From contig JAMWFC010000040.1 of the NCBI GenBank assembly GCA_027475525.1, positions 186,001-250,000 of the forward strand: a stretch of 64,000 nucleotides of DNA, written 5' to 3'. Positions within the stretch are counted from its first letter, which is position 1; each line of letters begins with the position of its first letter. Shown one piece after another: positions 1-64,000 of this stretch. The DNA is from Macrolepiota albuminosa (lineage: Eukaryota; Basidiomycota; Agaricomycetes; Agaricales; Agaricaceae). The notes below the pieces were generated by a model, which saw nothing but the letters and a program-made list of their open reading frames with translations, was not told the origin of the DNA and ran no database searches. The translations under genes were made by a program, and so were the position numbers.

Positions 1-489
1 TTAACAATTTCATTGCATGTGACTGTCACAAATCTGTTCTAATCATCTGCTGATAGCAGCAAGCTATAATAATATTCTGCATCTGTCAGATCAATCTGTC
101 TCTGTATCCATCACATCAATCTATTTCTGCATCCACTATTTTCACAGTGAATTCTTGCAGTCTGGAGGGAAATAAAATCAGAAAGCACTTGTCTAGATTT
201 ATTAATTGCCATCAAGGCCAATTCTTGCCACATAGCTACTTCTTTGTGGGCATATAACTAGAGACCTCTTTTCTTCATTAATATACCATGCTTTGACCAA
301 ATATCTCCCTAGTTGAAAAAATACCAAACTGTCTACTCCATTTCACTCATGACAAGCTGACATTTTTCTGTTCATTTGTTGTGTTGTGCTTTAGCACGTA
401 GATAATAAACATGATTAACTAAAGAGATATGTTTACAAACAGATGTAATAATAATAGAAATGTTAACAAGAGAACTCATATTTAGAAAT

Positions 490-2995
490 AGTCACAGATT
501 CATTTTCTGTATCAGAATTAGATTGCTATATCCAAGATATCTCGATTCTTGATAAATCAGGAATGTTGGAATCTCATATAGCTGTGTTTGCATTCAAATC
601 CACTTTCTGTAGAACTGGATACTTTCTCTAAATGCTGAGATCTGATCTCAGTTGCAGCAGAGCACTGTGGCATTGTGCATAGGCATGAGCTTTCACTAGA
701 ATTGAGGCCTGGATTTTTTGAAAAGATGCGCAAGCTTGAGTTTTCACATTCTTGCTTGGGGCAACCCAGACAATATGAGAATATAGGAATGATTTCTCTG
801 CAATTAATTCTCAAAGGGCTTGCAGGAGCCTTTCAATTTGAATCAAGTGCAGATTGCACTTTATCATTGTTAATGGTGAGACATTACCCATGATTATAGA
901 TGGGAAGGAGATTTTAAAATCTTCTGCAACAACTACATCTGTTGATCTAAGGTTATCTACCAGCAGTACCAGCAGATCTGCTGGCTGTTCATTTTCTGCC
1001 ATTTTATTGTTATCAAAGGCTCCAGAAACTTCATCAGGTTCCAGAAAGGCAGTCCATCTTCTACTAGCAATAAACTTGCTCCTGTTCTGAAAAGCAGCAA
1101 GGACATTCAGTTGAACCCTTAATAGTTCTCTTTCTGCCTCAACAATCTTTTGCTGATCATTATTGCTTGCATGCCAATTCAAATGGCAAACCTGGTCCTA
1201 AATTGCAATTCTGAGCTTTCAATTAGTGAGATAGGTTGAGATATCAGCAATACACCTTACTGCTGCTGCTCAATATCAAGGGCAAGTTAAATTCAGAAGA
1301 AATGAATATCCGTTGCTGCAATATCCGTTGAGTAGTTTCTACTGTCTGCTGCTATTTGGTCTTCATTTGCATTGTTGAAAGTCATTGCATGAGCTTTCAG
1401 AATATCTATTGCTTTCCAGTTTCTCTCCTCCCTGAGCCTTTCTGCCTTAGCTATTCTGGCTTCCCAGCTTGTTAATAAATCTATTGATATTCTGACAAAT
1501 TGCTTAGTGAAATATTGAACAGCTGCATCTCTCATCTCAACAGCAGTCCTGTACTTTTGACATAGAAATGAAACTATATCAAGCAGCTTCTTCCAGTTTG
1601 AGTCATACATGTGATTATTAAGGATTTCTGCTAGATGTGCTAAGATAGCTATACAAGCCATCTGTAAGACTTCATTGAGTATAGACCAGAGACTTTCAAT
1701 TATCTCCCCAGCCAAATGACCAGCTTCAAGAATGAAGAATGGGGCAAAGCAGAAAAAACAATCCTCCTTATGCTCATGAATATGAAGAAGTCCTATTGCA
1801 AAGTCTATGAGTAGATTATCTAGCAGGACTTCTCTGGCCTCAGCAAGCCATTCAGAAAATTTGATATACCACTGGCATGCTATGTCATATACCAGTAGAA
1901 GACACTGAATCCCATCTATGTTGTTTGTCTTAACTGCCTATGTGATAGAAAAGTCTGTGTAAACCTGGTCTTCACTACAGGTCAAGTTTGTTATACTATT
2001 AGGAGCAAATCAGCCATGCCATGTACATGCCATTGCAACAATATCAGTAATGTTGCAGAACTTGTTCATTATCAGAGCCTTTTCAATAGCTTTGAATGTA
2101 TTTTCACAAGCTGCTCTCTGAACAGATGAAAGTCCAGTGGATGGCCAATAGACAGGATTAAATTTATGAGCACATAGTAGACAGGTAGAGTTAAAGAATG
2201 CCACTTATTGTTGGCTGTTCCTTTATATGCTTGAGATAGTAGGTGAGCTTATCCCTCCTGGCTATCATATCACCACTTTCTGAATGCCATACATCATAAG
2301 CAGGATTAGAATGTTAAACGTAATCTGCCTTGAAGTTGCCATTTATCATTAAAGAATGATTGAACTTCCATCAGACAGGATTTTTTTCTCAGTTGGATAG
2401 AAGATTGACTCCTAGTTGGAGACAAGTTAGATAGAATATTGCAAGTTCACTATGATCCAGTGCCATGGGATGCCTCAATTCATCATATCTGAAGCCTGCC
2501 CACTTCAACTTCTTCAGCCACTACCATGAACAAGAAATTTGTTGTAGCTCACAGTAAAGGTTATCCACCTTACTAGAAGATGCAATTAGAGAAGTTATTC
2601 TTGCAATTTTCTGCCAGTACTGGTAGGCAGATGCTTTGCATTCTAGATTCATCAGACAGAAGTTGTCCAGCACAGCCATTGTAAAATATGTTTGTGTCTG
2701 ATCAAATGTACTAGAGACTAGCTGCAAGCAGATGGTATTTTCTACTAAGACATCTATCTTAGAACACTTACATGAAATGACAGTGATGAAGTATACTCCA
2801 GTTGTGTAAACAATCTGTTGTATTGGATTTTCAAAACAATCATATCTGTCCATGCAGAATCTGTTCATGGCTGGCCAATTTTCTGGAATATCTTTTATTG
2901 ACACATTATTCTCTGGTTCCTGTTGCTCTTCTTCTTCCATGATTTGATCAAGGCTAGTATCTGAAGTCTGCTCAGGAATTCTGAAGTCATAGACA
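490..2995 (-). pseudogene. KDZ-type transposase, decayed
   Basis: Several minus-strand open stretches follow one another in the order expected for a KDZ (Kyakuja-Dileera-Zisupton) transposase. Near 2940-2520 is a Cys-rich segment with a C-x-C (VISCKCSK), resembling the CxC cluster that precedes these transposases. At 2204-2010 comes the block ending DIVAMACTWHG. At about 1915-1720 is YDIACQW followed by an H-x2-H-x3-C-like segment (HIHEHKEDC), and at about 1720-1660 GHLAGEIIESLW, the usual position of the acidic DGE..E..W motif (here AGE). DSNWKKL follows, then a C-terminal part ending near 490 with VDLNANTAI. Stops and frame changes interrupt it repeatedly, so it cannot encode an active enzyme. 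KDZ elements are cut-and-paste DNA transposons expanded in basidiomycetes. Family assignment is fairly secure; terminal repeats and the exact ends were not found. Confidence 0.75.
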
Positions 2996-4300
2996 GATGT
3001 GCTGCTGAATGTCCTGGGTTACTATCTGCTGATGAAAGTTCAACATCTATTTAATATTCGAGTTATAGAAACTCTTGCTCCTAAATATCCTTTTTCTGCT
3101 CATGGTCCTAAAGAGCCCTGACTCTGATCTTCTCTTGATGACAGTTTGCATGCAATAGATTGTATTGAATATAGAAATATCCTCCAGTATCCAACATATT
3201 CATTGATTGAAAATATCTACCATTCTATGCTTCAAGTTAGTGAAATGAGTTGGAATGGTACATGTGGCAGAAATATTTGCAACAGAATATTTTTGACCCA
3301 ATGCAATCATGACATTGCCATTGTGCCAGGTAATAGTCAGGACATGCAAGGCAATCAGTAACGTCATTTATTGATTCACGACCAAGCAATCCATTGAGCA
3401 ACTGTGGAACATAGTTAATGAAGTCATTAAGATAATCTGCCTGTGTCTATGTATGAACTTGAATAATTTGCTCTCAATAATAGCATACATTCAAATCACT
3501 TTTATATGCCTTATAGATATGAGCATTATATCATCTACATCATCTACCATTGAATTATTATCCAAGTATGCAAGTTATTATCATTTGGAAATGCTGCAGG
3601 TGGTGCACCAGTTACAATGGAAACAGGATCCAGTAGTAGCTGTTGTGTTATGAGAACTGGCAACCCTTGTATATTCTAAGTGAGTCATGTCCTTTCCTCA
3701 GTAAACAGAATGAGGTCCTTTTGCCTGATGACTGTTATTTTTGGTTGCTTACATTTCTTTAGAAAGTTTAGGTTTATGATTAAATATGTATGGCCAGAAC
3801 TTAGCTATTGTACTAGAGATCTAATGAGACCGCTCATCAATATCAGCAATATGCTCCAATTTGGACAGGCTGGATACCAGCAGACAGCGAAGCATATCCA
3901 TCAATAACAAACAGAATCCATCTGTCATCAATGGTAATACAATGCTATACTAGCAGTCAGGGACACACTATGCACCAGAAGTCAAAATAAACATTTAATT
4001 ATAAGGCTGAAAACTGTAAGCCTCCTGGTAGCAGTCTCAACAAATTATATCTCCAAAAACACCTCAATAAATACACAGACAGTACAGAACAAAGGGCAGG
4101 GACCAGCTCAAGCTATCCACTCAACAATAGTCCAACCACTGTAATGGGGAGGGGAAGCATGGGAGCTGGCAGAAGTGACAAAATGGGATCAATTTGTGAT
4201 GATCTAGATCAAGATCAGATCTGACAATGCCCAATTTGACATGACTGAAAGGGAAAAGGAAAAGAAGCATGGAGGGATGTCAAAAGAAGCATGGAATGCA
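2996..4300. other. no gene recognised
   Basis: Only short open stretches occur on either strand, the longest 60-75 codons, and none resembles a known family. The AT-rich composition continues from the KDZ remnant, so this may be the eroded 5-prime part or flank of that element. A minus-strand piece near 3340-3240 (LHWVKNILLQIFLPHVPFQ) reads like protein but was not identified. Confidence 0.3.
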
Positions 4301-4499
4301 GGGAAGCACTAAAAGGGGAAAGAAGGATCTATGAATGGGATCATGCTAAATGGAGCTGAAGCAAATGGGGAAGTGGCAATCAGAGACATCCAGAGGAATG
4401 GTAGAACTGGTGGCACCGAAACATGCCTCCCAAAAGGGAAATTGGACTATCAAATATGTTCTGGAGGCTGGGGAGTTGACAACAAAGAGTCATGTGTAG

Positions 4500-4780
4500 A
4501 TAGTGGTCTGTGCACCAGAAAAACAGTATAAATAGCCCAAGTTTAGTAGAGAATAGACAGGCATTTGATAGGCAAAGGCTCAGTAGTTCCCAGGGAGTGA
4601 ATCACCTAGGCTAGAGTTTATTGAACACCTCTTATTGGAAGTCTATTGGTAGACAAAGGCTCGGTGGTTCCCAGGGAGTGAACTACTTAGGCTGGAGTTT
4701 ATTGAGAACCTTCTTCTGCCTATCAGGATATTTGATATTCTGTGAAGCACCCAATACATCAAGTTTTTATCATCAAGCAC
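4500..4780 (+). repeat. possible LTR fragment with TATA box and diverged direct repeat
   Basis: A TATA box (tataaatag, about 4520) is followed by two diverged copies of an 80-bp segment, starting at 4569 and 4650, each containing caaaggctc and ttcccagggagtga. The stretch then runs to a CA-ended sequence near 4775. This arrangement of promoter, R-like repeat and short following region resembles the end of a gypsy-type LTR in plus orientation. No matching partner LTR was found in the window, so the call is tentative. The repeat period is 81 bp and the copies are diverged, unlike the exact 77-bp duplications elsewhere. Confidence 0.25.
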
Positions 4781-4854
4781 CAGTGTGGATTAGAGGTCAC
4801 TTTTTAAGACTTCAAGAAAGCCCCAGAACTATCAGTACTACTTGCAACCAAGTA

Positions 4855-5967
4855 CTACATCACCTCATAGTACAGTCCTGGCCAGGCCATGATAAGGGTC
4901 ATGCACTGAACAATCACGAATTTGGCTACACTATTACAGCAGAGAGCTCGACATGATGTGAACCCAAAGAGGGTTTGCCAGTGCATATGGTAGGTGTAGG
5001 CCACTGCAATGCCCTGATAAGTGTTCTCCAGCCTGGGATGACCAAAGATCAGCACATACTGCGCTAGCTAATCCAAATTAAATAGCGTGGCTGGGTCTTG
5101 AGCACACATTACACACAGCACCATGGAACCATCTTCTTTTGTGTACAGAAAGCACACTGGAATGTGTCATTGCTCTACAAGAGTGAGGTTGTCAGGGCCC
5201 TGCATTGGGTTGACAAGGTCTTGGTATTGAGGCTCCTTCATCAGGAGCTGCATGGTCTGGTCGTGCAAAGCCTCAACTGCTTGCTGTGCAAACATTTGAA
5301 GCTCTGTGATCAGCATATAGACAACAATTCTGTTACGATGCAGGATGTAAACATTCATATAATATTTATAGAGCCGGTCCAGCTCTAACAGAGTGTGGGG
5401 AAGACCATGCAGGGCATGCTTATACATAATCATACCCAGGATGTGGGCATGCTGGCCAGAGGCATACTCATACAACACCGCTCTATTGGCGTCAGCTTCC
5501 ATCAGCACTGTATTTGTGGCATACAAATAGTATGTGCAGTGGCTGAGTGCTCCTCTGAAGCATGAATTCATTTGCTCAATATCAAGTGGCCCCCACACTT
5601 TCACCCCCAAGCCATTGGGGATTCTCTCCGAGAATTCATCCTCAGCCCTATATTTCAGGGCCTGCAACTCCTTGGTGCAGTTTGCCTTCTTCTTTGCAAT
5701 GCACTTATTGTGCAATACTCATTGGAATTGGTCTGCTGCCAATTTCCCCTCCTCTCCATCCTCCTCCTGCTCTGAGCTTGACTCTCCATAGTTGCTTTCA
5801 TTGGACAAGAACACAACTGGTGCTTTGTCTTTTCCAGGCACAGGTTTCCCTCTCGAAGTTGCCACCAGACTATCATATTGTTCCAGTGTGCAGAGGTCTG
5901 GAGTCAAGACAACCATGGGATACTGTTCTGGCATGGCCAGTACAAATACTGGCAGCATAAAAAGCAT
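4855..5967 (-). pseudogene. unidentified protein, interrupted by stops
   Basis: A minus-strand reading runs from about 5967 to 4855. Its longest open part is 5715-5167 (182 codons), containing GLGVKVWGPLDIEQMNSCF and LLELDRLYKYYMNVYILHR. After the TGA at 5169-5167 the same frame continues past a second stop into 5055-4855 (MLIFGHPRLENTYQGIAVAY). The upstream part (5967-5719) is acidic (ESSSEQEEDGEEGK) and in a shifted frame. The continuity across stops suggests one former coding sequence of more than 350 residues. It shows no motif I recognise. It lies beside gypsy element B, so it may belong to a transposable element or be a captured host gene. Confidence 0.4.
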
Positions 5968-7300
5968 CTGGACTTCTCCCGCTCATGTAGGAATGCCAGC
6001 AGAGAAGGCTATGACCTCCAATTTGGAGGCATCAAGAGGCAGCTTGTAGCTGCAATGCTGACAAGATGGCCCTGACTTTGCTGGGGCCAACAAAACAGTT
6101 TGGGGCTAAGCCACTAGAGAGGCAGGTGCATTTTGCACCAGAGTTCTCCCTCCTAACTCAGCATGGGATGTACTAAGAGTTGGCACCTGGGGTGCCATGG
6201 TAACAGTTTTGGACCTCATAGGTGGGGCCTGAGATGATGTGGTTTCCCACTGACCCAAAGACAAGTCAGCCAGAGGCTCACTGATAACAGCCAGTGACTC
6301 TGACTGGACCTGAGGGGCCACAGTGGGTAGCCGCAAAGATGAAGCAATGGGCTAAGCAGACTGCTCCAGGTGCACTGGTTGTACTGCCAATGGCATTCTA
6401 GCCCATGGAGGCTTGACTAGTCAGACAGGCTGATATCTAGTCCTTTTGACCTCAGCAGTCGGTTCCTCCATGGATGAAACTTTGTGCTTAGATGTGCAAT
6501 CAATTCATTCTAGCACTGATACACACTGCTTCTTTATCAGCTCGATCTGGTTGAGCAACCTCTCCATGATGACACTGGCCAGACTGTCCTGCAGAAAGGA
6601 CACAGTTGCAGGGACTGGCTGTCCCACTGCTTCCAAACAGCTGAGGAGTGCATCTGGCACTGCTGAGTCCTGTGCTTGTGGCACAGATTCCATATATGGC
6701 TCTACTGTGGGCCAATGCGCCCATGGTACGGATGGCAGTCCCATCACTGCACCTACATATGTTGGAATTGATGCATGCAAACGTGCTGGTGTTACCTAAT
6801 AGTAGCGCTCTGAGCACGTGCTGTCCTCCAGGTGCTCATAGCACCTCTCATCATCGACCTCCATCTTTTGCAAGTGGAGGGAAGTCTAGTATGGAAGCAG
6901 TTCTTTGCAGCCTAGATAGGCCATGCCTGCAGGATAGTGTTGGCCCGCCACTGGATATGGCGGCTGCCCCTGGTAATCTGATGGATACTGTTGCATTTGT
7001 ATATTTGGGGGTCTTCTCCTGCCACTAGAGCCTTGTAGGCTTTGATCACTTTTTTGTAGCCTCCAATAAGCTATTACAAGCAAAAAATCTCCTAACTCTG
7101 CCAGTAGTGTAAACAACCACAAATACCTGCCACCCGGTCTTTTACCGGCCATCAAAGTGGACTTTGTCCACATTTCACCACCACATGCACATTATGCACA
7201 TTTTGCTAGCTGTTGAGGATGTTTCATGCCCTGCAGCTTTAGGTACCTGTCCATTGCTGCAAGATCTTTGCAGTTCACTAGTGGTTCTCAGGTAGTATCA
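5968..7300 (-). other. decayed coding-like sequence, unassigned
   Basis: Several minus-strand open stretches lie here (6336-6106, 6817-6500, 7173-6886) in different frames, rich in Pro, Ser, Gln and Thr. The sequence begins where homology of the element B integrase ends, near 7310. Reading another frame at 7230-6900 gives a fairly continuous, conserved-looking protein segment (GWQVFVVVYTTGRVRRFF) with several stops. No domain was recognised. It may be the 5-prime part of the unidentified protein downstream at 4855-5967. Confidence 0.25.
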
Positions 7301-7309
7301 CCTAAGCTC

Positions 7310-7779
7310 CACCTTACCTGAAACAATGTTAACATGAGCAACTTTGCTCCGAGCAGCTTGTGCAGCTCCTTTTACCATTTAAAGGTGAACTTAGCATCTC
7401 AATCGCTTACAATCGAACTTGGCAATCCATGAAAGTGTACTATCTTTTTGAGATAGATCCACAACAAGTGCAAAGTTATCATGGTTGTCTTTAATGGGAT
7501 GAGGTGGACCATACTAGTTATTCTGCAGATTACTACCCATAGGTAGTTAAAATTCTTTGACTTCAGGAACGGATCTATAAAATCCATCCCAATCGAGTCT
7601 CAGGGTTTGATTAGTATAGGAAGCAAATGAAGCTTCCCCAGTGGCTTCAATGTTGATACTTTTGACTGTTGACATAGCTCACACATTGAGCAGAATTGAC
7701 TCATTTCCTTGGCCATTTGTGGCCACCAGTACCAGCGTCGCATATGGTCCAGCATTTTCTGAGTTCCAAAGTAGCCCAC
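7310..7779 (-). pseudogene. element B integrase fragment
   Basis: This stretch contains the integrase zinc-binding region and catalytic core of a Ty3/gypsy element. GYFGTQKMLDHMRRWYWWPQ is followed by CSMCELCQQSK, then IGMDFIDPFLKSK with the first catalytic Asp, YLWVVICRITSMVHLIPL, and HGLPSSIVSD with the second. The sequence holds homology a little further (KFTFKW.KELHKLLGAKLL) and then breaks near 7310, before the catalytic Glu. The first zinc ligand position has Tyr in place of His. The upstream part of the same protein continues at 18667 on the far side of element A, which inserted here. Confidence 0.85.
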
Positions 7780-8735
7780 TGATAGGACCCCATACAGGAG
7801 CAGCGCATCACCGGCAGGCGACGGCAGGCTCGGCATCAGCTCCGGAAATCTTGCCGCACTCGTTCCAAACTTAGCGCACGCGTTCTACCTATTTTGAGCC
7901 ATTCTCAACGGCCGGACATGGCAAGAAGCAGATACGATCAATGATAGCGCCGACGGCAGCAGGAATGACAACTGACAGATGGCATCAGTCACTGATGACA
8001 GCGTGTGGCAAGAAGATTGATGATCTATCAAAAACTGACGGACAGCTTGGCGTTTGACCTTGGCGTCTGACACCACTTAGCGCTTCGATTCGGCACATGA
8101 CATCGCTAAGCACTTTGGACAGACAGAAGGGTGATGGGCTGATGGTTTAGCACCGCGATCTGCCGCCTGGTGGCGTTAAGGGTCTTGAATGGACGGCAGG
8201 GATCTGAAACTGTTGGAGCTACCCCTTATAAAATTTTCTAGTTTACCGCTCTTTAGTCACTGGCGATGGTGAACTCATTGTAGTATAAAAGCACTTACCG
8301 ACTTGTACATAGGATCATCAGAGAACAATAGACCAGAGTTCACCACTCCCCTTTCTTCAGTCTCCCTTACGCTCAAGAGCTCATTTACGCTACGGTCGGC
8401 AACGTCAAACTCATCGGCAGTTGCAGACGCTCGCCAACACTCGACATACTCGCGCCTTGCAACTACGGCAGGCATTATTGACGCTTAGACTTCGCTAAGC
8501 TTATTGTGCTCTTGCCGCTTACCTTTGCCGTATTCACTTACCGCTTCTTCCTAGGCGCTTTACCTTAGCGCTTTACACTTGCCAACCCCATTACCGACTT
8601 TTCCCCATTTTCACAGGCGCGTTCTCTGGGACCTGCCCGGGACTCCTCATATCACTTATAGCACGCCCAACGCAAACTCTTGGTACGGTAACACTATTGC
8701 TACATTTGTTACTGACCAAACTTTGGGCGTCATCA
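7780..8735 (+). repeat. element A 5-prime LTR
   Basis: This 956-bp direct repeat of 17729-18666 begins TGATAGGACC and ends CATCA. A TATA box (TATAAAA) lies at 8284-8290, a likely promoter for the sense transcript. The 18-bp length difference from the 3-prime copy is a gap between two short ttacgct repeats near 8370-8390. Confidence 0.9.
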
Positions 8736-8737
8736 AA

Positions 8738-8757
8738 TTGGAGCCCACCGCGAGGGA
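8738..8757 (+). promoter_or_regulatory. element A primer binding site, tRNA-Lys-like
   Basis: Directly after the LTR end, separated by two or three bases, is ttggagcccaccgcgaggg. It starts with TGG as expected for pairing with the CCA end of a tRNA. The complement ends GTGGGCTCCA, similar to fungal lysine tRNAs, whose 3-prime ends commonly read GGGCTCCA. The tRNA identity is an inference. Confidence 0.6.
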
Positions 8758-9115
8758 TCTCTAGGGCAGAATTCCGCCAGAAACCCGTCTCCAGCGTAGG
8801 CGCCGCCTGCTAGACCAGTCGGCAGAAGGCATAGCTCCTTCCCACCCATCAACTCCACAACCACCTGGTGCCTTACCGGGTCTCTCTCTTGCACAGGAAC
8901 TACAGAACGCCACTGTAGACGCATTTCCTGAGCTCTTCCCGCATTCCCTCGATTATAGCGCCGACGACCCCTTAGCGTCGCCCTTTACCGTACCGCAACC
9001 AATCACCCCAATTACTCCGCTAACGCCTCTTTCTCAACTCATTTCTCTTACCCCATCGCCAATCTCTAGAACCCCTTCCCCACTACCGCTAACCGAACTC
9101 GCCAACACAGTCGCT

Positions 9116-10732
9116 ATGGAACAACAAGTTCAGCGCATGCCGCCACGTAACCACTTCTCAGCACCAAAATGGGACAAGTCCAAGCCACGGGAGCTCTCCC
9201 AGTATTTCAAGGAGTTGGAGTATTTATTCAGAGATTGTAACATTACCGACCACACGCAGATGAAGGAGTACGCGGCAAGATACGTATCATATGACACGGC
9301 AGAGACGTGGACAGGTTTGACCGAATTTGCCGCCTTTGTTCCTGCCGCCCCACCTATTCCAGCCCAAGGCGCTTCGTATGAGGACTGGAAGACGGCAGTG
9401 ATCCAGTTGTACCCTGGCGCAGAGGAGGCTACCCGATACACGGTAAACGAGTTGCAGAAATTAGTTCAGGAATCTTTCGACAACGGCACTTCTTCTCTTG
9501 GTGCATTCTCCACGTATTACCGCGAATTCCAGAAAATTGCTAGGTGGCTTCTGCAGAACGGCAAGCTCTATATTAACGAGGAACGTCGCCTGTTCCAACA
9601 AGGCATCCCAACTTCGCTTTGGACTCGCATTGCTCGTCGCCTAGAGATAGTTCACCAGGCTCATCACCCAGACGAGCCCTATAACGTTGCCGACGTCTTT
9701 GAAGCCAGTAAATGGGTTCTCAAGGGAACGGACACTGGCGTTGGACTGCAGCGCGCTAGGACGAGCCCACCACCTGAGCGAACTAACGGTATCATTCCCA
9801 TCCCGCCTCCTGTTGCCGACTTCGTTAAGAAAGAGGAGCTCAATGCTGCAATTACTGCCGCTGTCGCTTCCGCTATGACTCGTATTGAAACCATGATTAC
9901 CACCAACCTCACTGCTAACCGACCTGCTAACGTACCCGCACCTGGCCCTTGCCACTTCTGTGGGGAAATTGGCCATACCATGACCAGAGGACGCTGCGCT
10001 ACTCTCGAAAATTATATTCGGCAAGGGAGAATTCGAAGGGCTATCGACGGCAAGATAGTTCTTACCTCTGGCGCCACCATTCCCAACTACATGGACAAGA
10101 AGTCCTTCCAGGAGCGGGTGGATGAATGGCATAGGCGCAATCCAGGACAAATCGTCACCGGCACGCTTTCCGGCAACGCCAACCCCGACCCAGACCAGGC
10201 GACACAACAGCAAATGATTCACAAGGTCTTACACTTCAACAGCGTTGGCAACCGCCCTACTTTCTCGCGGGAAGAGCGAATCGCCAAGCTACAACAGGAG
10301 CTGGATTCGCTTAAGAATCAGGTTTTTGATGGGGTTGAAGTTAAGCAGCCCAAACAGCCACTCAAAGGATATAAGCCAATGCCTCCCGCTAGCAAGTTAC
10401 CGACTCCTGCTCCTGCCGCACCGCCTGCTACTACCTCTGCTACTACCTCAGAACCATCGTTGTCCGCTACTGCTCCCAAACCGCCTTTGCCGCCCCTCCA
10501 TCCCTACTCAGGGATTCCCGACCGTTACCATGCTCCCGCACAACGAAATTTTGCCGCTCCCGAGAAACGTCCTGAGGGTGGCTACCGACCTACCGTGCCA
10601 ATATTCGATATAGAGAAATCAAACCACGTCTTCAGCTGCATCATGAAAACCGCCGTTACCTTGTCAGTTGAAGAACTTTGTAGTATTGCCCCAGACGTCC
10701 GCAACCAAGTCAAGACGGCAGTCACTCCCTGA
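9116..10732 (+). CDS. element A gag polyprotein, 538 codons
   Basis: The open frame starts with an ATG at 9116. The first ATG gives MEQQVQRMPPRNHFSAPKWD. An N-terminal capsid-like helical region (to about residue 220) is followed by one zinc knuckle near residues 279-294, CHFCGEIGHTMTRGRC. This is a CCHC box with six rather than four residues before the last Cys. The C-terminal part is Pro/Ala-rich. The frame stops at TGA 10730-10732 and then remains open into the protease without a frame change, so the stop may have replaced a CGA codon or could be read through. Gag packages the element RNA in cytoplasmic virus-like particles. Confidence 0.85.
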   Translation: MEQQVQRMPPRNHFSAPKWDKSKPRELSQYFKELEYLFRDCNITDHTQMKEYAARYVSYDTAETWTGLTEFAAFVPAAPPIPAQGASYEDWKTAVIQLYPGAEEATRYTVNELQKLVQESFDNGTSSLGAFSTYYREFQKIARWLLQNGKLYINEERRLFQQGIPTSLWTRIARRLEIVHQAHHPDEPYNVADVFEASKWVLKGTDTGVGLQRARTSPPPERTNGIIPIPPPVADFVKKEELNAAITAAVASAMTRIETMITTNLTANRPANVPAPGPCHFCGEIGHTMTRGRCATLENYIRQGRIRRAIDGKIVLTSGATIPNYMDKKSFQERVDEWHRRNPGQIVTGTLSGNANPDPDQATQQQMIHKVLHFNSVGNRPTFSREERIAKLQQELDSLKNQVFDGVEVKQPKQPLKGYKPMPPASKLPTPAPAAPPATTSATTSEPSLSATAPKPPLPPLHPYSGIPDRYHAPAQRNFAAPEKRPEGGYRPTVPIFDIEKSNHVFSCIMKTAVTLSVEELCSIAPDVRNQVKTAVTP

Positions 10733-10738
10733 CAACCC

Positions 10739-11428
10739 TTGGCGACAGCCGTTGCTGAGGTTGATGAACTCGACGATGCGCCTCCTGGTTTCTCTGTTAC
10801 TATTGACTCTCCCGACACTGATGAACCTCTTGCCGACACCATCGCTAACGCCACCTCTGTGGACCCAGTCGAGACCTATCTTAGGTCAGTAGATCATGGA
10901 GAGGACCCGGCCATCCTTACCGTCGCTCAAGAATTGCACGCTATTCGCTCAGTCGCGCTAACGGTAGACAATAAGCACGAGGTAGAGGCAATTGTGGATA
11001 GCGGTTCTCAAATCATTTCTATGGCAGCGGAAGTTGCTAACGATCTAGGCCTTATTTACGACCCTACAGTGATACTAAACATGCAGAGCGCTAACGGTAC
11101 AGTGGACAGATCTTTAGGCCTCGCCAAGAATGTGCCTTGCACCCTTGGCGACATCACCTTCTACTTGCAGATACATATTTTACGCTCACCAGCATACGAC
11201 CTGCTACTTGGCAGACTCTTCGACATCTTGGTGCGATCAGTCGTCAAGACAGTTACCGACGACGAAACAACTCTAACCATTAGCGACCCCAATTCCGGAA
11301 TCCGACGAACGGTGCCAATGTTCCCTAGGGGACAACGAAAAGGCGCCCGCGCTAAGCCCCCGGAGTTTACCGACCAGCATGCCAACGAGCCTCCCCACCG
11401 GTGTTTTCACAGACCATCGAGGAGGTGA
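10739..11428 (+). CDS. element A protease region
   Basis: This frame is in phase with gag and follows its TGA directly. It contains the retropepsin active-site motif IVDSGSQIISM (about 10993-11025) and the distal hydrophobic motif YDLLLGRLFD, which together form one subunit of a dimeric aspartic protease that processes the polyprotein. It ends at 11428, overlapping the next frame by about 28 bases. Moving into the RT frame needs a -1 shift near 11400-11410 (ggtgttttcac). Whether this is programmed frameshifting or a mutation cannot be decided from one copy. Confidence 0.8.
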   Translation: MATAVAEVDELDDAPPGFSVTIDSPDTDEPLADTIANATSVDPVETYLRSVDHGEDPAILTVAQELHAIRSVALTVDNKHEVEAIVDSGSQIISMAAEVANDLGLIYDPTVILNMQSANGTVDRSLGLAKNVPCTLGDITFYLQIHILRSPAYDLLLGRLFDILVRSVVKTVTDDETTLTISDPNSGIRRTVPMFPRGQRKGARAKPPEFTDQHANEPPHRCFHRPSRR

Positions 11429-12726
11429 TTGGCGACGATCACGGAGATGTAGCGCTAACGCTGGAATATGACCATTCTACTGGTCTTGTAAATGTTATGT
11501 CTACTGCTTTTCTTGATCAAGATGTTTTAACTACTTTACCCACTACCGACGCAGAGCCTTTCCAGAAAAATCAAAACATTACCGACTCCTCTCTTGCCTA
11601 CTTGTACCTTACCGCTTCCGAATCCTTTCAAAATATAGCGTCTACCGATACTTATCTCACTACTCTTCCCGGAGCCTCGTCTCCTGCTGTTCTTGGACTT
11701 GCCGCTCCACAGGCTACAATTCCCCTTTCCACCTCTGCATATAACCAAGCTAACGCTCCCAAAAGGAAAGGGGTTCAAGTCAAAAAGAAATATAAGCCAG
11801 TTGCGCTTAAAACAAAACCCGTCGCTACGCACTCTCCCGAGACGTTTAGAATCGAGCGCCAGATCATTGGCGACCCTCTTGCCGACATGCCAACCTTATT
11901 ACCGAATCCGCCACCCTTTCAGCCCACGGGACGTTTTACCGTGGAGCGCCAACAACAATTCGCGAAGGAGCATGATACAGGATTTTTGACCAAAGATGAG
12001 TTGAAAGTCCTTACCGATCTCGTTGCTAAGCAAGATAAAGCCTTCGCCTGGGAAGACTCAGAATGCGGTAGCCTCCGTACAGACTTCTTCCTGCCTGTCG
12101 TAATCCCGACTATCCCTCACGTGCCATGGACTGAGCACAATCGACCGTTACCGCCTGGAATCGAAGCCGAGGTCTGCCAAATCATTAGGACCAAGATCAA
12201 GGCTGGCGTCTACGAACCCTCCAATAGCTCTTACCGCTCCCAATGGTTTTGCGTCCTCAAAAAGAACGGCAATCTACGCATAGTTCACAGTCTCGAGCCG
12301 CTGAATAGAGTTACTATACGACACTCTGGCGTACCGCCTTTTCCTGACCATTTTGCCGAGTCCTTTGCCGGGTGCATTTGTGGCGCTACCCTTGACCTCT
12401 ACGTTGGCTACGACGAATGCCTAATACACCCTTCTTCTTGGGATCTCACTACTTTTCAAACTCTGTTTGGCGCGTTGCGCCTAGTCACCTTACCGATGGG
12501 CTGGACAAACTCGGTCCCTATATTCCATGACGACATCACATTCATCCTCCAACCCGAGATACCGCATAATGTCCTAAGCTTCATTGATGACGTTGGCGTC
12601 AAAGGCCCCAAAGACTGGCGACTCGTAAACGGCTTACCGGCGACCCATCCCGCTTTAACCGACTCACCCGCGCCAACGAGCCCTTCGAATTTGGGCCAGA
12701 CCAGGTTACCGCACAACGAGACTTAG
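11401..12726 (+). pseudogene. element A reverse transcriptase, internally deleted
   Basis: RT motifs are present in order: SQWFCVLKKNGNLRIVHSLE, ATLDLYVGYDE, LVTLPMGWTNSVPIF and FIDDVGVKGP, the last being the YxDD-type active site as FIDD. Immediately after FIDDVGVKGP the usual RT thumb and connection are missing. The reading jumps in another frame (from about 12655) to LTRANEPFEFGPDQV, which normally lies just ahead of RNase H. Roughly 100 or more residues have therefore been lost by an internal deletion. The enzyme cannot be functional. Confidence 0.8.
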
Positions 12727-13184
12727 TAAAAGCCCTACAAGACGCCAAGCCCCTAGTCCCCATCGATTATACTTCTGCCGACCCTGTTATCTTGGCGGTG
12801 GATACCTCGTACATTGCCGTTGGCTACTTCTTGTGCCAGTGCCTTAGCAACAATCGGAAACAGCGACGCTACAACCGCTTTGGGTCTATCACGCTAAACG
12901 ACAGAGAGTCTCGCTACAGTCAGCCTAAGCTAGAGCTCTATGGACTCTTCAAAGCCTTCCAGTCGCTAAAGATGTATTTGATTGGCGTGCGGAACCTTAT
13001 CGTTGAAGTCGACGCTAGGTACATCAAAGGCATGCTGCAGAATCCCAACATCCAGCCATCCACTAGCATGAACCAATGGGTAGTCGCTATCCTCATGTTT
13101 CACTTTGAGTTGGTACACGTCAAGAGCTCTTTTCACGGACCAGATGGACTCTCTAGGCGACCCGGCAGTGGACCCACAGGCTGA
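12650..13184 (+). CDS. element A RNase H domain
   Basis: The frame reads LTRANEPFEFGPDQV, then ILAVDTSYIAVGYFLCQC with the first catalytic Asp, RESRYSQPKLELYGLFKAF with the Glu, and NLIVEVDARYIKGML with the second Asp. It ends with HVKSSFHGPDGLSRRPGS, a typical end of a retrotransposon RNase H. The following integrase region is in another frame from about 13105, so a frameshift or further indel separates the two. Confidence 0.8.
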
Positions 13185-14838
13185 TAGCAATTTCGAGGAC
13201 TGGATCGACCGCTTACATGGTTTCGTGCACCTCATACAACAGCCAATCCCCCTACTACGACGACAACAGCCTACTAGCATATTTTTACATCCCATTATCC
13301 CTTACCACCCCGAGATCTTTAGCGCACCCCTCACATTCTACACGGCAAGCATCCTTGGACAAGACTTGCCTCCAGTAAAAGTCGTACAGGAGCCTCATTC
13401 GCTAAGAGAAGACAGCAAAAACCTGACCTACGATGCCGTTCCCCGATCCGCCAAAGCAAAGGCAGAAGACAGCCGCTTGTTAATCGTTGAACAATGGATA
13501 CGAGACCTTAAGCGACCCCCAGACCTTACCAATGAGCAATACGCGACCTTTATCCGCTATGCTACCCGTTTCTTCTTTACCGACAACCGACTTTGGCGAC
13601 GAAATTGAGATGGCGCTCACAAGCTGATCATCAAGCCAGAAAGTCGCTTACGAGTCCTGCACGCCATGCATGACGAGCTAGGACATAGAGGTCTGTACGC
13701 TACCCGAGCCTCTCTGCTAGAACAATTCTGGTGGCCACACGCTAGTGCCGATATCGCCTGGTACATTAGGACTTGCCACCTTTGCCAAATTCAACAGACA
13801 CGCCAAGTGCTCATCCCGCCAACCATTGCAACGCCAGCTCCCCTCTTCAGCAAAATCTACGTCGATACCATGCACATGCCCAAGTCGAGTCGCTACAAGT
13901 ACATCATTCAAGGTTGTTGCTCGCTAATCCACTGGCCTGAATTTCGAATGCTGCAGAGAGAAAATACAGAGGCGGTCGCCAAGTGGATATTTGAGGACGT
14001 CATTTGCCGTTGGGGAGCGCTAAGAGAAATCGTCACGGATAACAGTGCGCCAATCATCAAAGCGCTAACATATCTCGCCAAGAAATACAACATCCATCAC
14101 ATTCGAGTATCTGGCTACAACAAACGCGCCAATGGCTTGGTAGAGAGACCACACTTTGACGTTTGACAAGCGCTCTTCAAGGCGGTTGATGGCGATGAGT
14201 CTCGTTGGAATGAGGCGACGTATTCAGTGTTTTGGTCGGAAAGAGTCACTATTCGTAAGCGCATGGGTTGTTCTCCCTATTACGTGGCTACTGGCACCCA
14301 TCCGTTACTCCCTGCCGACATTATAGAAGCGACCTATCTTCAGCCAGCACCCAACAGTATCTTGGCGACTACCGACCTTATCGCCAGACGAGCTATTGAC
14401 CTCCAACGAAGGAAAGAAGATTTAGAGCGACTCCACAAGGTAGTCTTTAGCGCCCATTGCCAAGCAGCCCTGCGATTTGAAACCGAACATAGCGCTACTA
14501 TCAGAGATTACAACTTCCCGAGAGGAGCGCTAGTGCTTATGCGCAACTCCAAAATCGAGACCTCATACAATAAGAAAATGTGCCCGCGCTATCTGGGACC
14601 TTTGGTAGTTATCTCTCGTAACCGTGGAGGCGCTTACGTGCTCTGTGAACTAGATGGTTCAGTACTACATCGACCTGTTGCCGCCTTTCACCTATTGCCG
14701 TATCTCGCCAGGGAACAAATCGACTTGCCGCTTGAAGTGCTAGATATTGACACCGCCAAGCTGAGAGAACTTGAAGAAACAGAACTATTGGACGACGATG
14801 ATTTGCCGACTCTGGCTGAAGAAGAAGAAAATGATTAG
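13105..14838 (+). pseudogene. element A integrase, two in-frame stops
   Basis: One frame runs from 13105 to 14838, broken by TGA at 13606-13608 and 14164-14166. The zinc-binding module is HDELGHRGLYATRASLLEQF followed by CHLCQ. Core residues are YVDTMHMPKS, IVTDNSAPI and NGLVERPHFDV, giving the D,D-35-E type triad. The C-terminal part contains CPRYLGPLVVISRNRGGAY (GPY/F-like) and no chromodomain, ending in an acidic tail. Both stops fall where an Arg CGA would fit (for example HFDV-stop-QALFKAVDGD), suggesting C-to-T changes at CpG. Confidence 0.85.
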
Positions 14839-15269
14839 AAAAGACTATATTGATAAGCTTTTTCTTTCTATTACTTACCTTACTTGTCTTTCTTGCCGAT
14901 ACTTACTGTACTATATCCAACAGACAATTCTTTACATAGTCAAGTCGCAGCGCTAGCGTGTCGCCAACGCTTAGCGCACTGCGCAACTCTCGCCAAGGGT
15001 TTTTTGCTATGATGATTTACTGAGCGTTTCCCTTTCTCCTCAAAAATTTGTCTAAGTTCCACACCTATTACTCCTTTTGCTAAAAACCTATCTTAGAATA
15101 CTTGCCGCTTGTTTTCAATTTGCTTTACTTTCTTGGCTCTTTGCTGTTGCGCTAACCCAGGTTACGGGATTTATCCTTACACTCGGCAAGAAGGCGGCAA
15201 GAGGTATATTTACGCTTTCGGTAACAAACAAAAATATATATACAAACGGCCTATCTACTCTAAGGTCCG
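14839..15269. other. gap between pol and the antisense gene
   Basis: About 430 bp lie between the pol stop at 14838 and the stop of the convergent antisense gene at 15270. The stretch is T-rich (15020-15130), with no coding sequence recognised. It probably holds the convergent 3-prime untranslated regions. Confidence 0.4.
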
Positions 15270-17559
15270 TCAGTCTTCGCCATCGGAGAGCGGCAGGGAA
15301 TCGTCGAAAGGCAAGAGGTCGCCAACCTGAACATGGTTGAGGGCCTGCCACTCTAGCGCCTCATTACAGTCGGCTTGGTACTCTTGCAGCACATCCATAC
15401 TACGGGTCAAATTGGAGTATCGAAGTCGTGAAGCCATGATTTGTTGCCGGACTCGTTCACGCTTGCGACCCAATACTGCACGCATGCTTGCCGCATGTAC
15501 CGCCATCCGCTCTATAACCTGGGGTGGGTACAAGGCGACCACAGGATAGACTAGGTCTTCCCCCAGCCACTCATAGGAGTCGCCAGCAACTCTTGGCTGA
15601 GACTGGGGAGTCCATGATGAGGGGCCACTCGAGCTGGTCCAGTGCTGCATGGCTAAGTCGCCCTCACTTACCCAGGGGGCGGCAGGCTCTACCGGCGGCA
15701 ACTCCTGGGACTCGCCAGGTATCTCCCGCAATGTCTCATCTACGTCGCCCTCGGCATCCTTGTCCCCCTGTTCCTTCCCTGGCGACCCCTGGCCTGTCCC
15801 TTCCGACTTCTCAACATCCTCAGGCACCCCCATCTCAACGTCCTCCACTGCTGACCCCGTTTGAGCGCCAACGTTGGACGGGCCAGCAGACGTGCCATCC
15901 GCCAAGTCAATTGGGGACAGCAATTTACTGGGACTGGCCTCTCTGCTAGGAGGGGGCAGGCGACTCGCGGCAAGGGCCTGTTCCAACTCTTTCATCTCCC
16001 TGTCCTCAGCACTTGGAGAGGGGGATGGCGACTCGATACAGACGCGTTTGGCCTTCGCCTTACCTTTGCTGGGGGAAGAGACCTTGCGTTTTTCTAGGCG
16101 CTCGCCAGCGCCATACTTGCTGACAGATTCAGAATCCTCTCCTTGACGTGTCGGTAGCGCCAAGGAGGACTTGCTAACACTGGCTGCCCTCCCGGCAGCA
16201 GCCTCCTGCCTCTGCTTCTCTACAAACTCCCTCACGCGCTTGACCAAAACTGCTCGGGAGAAAGTCCTCTCGACAACGGAGTCTGGCGCCCCTCCCTGCT
16301 CGCAACTCTTGGTGCTATCGATGGTACAGGCACGCTTGAGAGTGCCGCATCGGTAGCAAGGTTGGGCGCCAGTGGGGAACCAACAACTCTCGGGATCGTT
16401 GTCAGCCCAACATTTGTCGCACTAAGATCAGTTAAGTGGAAGAAAAGTCATAAAAGAATAGTTGCTTACCGCTCCCCACGAGTCTTTGAACTCTTGGCGG
16501 ATCGCCTTGTCCACTGTGCGCTTGTTCTTCATTTCTGGGAGTTCCACTCCCGCTTCGATACCCTCATCCAAAGTTACCTCCTCCCGTCGCGGCAAGAGCA
16601 ACGCCTTCAGTTCTTTGTCATCGAAGGACGACTGGGTGGGAATCTGTCTCATGGTCAGCAGAGGCACAAGCACAGTTGGAGACCACTTACCGCATACTGA
16701 GGGGCCTTTCCTTTGCGAGACTAAAAAGAATTGATTAGCGACGCCCAACAGCGGTAAGAAAGGATGAGGCTTACCTTCTTTTTCAAAGTCTTGCCCGGCT
16801 TGACTGGGGAACCCATTCTGCTTGCCGGTGGTGCTGGGTTCTGGGCACTACCGGCGCGGGAACCTTTGCTAGACCCGGCGATTGTGGATTCCTGCCTTTT
16901 CGTGACAGGCACCTGCTCCTTGCCGACGACCTCCTCCTCACCAGTAGCTTCGCGTCCCTCCTCCGCCTGGATTCTTTCCTTGGCATCCCGTGACGCCTCG
17001 GCAAGCGCCTCCTCACAAATTGCTGCCATCTCTGCATCGACCTGCAAATTGGCGAGAGGCGCCAGTACCTCTTGCTTACTGTGAGGAGATAGGTCAGACC
17101 ACAGCTAAGTTAGAAATTACAGTTAGAGATACTCACTCAGGCGCTGGCGCGCTTACCGTCATTGGCAAGGCGCCAGAGAGGATGTCCTCCAGTTCGTCCT
17201 CAATGGTCGGGACAGGAGAAGGCGCCTAGGGAATCAGTTAGCTAGCGGCACGGCAAGCAATCATAAAAACTTACAAAGCGAGAGAAGGGACCCAGCCACT
17301 CAGATCCCAGATTATTGACGTACCGCGCCCGGCACCACTCCCGCACTTCAATCTCCTTGTCCCAGCCTACGCCAAGGACACGAACTTTGTACCAGCGCTC
17401 CAGTAACTTCATTACCGCGATCACCAAGTTTGAAGGCGCCTCCGCGCCCACACCCTCGATGCGCTTGATAAAGTTATTGGCCTTAGCGATGTAGGCGGAA
17501 GCGGCGTCTTGAGCCTTGCGAGACGGCACGGGAGGCGGAGTTGGAATACGGAAGGACAT
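15270..17559 (-). CDS. antisense spliced gene of element A with a Cys6 cluster
   Basis: Antisense to gag-pol, starting 170 bp inside the 3-prime LTR. Six exons fit without any stop: 17559-17275, 17225-17157, 17104-16775, 16720-16691, 16643-16470 and 16421-15270. The introns are 47-54 nt, all phase 0, with GTAAG donors and mostly YAG acceptors. The predicted protein is 679 residues. Cysteines at 297, 300, 309, 318, 321 and 328 (C-x2-C-x8-C-x8-C-x2-C-x6-C) resemble a fungal Zn2Cys6 DNA-binding cluster. A Lys-rich segment (KGKAKAKRVC) and Ser-Pro repeats suggest nuclear location, and the C-terminus is helical (about residues 590-640). Function is unknown; a regulator of the element or of host loci is only a guess. 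The same architecture occurs antisense in family C. Splicing is inferred from frame continuity, not from transcripts. Confidence 0.7.
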
Positions 17560-17711
17560 ATTTTTATTTTTGAGCGCCAGGAAAAGATGGGGAGAGGAAA
17601 CAAAGTCCAAACTCACGCGCCAGGACTATAAACAAAATCTCAAGAACGCACGGACCACCTGTCACAAAAGCGGTAACGGTAACCATATTTGGTGACTGAG
17701 GACAGTCAATT

Positions 17712-17728
17712 TTTCAGTTGGGGGGAGA
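17712..17728 (+). promoter_or_regulatory. element A polypurine tract
   Basis: The sequence ttcagttggggggaga ends directly at the 3-prime LTR start. A G/A-rich tract here primes plus-strand DNA synthesis in LTR retrotransposons. Confidence 0.8.
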
Positions 17729-18666
17729 TGATAGGACCCCATACAGGAGCAGCACATCAACGGCAGGCAACGGCAGGCTCGGCATCGGCTCCGGAAATCT
17801 TGCCGCACTTGTTCCGAACTTAGCGCACATGTTCTACCTATTTTGAGCCATTCCCAACGGCCGGACACGGCAAGAAGCAGATACGATCAATGATAGCGCC
17901 GACGGCAGCAGGAATGACAACTGACAGATGGCATCAGTCACTGATGACAGCGTGTGGCAAGAAGATTGATGATCTATCAAAAACTGACGGACAGCTTGGC
18001 GTTTGACCTTGGCATCTGACACCACTTAGCGCTTCGATTCGGCACATGACATCGCTAAGCACTTTGGACAGACAGAAGGGTGATGGGCTGATGGTTTAGC
18101 ACCGCGATCTGCCGCCTGGTGGCGTTAAGGGTCTTGAATGGACGGCAGGGATCTGAAACTGTTGGAGCTACCCCTTATAAAATTTTCTAGTTTACCGCTC
18201 TTTAGTCACTGGCGATGGTGAACTCATTGTAGTATAAAAGCACTTACCGACTTGTACATAGGATCATCAGAGAACAATAGACCAGAGTTCACCACTCCCC
18301 TTTCTTCAGTCTCCCTTACGCTACGGTTGGCAACGTCAAACTCATCGGCAGTTGCAGACGCTCGCCAACACTCGACATACTTGCGCCTTGCAACTACGGC
18401 AGGCATTATTGACGCTTAGACTTCGCTAAGCTTATCGTGCTCTTGCCGCTTACCTTTGCCGTATTCACTTACCACTTCTTCCTAGGCGCTTTACCTTAGC
18501 GCTTTACACTTGCCGACCCCGTTACCGACTTTTCCCCATTTTCACAGGCGCCTTCTCTGGGACCTGCCCAGGACTCCTCACATCACTTATAGCGCGCCCA
18601 ACGCAAACTCTTGGTACGGTAACACTATTGCTACATTTGTTACTGACCAAACTTTGGGCGTCATCA
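17729..18666 (+). repeat. element A 3-prime LTR
   Basis: A 938-bp copy of the 5-prime LTR with TATAAAA at 18233-18239. It ends CATCA, followed by CCAC, the 4-bp duplication of the element B target. Read on the minus strand, this LTR lies just upstream of the antisense gene and would have to supply its promoter. Confidence 0.9.
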
Positions 18667-19409
18667 CCACTACTCTGTAGGCCTGGTCCAGAATAGTTGT
18701 GATCAACAACTTTTCCCAGGGAATGCAGATGACTTTGGACCTAGTGGGTCTGATAAGATAGACAAGTTGCTGCTCTATCTTAAAGCGCAGATGCGCTTGG
18801 ATATTGTGTATAATCTCTATGAAGAGATTGTTATCCTTGTATCCTTGCTAGATACATATGCAAAATTGCACATTGTCTAGATTGATTGGCATGGGATGAT
18901 GGTCATGCAAGTCCAATGCCTGCTGGAGAGTCATCTCCACACCACTAGGGCGCACCTTTTGCCTCATTTCTTTGCCTGGCTGAGGGGTCTCATGATCTAC
19001 CAGCACTTGCGCCTCAATATTGCAAGCTTCTTGCTGTTCTTGCAGTTGCTTGCTGTGATGTAATTCATGCGCACGTAGTTTAACCATATGTTCCTTGATT
19101 TCATGGAACCTATGCAGGGGCAAGTCCTCACCCTCCGGGTCAATGCGTTTGTCTACCTGAACATAGTCATGCATATCATAGACATCATCTTGAGTATTAC
19201 TCTCAAAATATCAAGACAGGCAGTCCGCTACCTTGTTCAATTCACTTTTTACATAGGTGATGTTGAACTGATATCGCGACATATAGTCAATCTAGCAATG
19301 TGGTTGCAGTGATAGATGCACTTGGGTATTAAAAACTTGAGTGCCTTGTGATCCGTGATGATATGAATCTTATACCCTATCAGTTTATCCTCCCACTTTA
19401 GAAGGGCTT
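18667..19409 (-). pseudogene. element B RNase H C-terminus and linker to integrase
   Basis: Reading minus from 19409: KWEDKLIGYKIHIITDHKAL, the RNase H motif with its last Asp, continues to FNITYVKSELNKVADCLS, a standard RNase H end. A long acidic linker follows (DDVYDMHDYVQVDKRIDPEG to about 18848). Next come GYKDNNLF and CIPWEKLLITTILDQAYRVV, which leads directly into the zinc-binding region at 7779. There are a few in-frame stops. The joins at 19409 (to 30934) and 18667 (to 7779) show that C1 and A inserted into this element. Confidence 0.85.
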
Positions 19410-20756
19410 TGTCACGACCCCTTCCCTCCGGACCTACCCCGGGACACCCCCGGAACACCACCCAGGACCCTCCCTCCAACCCCACAGGACACGCCCCGCC
19501 ATCACGACTACCGACGCTGCCATCACGTGCATCAAGGACTGCCATCAGCCGCCACCAGCCCCGATCAACAATCGGATCACGTGCATCACGCATCACAGCT
19601 CCCTCCACGTCAATTGATCATGCGCCCCACACGCACGATCCAGGTATACAGTCCCTGCCCGCTATTCAATGACTCCCGGAACCCATCCCAGACACCCCGG
19701 AACCCTGAGACCCGGTCCCGTAGTACTTATAGCGTAGTTCCCCGTTGTATTTGTTAGTCTGGATATTACACTGCTTACACTGTTTTCCCTTGGTTACTTG
19801 AATTGTTGCGTGCCCTCTATTTGACTGGTACGCATTGACTGGCACGCTTTGACTGGCAGGCTTGAATACTTGCGTGCTCTAAGATTGGTACGCACTTTGC
19901 GACTTTAATTTGCTAACTTGGTCTCTGTGATGACCACAACTCCTGCAATAGAAGTGATCTACCAACTGGGCTAAAAGGCCACAATGTCAAGCCTGGCTTG
20001 ACATGTTGCAGGCACTATTTAAGCAGTATCCAGTGTCATGATGCTGTGGGTCATGACAGTGCCCTCTCTTTAAGCATCGAGCCCTCGAGATGCCTGTGAA
20101 AGTACTGTCGGCCCCTTCTGACTGCTTGTTAGCTGCCCAACTGGGAAACACAGGGTCTGACTTGTGAAAGTACCGTCGGCCCCTTCTGAGTGCCTGTCAG
20201 CTGCCCAACTGGGAAACACAAGGACTCTCAGTCTCTAGTCCAAGCTCCTAGCATTCTGCCTTGTTAAATAGTAGGCCCCCTGACTCCTGCCAGTAAGCCA
20301 ATTGTTCAGAGAGACCCCAATGCAACAATTCTGGACCACCCAGAATCTGCCAACTCAGGGAGTTGAACGCTTGACCTTTTAGGCTTGACATTCTGTGATG
20401 ACCACAACTCCTGCAATAGAAGTGATCTACCAACTGGGCTAAAAGGCCACAATGTCAAGCCTGGCTTGACATGTTGCAGGCACTATTTAAGCAGTATCCA
20501 GTGTCATGATGCTGTGGGTCATGACAGTCTCGTCTTAGAACCTCCGGTTCATGACTCAACCCCCACCTGAGTCCCCCAGTTACTCGCAACCCAAAACCCC
20601 CAGACCAAGTTCCCTCTCCCGGGATTACCCCTGTCCACGTCTTGAACCTCAGAGTCCTAGCCCCGGAGTTCCAGACACCTGAGTATCCATGGGTCAAGTC
20701 TGCATTGTAAGGGCAATTGCTTTCCCAGAAAGCCCCCGACTCAGCAGAACCTGACA
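19410..20756 (+). repeat. element C1 5-prime LTR, interrupted by a TRIM
   Basis: Begins TGTCACGACC and ends GAACCTGACA. After removal of the 601-bp insertion and one GTCTC duplication it is 741 bp, the same as the 3-prime copy. The presumed transcript start, gtctggatatta at 19757-19768, matches the complement of the PBS with one mismatch. Confidence 0.9.
19926..20526. mobile_element. TRIM-like element with 133-bp terminal direct repeats
   Basis: The terminal repeats 19926-20058 and 20394-20526 appear identical and run TGTGATGACC to GTCATGACA. The insertion is flanked by GTCTC (19921-19925 and 20527-20531), a clean 5-bp target duplication inside the C1 LTR. The 335-bp interior has no coding sequence but contains a diverged 68-bp tandem duplication (from 20095 and 20163). 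On the minus strand each repeat contains TAGCCCAGTTGG, a perfect match to a tRNA-type A box, inside a stretch resembling the 5-prime half of a tRNA. A B-box-like GTTCAACTCC lies nearby (about 20370). Size and structure fit a terminal-repeat retrotransposon in miniature. No clear tRNA-type PBS follows either repeat. Confidence 0.75.
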
Positions 20757-20769
20757 TAATATCAAGACT
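20757..20769 (+). promoter_or_regulatory. element C1 self-complementary primer binding site
   Basis: The bases immediately after the LTR are taatatcaagact, with no TGG as tRNA priming would require. They are the reverse complement, with one mismatch, of the LTR segment near 19756-19768. In C2 the match is perfect over 13 nt. This is the arrangement used by Tf1-type elements that prime with their own RNA 5-prime end. Confidence 0.75.
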
Positions 20770-20786
20770 CCCTCCTTACACCGTTC

Positions 20787-23492
20787 TTGATGGCTACGTA
20801 TACTCACACTTACTACCTCACGGGCTACCAGACCGACCCCTACAGGCGCCCGGTAGCCGATCATTACTCCACACAGACCCCCCGCCCCGTCTATCCACCC
20901 CTCCTGTACGAACCTCCATATCTCCACCACCACTGGGCCCCCGACCCATCCCTCTATGATCTGGGGCCGTCAGCCAGCTGGGCCCCTCCACCCAACTTAG
21001 CCATGGCACGACCCGTGGAGGTTCCCTCATACCGGAGCATCCCTGGGGGCCTGCTGGAGACCCCACCAGTACCCAGTGGGCCTCGCCCAATTCCCCCCAG
21101 CGAGGGCTCCTTTGCACTCACCCCCTACTACAGCTATCAGCGCCCCGTTCCCCAACCCTGAGAACCCCGAGGACCCCCCTACCCCGACTACCCCCCTCGT
21201 CACTACCCGGCCGCCACTCCACCTGCTTGAACCCCTCCCTCGCCAATGGGACGACGATGCCTCGAGGAGTATGAACGGCAACGGGACGAAGTACTCCGCT
21301 CACTCAGGATCCTCCCTCGCCAATGGGACGACGATGCCTCGAGGAGTATGAACGGCAACGGGACGAAGTACTCCGCTCACTCAGGATCTCGCCAGAGGAC
21401 TTTGCGCAACAGGCAAGGGCGCTGCTCACGGAATTTGGGCACGACGACTTCGAAGGCACTCCAGAGGAATGGGCTCATTGCTTGGTCGAATTCGGGGATC
21501 GCCTCACATGAGGAGAACTCCCGGAGCAAACTATGGTAAAGTATAGGCGCAATACAATCCTCCGAGAAGAATTGCAGCAGCTGCGCAACAAAGTCCACGC
21601 GTCTCCCTCCCCTCGACCCCTCAACGACCCCGCAGACCCAGGTCGCTTGATTCACGTTTGACGGGAACCCCCAGAACCGGCCCTGGCAGCCCTGACAGCC
21701 CCCGCGGCCCCCACTCCGGAACAACGACAACGGGAAGGGTGGCCATATTGCGGTCCCTCAACCTGACTGGAGGCCTCTTTGATCAACCCGCTGCCCGCAC
21801 GGTAGGCTTGTCAGCTCGCTGCAGGGCTAACTCCGTTCCTAGTACCTTCGAGACCTGGAGACAGCCCCAGAGACCCCTGGAACTGCTCCCACGAATGGAC
21901 AATGCCTGACCTCCGCCCCCGGCGAACCCTGGTAGAGCCCGGGTAGACACCCCCAGCACGGACAACACGCTGTGCTACATCGATGAGCTCGTGTGCGGCA
22001 ACAACAAACAATATCCCGTGCCTGCGCCCGTTCTGGCACCGCCCCCCACGTCTGCCCCAGCCCCTCCAGAACCCAGTTTCCGTCGCAATCCGCCACCCCA
22101 CTTCGACCTACAGAACCCCCCACGACCCCCGATGCAAGCACGACCCTCCTGGGCTGAACGTCCCCCACGCAATCCGGCACCTGACCCAGCACCCGGCCCC
22201 CCTCCGCCTGGCCCGACACCGCCAAACCCTCCCCGACCGCCTCTGCCACCCCCAGCCGAACCTCGAGGACAACCCCCAGGTCCCCCACCTCCGCCACCCC
22301 CTGCGTGGAGACCCAGGCCTCCTCCTGGCAGGAACAAACCCCCCTGGGACAACGGACCCCCCAGGCATGGACCCCCAGGTGAGCCACCCGGAGGAGGCCC
22401 TCCAGGTGGGTGGGGTCCCGCCCTCAGTGCTTTTCCTCCACAAGGAGGGGGGGGTAATCATTACTACTACTACTACAATGCCGGCCCTCCCCTCCGCAAC
22501 ACTGTCAGACTGGACGACGCTCGCAACGCCCTTGCCCGCAAAGGACGTCTGGACATTCAGAAATCCGATGCATTCACGGGCTGGGACCCCCAAAAATGGC
22601 GTACATTCCTCACTCAGTGTCTCAATATGTTTCAGGCAAAACCACTCATGTTTCAGGTTGACAGCTCCCAAGTGGCCTTTGCCGCCTTGTACCTCCAGAA
22701 GATCGCCTTCAACCACTACACGGCCCTCATCCAGTTCGACCCCAACAACCCAGCACTCGCCCGCTGGCAAGCCTTTGTTGACGAGTTCTCCGGGAAGTTC
22801 GGGATCTACGACACCGTGGCCGAGGCCGAGGACAACCTCTTCAACCTTTGGATGTGCTTGGAAGAACGTTTCACCACCTTCATCGTACATTTTGAAAAGG
22901 AAGCTTACGAGACAGGCTGGAATTACAGCGCCCTCCGGTACGCCCTCTGCCGTGCCCTGCCACAACGTATCAAGGACGTTCTCCGACTCACCCCGAAACA
23001 ACCCTCCTACGACGGATACAAGGCCCTTGTCATGCAGATCGACCAGCGCTACTGGAAAGACCGCAGTGAGTACTTGAACTCCCGAACCCCCTGGAACCCT
23101 AGGGGAGGACCCCCATGGCCCCCCGGCAAAACCCCCAACCCCCAAACCTGAAACCCCGGTCCCCCCGTGTTCCCTGGCGGCCGACCCCCGGTGAGTTGCG
23201 GCCTGCCCAATACTAACCCCGGCAGTGGCGCCCGCCCCCAGGCCCAGCTCAATGCCGCCGTGGCCGCCAACAACCCGGGCGATGCGCCAAACCCCGAGGA
23301 ACCCCCGGAAGACTCCGAAGATTCCGACTTCACTGACGAACAGGACAAAGAGGCCCTCTGGGCCAACCGGCTCTCGAAAAAGGGGCGACCCCGGGTTGAG
23401 GTCCCAATGGATGTGCAGGAACAATGGAGAAGGGAGGGTGTCTGCATACTCTGCGGTGAGAAAGACCACTTCATCTCCAAGTGCCCCCAATG
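20787..23492 (+). pseudogene. element C1 gag, broken
   Basis: The frame starts with ATGATGGCTACG at 20787, giving MATYTHTYYLTGYQTDPYRR. The N-terminal part is rich in Pro and Tyr. A helical segment follows (SPEDFAQQARALLTEFG), then a very Pro-rich stretch, a capsid-like region (about 22500-23080, WRTFLTQCLNMFQ and SGKFGIYDTVAEAEDNLF) and a CCHC zinc knuckle, CILCGEKDHFISKC, near 23440-23485. TGA codons at 21159, 21509, 21659 and 21907 correspond to CGA in C2. A 77-bp tandem duplication at 21234-21387 shifts the frame, so the gene is not functional in this copy. Confidence 0.85.
21234..21387. repeat. 77-bp tandem duplication in C1 gag
   Basis: Two identical 77-bp units starting at 21234 and 21311. 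C2 has a single unit at the equivalent place. Being 77 bp, it shifts the gag frame. Confidence 0.9.
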
Positions 23493-24408
23493 ACAGGTCA
23501 TGGGACGTGCCACCTGGACCTTCAAAGGGGAGGACGCCACTTACGAGTATTCAGAAAACGACCCGGCAATTTAGACCCAGAAGACGCCCTAAATCGTGGA
23601 ATCAACCCTGACGTCTTCTCCGCCCTGGTCTCACATCTTTGCTCTATGACACTCATACAGGACACCCTCACGGCTTACCTACCCTCCCACTCCTCGCACT
23701 CTCTTCTCCTCAAAACCTGCCTCACCCCCTCCGGAACCCCCCTCGACACCCTCGTTGACAGTGGCGCCACTGACAACTTCATCGATGAAGCATGGTCTAC
23801 CCTCGCCCCGGAACCCGCTCAGCGACTCCCGGTCCTGGTATGGCTCTGCCTCTTTGACGGAGATGCCTCTACGGCGGGGGACGTCACTTACTTTGTGCGT
23901 ATGCCCGTTACTTTTGCCAATGGACAGACTCACACCCTCCGGATGTTAATAACCAAACTCCACCCCTCCGCACCCCTGGTCCTAGGGCTCCCGTGGCTCC
24001 GAGACACCAACCCCTGCATTGATTGGCGACATCTCACCCTTCGCCTGACCCGGGACCTGACGCCCGACAACCAGCAACTCCCCTTCGACATCCCCCACTC
24101 TCCAAACCCTACCCCAAAGGACGGGCCCCCACCACCCCCCAGACTCCAGTCCCACTCGTCCCAATCCTTCGTCATCAATGCCAGGCTGGACGGCGCCCCG
24201 GGACCGATATCGGCCCTCATCAACAGCGGAGCCACCGGAGTTTTCATCAGCAATGCCCTTGACCTCCCCCATGACGCCCTCGACCAGCCCCTCCGCCTGC
24301 AATGCCTCAACGGCACCCCCTCCTCCTCCGGCCCCATCCAGAGGTCTCACTTGGGACGCATGACTCTGGACAACGACTATGAGTTCACCTCTGACTTCCT
24401 GGTCACGC
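23481..24408 (+). pseudogene. element C1 double retropepsin-like region, first part
   Basis: The open frame holds LVDSGATDNFID (about 23750-23790) and its distal motif PLVLGLPWLRDTNPCIDW (about 23965-24020). A second unit follows with LINSGATGVFISNALDLP (about 24210-24265), in which the catalytic Asp of DSG has become Asn. The distal motif of the second unit lies beyond the inserted solo LTR, at about 25475-25540 (PMVLGLPWLHDTNPDIDW). The two units end in closely similar sequences, so they appear to be a tandem domain duplication. C2 shows the same arrangement without the insertion. Confidence 0.8.
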
Positions 24409-25451
24409 TGATAGGCTTCTACTCGGACTGAGCGCATCAAGGGACATTATAGGCCGACCAACACTTGACACACTAGAGACTCTAGCAACCAGCCTTGGGT
24501 ACAGAGCAGCCCTAGCACGGGTGCTCTATGGCAAGACTTATCCATTTATCTCAATCACCAGTATCAGCCCCTCAGCGCCCTCCACTCAGTTACTTTGAAA
24601 ACCAAGAAGGCCCAGAACTCATAGCGCTAGCACAACGGCGGGAGGTGACTCTGACCAAACCCCGATCAGTACTGAAAGGAGTTAGCAACTGGCGCTGTCA
24701 ATCACCGAGGCACCTCAATCAGAAGTCTAAAGGAATCAATGACGACGAGACAGGATACACGCAGACCCGACATTTAAATCTATCAAAAGATGGTACAATG
24801 TTTAGCGCTGGAATTAGCGCTCATGGCGTCTGTCGAGGATTCCCCGACCATACCCCGGGATGGCATGGCCAATTAAATTACATCAGAAAGTGAGCAAACT
24901 CGTACCACTTCTACGTAGTTTTAGAGTCGCAGTTGGTCGCTGTCACCCATATGCTGCAGGTTGCCGTTGACAGGTGGCCGTTAGCTATAGTCACAAAGAG
25001 AGGCGCTAATTAGTAGCGCTGTCAATGGACTTATTTTGGAAATACCGTAGTGCATAGTATAAAAACTAGCTACTTGCCATGTATATAACAACAAATCGTA
25101 ACCTCTTGAGCACCCAGTTACACTTAGCGTTCAAATTGTGCTAGCATTGCCTGACTTTGTCACCAAGTTTGGCGCTAGCTTTGTCTATCTCGTCTTCGTC
25201 ATTTACGGTGCCACCTACGGGCACGCTACGCTGCGCTATTCGTCTTATTCTCTATAACTTCTCCTAAACTACGACGCTTACCACTTGTTAGGTAGCACCC
25301 GAGGCGCTATCATCTAGTGCATCGCCCTATCACCTCTGCTCAAGCACACCGGGACCCTGCCGGGACTCCTCATAAACCCGTACGCTAGACGCTGGAGACG
25401 GTGTTGTACTGCGTATATGTCCAGCGCATCCAACCACAGTTGGCATCATCA
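24409..25451 (+). repeat. solo LTR of an A-related family
   Basis: A 1043-bp insertion relative to C2, beginning TGATAGG and ending CATCA, the same ends as the A LTR. It is flanked by ACGC (24405-24408 and 25452-25455), a 4-bp duplication like that of A. It shares cctgccgggactcctcata near its 3-prime end with the A LTR but is otherwise diverged. A TATA-like tataaaaa lies near 25060. It interrupts the second retropepsin unit of C1. Confidence 0.8.
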
Positions 25452-27460
25452 ACGCGACTTCATGAATCGACCCCGATGGTGCTGGGACTACCCTGGCTGC
25501 ATGACACAAACCCTGACATCGATTGGAGGACGCTCACCATGACCTTTCTGGGACCTGAAGACCACCCCTTGACCACCGTGCACCTCCGGGCCCTAGGAAA
25601 CGACCCGACGCCCGACACCCCTGGGACGACTGCCGCGCCCCCCACGCCTGTCCGAGACCGCAAGGCCCCTGATCAACCCCCAAACATTCCTCGGAACAAG
25701 TATAAAGGGCCGAACTACTCCGGTTGGTCTCAGACACGCGTCACACCTGCTCCGGCCAATGCATCCACGACCCCGATCGACCTGAACGCACTCGACATTA
25801 GGATCATTGGGGCCACCCCCTTTGCCCGCCTCATGAAGGATGGAACTCCCACGTTTCAGCTACACACCTTGCCTTCTCTCCCAGAAGAACATCTATGAGA
25901 GGACGCAATTCCCCCGGCAAAGAAAACCAAGGAGCAAATCCTCCAAGAAGTAGTTCCTCCGGAGTATCACGAGTTCGCTGATGTATTCTCCGAAGGAGAC
26001 ACCAAGGAGATTCCCCCTCACCGCCCCTATGACCATACCATCGACCTCGAGGAAGGAGCCGCCCCCCCTTTCGGCAAGGTGTACAACATGTCAGAGGTCG
26101 AACTCCGGGCCCTCAAGGATTACCTTGACGAAATGCTCGGTAAGGGATTCATCCAACCCTCTGCCTCCGCCGCCGGAGCCCTGGTTCTATTCGCCAAGAA
26201 GAAGGACGGCTCGCTCCGACTCTGTGTCGACTACCAGGGACTCAATAAGATCACCAAGAAGAACCGCTACCCGCTCCCGCTCATTGGCGATCTGGTCGAT
26301 CGACTCCGCAGTGCCAAGGTTTATACAAAGATCGACCTCCGCTCCGGTTACAACAACGTCTGCATCGCCCCGGGACACGACTCTGCAGTGCCAAGATTTA
26401 CACGAAGATCGACCTCCGCTCTGGTTACAACAACGTCCGCATCGCCCTGGGACACAAGTGGAAAACCATGTTCCGCACACGGTATGGTCTGTTTGAGTAC
26501 CTTGTGATGCCTTTCGGAATGACTAACTCCCCCGCCACGTTCCAATACTTCATGAACGACATCTTCCACGACATAAGTGACGTCTTCATGATCGTCTACC
26601 TGGACGACATCCTCATCTATTCCGACTCGCAGGAGGACCACCAGAAACATGTCCGGCAAGTCCTCGAACGCCTCCGGGAGCACAACCTCCACGCCAAGCC
26701 TGAGAAGTGTTCATTCCACACGGAAGAGGTTGAGTATCTCGGCGTCATAGTATCCCCAAACGGCATTTGCATGGACCCCCACAAGGTCGAGGCCATTGTC
26801 AACTGGCCGCAGCCCCGAAACGTCAAGGAAGTACAATCCTTCTTGGGTTTTGCTGACTTCTACCGGAGGTTCATAGATAACTACTCCGGTATCACAAAAC
26901 CCCTCAACTGGCTCACACAAAAGGACGTCGCCTGGAACTGGGACAGTAAGTGCCAGAGTGTCTTTAACCTGCTCAAGGAGGCTTTCACGGCCGCCCCCGT
27001 ACTCCGACACTATGACCCGGCCCTCCTGATTATCCTGGAATGCGACGCCTCTGACTACGCCATCGCCGGAATTCTCTCGCAGATGAGACCTGATGGCAGG
27101 GAGCCCCGGCCGGTTGCCTTCTACACCCGGTCCATGATCGACGCCGAGCTCAACTACGACATCTATGACAAGGAGCTCCTCGCCATCGTCGAAGCCTTCA
27201 AACAATGGAAAGCCTACCTTGAGGGAGCCCGGCACCGGATTCAGGTCTACTCGGATCACAACAACCTGCAGTACTTCACCACAACCAAGCAACTTAGTCG
27301 ACGGCAGGCCTGATGGTCCGAGGTTCTCTCAGAATACGACTTCACAATCCAGTACCGCCCGGGACGACTCGGAGCTAAACCCAATGCCCTCACCCGTCAA
27401 CCGGACGTCTATCCCAAGAAGTCATTTGAGGCGGAATGCAATGCGTTCAATCATTGCGTG
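25452..27460 (+). pseudogene. element C1 reverse transcriptase and RNase H
   Basis: After the distal protease motif the frame holds [49 protein letters not shown] and IVYLDDILIYSDS, with an intact YLDD active site near 26597. A connection region follows (VQSFLGFADFYRRFI), then RNase H (LECDASDYAIAGILSQ, ELNYDIYDKELLAIVEAF, YSDHNNLQYF). TGA at 25896-25898 replaces a CGA present in C2. A diverged 77-bp duplication at 26301-26454 breaks the RT frame, and another TGA at 27311-27313 falls where SRRQARW is expected. Confidence 0.85.
26301..26454. repeat. 77-bp tandem duplication in C1 RT, diverged
   Basis: Units starting at 26301 and 26378 differ at about seven positions. C2 has one unit here. The duplication covers the [11 protein letters not shown] segment and shifts the frame. 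Confidence 0.85.
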
Positions 27461-28372
27461 GTGATCCCTTCCAAACATCTGAATGCCGTACTGATCTTAA
27501 ACGACGAAGGGACCCTGAGCCAGATCCGCCGCACCCCCCAAGACAAGTACTTCACTGATCACGACCCCCGAAACCCTTCCGACGGAACCGACCAGGACCC
27601 CGCCTTCTCCTTGTCCCCCGATGAAAAACTCCTCCTCCAGGATGGCCGCATCTACATCCTGGATCACACCTGACTCCGCTACGACATCCTCCATCAACAC
27701 CACGACCACAAGCTCCGGGGACACCCTGGAATACGTAAGACTCTCCAGCTTATCTCCCGGACTTACTTTTGGCCAGGGTTGAAGAAGGACGTAACCCGTT
27801 ACATTCGATCGTGCAAACCCTGCCTCCGGGCCAAGGTCCCCCGACACCGACCATACGGACTCCTGAAATCCCTGCCAGTCGGACGACGTCCCTGGCCCTC
27901 CATATCCCTGGACCACATCATCGAACTCCTGGAATCTGAAGGGTTCGATGCCATTCTCGTCATTGTGTGCAGGCTAACCAAACAGGGCATCTTCCTACCC
28001 TGCCACACCACGGATACCGCCCTGGACTTCGCCTGGCTGTTCCTCGAGCACGTCTTCGCCAAACATGGCCTCCCGGACGACATCGTTTCTGACTGCAGCC
28101 CCCTCTTTGTGTCCAAGTTTTGGACTTCCCTGTGTAAGGCACTTGAGGTAAAAACTAACCTCTCTACCGCCTACCACCCCAAAACCAACGGCCAAATCAA
28201 AAGGGTCAACCAGTCTCTCGAGCAGTACCTCCGACTGTACGTCAACTACTTGCAGGACAACTGGCACGCTGAGCTCCCCCTAGCTGAGTTCACCTACAAC
28301 AACATGCCGCACTCTGCCACCGGGGTATCACCCTTCTTTGCCAACAAGGGATACCACTCTTGACTGACGCTC
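27461..28372 (+). pseudogene. element C1 integrase, catalytic Glu changed
   Basis: The zinc-binding module (HQHHDHKLRGHPGIRKTLQL followed by CKPCLRAK) starts near 27690 after a TGA at 27670-27672. The core holds ISLDHIIELLE, DDIVSDCSPLFVSKFW and the third motif as NGQIKRVNQSLEQY, where related elements have a Glu before the Arg; here it is Lys. With the catalytic Glu lost the protein would be inactive. The ORF stops at TGA 28361-28363, where C3 has CGA. Confidence 0.8.
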
Positions 28373-28981
28373 TCGCTCCAGGACATCCTGTCGCACGCCG
28401 CCCACAAGGTCGCCCGGGATCTCCAGTCCCTTCACAAGTTTTTCTGGGAAGAGATCAACACCACGAACCAGGCCTATGCAAAACACACCAACCGGAGATG
28501 GGAAGACACCCCCGATTGGGCCCCTGGGACAAAGGTATGGTTAGATCGACGCCACCTCCGCACCCGCCAGCCCTCCTCAAAACTTGATGACAAGCGCCTC
28601 GGCCCGTTCAAAATATTGAAGAAGGTCTCATCCCACGCCTACAAGATCGAGCTTCCCCCAGGACTAAAAGGTCTGCACCCGGTATTCCATGTCCGCCTCC
28701 TGGAACGACACCCCCCGGATCCCTTCCCCAAACGACGTCCTGAGCCCCCTCCCCCGGTCAAAGTCAAGGACGAGTACCACTACGAGGTTGAAGACATCCT
28801 TGACTCCCGGAATATTTGTGGATGACCCCACTTCCTCATACGGTGGAAGGGATACGGCCCGGAAGACGACACTTGGGAACCACGCAGAAACCTCGAAGGC
28901 GCCCTCGACAAACTCCGGGACTTCCAACAACGGCACCCGGGAAACGACCTTCCCGGGCACAGGACTCACAGATGGCAGTAG
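28373..28981 (+). pseudogene. element C1 integrase C-terminus and chromodomain
   Basis: The GPY/F region ([20 protein letters not shown]) is followed by [15 protein letters not shown] and a chromodomain, [12 protein letters not shown] with [20 protein letters not shown] split by TGA at 28823-28825. C3 has CGA there. Chromodomains of such elements can bind histone marks and direct integration into silent chromatin. Confidence 0.85.
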
Positions 28982-29253
28982 TGGGCATAACCCCCGCCTC
29001 TGGGCTCAGTAGGGATTCAACTCCCATGTATACTTTCTACTTTCCCTTTCTAGATCTTACTCTTTTTTAGTACCTCTTCGTAGTAGTGCCCCGGAATCTG
29101 GGCAAGGTGTTCTTTCCGGTTTCCTTTGGTTTCTTCGCCCCCTTACTCATACTTCTCATTGATCCGGGACAACCGAGTATATACATTTTTAGAGGTACAT
29201 TATGCTACAGTTACAAGACCACGAGACAAGCGATAGCAAGAAAACGAGGACCC

Positions 29254-30060
29254 CTAGAGCTGGGGCCCTGAACTACCCTCACCCTCCCCTCCCCTTGGCC
29301 AGCCCCGAAAACCCTCCCCCATCCCCTCTGGGCCATGCTCCCACCACACTTCCTCAGCCAACAGATCCCAGGATGGGAGGGGCTCGCCTTCGTCCAGCAC
29401 ACGCTCAAACCAGAATCCCGGGGCGGGCACGTTCCTCTGCCGATGTGCGGCCACCAGCCGCCCCAAGAGATCGAGGCCGCGCTCCACCCCAGGGGTCGTC
29501 ACTTCCAGGCGTTGCCCCTCCCGCAACGCAGCAAGTGCCGTGGCAGCTGCTGATACACCAGGCATGTGGAGGCAAGCCCTGGGGCCTCACCAGCGCCCCC
29601 TCAAAGGCCTCCTGCGTCGCGCTGGCCCACGCAACGTGCTGGGTCTCTGGGACCTCAGAAATGGCCCCCACCACCATCCCAGAGCGATGGAAACAAGAGG
29701 CAACCAGTCTAGGACAAGGAGGGGGAGGGGGACGGGAGGACGCACAGTCATCCACGCAAAAGTGGGCGCGGGACGACTGGGGCCTGACCCCGAAGGACCC
29801 CCGGGACCTGCATCAGGAACAGGCTCTGGGAGCCGGCTGGGACCCGCCTCTGGGGCAGTAATGTTGTGTTGTTCTGAAAAGGAAAGGTCAGTAATGACAA
29901 GTGAGCAGCGTGGGAAACACTCACGTTGTTGCACAAGCGCCACCACGCACTCCTGGTCCAGGCGGGCTCGATACTGTGCGTCCCGGGCTTCCCAGGCCAT
30001 GAGGAGCACGACTTCGTTAGTTTGCGGGGGCGTTGGGGAATGTGTCGGCGTACGCGACAT
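29254..30060 (-). pseudogene. antisense gene of C1, cysteine region deleted
   Basis: The start (MSRTPTHSPTPPQTNEV) lies 128 bp from the 3-prime LTR. Exon 1 is 30060-29925, intron 1 is 29924-29874 (51 nt, GTGAGT donor, TTACTGAC branch-like, TTTCAG acceptor), and exon 2 starts at 29873. Near 29555 exon 2 jumps from LPPHAWCIS directly to the C-terminal part (ATALAALREGQRLEVTTP through 29254). The six-Cys cluster, basic region and coiled coil seen in C3 have thus been deleted. The exon 1 and intron layout is conserved in all three C copies. Confidence 0.65.
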
Positions 30061-30187
30061 GGTTGAGTTTGATGGTAAAATTTTTTTTCAATACGTGGCA
30101 GGTCAGGTGCAGGATCCCATGGTTGGACCCCGGTCCGGACCACCGGCTACGTGCGCCTCGGAGAGTCTCGGCGCTGAGGGGGGGTGA

Positions 30188-30928
30188 TGTCACAACCTCT
30201 TCCCTCTGGACCCACCCCGGGACATCCCCGGAACACCACCCGGGACCCTCCCTCCGACCCCACAGGACACACCCTGCCATCACGACTACCGACGCCGCCA
30301 TCACGCACATCAAGGACCGCCATCAGCCGCCACCAGCCCTGATCAACAATCGGATCATGCGCATCACACATCACAGCTCCCTCCGTGTCAATTGATCGCG
30401 CGCCCCACATGCGCAATCCAGGTATACAGTCCCTGCCCGCTACTCAATGACTCCCGGAACCCATCCCAGACACCCCGGAACCCCGAGACCCGGTCCTGTA
30501 GTACTTATACCGTAGTTCCCCGTTGTATTTGTTAGTCTGGATATTACACTGCTTACACTGTTTTCCCTTGGTTACTTGAATTGTTGTGTGCCCTCTATTT
30601 GACTGGTACGCATTGACTGGCACGCTTTGACTGGCAGGCTTGAATACTCGCGTGCTCTAAGATTGGTACACACTTTGTGACTTTAATTTGCTAACTTGGT
30701 CTTGTCTTAGAACCTCCGGTTCATGACTTGACCCCCACCTGAGTCCCCCAGTTACTCACAACCCAAAACCCCCAGACCAAGTTCCCTCTCCCGGGATTAC
30801 CCCTGTCCACGTCTTGAACCCCGGAGTCCTAGCCCTGGAGTTCCAGACACCCGAGTATCCATGGGTCAAGTCCGCATTGTAAGGGTGATTGCTTTCCCGG
30901 AAAGCCCCCGACTCAGCGGAACCTGACA
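30188..30928 (+). repeat. element C1 3-prime LTR
   Basis: 741 bp, TGTCACAACC to CCTGACA, preceded by the purine tract gagggggggtga and followed by GGCTT, the target duplication shared with 19405-19409. Confidence 0.9.
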
Positions 30929-31640
30929 GGCTTCTAGGATAGCGAGTGTTTCCAACTCATGAACAGCATAGTTCTGCTGTGCTGCAGTGAACTTATGGGA
31001 CATAAATCCCACTGGTTGGCAAGTTTGCCACGTTTTACCTTGGCCAAACATGGCCCCAACCCTGGTCTTCAATGCATTGCATATGAGCCAAATGGGCTCG
31101 TCAATGTGTGGATCAATTGGCCAGATCACTGGCATCTTAGCACAAATGCACTTAATCATCTCAAAGCACTGCTGATGCAGCAGTCTCCAGTGAAAAGGAG
31201 ACCCAGTAAAAAGTTATCAATATAGTTCACTAATCCAACAAAGCGCTGGATATCATTATATGTGCATGGAGTACACCACTCTCAAATTTGATTGAGTTTG
31301 TCTGTGTCCAGGTGAATACCCTTCTTGTCAATAACGTGACCAAGACAGTCTATACTAGATGCATACAACTCACACTTCTTCCATTTAAGGTAGAGGCTGG
31401 CCTTACATAGTCATTCAAACACAACTCATAAATGCTGCTCATGCTCCTCAATGGAGTCTGAAAAAATGAATATATTGTCTAAATAGACATGCATAAACTT
31501 CCCAATTACATCTCAGAAGATTAAGGTCATCAACCTCTGGAATGTCACTGGTGCATTACAGTTACCAATCTGCATGATATTACTCATGAATGTCCCCATC
31601 AGGAACAGAAACAGCGTCTTTGGTATATCCTCTTTGTGTA
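30929..31640 (-). pseudogene. element B reverse transcriptase C-half and RNase H start
   Basis: Reading minus from 31640: TFMSNIMQIGNCNAPVTFQR, then HVYLDNIFIFSDSIEEHEQH. The YxDD active site is YLDN here, so the second catalytic Asp is lost. KKGIHLDTDKLNQI, TYNDIQRFVGLVNYI, and RNase H with VGAMFGQGKTWQTCQPVGFM and YAVHELETLAILEA follow. The last word joins LLKWEDKL at 19409 across C1. Several stops are present. Confidence 0.85.
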
Positions 31641-33246
31641 CAGTGGCTCAAAAAACTGTCCCAATGTTTCATACTTTTTGAAAGATGACATTGGCATGAA
31701 GGATGGGAAGTATGTAAAATCCTGATTAAATCATGTAAAATACTATGGCATTGTAGCTACAAAATGGATCTAGGTTTATGTAATCAAAATCAAAACCGAT
31801 GGAGCAATAGCCATTTTAAAATATTCACTCATTGGGACAGTTTTTTGAGCATCTCTAATTTTTCAGGTTTATCCCTATTTTACTCAGAAATAAAGAGTAA
31901 GTTGCATGTGGGAATATAAACAAAGTCATGTGACCATGTTTAGATATATTTGGGAGTAGTTCAAGCTGGTTGAACCACATCTTGACCTTCAACCACTATC
32001 ATGAAACCTATTCCTTCTGTACAACACTCTACTGTTGCTTCTCTTCTTGCTTAAGGGTATTCTCTGGTCAGATTGGGGCTCAAACTGGTTTAGGGAAGTC
32101 TACTACTGGGAGGATTGGTAGAGAGTTGGAGATGAACAAGGAAAACCATCCTGGAGGCCATCCTGCTAAGCTTACTCCATGTGATAAACAGGCTATTGTT
32201 CGACAAATCTCAACTGGAAGACTTGATACAGCTGTCCAGGCCACTAATTTTATCAACAACATCATTTTCAACCCTGTCTCTTCCAAGACTGTCTGGAATG
32301 TGTTGAAGGAGGAGGGGTATTGGTCTGCTACCAAGAGAAAAGTTCCTATGCTCAAAGCTAAACATTGACAACTACAGCTTAAATGGGCTCAGAAGCATCA
32401 GAACTGGACTATAGAGGACTGGAAAAAGGTGTTGTGGACAGATGAGACAAAGATTAACAGGATTGGGTCAGATGGGAAGCAGTATGTGTGGAAGCTACAA
32501 GAAGAAGACATTTCAGACCGAACAACTACACCTACTGTGAAGCATGAAGGAGGGAATAATCTCATGGTATGGGGCTGTATGAGTTGGAATGAGGTAGAAA
32601 AGCTTGTAGAGGTGGTGGGGATCATGAATGCAGAGCAGTGCTCTGAAATTTTAGATGATGGAGCAAAGGAGAATTTTGAGAAGTTGGAGATGGAGGAGGC
32701 CGCCCACTACTTTCAACAGGACAATAACTCCAAACACAACTTCAAGAGGGCTGACAAGTGGTTTGAGGACAGCAACTTTAATGTCCTTTGGTGGCCAGCC
32801 CAATCCCCTGATCTCAACCCTATTGAACATCTCTAGGAGTACCTCAAAGAGCAACTTAGGCAGTATGAAACACCTCCTTATGGTGTGCATGAATTATGGG
32901 AGAGGGTTGCAAAGGAGTGGGATGAAATACCACCAGAGGTATGCCAAAGACTAATAGAAAGCATGCCTAGAAGGATTCAAGCAGTTATCAAGGCAAATGG
33001 AGGACATACAAAGTACTAGATACTAAAATTAGAGATGCTCAAAAAACTGTCCCAATGAGTGAATATTTTAAAATGGCTATTGCTCCATCAGTTTTGATCT
33101 TGATTACATAAACTTAGATTCATTTTGTAGCTACGATGCCATAGTATTTTACATGATTTAATCAGGATTTTATGTACTTCCCATCCTTCATGCCAATGTC
33201 ATCTTTCAAAAAGTATGAAACATTGGGACAGTTTTTTGAGCCACTG
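31641..33246 (+). mobile_element. Tc1/mariner element with long inverted repeats
   Basis: 1606 bp flanked by TA (31639-31640 and 33247-33248). Terminal inverted repeats of about 224 bp (31641-31864 and 33024-33246) start CAGTGGCTCAAAAAACTG. Each repeat carries the ctcaaaaaactgtcccaatg word at its outer end and again, inverted, at its inner end, an IR/DR layout as in some Tc1 elements. It lies inside the RT of element B. The transposase has two stops, so the copy is not autonomous. Confidence 0.9.
31970..33019 (+). pseudogene. Tc1-family transposase with two stops
   Basis: The first part (to TGA 32366-32368) has helix-turn-helix-like sequence (LGKSTTGRIGRELEMNKENH, CDKQAIVRQISTGRLDTAVQ). The second part reads LWTDETKINRIG (first Asp), YFQQDNNSKHNFKRAD (second Asp) and SPDLNPIEHL-stop-EYLKEQL, where the Glu of the DDE triad follows the TAG at about 32834. 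The frame continues to GGHTKY near 33019. Full length would be about 340 residues, normal for Tc1. The TGA sits where an Arg codon would be expected. Confidence 0.85.
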
Positions 33247-33900
33247 TATGCAAACCTGTTTGTATGCATCTATTAGGTCAATTTTCAACCTATATTTTGC
33301 TGTGGTGACATCTTTGTATATAACTTCCTGATTGAGAAGGGGTATTATGTCCTTGACTGTATTATCATTGCACTGTCGTGCATCCAATGCAGTTTGTAAT
33401 GTCCCATCCTTCTTGGAAATACAAAGTAGAGGTGCAGCTTGCATCACAGGTCATGATTCCCACTTTCATTTATATATCTGTTTGTCTTTTCACAAAGCTA
33501 ATTCTGTAGTACTCATGGACAGCAAGGCAAATGGTACTTGTACTGCTTATTATTGTTGATGAGATTAATCTCATGATTAACCTCTCATCATGGAGGAAGT
33601 TCTTCCTTTGTTCCATTGACAATATCAGCAAACTCATGTTGCCATTGCTGGCACAATTAAGGAATATCTTCCTCTGTAAGGCTCACTGCCTTGCCTTTTT
33701 CTTTCAATATGCATGCTATGCGTGGCTGAACCTTTAATTCAAATTGCTCCTTTAAGGCACATATGTGCTCTTCTGTGAGATCCTCCAGATTCAACCTCAC
33801 AACTGGTTGCCTCCTCACTGCTCTTATTGTATTTGACAATGATTGAACACTTCTTGCCTTCAGCAATACACCATCAAATATGATATCCAATGCTTTGGAG
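33247..33900 (-). pseudogene. element B reverse transcriptase N-half
   Basis: Reading minus: LNLEDLTEEHICALKEQFEL (about 33840-33780), EEDIPWLCQQW-like sequence, NHEINLINNNKQYKYHLPCC, then APLLCISKKDGTLQTALDAR and KYRLKIDLIDAYKQVCI, after which Tc1 interrupts. Stops and frame changes are frequent. Confidence 0.8.
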
Positions 33901-34379
33901 ATCTCATCCTCCTATGCATGACAGTATACTTCTCTCATCTGGGTTGACTGCATTCTTTCCATAGTATGCGTTACCATTGACGCTACCAACTTATTCCACT
34001 CTCATGGCATTTGTGGGTCATATGCCCATTGCACTTCTGGCCAAGGCACTGGTCAATCCATTAGCGACCTTGTGCTTTCCACAGTTTCCATTGTACTATA
34101 TACCTTGTCTTTGACAAGATCCTCCATCCTCACTCAAGAGCTAGTCGGCTGGCATTTCAGCGACTCCACCATGCATTTACCACGCTCATTCTTATGCTGT
34201 ATAGCCTGATTAGGCTTTCCATTTGTACACCCAACCACATTCAGGTGCTTCCCCTTTTTCAGAGTTCCTTGAAACTCTTCCTCAGATATCAAGATAGCTA
34301 CTGAGTCTGCCAGCAAGCTTTTTGGTGGGACATGCTCATCCTCCACCTCCTGTACAGTCACTCTCTTGCAACCATCTAG

Positions 34380-34808
34380 TTAGTTGCGTTCATCATGCTG
34401 CTTTTTAGTTGTGCAATAGCACCTCAGGTGACTATCCATGTCATTTAACACGACTTTCTCTGCCTTCAAAGGCACACTATTCATAACAACCATGTCGTTT
34501 ACAAAGTCCAAAGACATCTTGTTCTTACGCATAAATGGCATACCAATGATCATATTATAGCAATCAAAATTCACTATATCCACATACTTCTTGGTTGATG
34601 TCCCTAACATCTTTATCTTCACTTTAGCACCAAACTGTACTATGGTGCAACTCCCTATGGTCCCCAACTGGAGCATCAACAGCTCCTCCAACTTATAAAC
34701 ACAAATTGCATTAACATGAGCAAACTGGGGTGTAATGCCCGTAGTAATACTCCCAGAGTCCCATAAAGTCCAGGCAGGATGTTCATTGACATCCATGTAG
34801 GTTACCAA
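34380..34808 (-). pseudogene. element B retropepsin
   Basis: The open minus stretch has HPAWTLWDSGSITTGITPQF, the aspartic protease active site as DSGS, and CYNMIIGMPFMRKNKMSLDF, the distal motif. It continues the gag frame upstream after a single stop (QWP-stop-YTPEEKKCLVTY). Confidence 0.8.
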
Positions 34809-34832
34809 ACACTTCTTCTCTTCGGGAGTATA

Positions 34833-35600
34833 TCATGGCCACTGCAACTTATTGGTTGCTTTCTGCAGTGTGACACATCTCATTTGGACGCGTTGATCTC
34901 CATGGCACTTGGTTAGTGCAAACAAGTGTTCTTCCTCATCATTGCAAGTATAGTAGTCGCTGTTGTATATGTCCACTGCAATGTATTTGTTGCTATCTAT
35001 CTGGACGCTCTCAGTGTCCTCCACATTCAAGCCATCAGCCTCTACTTGCAGCTCTTCTTCCACCTCCTTGATGACCTCGTTGTTCTTGTTGTCACTGATG
35101 ACCTTGCTAGGAGCCACAGCTGTATGAGCTGCCTGAATGTGTGCCTTGGACAGGGCAAGACATTCCTTAGCAAAATGCCCAACCCTACCACAGTTGTAGC
35201 ATGCTGAGGGGTTCCCAGCAGGCCTTTTCTGGGCTGCTTCAGAAACCCCAGTGGGTTTGCCCACTATATGCATTACAGGCGCTACACCCCCTCTAGCTGC
35301 CACTTGGTTTTGACCTGACACAGGTTGACTATCTTTTGCTAGCAAATATCTAGCAGGCTTTGATTGAGGCTGTTGGCTTCCAGGGATTGTCTTACAGATG
35401 ACAAATTGCAGATTGCATTATAAAATGTCTGGATGCCAGTCTTAACATCATACACTGCCTTTCTAAAGGCATCCCAAGCTTTCTGCATTGTTGCTGCATT
35501 GACAAAGCGGTTATACAGTCCTATCAGGACCTCCTTAAATATCCAATGTGATTTGTCACAATTAATGTGAAGGATGTGGCGACGGAACCAATTCTGAGCC
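34833..35600 (-). pseudogene. element B gag C-terminal half with zinc knuckle
   Basis: Contains the CCHC box CYNCGRVGHFAKEC near 35200-35160, followed by an acidic region (NEVIKEVEEELQVEADGLN). Upstream, toward 35600, the capsid end reads SHWIFKEVLIGLYNRFVNAA. The reading continues beyond the solo LTR at 36389. Confidence 0.8.
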
Positions 35601-36388
35601 TGTCACGACCCCTCCCCGGAACACCCCCGGAACACCATTTGGGACCCTCTCTCCAACCCCACAGGACGCGCCCTGCCATCACGACTACCGACACCGCCAT
35701 CACACGCATCAAGGACCGCCATCAGCCGCCACCAGCTCTGATCAATGATTGGATTACGCGACTCGCTTCTGGCCATTACGCATCACACATCACAGCTCCC
35801 TCCACGCCAATTGATCACGCGCTCCACATGCGTGATCCAGGTATACAGTTCTTGCCCGCTACTCAATGACTCCCGGAACCCATCCCAGACACCCCGGAAC
35901 CCCGAGACCCGGTCCCATAGTACTTATAGCATAGTTCCCCGTTGTATTTCCGGAACCCATCCCAGACACCCCGGAACCCCGAGACCCGGTCCCATAGTAC
36001 TTATAGCATAGTTCCCCGTTGTATTTGCTGGTCTTGATATTAACTTGAATTGTTGCATGCCCTCTGCTTGACTGGTATGCACTGACTAGCATGCTTTGAC
36101 TGGCACGCTTGAATAATCACGTGCTCTAAGTTTGGTACGCACTTCGCGACTTATAATTTGTTAACCTGGTCTCATCTTAGAACTCGTTCACGACTCGACT
36201 CCCACCCGGCCCTCAGCTACTCAAAACCCAACCCCCGGATCAAGTCCCCTCTCCTGGAATCACCCGTCTACGTCTTGAACCCCGGAGTCCTAGCCCTGGA
36301 GTTCCAGACACCCGAGTATCCATAGATCAAGTCCGCATTGTAAGGGCGTTGCTTTCCTGGAAAGCCCCCGACTCAGCGGAACCTGACA
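35601..36388 (+). repeat. solo LTR of family C
   Basis: 788 bp, TGTCACGACC to CCTGACA, flanked by GAGCC (35596-35600 and 36389-36393). It lies inside element B gag. It contains an exact 77-bp tandem duplication (35873-36026) spanning the tacttatag promoter-like element, and gtcttgatatta (36030-36041), the self-priming sequence. Confidence 0.9.
35873..36026. repeat. 77-bp tandem duplication in the solo LTR
   Basis: Exactly 77 matching positions, with units at 35873 and 35950. Other C LTRs have one unit. It doubles the TATA-like region upstream of the presumed transcript start. Confidence 0.9.
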
Positions 36389-38362
36389 GAGCCTCTCCTT
36401 CCATAAATTTGTGTAGCACAAATATTCTTTTCCAGTCCATGTCATCTCTACCATAGCAGTAGGCTGCCAGATGGTAACAGATGTCCATGGCCCAATTCTC
36501 CAGCTGAGAAAACCTATGCCCCCCAGCATATGCATATATGTGCTTACTGTCAGATTTGTGGGGGCTTATCCCAGGTGGAAATTTGAACCTGACTCCTAAG
36601 GAGTTATTCACCAGTCAAGTGAGGTGGTCATGCATATGATCCATATGGATCCTGACTGCCTCATTCATTCCTGGTGTAGTTTTATGCAAATCATGAGATG
36701 CGGGCATCAAAAATGCCCGGGGGCTGTGAAACAGGTGTTTGTTGGCTGTTTTTTCTGGCCATGGTGTAGGCTATTGCCTCACCTCTTGCTCTGCTGGTGA
36801 TTCACCAGTGTGCCTGCCACTATTACAACAATTATGGTTGTCTCAATTGTTCTGTCTACGATCACAACCCCCACTGTTGTTATTGCAACAATTTGGCTCC
36901 ATCCTCCTGTAGTGATCACTACTAGCATTAATACTGTCTGGAATCCTATCTGGTTCAGCAGTTTGAGCCACAAATTGTTGCCACATGTCATCGACAGGCA
37001 TTACACCTTCACACCCTTCAAAGCCTACTCTCTGGTTGTCAATCAACAACTCACCATGATTGTGCAAGTCCTGGTTGTGCATCCTCTGGTAATTGACATG
37101 TTTGTTCTAGTTGTCCACTAGATGGACACATTGTACTACACATTGTAGTCGCATTTGCTCCTCAAAAATGTGGACTTTGTCCACCTCTTCCTTAATAGTG
37201 ACTTGCTTTTGAGGTGTCTTAACCTCTTGCATCACAACTAATGCCTCTGGCTCTGCTGGAGTCATTGTCACAGTCTCTACTTCAGATAAGGCCTGTTGAG
37301 GCACTCCACTAACAATGCGTTGATGATTCACGGCGTTTTGACGCCTAACATAGTCTTGCTGAGACTCATTGGCCTGGTGAGGTGCATTCAGCAATCAATA
37401 GTGCTCATTGGCACACACTCATTTTACATTCCACTGAGTCAGCCGGAGTGGCTGTTGAGACTGCTGACTCCCACACTGCTTTGCACTTGAGGTATTCCAC
37501 CACTTTGAGTTTGAAGATACGCACAAATAAATTGATATATTCAGTCAAGTCTGCACGAGGTACATCATAGCTCCTAGCAGCCAGTAACTGTAGGTGCTTT
37601 ACTATGAAAAGCTGCAGATGCTTTTGCATTGATTCCTTTGCAACCAATAGATATTGGTCCAATACCAGCTGTAACTGGATAGACAGGGTCAAATGTGACC
37701 TCTTGCTTTCCTCATCATCTGAGGACTCCAGCTCAGACTCTAAGTCCAGAGCTCTCCTGGGGCCTCCATGCCACACCTGCAGCTATTTGCCAGCCCTTCC
37801 ATGCAACTCTGGAATTGTAGGCATTGATGATGCCTTTTCTGACGTTACAACCTTGTCATCCTCCTTACTGACCCTTATAGATGGTCCTTGCTTCTGTCTC
37901 TATGTCATCAACAATGATGGTCCTGGTTCCGTGGTCACGTCTGCCATGTACTCCAAATGCCGTTTAGTCGGCACAGTCTGGAATGGGGTGCTATGCGCAA
38001 ATGCGCTGCCTTGTACTGTTTCCGAGTACTGGGTAAGGTCTGGCTAACCTTCAGACTGAGCTGATGAGCTCCCAGGCAATACTGGGTACATCAATGGAGG
38101 GCATTTGGCTTGCTGGTAGTAAAACTCCTGAGACCAGAGATCTCTCCCCTGGTTTACTATCAGGCCATACAATAGACATCATCCATGATATGGATAGCCC
38201 ACCCAGTATTCCAAAGCTTGCGCTGACATTGCAAGATATCTTTTCATCCTGCTTTGGCAGAGGCTGATAAGCAGACACAGATTGCATCTTTACAGCTTGA
38301 GACACAGGTGGGTCACCTGTGTCTGCGGCTGGGAAAGAAGGGTCCAAATCAAGAGAGGTCAC
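36389..38362 (-). pseudogene. element B gag N-terminal half, decayed
   Basis: From 36611 to 36389 the minus strand reads GVRFKFPPGISPHKSDSKHI and DWKRIFVLHKFMEGEAL, which joins WFRRHILHINCDKSHW at 35600 across the solo LTR. To the right are shorter gag-like stretches (37394-37107, 37776-37405 with YDVPRADLTEYINLFVRIFK, 38362-38051) separated by stops and frame changes. Assignment to gag beyond 36611 rests on position and orientation and is less certain. Confidence 0.55.
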
Positions 38363-40243
38363 GTTTCAGGGGCACATATTGGAGGATGTACTCTACGTGA
38401 GCATTTGACTTATCTGCGAGGGGCAACAGGTAGCTACAGAGCTCGTGGAAGTTTGAAGAGGATGGTAATGCGTATAAAATTGCTGGTGGAACTATGAAGT
38501 GACGTCCAACTCTTGGTGTCAATGGGCAACCCAGAGCCCTAGATATATGAGAGTAATAAGATTGCCTGTGAGTAGTGTACAAATGAATAAACAATTGACT
38601 TACATAGTGTAAAGATTCCCCATGCTGCCAAAATCATTATGTGCAGAGCTGCATGATGACGTGGCAGCATGGGAGGGTCGCACTGATTGTTCAATGGTGG
38701 GCTGGGGCAGCAGAATGTTGTTGGAAAATGTGTGGGACGGGGATGGTGACATAAGATGTAGAAGCAGCTGCCAAGGTAGTACCATGCAAGTTAGGGTTTT
38801 CATGATGTGTGATTCTCAACGTCGCGGTAGTGGTTGGACTCGTGCTCCTGGTGCTCGCAGTTTACAGCAAATAAGAGACAAAACTCATGCATCGACAAAA
38901 ACTTCGGCATTGACACCACAGGCCAAGTGCATGTCCCATGCCAGACTCATTGACAGCACCACCCAACGAAGTCAAGACCCCATGCAAGGAGTACCAGCTC
39001 GTCTCCGATGAGTGCAACGTCAATGACCACTTTTTTTGTTTATCTCGGCGACAACCATTTCAGGGAGGCTGTTGATCTGTGATACAGCGCAACTGGCGAC
39101 CTCGAGTGGTATGACCTAGAAAGGGCAGATCATGTTCGTTTTGTGCTTGAGCCTTCATTTCTATGACTTGCAGATAACCGCAGCTAAGGCAGGTCTGTCC
39201 AGGACCTCCCTGTACTGGTGCACAGAGACAAAGGTATTTAAGGTTGGAAGAGTCTCTGAGCATGGAGATGATCCAATCAATAGTGCAGTCAACGCACAAT
39301 GTCAGGGTCTTGAATCAAGTAAGATTCCTGGCTGGATTGAAGCATATAAGAAACAATTGAGGTGAGTTCTGTCGGTTCATCTAAAGCATACTGCCCGTCA
39401 ATGGTGAGTTTCTTGAGAGCTGAACGATGGATGAGGCTGAATAAACGTGCTACAAATTCACAAACGTAGGAGTTCACACAGCACAGTCATGATACATAGG
39501 CCTGCCGACCGCAACTTCGTACTGCAGAAACCAAGTATGGGCTTACAGCTAGCAGAACGAGTGCCGATGCACTGATCAATATGGCGATGCTCACTGACAT
39601 GAAAGGCAAAGGAAGGAAAGACAAACAAGAGGAGGGGCCATTTGAGCCATAAACATCAAGGTGTCGGAGGGACAAGGGTGGATGGCAACAACGTGAGGCT
39701 TTCAATTTGTTTGGCCGCTGAAGACACGGACCCAGAGGCCTCTGCTTCCTCATCCTTGACATCATCAGTCCTGCACTTCCATCTCTGCCATTATACGTGG
39801 AAGGGAATAGGCTTGGACTTGGTCTGTATTGCAAAAGTTGACAGATGCAGTTTGTCCGTTTGTGTGCTGAGCGAGACGTGGATGATTCTAGGCTCACATT
39901 TGGTCTGTGTGTAGTGCGTCGTGAAGAAATAGTAGGGATATTATTGGCATGAGTTGTCAGACTAGTCTTTTGTTTCTTCAAATGTTGAAGTATCAATATT
40001 TAGTCTATTTGCCCGACTTGCTACTTTCTGAAGACATGAAAAATCAGCGGCTGCTGCTCAAATCAAGGATAGAAACTCACCTTCTGTCCTTGTGATAATA
40101 GTCTGAATGACATCTTCCTCCTATCATCCAACACCTGCCCTTCCACCTCCTGTTCCTCTTCCTCATTATGCCCTACCTGCCCTTGATCTCCGCCAACTCA
40201 GCACCAAGACTCGTGCTCATCGTATTTGCCGTGCTTGTCTGTC
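38363..40243. other. unassigned region left of C2
   Basis: No known family was recognised. The longest frame is minus 39996-39487 (169 codons), with a hydrophobic segment (FMSVSIAILISASALVLLAV) near its C-terminus that could be a membrane helix. A minus frame 38594-38349 and a plus frame 38622-39011 are also open. Host exons or the missing LTR of element B are both possible. Confidence 0.3.
39487..39996 (-). CDS. hypothetical protein with one hydrophobic segment
   Basis: A 169-codon open frame, Ser/Arg-rich at the N-terminus, ending in about 20 hydrophobic residues followed by SPYLVSAVRSCGRQ. No start context, intron or homologue could be established. It may be a chance frame or an exon of a host gene. 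Confidence 0.25.
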   Translation of the reverse strand: MILQHLKKQKTSLTTHANNIPTISSRRTTHRPNVSLESSTSRSAHKRTNCICQLLQYRPSPSLFPSTYNGRDGSAGLMMSRMRKQRPLGPCLQRPNKLKASRCCHPPLSLRHLDVYGSNGPSSCLSFLPLPFMSVSIAILISASALVLLAVSPYLVSAVRSCGRQAYVS

Positions 40244-40982
40244 TGTCACGACCCCTCCCCTCCGGGCCCACCCTGGGACACCCCCGGAACACCATCCAGG
40301 ACCCTCCCTCCGACCCCGCAGGACACGCCCCGCCATCACAACCGCCAACACCGCCATCATGCGCATCAAGGACCGCCATCAGCCGCCACCAGCCCCGATC
40401 AACGATTGGATCACCGACTCGCTCCCGGCCATCACGCATCACGCATCACAACCCCCTCCACGCCAATTGATCGCGCGCTCCACACGCACGATCCAGGTAT
40501 ACAGTCCCTGCCGCTACTCAATGACTCCTGGAACCCATCCCAGACATCCCGGAACCCCGAGACCCGGTCCCGTAGTACTTATAGCGTAGTTCCCTGTTGT
40601 ATTCGCTAGTCTTGATATTACATTGCATTACTTGGATTGTTGCGTGCCCTCTATTTGACTGGTACGCATTGACTGGCACGCTTGACTGGCACGCTTGGAT
40701 AATCGCGTGCTCTAAGACTGGTACGCACTTTGCGACTTCAACTTACTAACTTGGTCTCGTCATAGAACCTCCGGTTCACGACTCGACCCCCACCCGAACT
40801 CCTCAGTTACCCACCACTCAAAACCCCCGGACTAAGTCCCCTCTCCCGGGATTCCCCTGTCCACGTCTTGAACTCTGGAATCCTAGCCCCGGAGTTCCAG
40901 ACATCCGAGTATCCGTGGGTCAAGTCCGCATTGTAAGGGCGATTGCTTTCCCGGAAGGCCCCCGATTCAGCGGAACCTGACA
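40244..40982 (+). repeat. element C2 5-prime LTR
   Basis: 739 bp, TGTCACGACC to CCTGACA. A TATA-like tacttatag lies at about 40577-40585 and the presumed transcript start agtcttgatatta at 40608-40620. Confidence 0.9.
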
Positions 40983-40995
40983 TAATATCAAGACT
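40983..40995 (+). promoter_or_regulatory. element C2 self-priming site
   Basis: taatatcaagact is the exact reverse complement of 40608-40620 in the LTR (13 of 13). It begins with the first base after the LTR. The distance from the TATA-like box to the complementary segment (about 25-30 bp) fits transcript initiation at that segment. Confidence 0.85.
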
Positions 40996-41015
40996 CCCTC
41001 CTTACACTGTTCTTG

Positions 41016-43640
41016 ATGGCTACGTATACTCACACTTACTACCCCATGGGCTACCAGACCGACTCCTACGGACGCCCGGTACCCGAGCATTACTCCGCAC
41101 AGACCCCCTGCCCCGTCTATCCACCTCTCCATACCTCCACCGCCACTGGGCCCCCGACCCATCCCTCTATGATCTGGGGCCCTCAGCCAGCTGGGCCCCT
41201 CCGCCCAACTTAGCCATGGCATGACCCGTGGAGGTCCCCTCGTACCGGAGCATCCCCGGGGGCCTGCCGGAGACCCCACCAGTACCCAGTGGACCTCGCC
41301 CGATCCCCCCCAGCAAGGGCCCCTTTGCACCCACCCCCTACTACGGCTACTAGCGCCCCATTCCCCAACCCCGAGAACCCCGAGGACCCCCCTACCTCGA
41401 CTATCCCCCTCGTCACTACCCGGCCGCTGCTCCACCTGCTCGAACCCCTCCCTCGCCAATGGGACGATGATGCCTCGAGGAGTATGAACGGCAACAGGAT
41501 GAAGTACTCCGCTCACTCAGGATTACGCCGGAGGACTTCGCTCAATGGACAAGGGCGCTGCTCACGGAATTCGGGCACGACGACTTCGAAGGCACTCCGG
41601 AGGAATGAGCTCACTGCTTGGTCGAATTTGGGGATCGCCTCACGCGAGGAGAACTCCCGGAGCAGACTATGGTAAAGTATAGGCGCAATACAATCCTCCG
41701 AGAAGAATTGCAACAGCTGCTCGACGAAGTCCATGCGTCCCCCTCCCCTCGACCCCTCAACGACCCCGCGGACCCAGGTCGCTCGATTTACGTTCGATGG
41801 GAACCCCTGGAGCCGGCCCCGGCAGCCCCGACAGCCCCCACAGACCCCACTCCGGAACAACAACAATGGGAAGAGCGACAAAACGCCTCAGCCATATTGC
41901 GGTCCCTCAACCCGACTGGAGGCCTCTTCGATCAACCTGCTGCCCACACAGTAGGCTTGTCAACTTGCCGCAGGGCTAACTCCGTTCCTAGTACCTTTGA
42001 GACCTGGAGACAGCTCCAAAGACCCCTGGAACCCCTCCCGCAAATGGACAACGCCCGACCCCCGGCCCCGGCAAATCCCGGTAGACCCCGCGTGGACACC
42101 CCCAGCACGGACGACACGCTGTGCTACATCGATGAGCTCACACATGGCAACAACGAGCCACATCCCGCGCCCGCGCCCGTTCCGGTACCGCCCCCTACGT
42201 CAGCCCCGGTCCCTCCAGAATGCAACTTCCGCCGCAACCCCCCGCCCCACTTTGACCTGCGGAACCCCCCACGGCCTCCAATGCAAGCGCGACCTTCCCG
42301 GGTTGAACGTCCCCCATGCAACCCGGCATCCGACCCCGCACCCGGGCCCCCTCAGATCGACCCGACACCACCAAACCCTCCCCGACTGCCTCCGCCACCT
42401 CTGGCTGAACCTCGAGGACGACTTCCAGGCCCCCCGCCTCCGCCAGTCCCTGCGTGGAGACCCAGGCCTCCCCCTGGCAGGAACGAACCCCCCTGGAACA
42501 ACGGACCTCCCGGGCGTGGACCTCCAGGTGAGCCACCTGGAGGAGGCCCTCTAGGCGGGTGGGGTCCCGTCCTCAGTGCTTTTCCTCCACAAGGAGGGGG
42601 GGGTAATCATTACTACTACTACTACAATGCCGGCCCTCCCCTCCGCAACACTGCCGGACTGGACGACGCCCGCGACGCCCTCGCCCGTGAAGGACGTCTG
42701 GACATTCAGAAACCCAATGCGTTCACGGGCCAGGACCCCCGAAAATGGCGTACATTCCTCACCCAGTGTCTCGATACGTTTCAGGCGAAACCACTCACGT
42801 TTCAGGTTGACAGCTCCCGAGTGGCCTTTGCTGCCTCGTACCTCCAGGGGATCGCCTTCGACCACTACACGGCCCTCATCCAGTTCGACCCCAACAATCT
42901 GGCACTTGCCCGCTGGCAAGCCTTTGTCGACGAGTTCTCAGGGAAGTTCGGGATCTATGACACCGTGGCCGAGGCCGAGGACAACCTCTTCAACCTCCAG
43001 ATGCGCTCAGAAGAACGATTCACTACCTTCATCGTACGTTTTGAAAAGGAAGCTTACAAGACAGGTTGGAACTACAGCGCCCTCCGGTACGCCCTCCGCC
43101 ATGCCCTGCTGCAACGTATCAAAGACGTTCTCCGACTTGCCCCGAAACAACCCTCCTATGATGGATACAAGGCCCTTGTCATGCAGATCGACCAACACTA
43201 CTGGGAAGACCGCAGCGAGTACTCAAACTCCCGACTCCCCTGGAACCCTAGAGGAGGACCCCCTTGGCCCTCCGGCGAAACCCCCAACCCCGCAAGTCGG
43301 AACCCCAGTCCCCCCGTGTTCCCTGGTGGCCGACCCCCGGTGAGTCGTGGCCCGCCCAATGCTAACCCCAGCAGCGGCGTCCGCCCCCAGGCCCAACTCA
43401 ACACCGCTGTGGCTGCCCATGACCCGGGCAATGCGCCAAGCCCTGAGGAACCCCCGGAAGACCCCGAAGACTTCGACTTCAATGACGAACGGGATGAGGA
43501 GGCCCTCTGGGCCAACCAGCTTCAAAAGAAGAGACGACCCTGGATCAAAGTCCCGACGGATGTGCAGGAATGACGGAGAAGGGAGGGTGTCTGCATACTC
43601 TGTGGTGAGAAAGACCATTTCATCTCTGAGTGCCCCAAAC
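41016..43640 (+). pseudogene. element C2 gag, nearly intact
   Basis: ATG at 41016 gives MATYTHTYYPMGYQTDSYGR. Stops in the N-terminal part include a TGA at 41222 where C1 has CGA, a TAG near 41350 and a TGA near 41608. The long frame 41618-43573 (651 codons) then covers a Pro-rich region with long PP and GPP runs, the capsid-like domain and an acidic stretch. A TGA at 43571-43573 lies just before the CCHC knuckle CILCGEKDHFISEC (43590-43635). Confidence 0.85.
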
Positions 43641-44690
43641 GACAGGTCATGGGACGTGCCACCTGGACCTTCGAAGGGGAGGATGCCACCTACGAGTATT
43701 CGGAAAACGACCCAGCGATTTAGACCCGGAAGACGCCCTAAATCGCGGAATCGACCCCGACGTCTTCTCCGCCCCGGTCTCACACCTTCGCTCTACGACA
43801 CTCATACAGGACACCCTCACGGCCTACCTACCCTCCCACTCCTCGCACTCCCTCCTCCTCAAAACCCGCCTCACCCCCTCCGGAACCCCCCTTGACACCC
43901 TCGTTGACAGTGGCGCCACCAACAACTTCATCGACGAAGCATGGTCTACCCTCGCCCCGGAACCCGCTCAGCGACTCCCGGTCCCGGTATGGCTCTGCCT
44001 CTTTAACAGAGACGCCTCTACGGTGGGGGACATCACTCACTTTGTGCGTATGCCCGTTACTTTCGCCAACGGACAGACTCACACCCTCCGGATGTTGATA
44101 ACCAAACTCCACCCTTCCACACCCCTGGTCCTAGGGCTCCCGTGGCTCTGAGACACCAACCCCTGCATCGATTGGTGACATCTCACCCTTCGCCTGACCC
44201 AGGACCCGACGCCCAACGACCAGCAACTCCCCTTCAACATCCCCCACTCTCTGAACCCTACCCCGAAGGACGGGCCCCCACCACCCCCCGGACTCCAGTC
44301 CTGTTCATCCCGATCCTTTGTCATCAATGCCAGGCTGGACGGCGCCCCAGGACCAGTATTGGCCCTCATTGACAGCGGAGCCACTGGAGTTTTCATCAGC
44401 AACACTCTCGACCTCCCCCACAACTCCCTCAACCAGCCCCTCCGCCTGCAACGCCTCGACGGCACCCCCTCCTCCTCTGGCCCCATCCAGAGGTCTCACT
44501 CGGGACGCGTGACCCTGGACAACAACTACGAGTTCACCTCCGACTTCCTGGTCACGCGACTTCACGAATCAACCCCGATGGTGCTGGGACTACTCTGGCT
44601 GTGCGACACAAACCCCGACATCGATTGGAGGACGCTCACCATGACCTTCCCGGGACCCCCTCGACCCCCGTGCACCTCCAGGCCCTAGGA
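43641..44690 (+). pseudogene. element C2 tandem retropepsin-like domains
   Basis: The first unit has LVDSGATNNFIDEAW near 43900 and PLVLGLPWL before a TGA at 44149-44151 (CGA in C1). The second unit has ALIDSGATGVFISNTLDLP near 44360 with an intact catalytic Asp, ending in PMVLGLLWLCDTNPDIDW near 44575-44630. Spacing from active site to distal motif is similar in both units (about 70 residues). Each unit is the size of one retropepsin subunit. A single polypeptide could thus fold as a two-lobed protease. TGA at 44176-44178 also replaces CGA of C1. Confidence 0.75.
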
Positions 44691-46496
44691 AGCGACCTGA
44701 CACCCGACACCCCCGGGACGACTGCCGTGCCCCCCACGCCCGCCCGAGACCGCAAGGCCCCCAATCGACCCCCAAACATTCCTCGGAACAAGTACAAAGG
44801 GCCGAACTACCCCTGCCGGTCTCAGACACACGTCACCCCCGCTCCGACCAATGACTCCGTGACCCCGATCGACCCAAGCACACTCGACATTAGGATCATT
44901 GGGGCCGCCTCCTTTGCCCGCCTCATGAGGGATGGAACTCCCACGTTTCAGCTACACACCTCACCCTCTCTCCCGGAAGAACATCTACGAGGGGACGCTA
45001 TTCCCCCGGAAAAGAAAACCGAGGAGCAAGTCCTCCGAGAAGTAGTTCCCCCGGAGTATCACGAGTTCGCTGACGTATTCTCCAAAGGAGACGCCAAGGA
45101 GATCCCCCCTCACCGCCCCTATGATCACACCATTGACCTCGAGGAAGGAGCCACCCCCCCTTTCGGCAAGGTCTACAACATGTCGGAGGTCGAACTCCGG
45201 GCTCTCAAGGACTACCTCGACGAAATGCTCGGTAAGGGATTCATCCGACCCTCCGCCTCCGCCGCCGGAGCCCCGGTTCTATTCGCCAAGAAGAAGGACG
45301 GCTCACTCCGACTCTGTGTCGACTACCGGGGACTCAATAAGATCACCAAGAAGAACCACTACCTGCTCCCGCTCATTGGCGATCTGGTCAATCGACTCCG
45401 CAGTGCCAAGGTTTACACGAAGATTGACCTCTGCTCCGGTTACAACAACGTCTGCATCACCCCGGAACACGAGTGGAAAACCGCGTTCCGCACGCGGTAT
45501 GGTCTGTTTGAGTACCTTGTGATGCCTTTCGGAATGACTAACTCCCCCACCACGTTCCAATACTTCATGAACGACATCTTCCACGACATGAGCGATGTCT
45601 TCGTGATTGTCTACCTGGACGACATCCTCATTTACTCCAACTCACCGGAGGACCACCAGAAGCATGTCTGGCAAGTCCTCGAACGCCTCCAGGAGCACAA
45701 CCTCCACGCCAAGCCTGAGAAGTGTTCATTCCATACGGAAGAGGTTGAGTATCTTGGCGTCATCGTATCCCCAAACGGCGTTCGCATGGACCCCCACAAG
45801 GTCGAGGCCATCGTCAACTGGCCGCAGCCCCGGAACGTCAAGGAAGTACAATCTTTCTTGGGTTTCGCTAACTTCTACCGGAGGTTCATAGATAACTACT
45901 CCGGTATCACGAAACTCCTCAACCGGCTCACGCGCAAGGACGTCGCCTGGAACTGGGACAGTAAGTGCCAGAGTGTCTTTAACCTGCTCAAGGAGGCTTT
46001 CACGACCGCCCCCGTACTCCGGCACTACGACCCGACCCTCCTGATTATCCTGGAATGCGACGCCTCTGACTACGCCATTGCCAGGATTCTCTCGCAAATG
46101 GGACCTGATGGCAGGGAGCCCCGGCCAGTTGCCTTCTACACCTGGTCCATGATCGACGCCGAGCTCAACTACGACATCTATGACAAGGAGCTCCTCGCCA
46201 TCGTCGAAGCCTTCAAACAATGGCAAGCCTACCTCGAGGGAGCCCGGCACCGGATTCAGGTCTACTCGGATCACAACAACCTGCGCAAGACTTCCTCCGC
46301 CAACTGCTCCCAGGACAGGAGAGCCTCACCCTCGTCCAGGACTCTTTCAAACCAGGAACCGGGGGTGGGCACGTTCCTCCGCCACCACCCGCCCCACCCC
46401 GGGGGTCGTCACCTCAGGGCGCTGCCCCTCCTGCAGCGCCACGAGTGCTGCAGCTGCCCCGTCCAAGAGCAAGCGGTGCTCTCGGGCCCAGCCTAG
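44601..46496 (+). CDS. element C2 reverse transcriptase and partial RNase H
   Basis: 631 codons open. Motifs: [61 protein letters not shown] with intact YLDD, and RNase H LECDASDYAIARILSQ, YDIYDKELLAIVEAF and YSDHNNL. After that the frame runs into antisense-gene sequence (RKTSSANCSQDRRASPSS) until the stop at 46496, so the last 70 residues are a fusion created by the deletion. Confidence 0.8.
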   Translation: MRHKPRHRLEDAHHDLPGTPSTPVHLQALGSDLTPDTPGTTAVPPTPARDRKAPNRPPNIPRNKYKGPNYPCRSQTHVTPAPTNDSVTPIDPSTLDIRIIGAASFARLMRDGTPTFQLHTSPSLPEEHLRGDAIPPEKKTEEQVLREVVPPEYHEFADVFSKGDAKEIPPHRPYDHTIDLEEGATPPFGKVYNMSEVELRALKDYLDEMLGKGFIRPSASAAGAPVLFAKKKDGSLRLCVDYRGLNKITKKNHYLLPLIGDLVNRLRSAKVYTKIDLCSGYNNVCITPEHEWKTAFRTRYGLFEYLVMPFGMTNSPTTFQYFMNDIFHDMSDVFVIVYLDDILIYSNSPEDHQKHVWQVLERLQEHNLHAKPEKCSFHTEEVEYLGVIVSPNGVRMDPHKVEAIVNWPQPRNVKEVQSFLGFANFYRRFIDNYSGITKLLNRLTRKDVAWNWDSKCQSVFNLLKEAFTTAPVLRHYDPTLLIILECDASDYAIARILSQMGPDGREPRPVAFYTWSMIDAELNYDIYDKELLAIVEAFKQWQAYLEGARHRIQVYSDHNNLRKTSSANCSQDRRASPSSRTLSNQEPGVGTFLRHHPPHPGGRHLRALPLLQRHECCSCPVQEQAVLSGPA

Positions 46497-47871
46497 GAAT
46501 GTCAGTAGGAGACCAAGTCTGAGGAGGAGGAAACCCACTTAATGAGGCCATGCGGGCCACCACCACATCCTGGCACAGAGCTTCCGCCAACCCCTCGCTC
46601 CCCGGGAACCCCACTCCTTGCCCAAGCCTCGCCCTCAGAGCCTCCAACTCAGCTTCCACTTCCCCCCGGGCGACTCTGGCCTCCTCCAGGTCCCGGATCA
46701 TCACCTCCTGGCCCTCCTCCAGACCCCGCCCGGCCGCCGCCTCCTCCCTCGCCCTGCTCCTGCTCCTGCAGGGCCCCGACTTCACCAGCTTGGAGTCCCC
46801 TGAACAGGGGAGAGAATGTTGCTGGGGATAGGCGCGGGGGGGAGACCGGAGATGGGGTCTCCAGGGGCAAGCGCGCCCTCTTGGAGGGCCCCGGGGAAGA
46901 GCTAGGCTATGCCCGCTGTTTTCCCTTGTCTGGGCGCCCCTCAAGTTGCTCCCGCTCTGGGGCGCCGGACCGGGTCACCCGGCGCGTGATCAAGACCACG
47001 GGCCGGCCCCAGCCGCCCACCCAGACAAACCCCCGCCCTCCCGCCCCACCCCCAGGGGCCTCCCCCGGCGCCTCCTCCTGAACCGCCACCGCCCCCGTGA
47101 CCCAATCCCTCTCCTCCACCCCCATCCTCCGGGTGATCCCTCTCAACGGCCAACCCTGCTCCTGCGAAACGCAATATGCCCTCCAGAGGGCCGAAACGGA
47201 ACATCGCTCATGATTGAGGCGACAGGCCTCGCACACGGAAGTGTCGTGCCGGGACGAGGTGGACGGGACCTCGAACAAGCACATCACCGAGCGACGCGCG
47301 CAGTGGAGACACTAGAAAGGATTAGCCATGGGACCAGAGGTACGAAGCTACTTACCGGCCCGTTGCTGATACACTAGGCATGGGGAGGCAGGCCCCAGGG
47401 CCTCACCAGCGCCCCCTCGAAGGCCTCCTGCGTCGCGCTGGCCCACTCAACGCGCTGGGCCTCCGGGACCTCAGAAATGGCCCCCACCGCCATCTCAGAG
47501 CGACGGAAACGAGGGGCGACCAGTCTAGGGCGAGGAGGGGGAGGGGGACGGGGGGGATGCACGGTCATCCGCACAAAAGTGGGCACGGGACGACTGGCAC
47601 CTGAAGGACCCCCGGGACCTGCACCAGGGACAGGCTCCGGGAGCTGGCTGGGACCCGCCTCTGGGGCAGTAATGATGTGTTGTTCTGAAAAGGGAAGGTC
47701 AGTAACGACAAATGGGCGGCGCGGGAAGCACTCACGTTGTTGCGCGAGAGCCGCCACGCGCTCCCGGTCCAGGCACGCCTGGTACCACGCGTTCCAGGCC
47801 TCCCAGGCCATGAGGGGCACGACCTCATTAGTTTGGGGGGGTGTCGGGGAATGGGTTGGCGTACGCGACAT
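46345..47871 (-). pseudogene. antisense gene of C2, stops in the cysteine region
   Basis: Start at 47871 (MSRTPTHSPTPPQTNEVVPL), 125 bp from the purine tract. Exon 1 is 47871-47736; intron 1 (47735-47685) is 51 nt as in C1 and C3. Intron 2 has a GTAAGT donor near 47360 and a TTCTAG acceptor, 44 nt, with its interior diverged from C3. Downstream exon sequence keeps CLHCARRSVMC, CEACRLNHERC, the Ser-Pro/basic region and a coiled coil. It has frame changes between 46945 and 46540 and ends near 46345. The conserved splice signals around a divergent interior support real introns. Confidence 0.65.
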
Positions 47872-47996
47872 GTTTGAACTTGACGGTAAAATTTTTTTTT
47901 CGATACGTGGCGAGTCAGGTGCCAGATCCCACGGTTGAGCCCCGGTCCGAACTACCGGCTACGCGCGCCTCGGAGGGTCTCGGCGCTGAGGGGGGG

Positions 47997-49300
47997 TTGT
48001 TTTGGCACTTATGCCTCATCCTGAACATTTAGACAATTCTGTGCCCGACACTATACATATACTTTACTATTGTTGTGTATTTGATGAGATATAAGCAGCC
48101 CAGCTTTGCTTCCAGTACGTCTCAATGCGACTTGCGACTCTGCCTCACCACAACCCCTTTCACATTGTAGAATTGCTCCAGCTCTCAACTCTGTCAAGCC
48201 TGATGGACAAGCGATTAAGAGATTCCATGTAACTATCTGATTAATTTAGTAAGTATCTTAACGAGTTAACTTATAACAAATGAACAAGATAGTTCCAACT
48301 AGGGCCTCTATGGTTTCCGGATTTTTTGGGTAGGGGTATTGCTTGGAAAGCAGCAAGGTAGTCGTATAATCAACAACCCACTCAGGAGGGCTGGTGTGTG
48401 TTGCAAAATAGATAAGCTGATCAAAAGGCTGAGAGATCGCAAGGTCTATTCAGACACGATCATGGTAGAGTGACAACTTGGCTAAAAGGGGCACGATTAC
48501 ACCAAGATATTTTGCATAAATTGGACGAGTGACAAGAGTGTATAATTTTGGTGGGGCAAGTAGATGAGCAACGTGACCGGAGATGCTGTTTGCATCAAAG
48601 ATAAGGCTCTGTGTTCCATGAGTCACGCATTTTGTGGACATGAAAAAGATATTGTACTGTTTCAATGTTATTAGATTGAATGTATGCCTGGAGGACGCTC
48701 GATATAATGTCTGCACCCCAATATGCAGCAAAATTGTTTTGCAGGTCAGGGTGATTGATGATCCATCTTCTGTGTGCGAGTTGAGTTGGAAGTTACTAAG
48801 AACGCCGCAGGCAATGCAGGATTTGTAGTATAGGTGCTAGAGAAGTCGGAAGAGGTGCTGTCGATGACGTTGACATCTGCCTTGGATTTGAAGTGGGAGT
48901 GGTGGACAAACGGCCACCAGACAGAGTCGAGAATGCATCGGAGCATGGAATTGAGCTTGGCAAGGCAAGATGTGTGGGCTTGATGGATATGTTTTACTGA
49001 GAATTTTCAGATGGGTTGGATAAAAGAGGAGGTGATTTTTCAAAAAAGACAAATCAAACGTTGCAGTCTGCAAAGTTAACTTCACTGAGATAGTGAAAGG
49101 ATCTGATCAGTTTCTGGCTCAGATTCAGGAAGAGAGCCTGAGTTCCTTTCACATGAAAGGGCAAGAATCTAATACTAGACTTTGAAGATTAGCTTAGAAG
49201 TGGAACAAATCAACACAATTTATCTTGAATTCATAAAAGTATAAAATTCAAATAGTTTACATTGAGCAATATTTAAAGAAAAAAAAAACTAGGAAAAAGC
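47997..49300. other. unassigned region right of C2
   Basis: Mixed AT-rich sequence. Minus frames 49085-48837, 48946-48746 and 48731-48450 may be exons of one gene: the last ends LITLKQYNIFFMSTKCVTHG to VIVPLLAKLSLYHDRV. No family was recognised and no clear splice joins were established. Confidence 0.25.
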
Positions 49301-49513
49301 TACTGGAATAGGATGAATAAAATTAGTCCCATCACTGATATACAAAAACTTGCCACTTACTTTGTTGAACTCTTCAAGTAGATGATCCACCAAGTTGTTA
49401 TCTAACTTTGGAGGAAATGGGAATGAAAATTTGTTTCCTTCAATGTTTACTTGTGCTGAAAGTGCATTTTTCTCAGCCCAATCTGAGATTTCAGAAATCC
49501 TATTTGACCAGCA

Positions 49514-49667
49514 TGAAACTTTGCAGAGTAAGTGCTCTAAAAAAATTGAACTATAACCAATGCACTGCTTTGCTTCTTGTGAAAGATGTCTGAAACTTTG
49601 CAGAGTAAGTGCTCTAAAAAAATTGAACTATAACCAATGCACTGCTTTGCTTCTTGTGAAAGATGTC
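49514..49667. repeat. 77-bp tandem duplication
   Basis: Identical units start at 49514 and 49591, with five extra matching bases at the junction. It lies in the 3-prime coding part of the TET/JBP-like gene. Confidence 0.9.
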
Positions 49668-52340
49668 TGAAAAGTGGCTATCCAGATAACATAGTGCAAA
49701 GTGAACAGTCTTGTGGCTTTCAAGATTAAAGCCTAACAAACTCAGTCCAGAGTAAGCTCCAAGCTGAGGATGATCCCAAATCCAATCAGCCATCTCTTTA
49801 ATAGTAGGATTTGCAATAACTTTGGCAATAGCTAATGCATTGACAGTTTGCATTAGAGTCAGCCCACTCTTAAATCCGTTTACTTCTAAACTTTGGATAA
49901 AATGCATTGTCTCACTCTATGATTTATGTGGACCAGAATAAGTATCAGGATTTTGATTCAGTATTTCATCCAAATGTTCTCTCTATCCAGTCTGTATTTT
50001 ATGAGTCCAGTAAGATGACAATTTAGAATGCAAAGTAGAGCGTGATAAATTTTTTTCTGACAATAAAGTTCTTTGATTTGATGAAATAGTTGGAAACAAT
50101 GCTAATAAATTGCTTGCTGTTCCATAAATAGTGCTATTAGATAGCTGAAGAATTCCAGGAATTGATTTGTCAGGTTTTTCATCAAATACAGTTTTAGGAG
50201 ATCCATGATACTCTAATAAAACTTGGTTGTGCTCAAGTGCTGACTGGAAAATGCCAATACAATCAGAAAGTGTTGTGCAGTAGAAAGACTTTATAAAATT
50301 CAAAAAATCTGAAGTTTTGTTGCCTTGTCCTGTTCCACTCCAAACCATCATATTTGACAATCCATAGACTGATGTAAGTAAATGTCCTGGCATATGTGTT
50401 TTTAACAATTCAGCTCCTTGATTAAATTCACGAATAGGATCAAATTGATCAGTATCAGAAGATATATATTCTTTTTCTGTACCAGGATGCAAACCATCCA
50501 AAAGATAACAAAGAGGTTGATGTACCCATCCAAGATTTTGACAACGATTTATAGCTTTTCTGAGAATAATACCAGGAATAGCAAGAGATATAGGTGTATC
50601 TGGCAATTTAAAAATTGTCTTATATGTAAGAGGAACATGTTCTTTTGACGTAGTTTTTCTGGAAGGGAAAGATTGTTTTGATCAAATTTTTGGTGGCTGA
50701 AGACTTTGAGCTGTCTCTACAATTTTTGAAAGTCTTCCTCCTATTTTAAACTCATACATACAGACCTCAATAAAGTCAGCAATACTATCAGTAATGACTG
50801 GTATTTCATTAGAACAATTGCGAAAAGCATTATGGAGAGGATCAAGATATTTTTCAGGCTGAGTTTTGATGCGATGTAGTAAAGTAGATTCAGTAGTTAC
50901 ATTATCAGGAAAGAGTGTTTTGGGCTTGTTTAAAATTACTGAAATTCCTTTTGAAGCACAGATACTTTCAGTACCAATATCTTCAATCAAGGCTTGTAAT
51001 ATAATACCTCTGAGCTCACAATTGCAAAGAAGATTTTGCTGATCTTTTTTAGAAAGTTTTCCTGTGCAACCAGCTTGAGCACTGAGATATGGCATAGTTA
51101 ATTGTTCAATCAATATGCTTTTCAAATAATCATTCAAAGTCTTATATAGATGTTGAGGACCAGGCTTAATAACTTTATCTCAAGTAAGCAAAATGTTTTC
51201 TGGAACTTTATTAGATCCATGCAGTGAAGTCTTTGGCTTCACACCAAAAAGATCCCAAGGAATTGAGATAGATGATGATTTGGATACATTTTCTTTTACA
51301 GACTTTTTAGTACTAAGATAATTTTGTCTGTAATCAAAAAGAAAATTTTAAACAGCCAGTACTAAAGCACCATATGAGGGATAATTCTTTTTTAAATAAG
51401 CTGCTGCTTTAAATTGATGAACTCCCAATAGAATATTGAGCATTTTAGGCAGAGAAGTTGAAATAAAGTCATTTATAATCAAAAGATTTCTGCATTCTTG
51501 CCACTGAATAGATGCTTGCAAAATTTTAGTTACAAGATCACTTTCTTCTATTTTTTGCAATCCTTGAGCTGCTTTAGTAACACAAAGAATGAGTTTTTCC
51601 ATGGTCTGGAATTGTGAAGGAATATCATTATCATCATCATCTGCTAATTCACTGTCATTCAAAGGGCTAACTTGTAAAAATCCTGTATATGATTTCTGAT
51701 CCATATTATGATCATGAAAAATTTGAGGCCAATAAAGAATATTTTTATCCAACTTGTAAAAAGCAGCCTTTTTTTCATATGTTTTGAATGATTGAATCAA
51801 ATTATCATATTCATCTTAGAAAAATTCAGGATCAAGCCATGATAGAGCTTTTTTTATCCTGTCTGATAAAAGCTTTGTAGCACGATGAATTCGTCTTTTT
51901 CTCAAAGATGGATTGTTAGCAATGTAATTGTCCAGTAATTCAGATGCACCAAGACTATAGATATATTAATCAAATGAATATATTCTTTATTTATCATACA
52001 TACCGAAGATCACTTTCTTTTATATGTTAATTATATCGCAAAGTATAACCCACAAATTTTACATCAAGCCAAAGAACATCTTGAACTAGAGTCTGGATAT
52101 TATATAATATTAGCTTTTTAAGCTATATATAAGTTACTAATAGTAAAAGCCTTACATGGTCCACAATACATTCAACTTCATAAGATCCGTATTCTTTATT
52201 TCCAACTAATATTGTCTAAATTTCAAAATAAGTTCTATCATTTAAAATATTAAATATAATCATACTAACATTTCCAATTAAATCTTTTGTATAAGATTGA
52301 GATACATCACTTGTTTCTTGATTAGCAACTTTTTGTCGTT

Positions 52341-52494
52341 TTCTTGATAAAGTTGCAGCTTCTTGCATAGTTTCTGAATCTTCAGATTCAACAGAACTAT
52401 CAAGATTATCATTATCTTTCTTGATAAAGTTGCAGCTTCTTGCATAGTTTCTGAATCTTCAGATTCAACAGAACTATCAAGATTATCATTATCG
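52341..52494. repeat. 77-bp tandem duplication
   Basis: Exactly 77 matching positions, period 77 (52340-52416 against 52417-52493). It interrupts the low-complexity segment of the TET/JBP-like gene and shifts its frame. Confidence 0.9.
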
Positions 52495-52987
52495 TGGCTA
52501 ATTGGAGGTGACCTGGCCTGCTTGTGCTTAAGTAAGGTTACAGGCTTAGTTATTGGAAGTAGTTGTGATTGTTTTTTTACATGTGCATGCTTTAGCTTTT
52601 CCTGCATTTGTTTATAGGTCGTTTTTTTTAAATTAAGATCTGTTGCAGAATGTAATTTCAACAAATAAGAATAATAGCCTCTATATAGCAAGATTTTTTC
52701 TTGGTCTGCTTTGTTCAGAATATCCAATTCTGGAAGTTGTAATGGAACATTTTCTCTATTTTCATTTTTTATTGTCATTTTTGAGAGTAATGTAGATGCA
52801 GTTTCGTCCATTGAAATGTTTAAAGATGAAAGAGCATTTAGAAAAGCATAGGTTACATCTGTAGCCATTCTTGAACTACCTTTTTGTAATGAACCTAAAA
52901 CATGTGGTGTTCTAGCAAAAGTTAAAGATGTAGGATTAGAACGTGAAAGTGATCCTCGATTACCAAATAAATTAGCTTTCATCAAAG

Positions 52988-54220
52988 CTAGCCCGCAATC
53001 CCTACTAACAGCTGCAGCTGGAAAATAAACTCAGCTGCAACTTTTTGCCAATACTGATTGAACTTGTGCAATTCTGGATCATTGAAGAGTATTTCATGAA
53101 TAGAGACTTGGCAGCCACCATGAAGATCTCTAGCATTAAAGAAGAGGAAAACAATAGAACAAGCTGATTGTCTGATATAAAGACCATAGCGTCCTAAAAC
53201 AAAACTGCCTTCATGGGCACCAGGTGGTATTTTGACTATAAGTATAAACATTGTAAGATATGCCATAGCGTCACCATCAGTATGCAGAGTACCCTGGATT
53301 TTTCCTATTTCTTTAACAAGATCACCACCATTAAAACCTGATGAAACATTCAACTGCACTTCTATCCCTCCTTGTTTTAATCCTGCATATGAAAAGCAGT
53401 TATTATCTTGTAGATGAAATTGAGTAATGTTCCATTCAAATTTAGACATAGAAAGTGGTGCAAGAATGAAGTATATTTCACTGAGAAGATGTAAGAATTT
53501 TTGAATTCTGTCTTTGGCATAGTCATAAGCAATTTGTAAAGCTGGAACAAGAATTCCACTTCCATGCCCTTCTTCCAGCGTTGATGCAAGACTATAAGAG
53601 CCATCAAAATGATACATTTGACCTTCAGCCTGGTGTTTTGAGCGCATATTTCTGCGCAAAAATGAAAGAGCAAAAATTGGTTCAAAACCATCATCAGAAT
53701 TAAAAGTAGAAGGACGGCATCCAAAAACAGACAATTGCAAATTCTTACAAAGCTCAACGAGTTTGGGATACTTTTGAGGATACATATTTTTAACAGACTG
53801 GAGAGTATGAAGACATGCACAAGTCTGCAATCCTTCAATATCACCTTGGATATTCAAAACATATGGGATTCCAGGTATCATGGTCACCATTCCTTTTGGC
53901 TGACCATCAATGTATATTTTCTTTTCAATATTCCAAGTAGCATCAACATAGTCAGGAAATATCAGCCTAGACTGATATTCAGTATCTTTCATCTTTGCAG
54001 ATGCATTGGCTATCATACTGGCAACAAAAATGGCCTGAGATAAATATCTTAAATCTTTTTCAAGACACCATTCAGGAGATTGTGGATAGGTTAAAAAATT
54101 AGATACAGGCTCATTATTGACCTCTGGAATAGCAAAAAGTCCAGGTAAAACTCCAAGAATTTTATATGGAGGTATATCACTTGGAGAATAATAAAAATTA
54201 GAATCTTGAGGATCTGGCAT
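52988..54220 (-). CDS. TET/JBP-like 2-oxoglutarate/Fe(II) dioxygenase domain
   Basis: 410 codons open from the internal ATG; the exon probably starts further upstream near 54260. The metal-binding signature is TLHTDGDAM (His313-x-Asp315) and, about 50 residues later, ARDLHGG (His367). Between them lies IPPGAHEGSFVLGRYGLYIR, matching the pattern LP-x-G-x3-G-x-F-x-L-x3-G-x-Y that I know from fungal TET/JBP proteins. Members oxidise 5-methylcytosine in DNA using Fe(II) and 2-oxoglutarate. In basidiomycetes this family is expanded and often linked to KDZ transposons (Iyer and colleagues). The N-terminal 250 residues are family-specific. Read-through into the next segment at 52988 needs a frame change or a small intron. 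Confidence 0.65.
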   Translation of the reverse strand: MPDPQDSNFYYSPSDIPPYKILGVLPGLFAIPEVNNEPVSNFLTYPQSPEWCLEKDLRYLSQAIFVASMIANASAKMKDTEYQSRLIFPDYVDATWNIEKKIYIDGQPKGMVTMIPGIPYVLNIQGDIEGLQTCACLHTLQSVKNMYPQKYPKLVELCKNLQLSVFGCRPSTFNSDDGFEPIFALSFLRRNMRSKHQAEGQMYHFDGSYSLASTLEEGHGSGILVPALQIAYDYAKDRIQKFLHLLSEIYFILAPLSMSKFEWNITQFHLQDNNCFSYAGLKQGGIEVQLNVSSGFNGGDLVKEIGKIQGTLHTDGDAMAYLTMFILIVKIPPGAHEGSFVLGRYGLYIRQSACSIVFLFFNARDLHGGCQVSIHEILFNDPELHKFNQYWQKVAAEFIFQLQLLVGIAG

Positions 54221-54313
54221 GATTGGTTCAATGGTATGAACCTGATGTCTATATAATAAAACTATATAAAAATTGATTATATCAACAGAGAGTAAAAAAT
54301 AAATGTTAAATAC

Positions 54314-54995
54314 CAGATGATTCTTCAGCCAAATTAACTTCTTCTATACAAGATCAAGGTTAGATAGTAGCAAGTAAAGAATAAATATAACATACCATTG
54401 TTTCTTCATTATAAACAACTCTTTCTATAAACAATACAAATTAGATAGTAGCAAATATAAAGTAGATACAATATACCAAGTGTTCTTTTTGCAGAACCAA
54501 CTCTTTCTATACAAGATAAAAGTTGGATAATAACAAGTAAAGAATAAGTATAACGTACCCATTGTTTTCTTATTATAATCACTTTTTTCTATACAAGATC
54601 AAGGTTAGATTGTAGCAAGTAAAAAGTAGACATAACATACCAAATGTTCTCTCTTCAGAATCAATTTCTTCAATACAAAATCAAGGTTAGATAGTGGCAA
54701 GTAAGAATTATATACAATATACCAAAAGACCTCTCATGGAAACTGGGCCCTTTTGTATAAAATCAAAGTTAGATAGTAGCAAAAAAGTAGATATAATGTA
54801 CCAATAGACCTTTCAGAGAACCTGACTCCTTCTATACAAGATCAAGGTTAGATAATGGCAAGTAAGAATTATATATGATATACCAATAGACTCTTCAGAA
54901 AAGCTGGCTCTCTCTATATAAGATCAAGGTTAGATGGTGGCAAGTAAGCAGCATGGATAACATACTTGAAGATCCAGTATGTAAACGAGCTTGCT
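54314..54995 (-). repeat. tandem array of nine 30-nt micro-exons with introns
   Basis: An approximately 82-bp unit repeats nine times (exon starts on plus at 54314, 54396, 54477, 54559, 54641, 54723, 54802, 54884, 54966). On the minus strand each unit is an intron (GTAT donor, CTAACCTTGAT-like branch, TATAG acceptor, about 50-53 nt) followed by a 30-nt exon. Exon 54396-54424 is 29 nt, and two others have altered acceptors (54668 and 54753). Since 30 is divisible by three, exons can be skipped without shifting frame. Two frames are open through the array. The phase-1 frame joins neatly to the dioxygenase exon (through TATATAG at about 54265) and encodes repeats such as FSERSIE; the phase-0 frame gives Leu-rich repeats such as KELVLQKEHL. 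Confidence 0.7.
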
Positions 54996-55199
54996 CTATA
55001 TAAAACTAACCTTAGATGACAACAAATAATATAGGAAATAAAAATACGGTTGGTTTGAGTGTCTAAAAAACAAACTTGAACAAAAGACTTTGATGCATGA
55101 AATGTAGTACATACTTTGCATCGTTTGTTTCGAGGATTGTTGCATGTTACTTTTGCAATGACAGTGAGAGGAAGAAGGAAGAGGACAAAGATTGACGAT

Positions 55200-56290
55200 G
55201 CAATTTGATGTGTTTAGACTGCTTTAGATGAGACTAATCCTGAACCCTGAACATATGTGTAGTCTTTGATCATTTGACTAACAATATCTGCATTGAGAAA
55301 CAAAAAAAAACTATATTATTTGTTTAGAAAACAAAAGAAATCGCTTTCTCTCTTTTTGGTGAATAACTGAAACTAACTCCTTGATTTCCTTGCCCTCATC
55401 CCATCCGATCACACCTTCTGTCTCCACCTTCTCTCTACACCCCGACTGCTCCCCACATCAGCCTCATTCTCAACCTCCTCTCTCTTCCGCTGATGCATCT
55501 CCCTTGCCTTCTCATTAATCTTCTCTGTCTCCTGCATGTCAGGAAACCCGATATTTTAGGGGTTGCCCAAGAATCCTCTCCCCCTTTATCCAAACCTCCA
55601 TATTCAATCCATCTCTCTGACTCGCCCTCCAGTGTAAAACCTGCCATTGAAGACTGCATTGACAACCTTCTGAGCTACAAAAGTTGGACCACTCTGTGTA
55701 ATCACCCCTACTTACGTCCTCACCTTCCCAGGCTTCAGGACAATCCCTCAAACGTAGCCACTCAAAGTCTTCGCAATGTCTTTTCTATTTGTCAATATTA
55801 ATATTCTGATCTGACTGTTTAGCTTGCATACAACAGACATAGTCTCTGTCATCTTGCTGTCAATTTTCTCTCTCTAATTTGTAAAATTTCTTTCTGATTG
55901 TATATGTTTCAGGTGTCGTCTGCTATGTTAACTGCCCATCTTATCACTACTGTGTCTATGAGTGACCCATTGCTGCTTCAACAAGAGAGGCTTGATAGGA
56001 GAGAATTCCAATGTCAACATCTTGTTTGCTTGTTTGAGATAGTGAGTATTTTTGACCTGCAATACTCACCTTGTACCTCTGACTCAAGTTATTCGAACCT
56101 AGCCGGAATTCTTCCGAGTTGTTAAAGAAGAATGGGGTGCTGCAATTAAAGCAGAAGAATGCTCCGCACCAAATAAGACTGGTGGAGAAATGGACGATGT
56201 CTCGTCGTTGTTTGACTTGCCTTGTACAAGCATCATGTCTTGAAGGGCATCGGCAGCACGTGTAAGATTGTCAGAGGCCCCATCTCCCAA
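55200..56290. other. region between TET/JBP-like gene and MFS gene
   Basis: The likely divergent promoter region of both genes. A pyrimidine-rich stretch at 55380-55530 and a plus frame 55493-55801 (102 codons) are present; no homology was recognised. The minus frame 56374-56099 is probably a shadow. Confidence 0.3.
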
Positions 56291-56299
56291 GTCCTCCAA

Positions 56300-58440
56300 G
56301 GTCTTTGCAGAACATGTTGAGGATGTCGAGAAGGATGTCGTCAAGGAATACTCTCCCGAACTTGAGAAGAACACAGTGTAAGCCTGTCACTTCCTTTCAT
56401 CCCTTGTGGGCTTGCTGAACAACGTTGATGCACAGTCAGCTGGTTGACCTCAGCATGCTTCCCTTGCTTGGATTGATTTTTGCCGTTGCTGTAGTTGACA
56501 GAGTCAACACCGGTTTGGCTTGCATTGCCAGAATGGAGAAAGATCTGGTGATTTTTTTATGACCTTCAGACTCGACCTTGGATTAATGAGCCCACAGCAA
56601 CTTGAACTCGGCAATTGTTACAGCATTGTTGTGTGCATGTACTTCATCCTCTATATCCTTCTGTGAGCCACAGTGATCTTCTCACTCTTTATCGGCTCAC
56701 GATTTCTTTTTCTAGCCAACTGCCAAGTTACATAGTTCTATGGAAGCTGGGTGCTTGCACATGGATCATCATATATGTGATCAGTTGGGGTGCAGCTCAG
56801 TTGGGCATGGGCTTCGTTCCAACATGGGGCTACCTCGTCCTTTGCTGCGTCATTCTCGGTGTCTTTGAGATAGGCTTCGTCAAGTGGATGTAGACTAAGA
56901 TGACGACTAACAATTGATTCCAGGCCGGCCTCTTACCTGCCATTGTGTTCCTTATTTCAACATGGTATGGTTCCTGTTTTTCTCTTTCTCGTAATCCAAA
57001 CTCACAAAACATAGGTACAGCGGCATGAGGTTCAAAAACGAATGGCTTCTTTTTATCTCTCCTCAATTTTCATTGGAGGCTTCAGCCCTATCTTTGGTAG
57101 GTGAACCACATGTCTCATAGTCTCTCAAGTCTGAATTGAAGTCAAGTTATGCATTGACGTTGCTCGCTTCTCGCTGTGGGCTCAACGGCTGGCAATAGAT
57201 ATTTGTGTGTTCTCAGCTTAACTGTGGAAGAACAGTGTTGACGTTATTCCAGATTATTGAAGGTGCTATCACTATTCTTGTTGGCTTTATCTGCTACATT
57301 TTCTTCCCAGAGTTCCCAGACAACAACCGCTTCTTGACTCCTGAGCAGACAAAGGTACATCGTGTTTTATGCGTTCTGCTAGGATCAAGTCTGACAATTG
57401 ATGTAGCTGGTGCTCCATCGCATCAAGAAGGATAGAGGCGATGCTCTGCCAGATCAGACGACTTAGCAAAAGCTCTGCCTTCACCTCAGCAATTGGACCA
57501 TGTGCATTTGGTAAAGTTTCCTATCTCTGCCGCATGCGTTCCTTCTAATATGGGTTACTTCAGGTCGTTTATGAGCACAACAGTGCCTACCTATGCCATC
57601 GGTGAGGCTCCATCCTTGTGGTTTGCTATTGGCCTCTAACATATTTACAGGGTTCTTTGTGCCATCATTCTTTCTTCCATGGGTTACCATTTGCGGAATT
57701 CTCTTCTCCTGTCTGCTTCACCAAGTCTTTTTGCCGTACACCAATTTAACGTTTCTCCTGCATGACACTGACTTTGGAAACGGACAGGTTATTTTTGCCT
57801 TTGGATTTGCCTACATTTCCAACTGTACATGGCAACGTGCTCTCATGATTGCTATTCAGACCATTCTTACGATCATTGGGCTTTTGGTAACTGTGTACTC
57901 AACAAATAACAGAGCTCAATACTTTGGTATGTTTGATCTTTTCCTGACTACTGCTTCATCTCATGTTTCAACAGGTCTTTGCATCACTAATGTCAGAGCT
58001 TGTGCCAGTGTTCCAGTTATCTTGTCATACGTAAGTCCAGGTTTCAAATACCACAACAGTTGTCCTGATCCACAGTATTAGATCACCAACAATGTTGTAT
58101 CTCACACCAAGGTATGTAAACTTTGGTTTCCAGGCAGCGTTTCTTGTGCTAAGGATTTAATAGCGATCTGTTTCAACCACCGTTATTGTCACATTCGGTG
58201 GCATTGCCGGTGTATTTTCCACCACTGTGTAAGGTTCCACCATTCTGATTTCAATTTCACTTTTCAATGCGTTGCTTTTTCTTCAGTTTCCGTCAACAGG
58301 ATTACCCAAGGCAAGTTATTTGAAACAACAAACTATCAACCTATTGCTGATTTGTGTTTTACGATAGGTACCTGAACGGCATGTGGGCCGCATTGGGCTG
58401 CCAGTTCCTTCTGCTCATCTTGCTGGCCAGTTAGGGTTTG
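56300..58440 (+). pseudogene. MFS transporter, allantoate permease (DAL5)-like, possibly broken
   Basis: The plus strand gives an MFS transporter in short exons. VEKDVVKEYSPELEKNTV (about 56325-56380) is followed by DLSMLPLLGLIFAVAVVDRV, ARMEKDL, QLPSYIVLWKLGACTWI, AAQLGMGFVPTWGYLVLC, GLLPAIVFLISTW, FYLSSIFIGGFSPIFG (in another frame), IIEGAITILVGFICYIFFPEFPDN, FGLCITNVRACASVPVIL, VSTTVIVTFGGIAGVFSTTV and LNGMWAALGCQFLLLILLAS. These are transmembrane segments and loops typical of the anion:cation symporter subfamily that includes yeast Dal5. Most introns fit GT-AG with lengths of 45-60 nt, but the join before RHEVQKRMASFYL does not keep the frame and a stop follows LLAS. The gene may be a recent pseudogene or contain errors. 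Substrate unknown. Confidence 0.7.
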
Positions 58441-58546
58441 CTACATCTATCATACTGTGGCCTGCACGAGGTGTATTTTTTTTTTAAAAAAAACGACGGT
58501 AATTAATACAAATAGGAAGTAAGCGGCAGGAAGGGAGGGGCGGGTA

Positions 58547-59421
58547 TCATGGAAGAGGCACAACGAAACATAACGAGAATACAAATACATAACAAGAGGG
58601 AAATTTAAAATAGTCTTCCATAGTTTGGGTGGGGAAATGGCCACATTTACTCTTCCTCCTTGAGCCTTGCCCCATTGCTGGACAAGTGACTACTATTCGC
58701 CTCGGCATCATCAACTGCCTCAAGCAGCTCCTGTTTGGCATCACCACTTCCATCCAATGTCTATTAGTAGCTCTTGCACTCGCAGCTTCTTCGCTTCCAA
58801 GGGCTACGAGCCCCTCAAACGTGGTGTTGACCTCGTCAGTATCTTTGTCGGCATCTCCATCCGTATCCACATCCATGACGGAGCCCAGTAACTGGGACAA
58901 ATGCTTCGTGTTATGCTTGAGCAGGGAGGTCTTCTTGAACTTGCTCAACATGCCTACGGGAGTTGTGTGGCCAATGGTGGTGGGTGGGGCGGACACTGTT
59001 GTGGGAGTGTGAGTGGCTGGCTGTGCCGCCACGAGGCAGGTCATCTTTGTCATGGAAGGTGGCAATGGAGGGACCAGGACTGCATGGGGGGACAAGATGC
59101 ACCATTGGGTTGGAGAGGCGACGGGTGGTGCAAGTTGTTGCAGGATGAAGAGATGCTCAAATGACTGGAGATTGTGGGGAGGGTGTCTGCGCAATGGACG
59201 GTTGGATGGGTCTGAGGATGGGGGAGATGGGATATAGATGAGCTGATCCTGTTGCTGCTGGTTTTTGAGGGCTTCATAAGTGCAACCTGGGGTGGGGATG
59301 AGGGCTGGATGATGAGGGCTGGGCTATCGGCGACTGGACATTGCACGGTCAGAGTAGAATGTGTGGACAGATAGGAGGGAAAGAGTATCTTGTAAATCTT
59401 CCTCAATGTCAAACCAGACAA
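58547..59421 (-). CDS. hypothetical Ser/Thr/Pro-rich protein
   Basis: Two overlapping minus frames (59421-59050 and 59194-58547, 215 codons) read SSSISHLPHPQTHPTVHCAD, then MLSKFKKTSLLKHNTKHLSQ, MDVDTDGDADKDTDEVNTTF and KSKCGHFPTQTMEDYFKF. Biased composition with His/Ser/Pro-rich and acidic parts. A frame shift between the two suggests an intron or decay. Not recognised. Confidence 0.35.
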
Positions 59422-59568
59422 AACTGGATAGTATAAACGTGGCTACTCACTTGTTTTCATTAATACAGCATTTAATTCTTCATTCGACATCCTGGGCTGC
59501 ATGACTACTGTGCGTTGATTTCAGTACTGGCACTCTGATTGTGAGTGCAAAGAGAGCTTGTGGCTGTG

Positions 59569-59621
59569 CTTGATCACTTTTAACGAGGGCTCCTTGAGAG
59601 CCCTCGTCAAAAGTGATCAAG
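59569..59621. repeat. 53-bp near-perfect hairpin
   Basis: Inverted arms of 24 bases (cttgatcacttttaacgagg and onward, with its complement) around the 5-base loop cttga, with one mismatch. No coding context was seen. It could be a tiny foldback element or a cruciform-forming site. Confidence 0.8.
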
Positions 59622-59730
59622 TTCCCCACACTCATAAATAAATAGATATTTTTATTGCATATTTAGCCCTGATTAGTTTCCCCATGCTCATAAATAAATA
59701 GATATTTTTATTGCATATTTTTGCAAGGAT
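59622..59730. repeat. direct repeat, period about 56 bp
   Basis: ctcataaataaatagatatt and about 20 following bases occur at 59631 and again at 59687. AT-rich and probably local duplication. Confidence 0.8.
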
Positions 59731-59782
59731 AAGTGTGCTGAAGAGTGCAGAGAAATGGGGGGATGGAACCTTGGAATTTTGG

Positions 59783-60198
59783 TCAGAAAGGGAGACAAAA
59801 TTGTATTCCTCCTAATACAACAAAGGTAACTGAATGAGGAGCAGGGAATCTAGGAAAATAATACACCGTCGCTGATTTCAAGAATCTCTTGAACTTCCGT
59901 TTAAGCTCTATTAATATTGGCCAAAGTCGGTACTTGAACAGTGTAATAATTTGCTGATTGTTCTCTGCCTGCACTGCCAGCTCCGTCGCAGTCAGCTTAC
60001 AAGGTTCTAGGGGTGGTGCAATCGGCAGGTCCTCAAGCACCCTCAGCTTCCTCTTGACACTGTTGGCAAACTGATTTGGAGGTCGTCAAATATCCTGGAC
60101 AAGAGGCTCAAAGAATTCAGTACGTTGCAATGCAGACGGAGAGGTAAGCTCGACATGATTGTCTTTTGTAAGGCAGAACCATGCTCTGACATCTGGTG
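59783..60198 (-). pseudogene. Yta7/ATAD2-like gene fragment, cut by C3
   Basis: Reading minus from 60198: PDVRAWFCLTKDNHVELTSP, QRTEFFEPLVQDI-stop-RPPNQFANSVKRKLRVLEDL and PIAPPLEPCKLTATELAVQA, then QQIITLFKYRLWPILIELKR. The order FFEPL..DI.RPPNQF, PPLEP..L, LK.RL.PIL.ELK.KF resembles the segment between the AAA+ part and the bromodomain of Yta7/ATAD2 chromatin ATPases. The fragment is cut at 60198 by the LTR of C3. Downstream coding after KFKRFLKSATVYYFP ends at 59783. One TGA occurs in DI-stop-RPP. The rest of the gene would lie beyond C3. Confidence 0.45.
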
Positions 60199-60602
60199 TG
60201 TCAGGTTCCGCTGAATCGGGGGCTTTCCGGGAAAGCGACGCCCTTACGATGCGGACTTGATCTACGGATACTCGGGTGTCTGGAACTCCGGGGCTAGGAC
60301 TCCGGGGTTCAAGACGAGGACAGGAGTAATCCCGGGAGAGGGGACTAGAGTCCGGGGGTTTTGGATGAGAGTAGCTGAGGGTTAGAGGGGGTCGAGTCGT
60401 GAACCGGAGGTTCTAAGACGAGACCAAGTTAGTAATTTAAGAGTCGCGAAGTGCGTACCAAACTTATAGCACGCGAATACTAAGGCGTGCCAGTCGAAGC
60501 GTACCAAACGAGGCGTACCAGTCAAACAGAGGGCACGCAATATCCAAGTAACAGTTATGCAATATCAAGACTAGCGAATACAGCGGAGAACTACACTATA
60601 AG

Positions 60603-60756
60603 TACTACGGATCGTGTCTCGGGATTCCGGGATGTCTGGGATGAGTTCCGGGGGTCATTGAGTAGCGGTCCGGGACTGCTACTACGGATCGTGTCTCGGG
60701 ATTCCGGGATGTCTGGGATGGGTTCCGGGGGTCATTGAGTAGCGGTCCGGGACTGC
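60603..60756. repeat. 77-bp tandem duplication in C3 LTR
   Basis: Units at 60603 and 60680, 76 of 77 positions equal (one a/g difference at 60644 versus 60721). Confidence 0.9.
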
Positions 60757-60806
60757 GTACCGGGATCGCGCGTGGGGGACGCGCGATCAATTGGCGCGGG
60801 GGGGGT

Positions 60807-60960
60807 CGTGATGCGTGGGGCGTGATGCGTGATGGCTTGATGCGAGCCGCGTGATCCGATCGTTGATGGCGGTTGATCCCGGGCGTGATGCGTGGGGCGT
60901 GATGCGTGATGGCTTGATGCGAGCCGCGTGATCCGATCGTTGATGGCGGTTGATCCCGGG
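60807..60960. repeat. second 77-bp tandem duplication in C3 LTR
   Basis: Units at 60807 and 60884, exactly 77 matching positions with no extra match on either side. Confidence 0.9.
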
Positions 60961-61276
60961 TCCGTGATGCAGGGGTCCCGGGGGGGCTGGCTGATGGTGA
61001 TCGGTGGCGGCTGATGGCGGTCCTGATGCGCGTGATGGCGGTGTCGGCGGTCGTGATGGCGGGGCGTGTCCTGTGGGGTCGGAGGGAGGGTCCCGGATGG
61101 TGTTCCGGGGGTGTCCCGGGGTGGGCCCGGAGGGGAGGGGTCGTGACATCACCCCCCCTTCAGCGCCGAGACCCTCCGAGGCGCGCGTAGCCGGTGGTCC
61201 GGACCGGGGTTCAACCGTGGGATCCGGCACCTGACTTGCCACGTATCGAAAAAAAATTTTACCGCTAAGTCCAACC

Positions 61277-63009
61277 ATGTCGCGTACGCCGACACATTCC
61301 CCGACACCTCCGCAAACCAACGAGGTCGCGCCCCTTATGGCCTGGGAGGCCCGGGATGCGCGGTACCGAGCCCGCCTGGACCGGGAGCGCGTGGCGGCGC
61401 TCGTGCAACAACGTGAGTGCCGTCGCGATGGTTCGCTTACCGCGGCTGACTTTTCCCCTTCAGAACAAAGATCTTCCCCCGCTCCGGAGGCGGGTCCCAG
61501 CCGACTCCCGGAGCCTGTCCCTGGTGCAGGTCCCGGGGGTCCTTCGGGTGCCAGTCGTCCCGCGCCCACTTTTGCGCGGATGACCGTGCGTCCCCCCCGT
61601 CCCCCTCCCCCTCCTCGTCCTAGACTGGTCGCCCCTCGCTTCCGTCGCTCCGGGATGGCGGTGGGGGCCATTTCCGAGGTCCCGGAGGCCCAGCGCGTTG
61701 AGTGGGCCAACGCGACGCAGGAGGCCTTCGAGGGGGCGCTGGTGAGGCCCCGGGGCTTGCCCCCCCATGCCTGGTGTGTCAGCAACGGGCCGGTAAGTGG
61801 TTTCATACCTCTGGTTTCGAGGCTGACCCGGGTGTCCAGTGCCTCCACTGTGCGCGCCGCTCAGTGCTGTGCTCGTTTGAGGTCCCGTCCTCCTCGTCCC
61901 GACGCGACACTGCCGTGTGCGAGGCGTGCCGCGATAACCATGAGCGGTGCTCCGTCTCGGCTCTCTGGAGGGCGTATTGCGTGTCGCGGGAGCAGGGATG
62001 GCCGCTGGGGGGGATTACCCGGAGGATGGGGGTTGAGGAGCGCGATTGGGTGGCGGAGCCGGCGGGGGAGGCGGTGGAGCCGGTGGGGGAGGGGCCTGCA
62101 GCGCCCGCGGAGGTGCCCAGTGGGGGGTCGGGGAGTCGGGGGGTCGTCCGGGTGGGGGGCCGGGGCCGGCCCGTGGTGTTGATCACGCGCCGGGCCCCTC
62201 GGTCCGTCGCCCGGGGGCAGGGAGGGCGCCTGGACAAGGGGAAGCGGCGGGCGTCGCCCAGTCCATCCCCGGGGCCTTCCAAGAGGGCGCGCTTGCCCTC
62301 GGAGACCCCGTCTCCGGTTTCGCCCCCGCGCTTGTCCCCAGCGACATTCTCCCCTCTGTCGGGGCGGCCCCTGGGGGTGGATGTGAGGGCCCTTCAAGAG
62401 CGCCCGGGGGACTCGGAGGAGGGTGGGGAGGCAACCGTCGCGCGAGGGGAGCTGGAGGCGGGTCGGGAGGCGCTGCGACAGTTGGAGGAGGCCCGGGTCG
62501 CTAGGGGGGAGGTGGAGGCGGAGCTGGAGGCGTTGAGGGCGCGGTTTGGGCAGGGAGTGGGGGTCCCGGAGAGGGCCCCCTCGGGACAGGAGTTGGTGGA
62601 GGGCCTGCGCCGCGACGTGGTGATCGCGCGCATGGCATCCCTGAGTAGGTTTCTTTGTTGCCTGCACCTTCGTTCGCTAACGTCTCCAGGCTGGGCCCGG
62701 GAGCACCGTCTGCTCCTGGACGGGGTTGCCGCGGCGCTTGCCGCGCTGCAGGAGGGGCAGCACGCGGAGATGACGACCCCCGGGGTGGAGCGCGGCCTCG
62801 ACCTCTTGGGGCGGTTGGTGGTCGCCCACCGCCGGAGGAATGTGCCCGCCCCGGGCTCCTGGTTCGAGCGCGTGTTGGACGAGGGTGAGCCCCTTCCGAC
62901 TTGGGAGATGTTGGCCGAGGAGGTGTGCGGGGGTCACGGTCCGGAGGGGGTGGGGGGAGAGTTCCGGGGCTGGCCGAGGGGAGGGGGTAGTGAGGGGGGC
63001 TCCGGTTAG
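61277..63009 (+). CDS. intact antisense spliced gene of family C with a Cys6 cluster
   Basis: Antisense to C3 pol; ATG lies 129 bp from the 3-prime LTR. Exons: 61277-61412, 61464-61792, 61840-62644, 62690-63009. Introns are 51, 47 and 45 nt with GTGAGT/GTAAGT/GTAGGT donors, CTGAC or CTAAC branch sites and CAG acceptors. The product is 529 residues with no stop. After a Pro-rich N-terminus comes Cys156-x2-Cys-x6-Cys-x15-Cys182-x2-Cys-x6-Cys192, close to the fungal Zn2Cys6 pattern with a longer loop. Then follow SPSPSPGPSKRARLPS (basic, NLS-like), a heptad-like helix (ARGELEAGREALRQLEEARV) and a helical C-terminus (WAREHRLLLDGVAAALAALQ). Function unknown. A nuclear DNA-binding regulator encoded by the element is an inference. 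Confidence 0.75.
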
Positions 63010-63285
63010 GGTGTGGCATTTTTTGTGCTTTCTTGTCGTCGTCGTGCGCCCGTTTCGCTAACCTGTATAATAATGTACTGTAGAAAATGTACATACTTGG
63101 TTCCTCATAGTAATAGTGGTGTAAGTAAAGTAGCGGGGTAGCTGGGAAGAGTACCTTGCCCAAAATCCGGGGCGCTACTGTAAAGAAAAAGGAAAACTAG
63201 AAGGGATTCAGATCTAGGAGGGAAAAACAGAAAGTATACGCGGGAGTTGAATCCCTGATGGGTCCAGAGGCGGGGGTTACACCCA

Positions 63286-64000
63286 CTACTGCCGTCTGTG
63301 AGTCCTGCGCCCGGGAAGGTCGTTCCCCGGGTGCCGTCGTTGAAAGTCCCGGAGTTTGTCGAGGGCGCCTTCGAGGTTTTTGCGTGGCTCCCAGGTGTCG
63401 TCTTCCGGGCCATATCCCTTCCATCGTACGAGGAAGTGGGGTCGTCCACGGATATCTCGGGAGTCGAGGATGTCTTCAACCTCGTAGTGGTACTCGTCCT
63501 CGACCTCGACCGGGGGAGGGGGCTCGGGGCGTCGTTCAGGGAAGGGATCCGGGGGGTGTCGTTCCAGGAGGCGGACGTGGAATACCGGGTGCAGACCTTT
63601 TAGTCCCGGGGGGAGCTCGATCTTGTAGGCGTGGGATGAGACCTTCTTCAATATTTTGAACGGGCCGAGACGCTTGTGATCGAGTTTTGGGGAGGGCCGG
63701 CGGGTGCGGAGGTGTCGTCGATCTAACCATACCTTTGTTCCGGGGGCCCAGTCGGGGGTGTCCTCCCGTTTCCGGTCGGCGTGTTTCACGTAGGCCCGGT
63801 TTGCGGTGTCGATCTCTTCCCGGAGAAACTCGTGAAGGGATTGGAGATCCCGGGCGACCTCGTGGGCGGCGTGCGACGGGATGTCCCGGAGCGAGAGCGT
63901 CAGTCGAGGGTGGTATCCCTTGTTGGCAAAGAAGGGTGATACCCCGGTGGCAGAGTGCGGCGTGTTGTTGTACGTGAACTCGGCCAGGGGGAGCTCGGCG
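63286..64000 (-). CDS. element C3 integrase C-terminus and chromodomain, partial
   Basis: Open from the window end to TAG at 63286-63288: [44 protein letters not shown] region [40 protein letters not shown], and the chromodomain [20 protein letters not shown] through [20 protein letters not shown]. Unlike C1, no stops. Aromatic residues Y, W and W of the chromodomain pocket are present. Confidence 0.85.

Follow-up and report, generated by a model that had tools for sequence, protein, structure and literature searches.

In two different gypsy families, the interval from pol to the 3′ LTR carries, on the strand opposite to gag-pol, a gene with introns that has an open coding sequence with splice signals, is under purifying selection and exists as a set of alleles whose genealogy is discordant with that of pol. 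We give about an even chance to the view that this accessory gene encodes, in both families, an oligomeric nuclear regulator with a zinc-cluster-like Cys6 motif and that its divergent alleles are exchangeable. The window (the whole stretch of 64,000 nucleotides that was analysed) contains one copy of the first family, element A, and the copies C1, C2 and C3 of the second, with the following features:

7780..18666, + strand: element A, Ty3/gypsy, no chromodomain found
7780-8735 and 17729-18666: 5′ LTR and 3′ LTR of element A, mutual identity 95.9%
8765..10732, + strand: gag-like open frame of A with a CCHC-like motif spotted by eye
10733..11428, + strand: aspartyl protease frame of A (Pfam gag-asp_proteas, E 1.6e-8)
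11356..14838, + strand: RT, RNase H and integrase of A in several frames (Pfam RT_RNaseH, Integrase_H2C2)
14839..15269, no strand: spacer of A on which pol and the antisense gene converge
15270..17559, − strand: antisense gene of A, six exons, 677 aa
17559-17275, 17225-17137, 17078-16775, 16720-16691, 16643-16470 and 16421-15270, − strand: exons of the A antisense gene
16326..16421, − strand: six-Cys cluster of A, residues 295-326, starting exactly with exon 6
17560..17728, − strand: leader of A from the antisense ATG to the 3′ LTR, candidate promoter region
29293..30060, − strand: antisense gene remnant of C1 with an internal deletion
46286..47871, − strand: antisense pseudogene of C2 with in-frame stops and frame breaks
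60199..61148, − strand: 3′ LTR of C3, outer edge approximate
61277..63009, + strand: antisense gene of C3, four exons, 529 aa
61277-61412, 61464-61792, 61840-62644 and 62690-63009, + strand: exons of the C3 antisense gene
61840..61950, + strand: six-Cys cluster of C, residues 156-192, starting exactly with exon 3
63289..64000, − strand: pol end of C3 (Pfam SH3_Tf2-1 7.8e-19, Chromo 1.2e-14)

Both LTRs of element A start with TGATAGG and end with CATCA, and the flanking CCAC is a possible 4-bp target duplication. A Pfam search gave no match for the gag-like frame 8765..10732, the RT frame 11356-12726 or the last pol frame, 14167-14838, which served as the pol-end marker for this family. The leader includes the polypurine tract of the element, located by eye at about 17720-17728. 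C3 is a chromodomain gypsy element whose pol end carries an SH3-like domain together with the chromodomain, and the C protein has a seventh conserved Cys at residue 150, outside the six-Cys cluster.

A sequence-only reading had placed the antisense gene in A, C3, C1 and C2. Within the window only the genes of A and C3 are intact, C1 being a remnant and C2 a pseudogene that retains the cluster Cys. The six exons proposed for A and the four for C3 are borne out by the gene models, as is the length of 529 aa for C3, while the A protein comes to 677 rather than 679 residues. A start codon 125-170 bp from the LTR, claimed for all four cases, is found in A (169 bp), C3 (128 bp) and C1 (127 bp, with the ATG at 30060 and the LTR beginning at 30188). 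However, no LTR match was found on the 3′ side of C2, where similarity to C3 extends no further than 47997, a distance of 126 bp from the ATG, and the claim for all four therefore fails. The observation that an intron ends exactly at a Cys codon was correct for A and C3; the codon is that of the first cluster Cys, and in both genes a phase-0 intron lies immediately ahead of it.

We fetched 60 loci, 30 per family with the window's own A and C3 among them; being the best-scoring copies, they are biased towards intact ones. The antisense gene lies opposite a pol end in all 60, and an LTR match is found on its far side in 59 (the exception is L019). This antisense placement, with pol on one side and the 3′ LTR on the other, is the one expected of antisense additional-ORF LTR retrotransposons (aORF-3R). 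This class also calls for a coding sequence conserved by selection, and median dN/dS over the 30 loci of each family is 0.130 for A and 0.247 for C. The frame is thus conserved across copies with values not near 1, as against 1.15-1.9 in four of the five other frames tested per family. Splice sites are retained in 28-31 of 31 rows, and the exons of the antisense gene diverge more slowly than its introns. As far as their sequences allow one to judge, the antisense genes of A and C3 are real protein genes, and position, dN/dS and splice sites give strong support to the proposal that the elements encode a protein of their own opposite gag-pol.

The gene had seemed to be missing behind 106 of the best 150 A pol ends, which was mostly a listing effect. 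It was later shown behind at least 105 of these 150 (102 from the matches listed, and three by direct reading: L074, L076 and L077, the last with a broken frame), with 44 assigned neither way; this count, which covers family A, agrees with the presence in most family copies expected of an aORF-3R. A gene on the same strand as pol was not seen among the A matches listed. At the pol ends L072, L073, L074 and L076, exon 1 is present and exon 6 is open, whereas L075 has only the tail of the gene. Matched copies number about 100 or more per family. The A protein has six Termitomyces relatives and the C profile 49; all named relatives are Termitomyces proteins, a restriction bound to a sample in which only candidates sharing most words were scored. 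L070, which belongs to another gypsy lineage with a chromodomain-like pol end, showed, when frames of at least 70 aa were read by eye, none that corresponds to an antisense zinc gene, and the gene may therefore be dispensable for gypsy retrotransposition in general. Also by eye, L069 was recognized as a non-LTR element and L071 as an apparent decayed C-type gene.

The cysteines of the cluster are spaced C-x2-C-x8-C-x8-C-x2-C-x6-C in A and C-x2-C-x6-C-x15-C-x2-C-x6-C in C. All six are nearly invariant in both families; in A, five occur in 30/30 members and the remaining one in 29/30, the members being 23 loci free of stops, a second entry of the window copy and the six Termitomyces proteins. 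With six Cys, two C-x2-C units, a basic segment and a coiled coil, the A and C proteins resemble the Zn(2)-Cys(6) cluster PF00172, for which the usual spacing is C-x2-C-x6-C-x5-12-C-x2-C-x6-8-C. However, the first half of the A cluster (x8) and the 15-residue loop of C do not conform to this pattern, although the other spacings agree. Pfam Zn_clus reached 11.8 bits on C (561-aa two-exon model) against a gathering cut-off of 21 and did not match A; it found weak matches, the best with E 0.07, in five of 10 C-type members and none among 12 A-type members. With the gathering score reached in neither family, we rejected filing the proteins as Zn2Cys6 (PF00172). The cluster that had been claimed for the gene is thus present in A and C3 and only Zn2Cys6-like, and it is missing from C1 because residues about 158-443 are deleted there. 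A Zn2Cys6-type regulator whose cluster may bind zinc is nevertheless plausible.

AlphaFold modelled the cluster with low confidence, at a pLDDT of about 31-34 in the A-type Termitomyces relative P0001 and 50-58 in the C-type relative P0008. Long helices are predicted at residues 256-395 of P0008, where 12 of the 14 ten-residue blocks from 261 to 400 have pLDDT values of 75-97, and at residues 599-661 of P0001 (blocks of 66-87 for 601-660). A PDB search for relatives found nothing for A; for C it gave five weak matches, either to coiled coils or unrelated, with E values of at least 0.37. A bipartite-NLS-like motif occurs in 31/34 A-type and 32/45 C-type proteins longer than 330 aa, or 26/29 and 28/41 when identical sequences are counted once, compared with 165/680 and 177/900 composition shuffles; from this motif, as the sole basis, we infer a nuclear location of the antisense protein. 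The proteins of A and C had been taken to be of the same kind. Their layout and intron position agree, but hhalign gave probabilities of 1.1% and 2.2%, wider alignments included, and lends no support to a common origin.

HBZ, a bZIP protein of the retrovirus HTLV-1 of which a spliced form exists, resembles the A and C proteins by description, as the product of an antisense gene of a retroelement. In fungi, brtn of the Boty-like gypsy elements of Botrytis cinerea was reportedly described by Zhao et al. in Virology in 2011. The statement that nothing of this sort had been described in fungi could not be upheld, since three papers (PMC7264820, PMC8365987, PMC4227169) already refer to Boty brtn as an additional gene in antisense orientation, and one of them (PMC7264820) counts Boty with the elements that have antisense ORFs in the region from pol to the 3′ LTR. 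Like the A and C genes, brtn is an additional antisense gene of a fungal gypsy element, but its host is an ascomycete and the cited passages make no mention of a Cys6 cluster, introns or allele cassettes; it is set apart by description only. Plant antisense additional ORFs include Grande gene23, with a nuclear product and a reported promoter of its own, Retand TRP28, with predicted DNA binding, RIRE2 and PvRetro13 (PMC7264820, PMC11963269). They differ from A and C in their domains, and neither a zinc cluster nor allelic diversity is mentioned in the passages concerned. The product of the retroviral antisense gene HBZ is likewise nuclear (PMC11963269). Copy number of Ty1 is controlled in a subfamily-dependent manner via a Gag-derived restriction factor, and Ty1 gag has moved through horizontal transfer and recombination (PMC7055915); this sense-strand gag product acts on virus-like particles and provides an analogy only. 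The function of LTR-retrotransposon antisense genes is called unknown in PMC7264820, and the many natural alleles in each of two fungal families make it testable through allele comparison.

What appears to be new here is that the antisense gene is a divergent, exchangeable cassette in otherwise nearly uniform elements. Listed gag and pol sequences are 93-98% identical (A gag, 96-98% aa identity across the other 108 listed copies), while identity in the last exon of the antisense protein drops to 55%. Fixed differences between the A clades amount to 112/723, 61/350 and 94/1146 within the gene, 267 altogether, and to 0/169 in the leader, 0/428 in the spacer and 0/672 in the pol end; because the clades were defined on the gene itself, the zeros in the flanks are the informative part of this comparison. 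The A leader has the lowest divergence of all non-coding stretches when clades are compared. The groups of family C show the same contrast, less sharply, with 163-378 fixed differences in the exons and 1-16 of 711 in pol. Compared with pol, dS of the gene is lower within clade 1 and higher between clades.

In the mechanism that we favour, the antisense gene would be transcribed towards pol from a candidate promoter in the leader or the 3′ LTR, and the transcript would be spliced and translated. The protein would be imported into the nucleus and, as an oligomer, would regulate its own element by acting on LTR transcription or on silencing. In the sense genomic RNA the introns would be reversed and unspliced, which is why they would survive retrotransposition; a retroelement can apparently retain introns by placing a gene opposite the genomic-RNA strand. 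Several old divergent alleles would be exchanged among elements that are otherwise uniform; template switching within conserved flanks would be the simplest route. Such divergent, swappable versions suggest a self-encoded regulator undergoing diversification. The allele pattern, the sharp cassette borders of family A and the purifying selection that acts on a zinc-cluster-like protein point to a driving force in self-regulation or in conflict with the host, and the alleles perhaps serve type-specific self-control or counter-defence. We would only tentatively go further and propose that the alleles define 'immunity groups', each controlling elements of its own type, with rare alleles escaping and diversity being maintained and shuffled. 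Each allele would then repress or protect its own type, and template switching would take place among gag-pol backbones that hardly differ, with two different gypsy lineages running in parallel, comparable to phage repressors and Ty1 copy-number control, which define compatibility groups. Type-specific LTR binding by the regulator would predict an LTR that co-varies with the allele. The little co-variation in A, with 5/268 fixed differences between clades in an LTR comparison confined to the inner 372 bp or less and none in the leader, counts against this; in the C leader one group pair shows 12/126 differences and the other five pairs 0-8.

Counter-defence would reverse the argument: the protein would block host silencing (RNAi, heterochromatin or methylation), and host pressure would produce the divergent alleles. 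The NLS-like motif is compatible with this, as is the occurrence of divergent, exchangeable alleles in both families, and an A leader and inner LTR that scarcely co-vary with the allele would be expected with a host-factor target, but the low median dN/dS (0.13, 0.25) contains no gene-level signal of positive selection and we regard this explanation as doubtful. It is less probable still that the protein is an accessory of the particle or preintegration complex, involved in nuclear import or target choice, rather than a transcriptional regulator. For plant antisense ORFs, import of the complex into the nucleus has been raised (PMC7264820), and the NLS-like segment, the helices and the presence of the gene behind so many A pol ends would suit such a role; near-uniform listed pol and gag beside old gene alleles are not what one expects of a Gag or integrase partner.

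A local mutation hotspot instead of allele exchange is a very improbable source of the variable island. Between clades, divergence is indeed highest in the introns (0.29-0.52 for the window copy against clade 2), and intron 1 differs by 0.21 even inside clade 1. Yet in this clade divergence is lower in the gene than in pol (dS 0.114 for exon 6 versus 0.295) and introns 2-5 are only 0.02-0.05 from the window copy. That the protein has no function at all, either because antisense transcription is what matters or because a captured fragment of a host transcription factor is drifting, is hardly credible and already contradicted by the coding evidence, namely dN/dS (0.13/0.25), the off-frame controls and the conserved splice sites, as well as by the number of matched copies. 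The genome does hold 21 Zn2Cys6 matches as possible sources for a capture, but the antisense proteins have no Pfam-level relation to host Zn_clus, and the flanks of six of the 21 matches, read by eye, were without a pol-like frame.

With regard to the regulator that we favour, neither family shows a clear excess of CGG-N-CCG pairs in its LTRs (4 versus 1.8±1.4 in the A LTR, 3 versus 1.9±1.3 in the A 5′ LTR and 14 versus 9.3±2.9 in the C LTR). The C LTR, which contains tandem repeats, has six repeated 8-mers compared with at most four in shuffles.

The antisense gene of gypsy element A fills the gap between the end of pol at 14838 and the start of the 3′ LTR at 17729:

7780-18666, element A, LTRs 95.9% identical
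17559-15270, - strand, antisense gene of element A

Pfam detects protease, RNase H and integrase domains in element A and no chromodomain, while in C3, a family C element on the - strand, the end of pol carries a chromodomain together with an SH3-like domain. On this difference in domain content A and C3 are assigned to separate gypsy lineages. Tandem repeats of ~78 bp lie within the C3 LTR (60603-60970). The family C copy C2 stops at a polypurine-like stretch (47997-48060) and the next 2.5 kb lack a 3′ LTR match, as in a truncated element. An AT-rich stretch (52278-54343, - strand) holds long open frames of 250 and 451 aa.

The A antisense gene is modelled with six exons and GT-AG introns of 47-58 bp. 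It encodes 677 aa and not the 679 residues of the sequence-only reading, whose 529-residue C3 protein was recovered with four exons and GT-AG introns of 45-51 bp; C3 can alternatively be read as two exons encoding 561 aa. In both genes a phase-0 intron ends directly before the first Cys codon of the six-Cys, Zn2Cys6-like cluster, in line with the sequence-only observation of an intron ending at a Cys codon of the cluster. In alignments of 31 rows per family (30 loci, the window copy entered twice) the donor GT of A introns 1-5 is kept in 30, 30, 28, 31 and 31 rows and the acceptor AG in 30, 31, 28 (three more read CAAG), 31 and 31. The C donors are kept in 30, 30 and 31 rows and the acceptors in all 31. 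Mean pairwise substitution is 0.28-0.30 in the A introns scored (1, 3 and 4) against 0.13-0.18 in exons, and 0.24-0.33 against 0.15-0.20 in C. The models are stop-free in 23/30 A and 16/30 C loci.

The frame is also conserved in other copies, a point on which the earlier interpretation had depended, with median pairwise NG86 dN/dS (pairs with dS > 0.05) well under 1: over the full A CDS it is 0.130 (432 pairs; exons 1-5 0.124, exon 6 0.135), and in C it is 0.247 (445 pairs), or 0.303 when exon 3 is taken by itself. Off-frame values are 1.5-1.9 for A exon 6 and 1.15-1.36 for C exon 3, except for one opposite-strand frame each (0.251 and 0.551, nearly twice the coding frame), which carries stops in 31/31 A and 30/31 C rows. 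The aligned loci are best-scoring matches and thus biased towards intact copies; despite this, dN/dS among them shows selection on the predicted proteins in the replicating history of the elements.

Five cluster Cys are invariant in both protein types. The sixth is present in 29 of the 30 A-type sequences, which comprise 23 stop-free loci, a repeat of the window copy and six Termitomyces proteins, and in 20 of the 21 C-type ones, made up of 16 loci, a repeat of the window copy and four database proteins. A seventh C-type Cys, C3 residue 150 (AWC-x5-C), occurs in 20/21, the remaining sequence being gapped there. Bipartite NLS-like motifs are commoner in both types than in shuffles, and lie C-terminal to the cluster in 26/29 distinct A-type sequences. 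Of 41 distinct C-type sequences, 27 show the cluster pattern, and in 22 of these the motif lies C-terminal to it. Pfam found no known domain in either type except a sub-threshold Zn_clus for C. The protein search proposed earlier did yield relatives for both: the named ones, among the best-matching candidates, are all Termitomyces hypothetical proteins, and one match, P0007, is nameless. On this basis the host is probably an agaric close to Termitomyces. A structure prediction had likewise been proposed for the Cys cluster; for P0001 and P0008, two Termitomyces relatives, AlphaFold predicts long helices at fair to high confidence, the cluster itself being without confident structure.

We have observed that 43 linked A elements besides the window's are 94-96% identical to it in pol, while antisense exon 6 is 95, 89, 86, 73-78 or 55-60% identical. 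Two clades were defined on the gene: clade 1 (the window's copy, L010, L014, L015, L018) and clade 2 (11 loci). The near-identical L011-L013 were dropped, and L016, L017, L019, L020, L022, L027, L029, L031, L032, L034 and L036 left out. Median dS for the pol end, exon 6 and exons 1-5 is 0.295, 0.114 and 0.187 within clade 1, 0.255, 0.381 and 0.295 within clade 2, and 0.309, 0.931 and 1.205 between clades; pol and gene dS correlate weakly (Spearman 0.30-0.32). The gene is therefore younger than pol within clade 1 and older between clades, which a mutation hotspot, as a cause of its variability, cannot yield. Fixed differences between the clades number 112/723, 61/350 and 94/1146 in the gene, a contrast partly built in by the choice of clades, so the informative result is their absence from the leader between antisense ATG and 3′ LTR (0/169), the spacer beyond pol (0/428) and pol (0/672); the inner LTR has 5/268. 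Linkage to clade is weak in spacer, pol and inner LTR (25, 13 and 15 of 1000 permutations reach the observed ratio) and undetected in the leader (497 of 1000). Exchange takes place within the gene as well: L016 and L017 are close to the window copy in exon 6 (dS 0.27-0.32) and far from it in exons 1-5 (dS 1.24-1.29), and the alignments of L076 suggest a mosaic.

Family C was grouped on gene distance, and the four groups with at least three loci differ by 163-378 fixed exon positions of 1,561-1,590. Since pol (1-16 of 711) and leader (0-12 of 124-126) also hold fixed differences, the cassette borders are less clean than in A. L066-L068 differ from C3 by dS 0.08-0.13 in pol and 0.54 in the gene, while L040-L042 have gene dS of ~0.01 and pol dS of 0.06-0.10. 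Comparison among copies thus shows purifying selection on an antisense coding gene that is predicted to be spliced and is present as divergent alleles exchanged between uniform backbones.

Because the genomic RNA of an LTR element is the sense strand, antisense introns are not removed in replication, and template switching in the conserved flanks would be the simple route for allele exchange. The protein may be expressed from leader or LTR, act in the nucleus and regulate its own element. In A, neither leader nor inner LTR changes much with the allele. Simple operators specific to each allele are therefore unlikely in these two regions, and the candidates left are specificity between proteins, sites in other parts of the LTR, or a target in the host. 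Passages of PMC11963269 present the antisense TRP28 proteins of Retand as proposed DNA binders, and according to PMC7055915 self-encoded restriction in Ty1 can be subfamily-specific and recombination-borne. Among open-licence PMC papers, our searches turned up no report of basidiomycete gypsy elements with a Cys6 antisense gene, nor of allele cassettes of antisense genes. Profile comparison detects no homology between the A and C proteins, and their resemblance, including the shared intron position, fits convergence as well as it fits descent from a common ancestor too remote to detect.

The assembly (100 Mb, 129 contigs; the window is C118:186001-250000) contains near-identical duplicated stretches (L004/L005, 99.3%; paired matches on C126 at a distance of ~281 kb). 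These may represent two haplotypes or one large duplication, and copy counts may be inflated by them. Among the matches listed, the A pol ends other than the window's number 149 and share 93-96% identity with it; gag parts share 96-98% (109 rows including the window's own). Antisense gene matches cover 102 of the 150 listed pol ends, always on the opposite strand among the matches listed, and direct reading of L074, L076 and L077 raises this to at least 105. These three belong to six pol ends (L072-L077) fetched because earlier match lists had missed them: L072, L073, L074 and L076 carry further versions of the gene, with exon 1 present and exon 6 open, L077 is frame-broken, and L075 retains the gene tail alone, adjoining other sequence. 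By eye, L070 (C107:1829200-1832700) has a chromodomain-like pol end of a 1308-aa lineage, with no comparable antisense gene among frames of at least 70 aa. L071 (C74:594500-598000, + strand 54-1916) belongs to another gypsy lineage with a pol open frame of 1386 aa, and seems by eye to carry a decayed C-type antisense gene, in which WC-x5-GP precedes a possible donor and the C-terminal part resembles LLLD...HRRRN.
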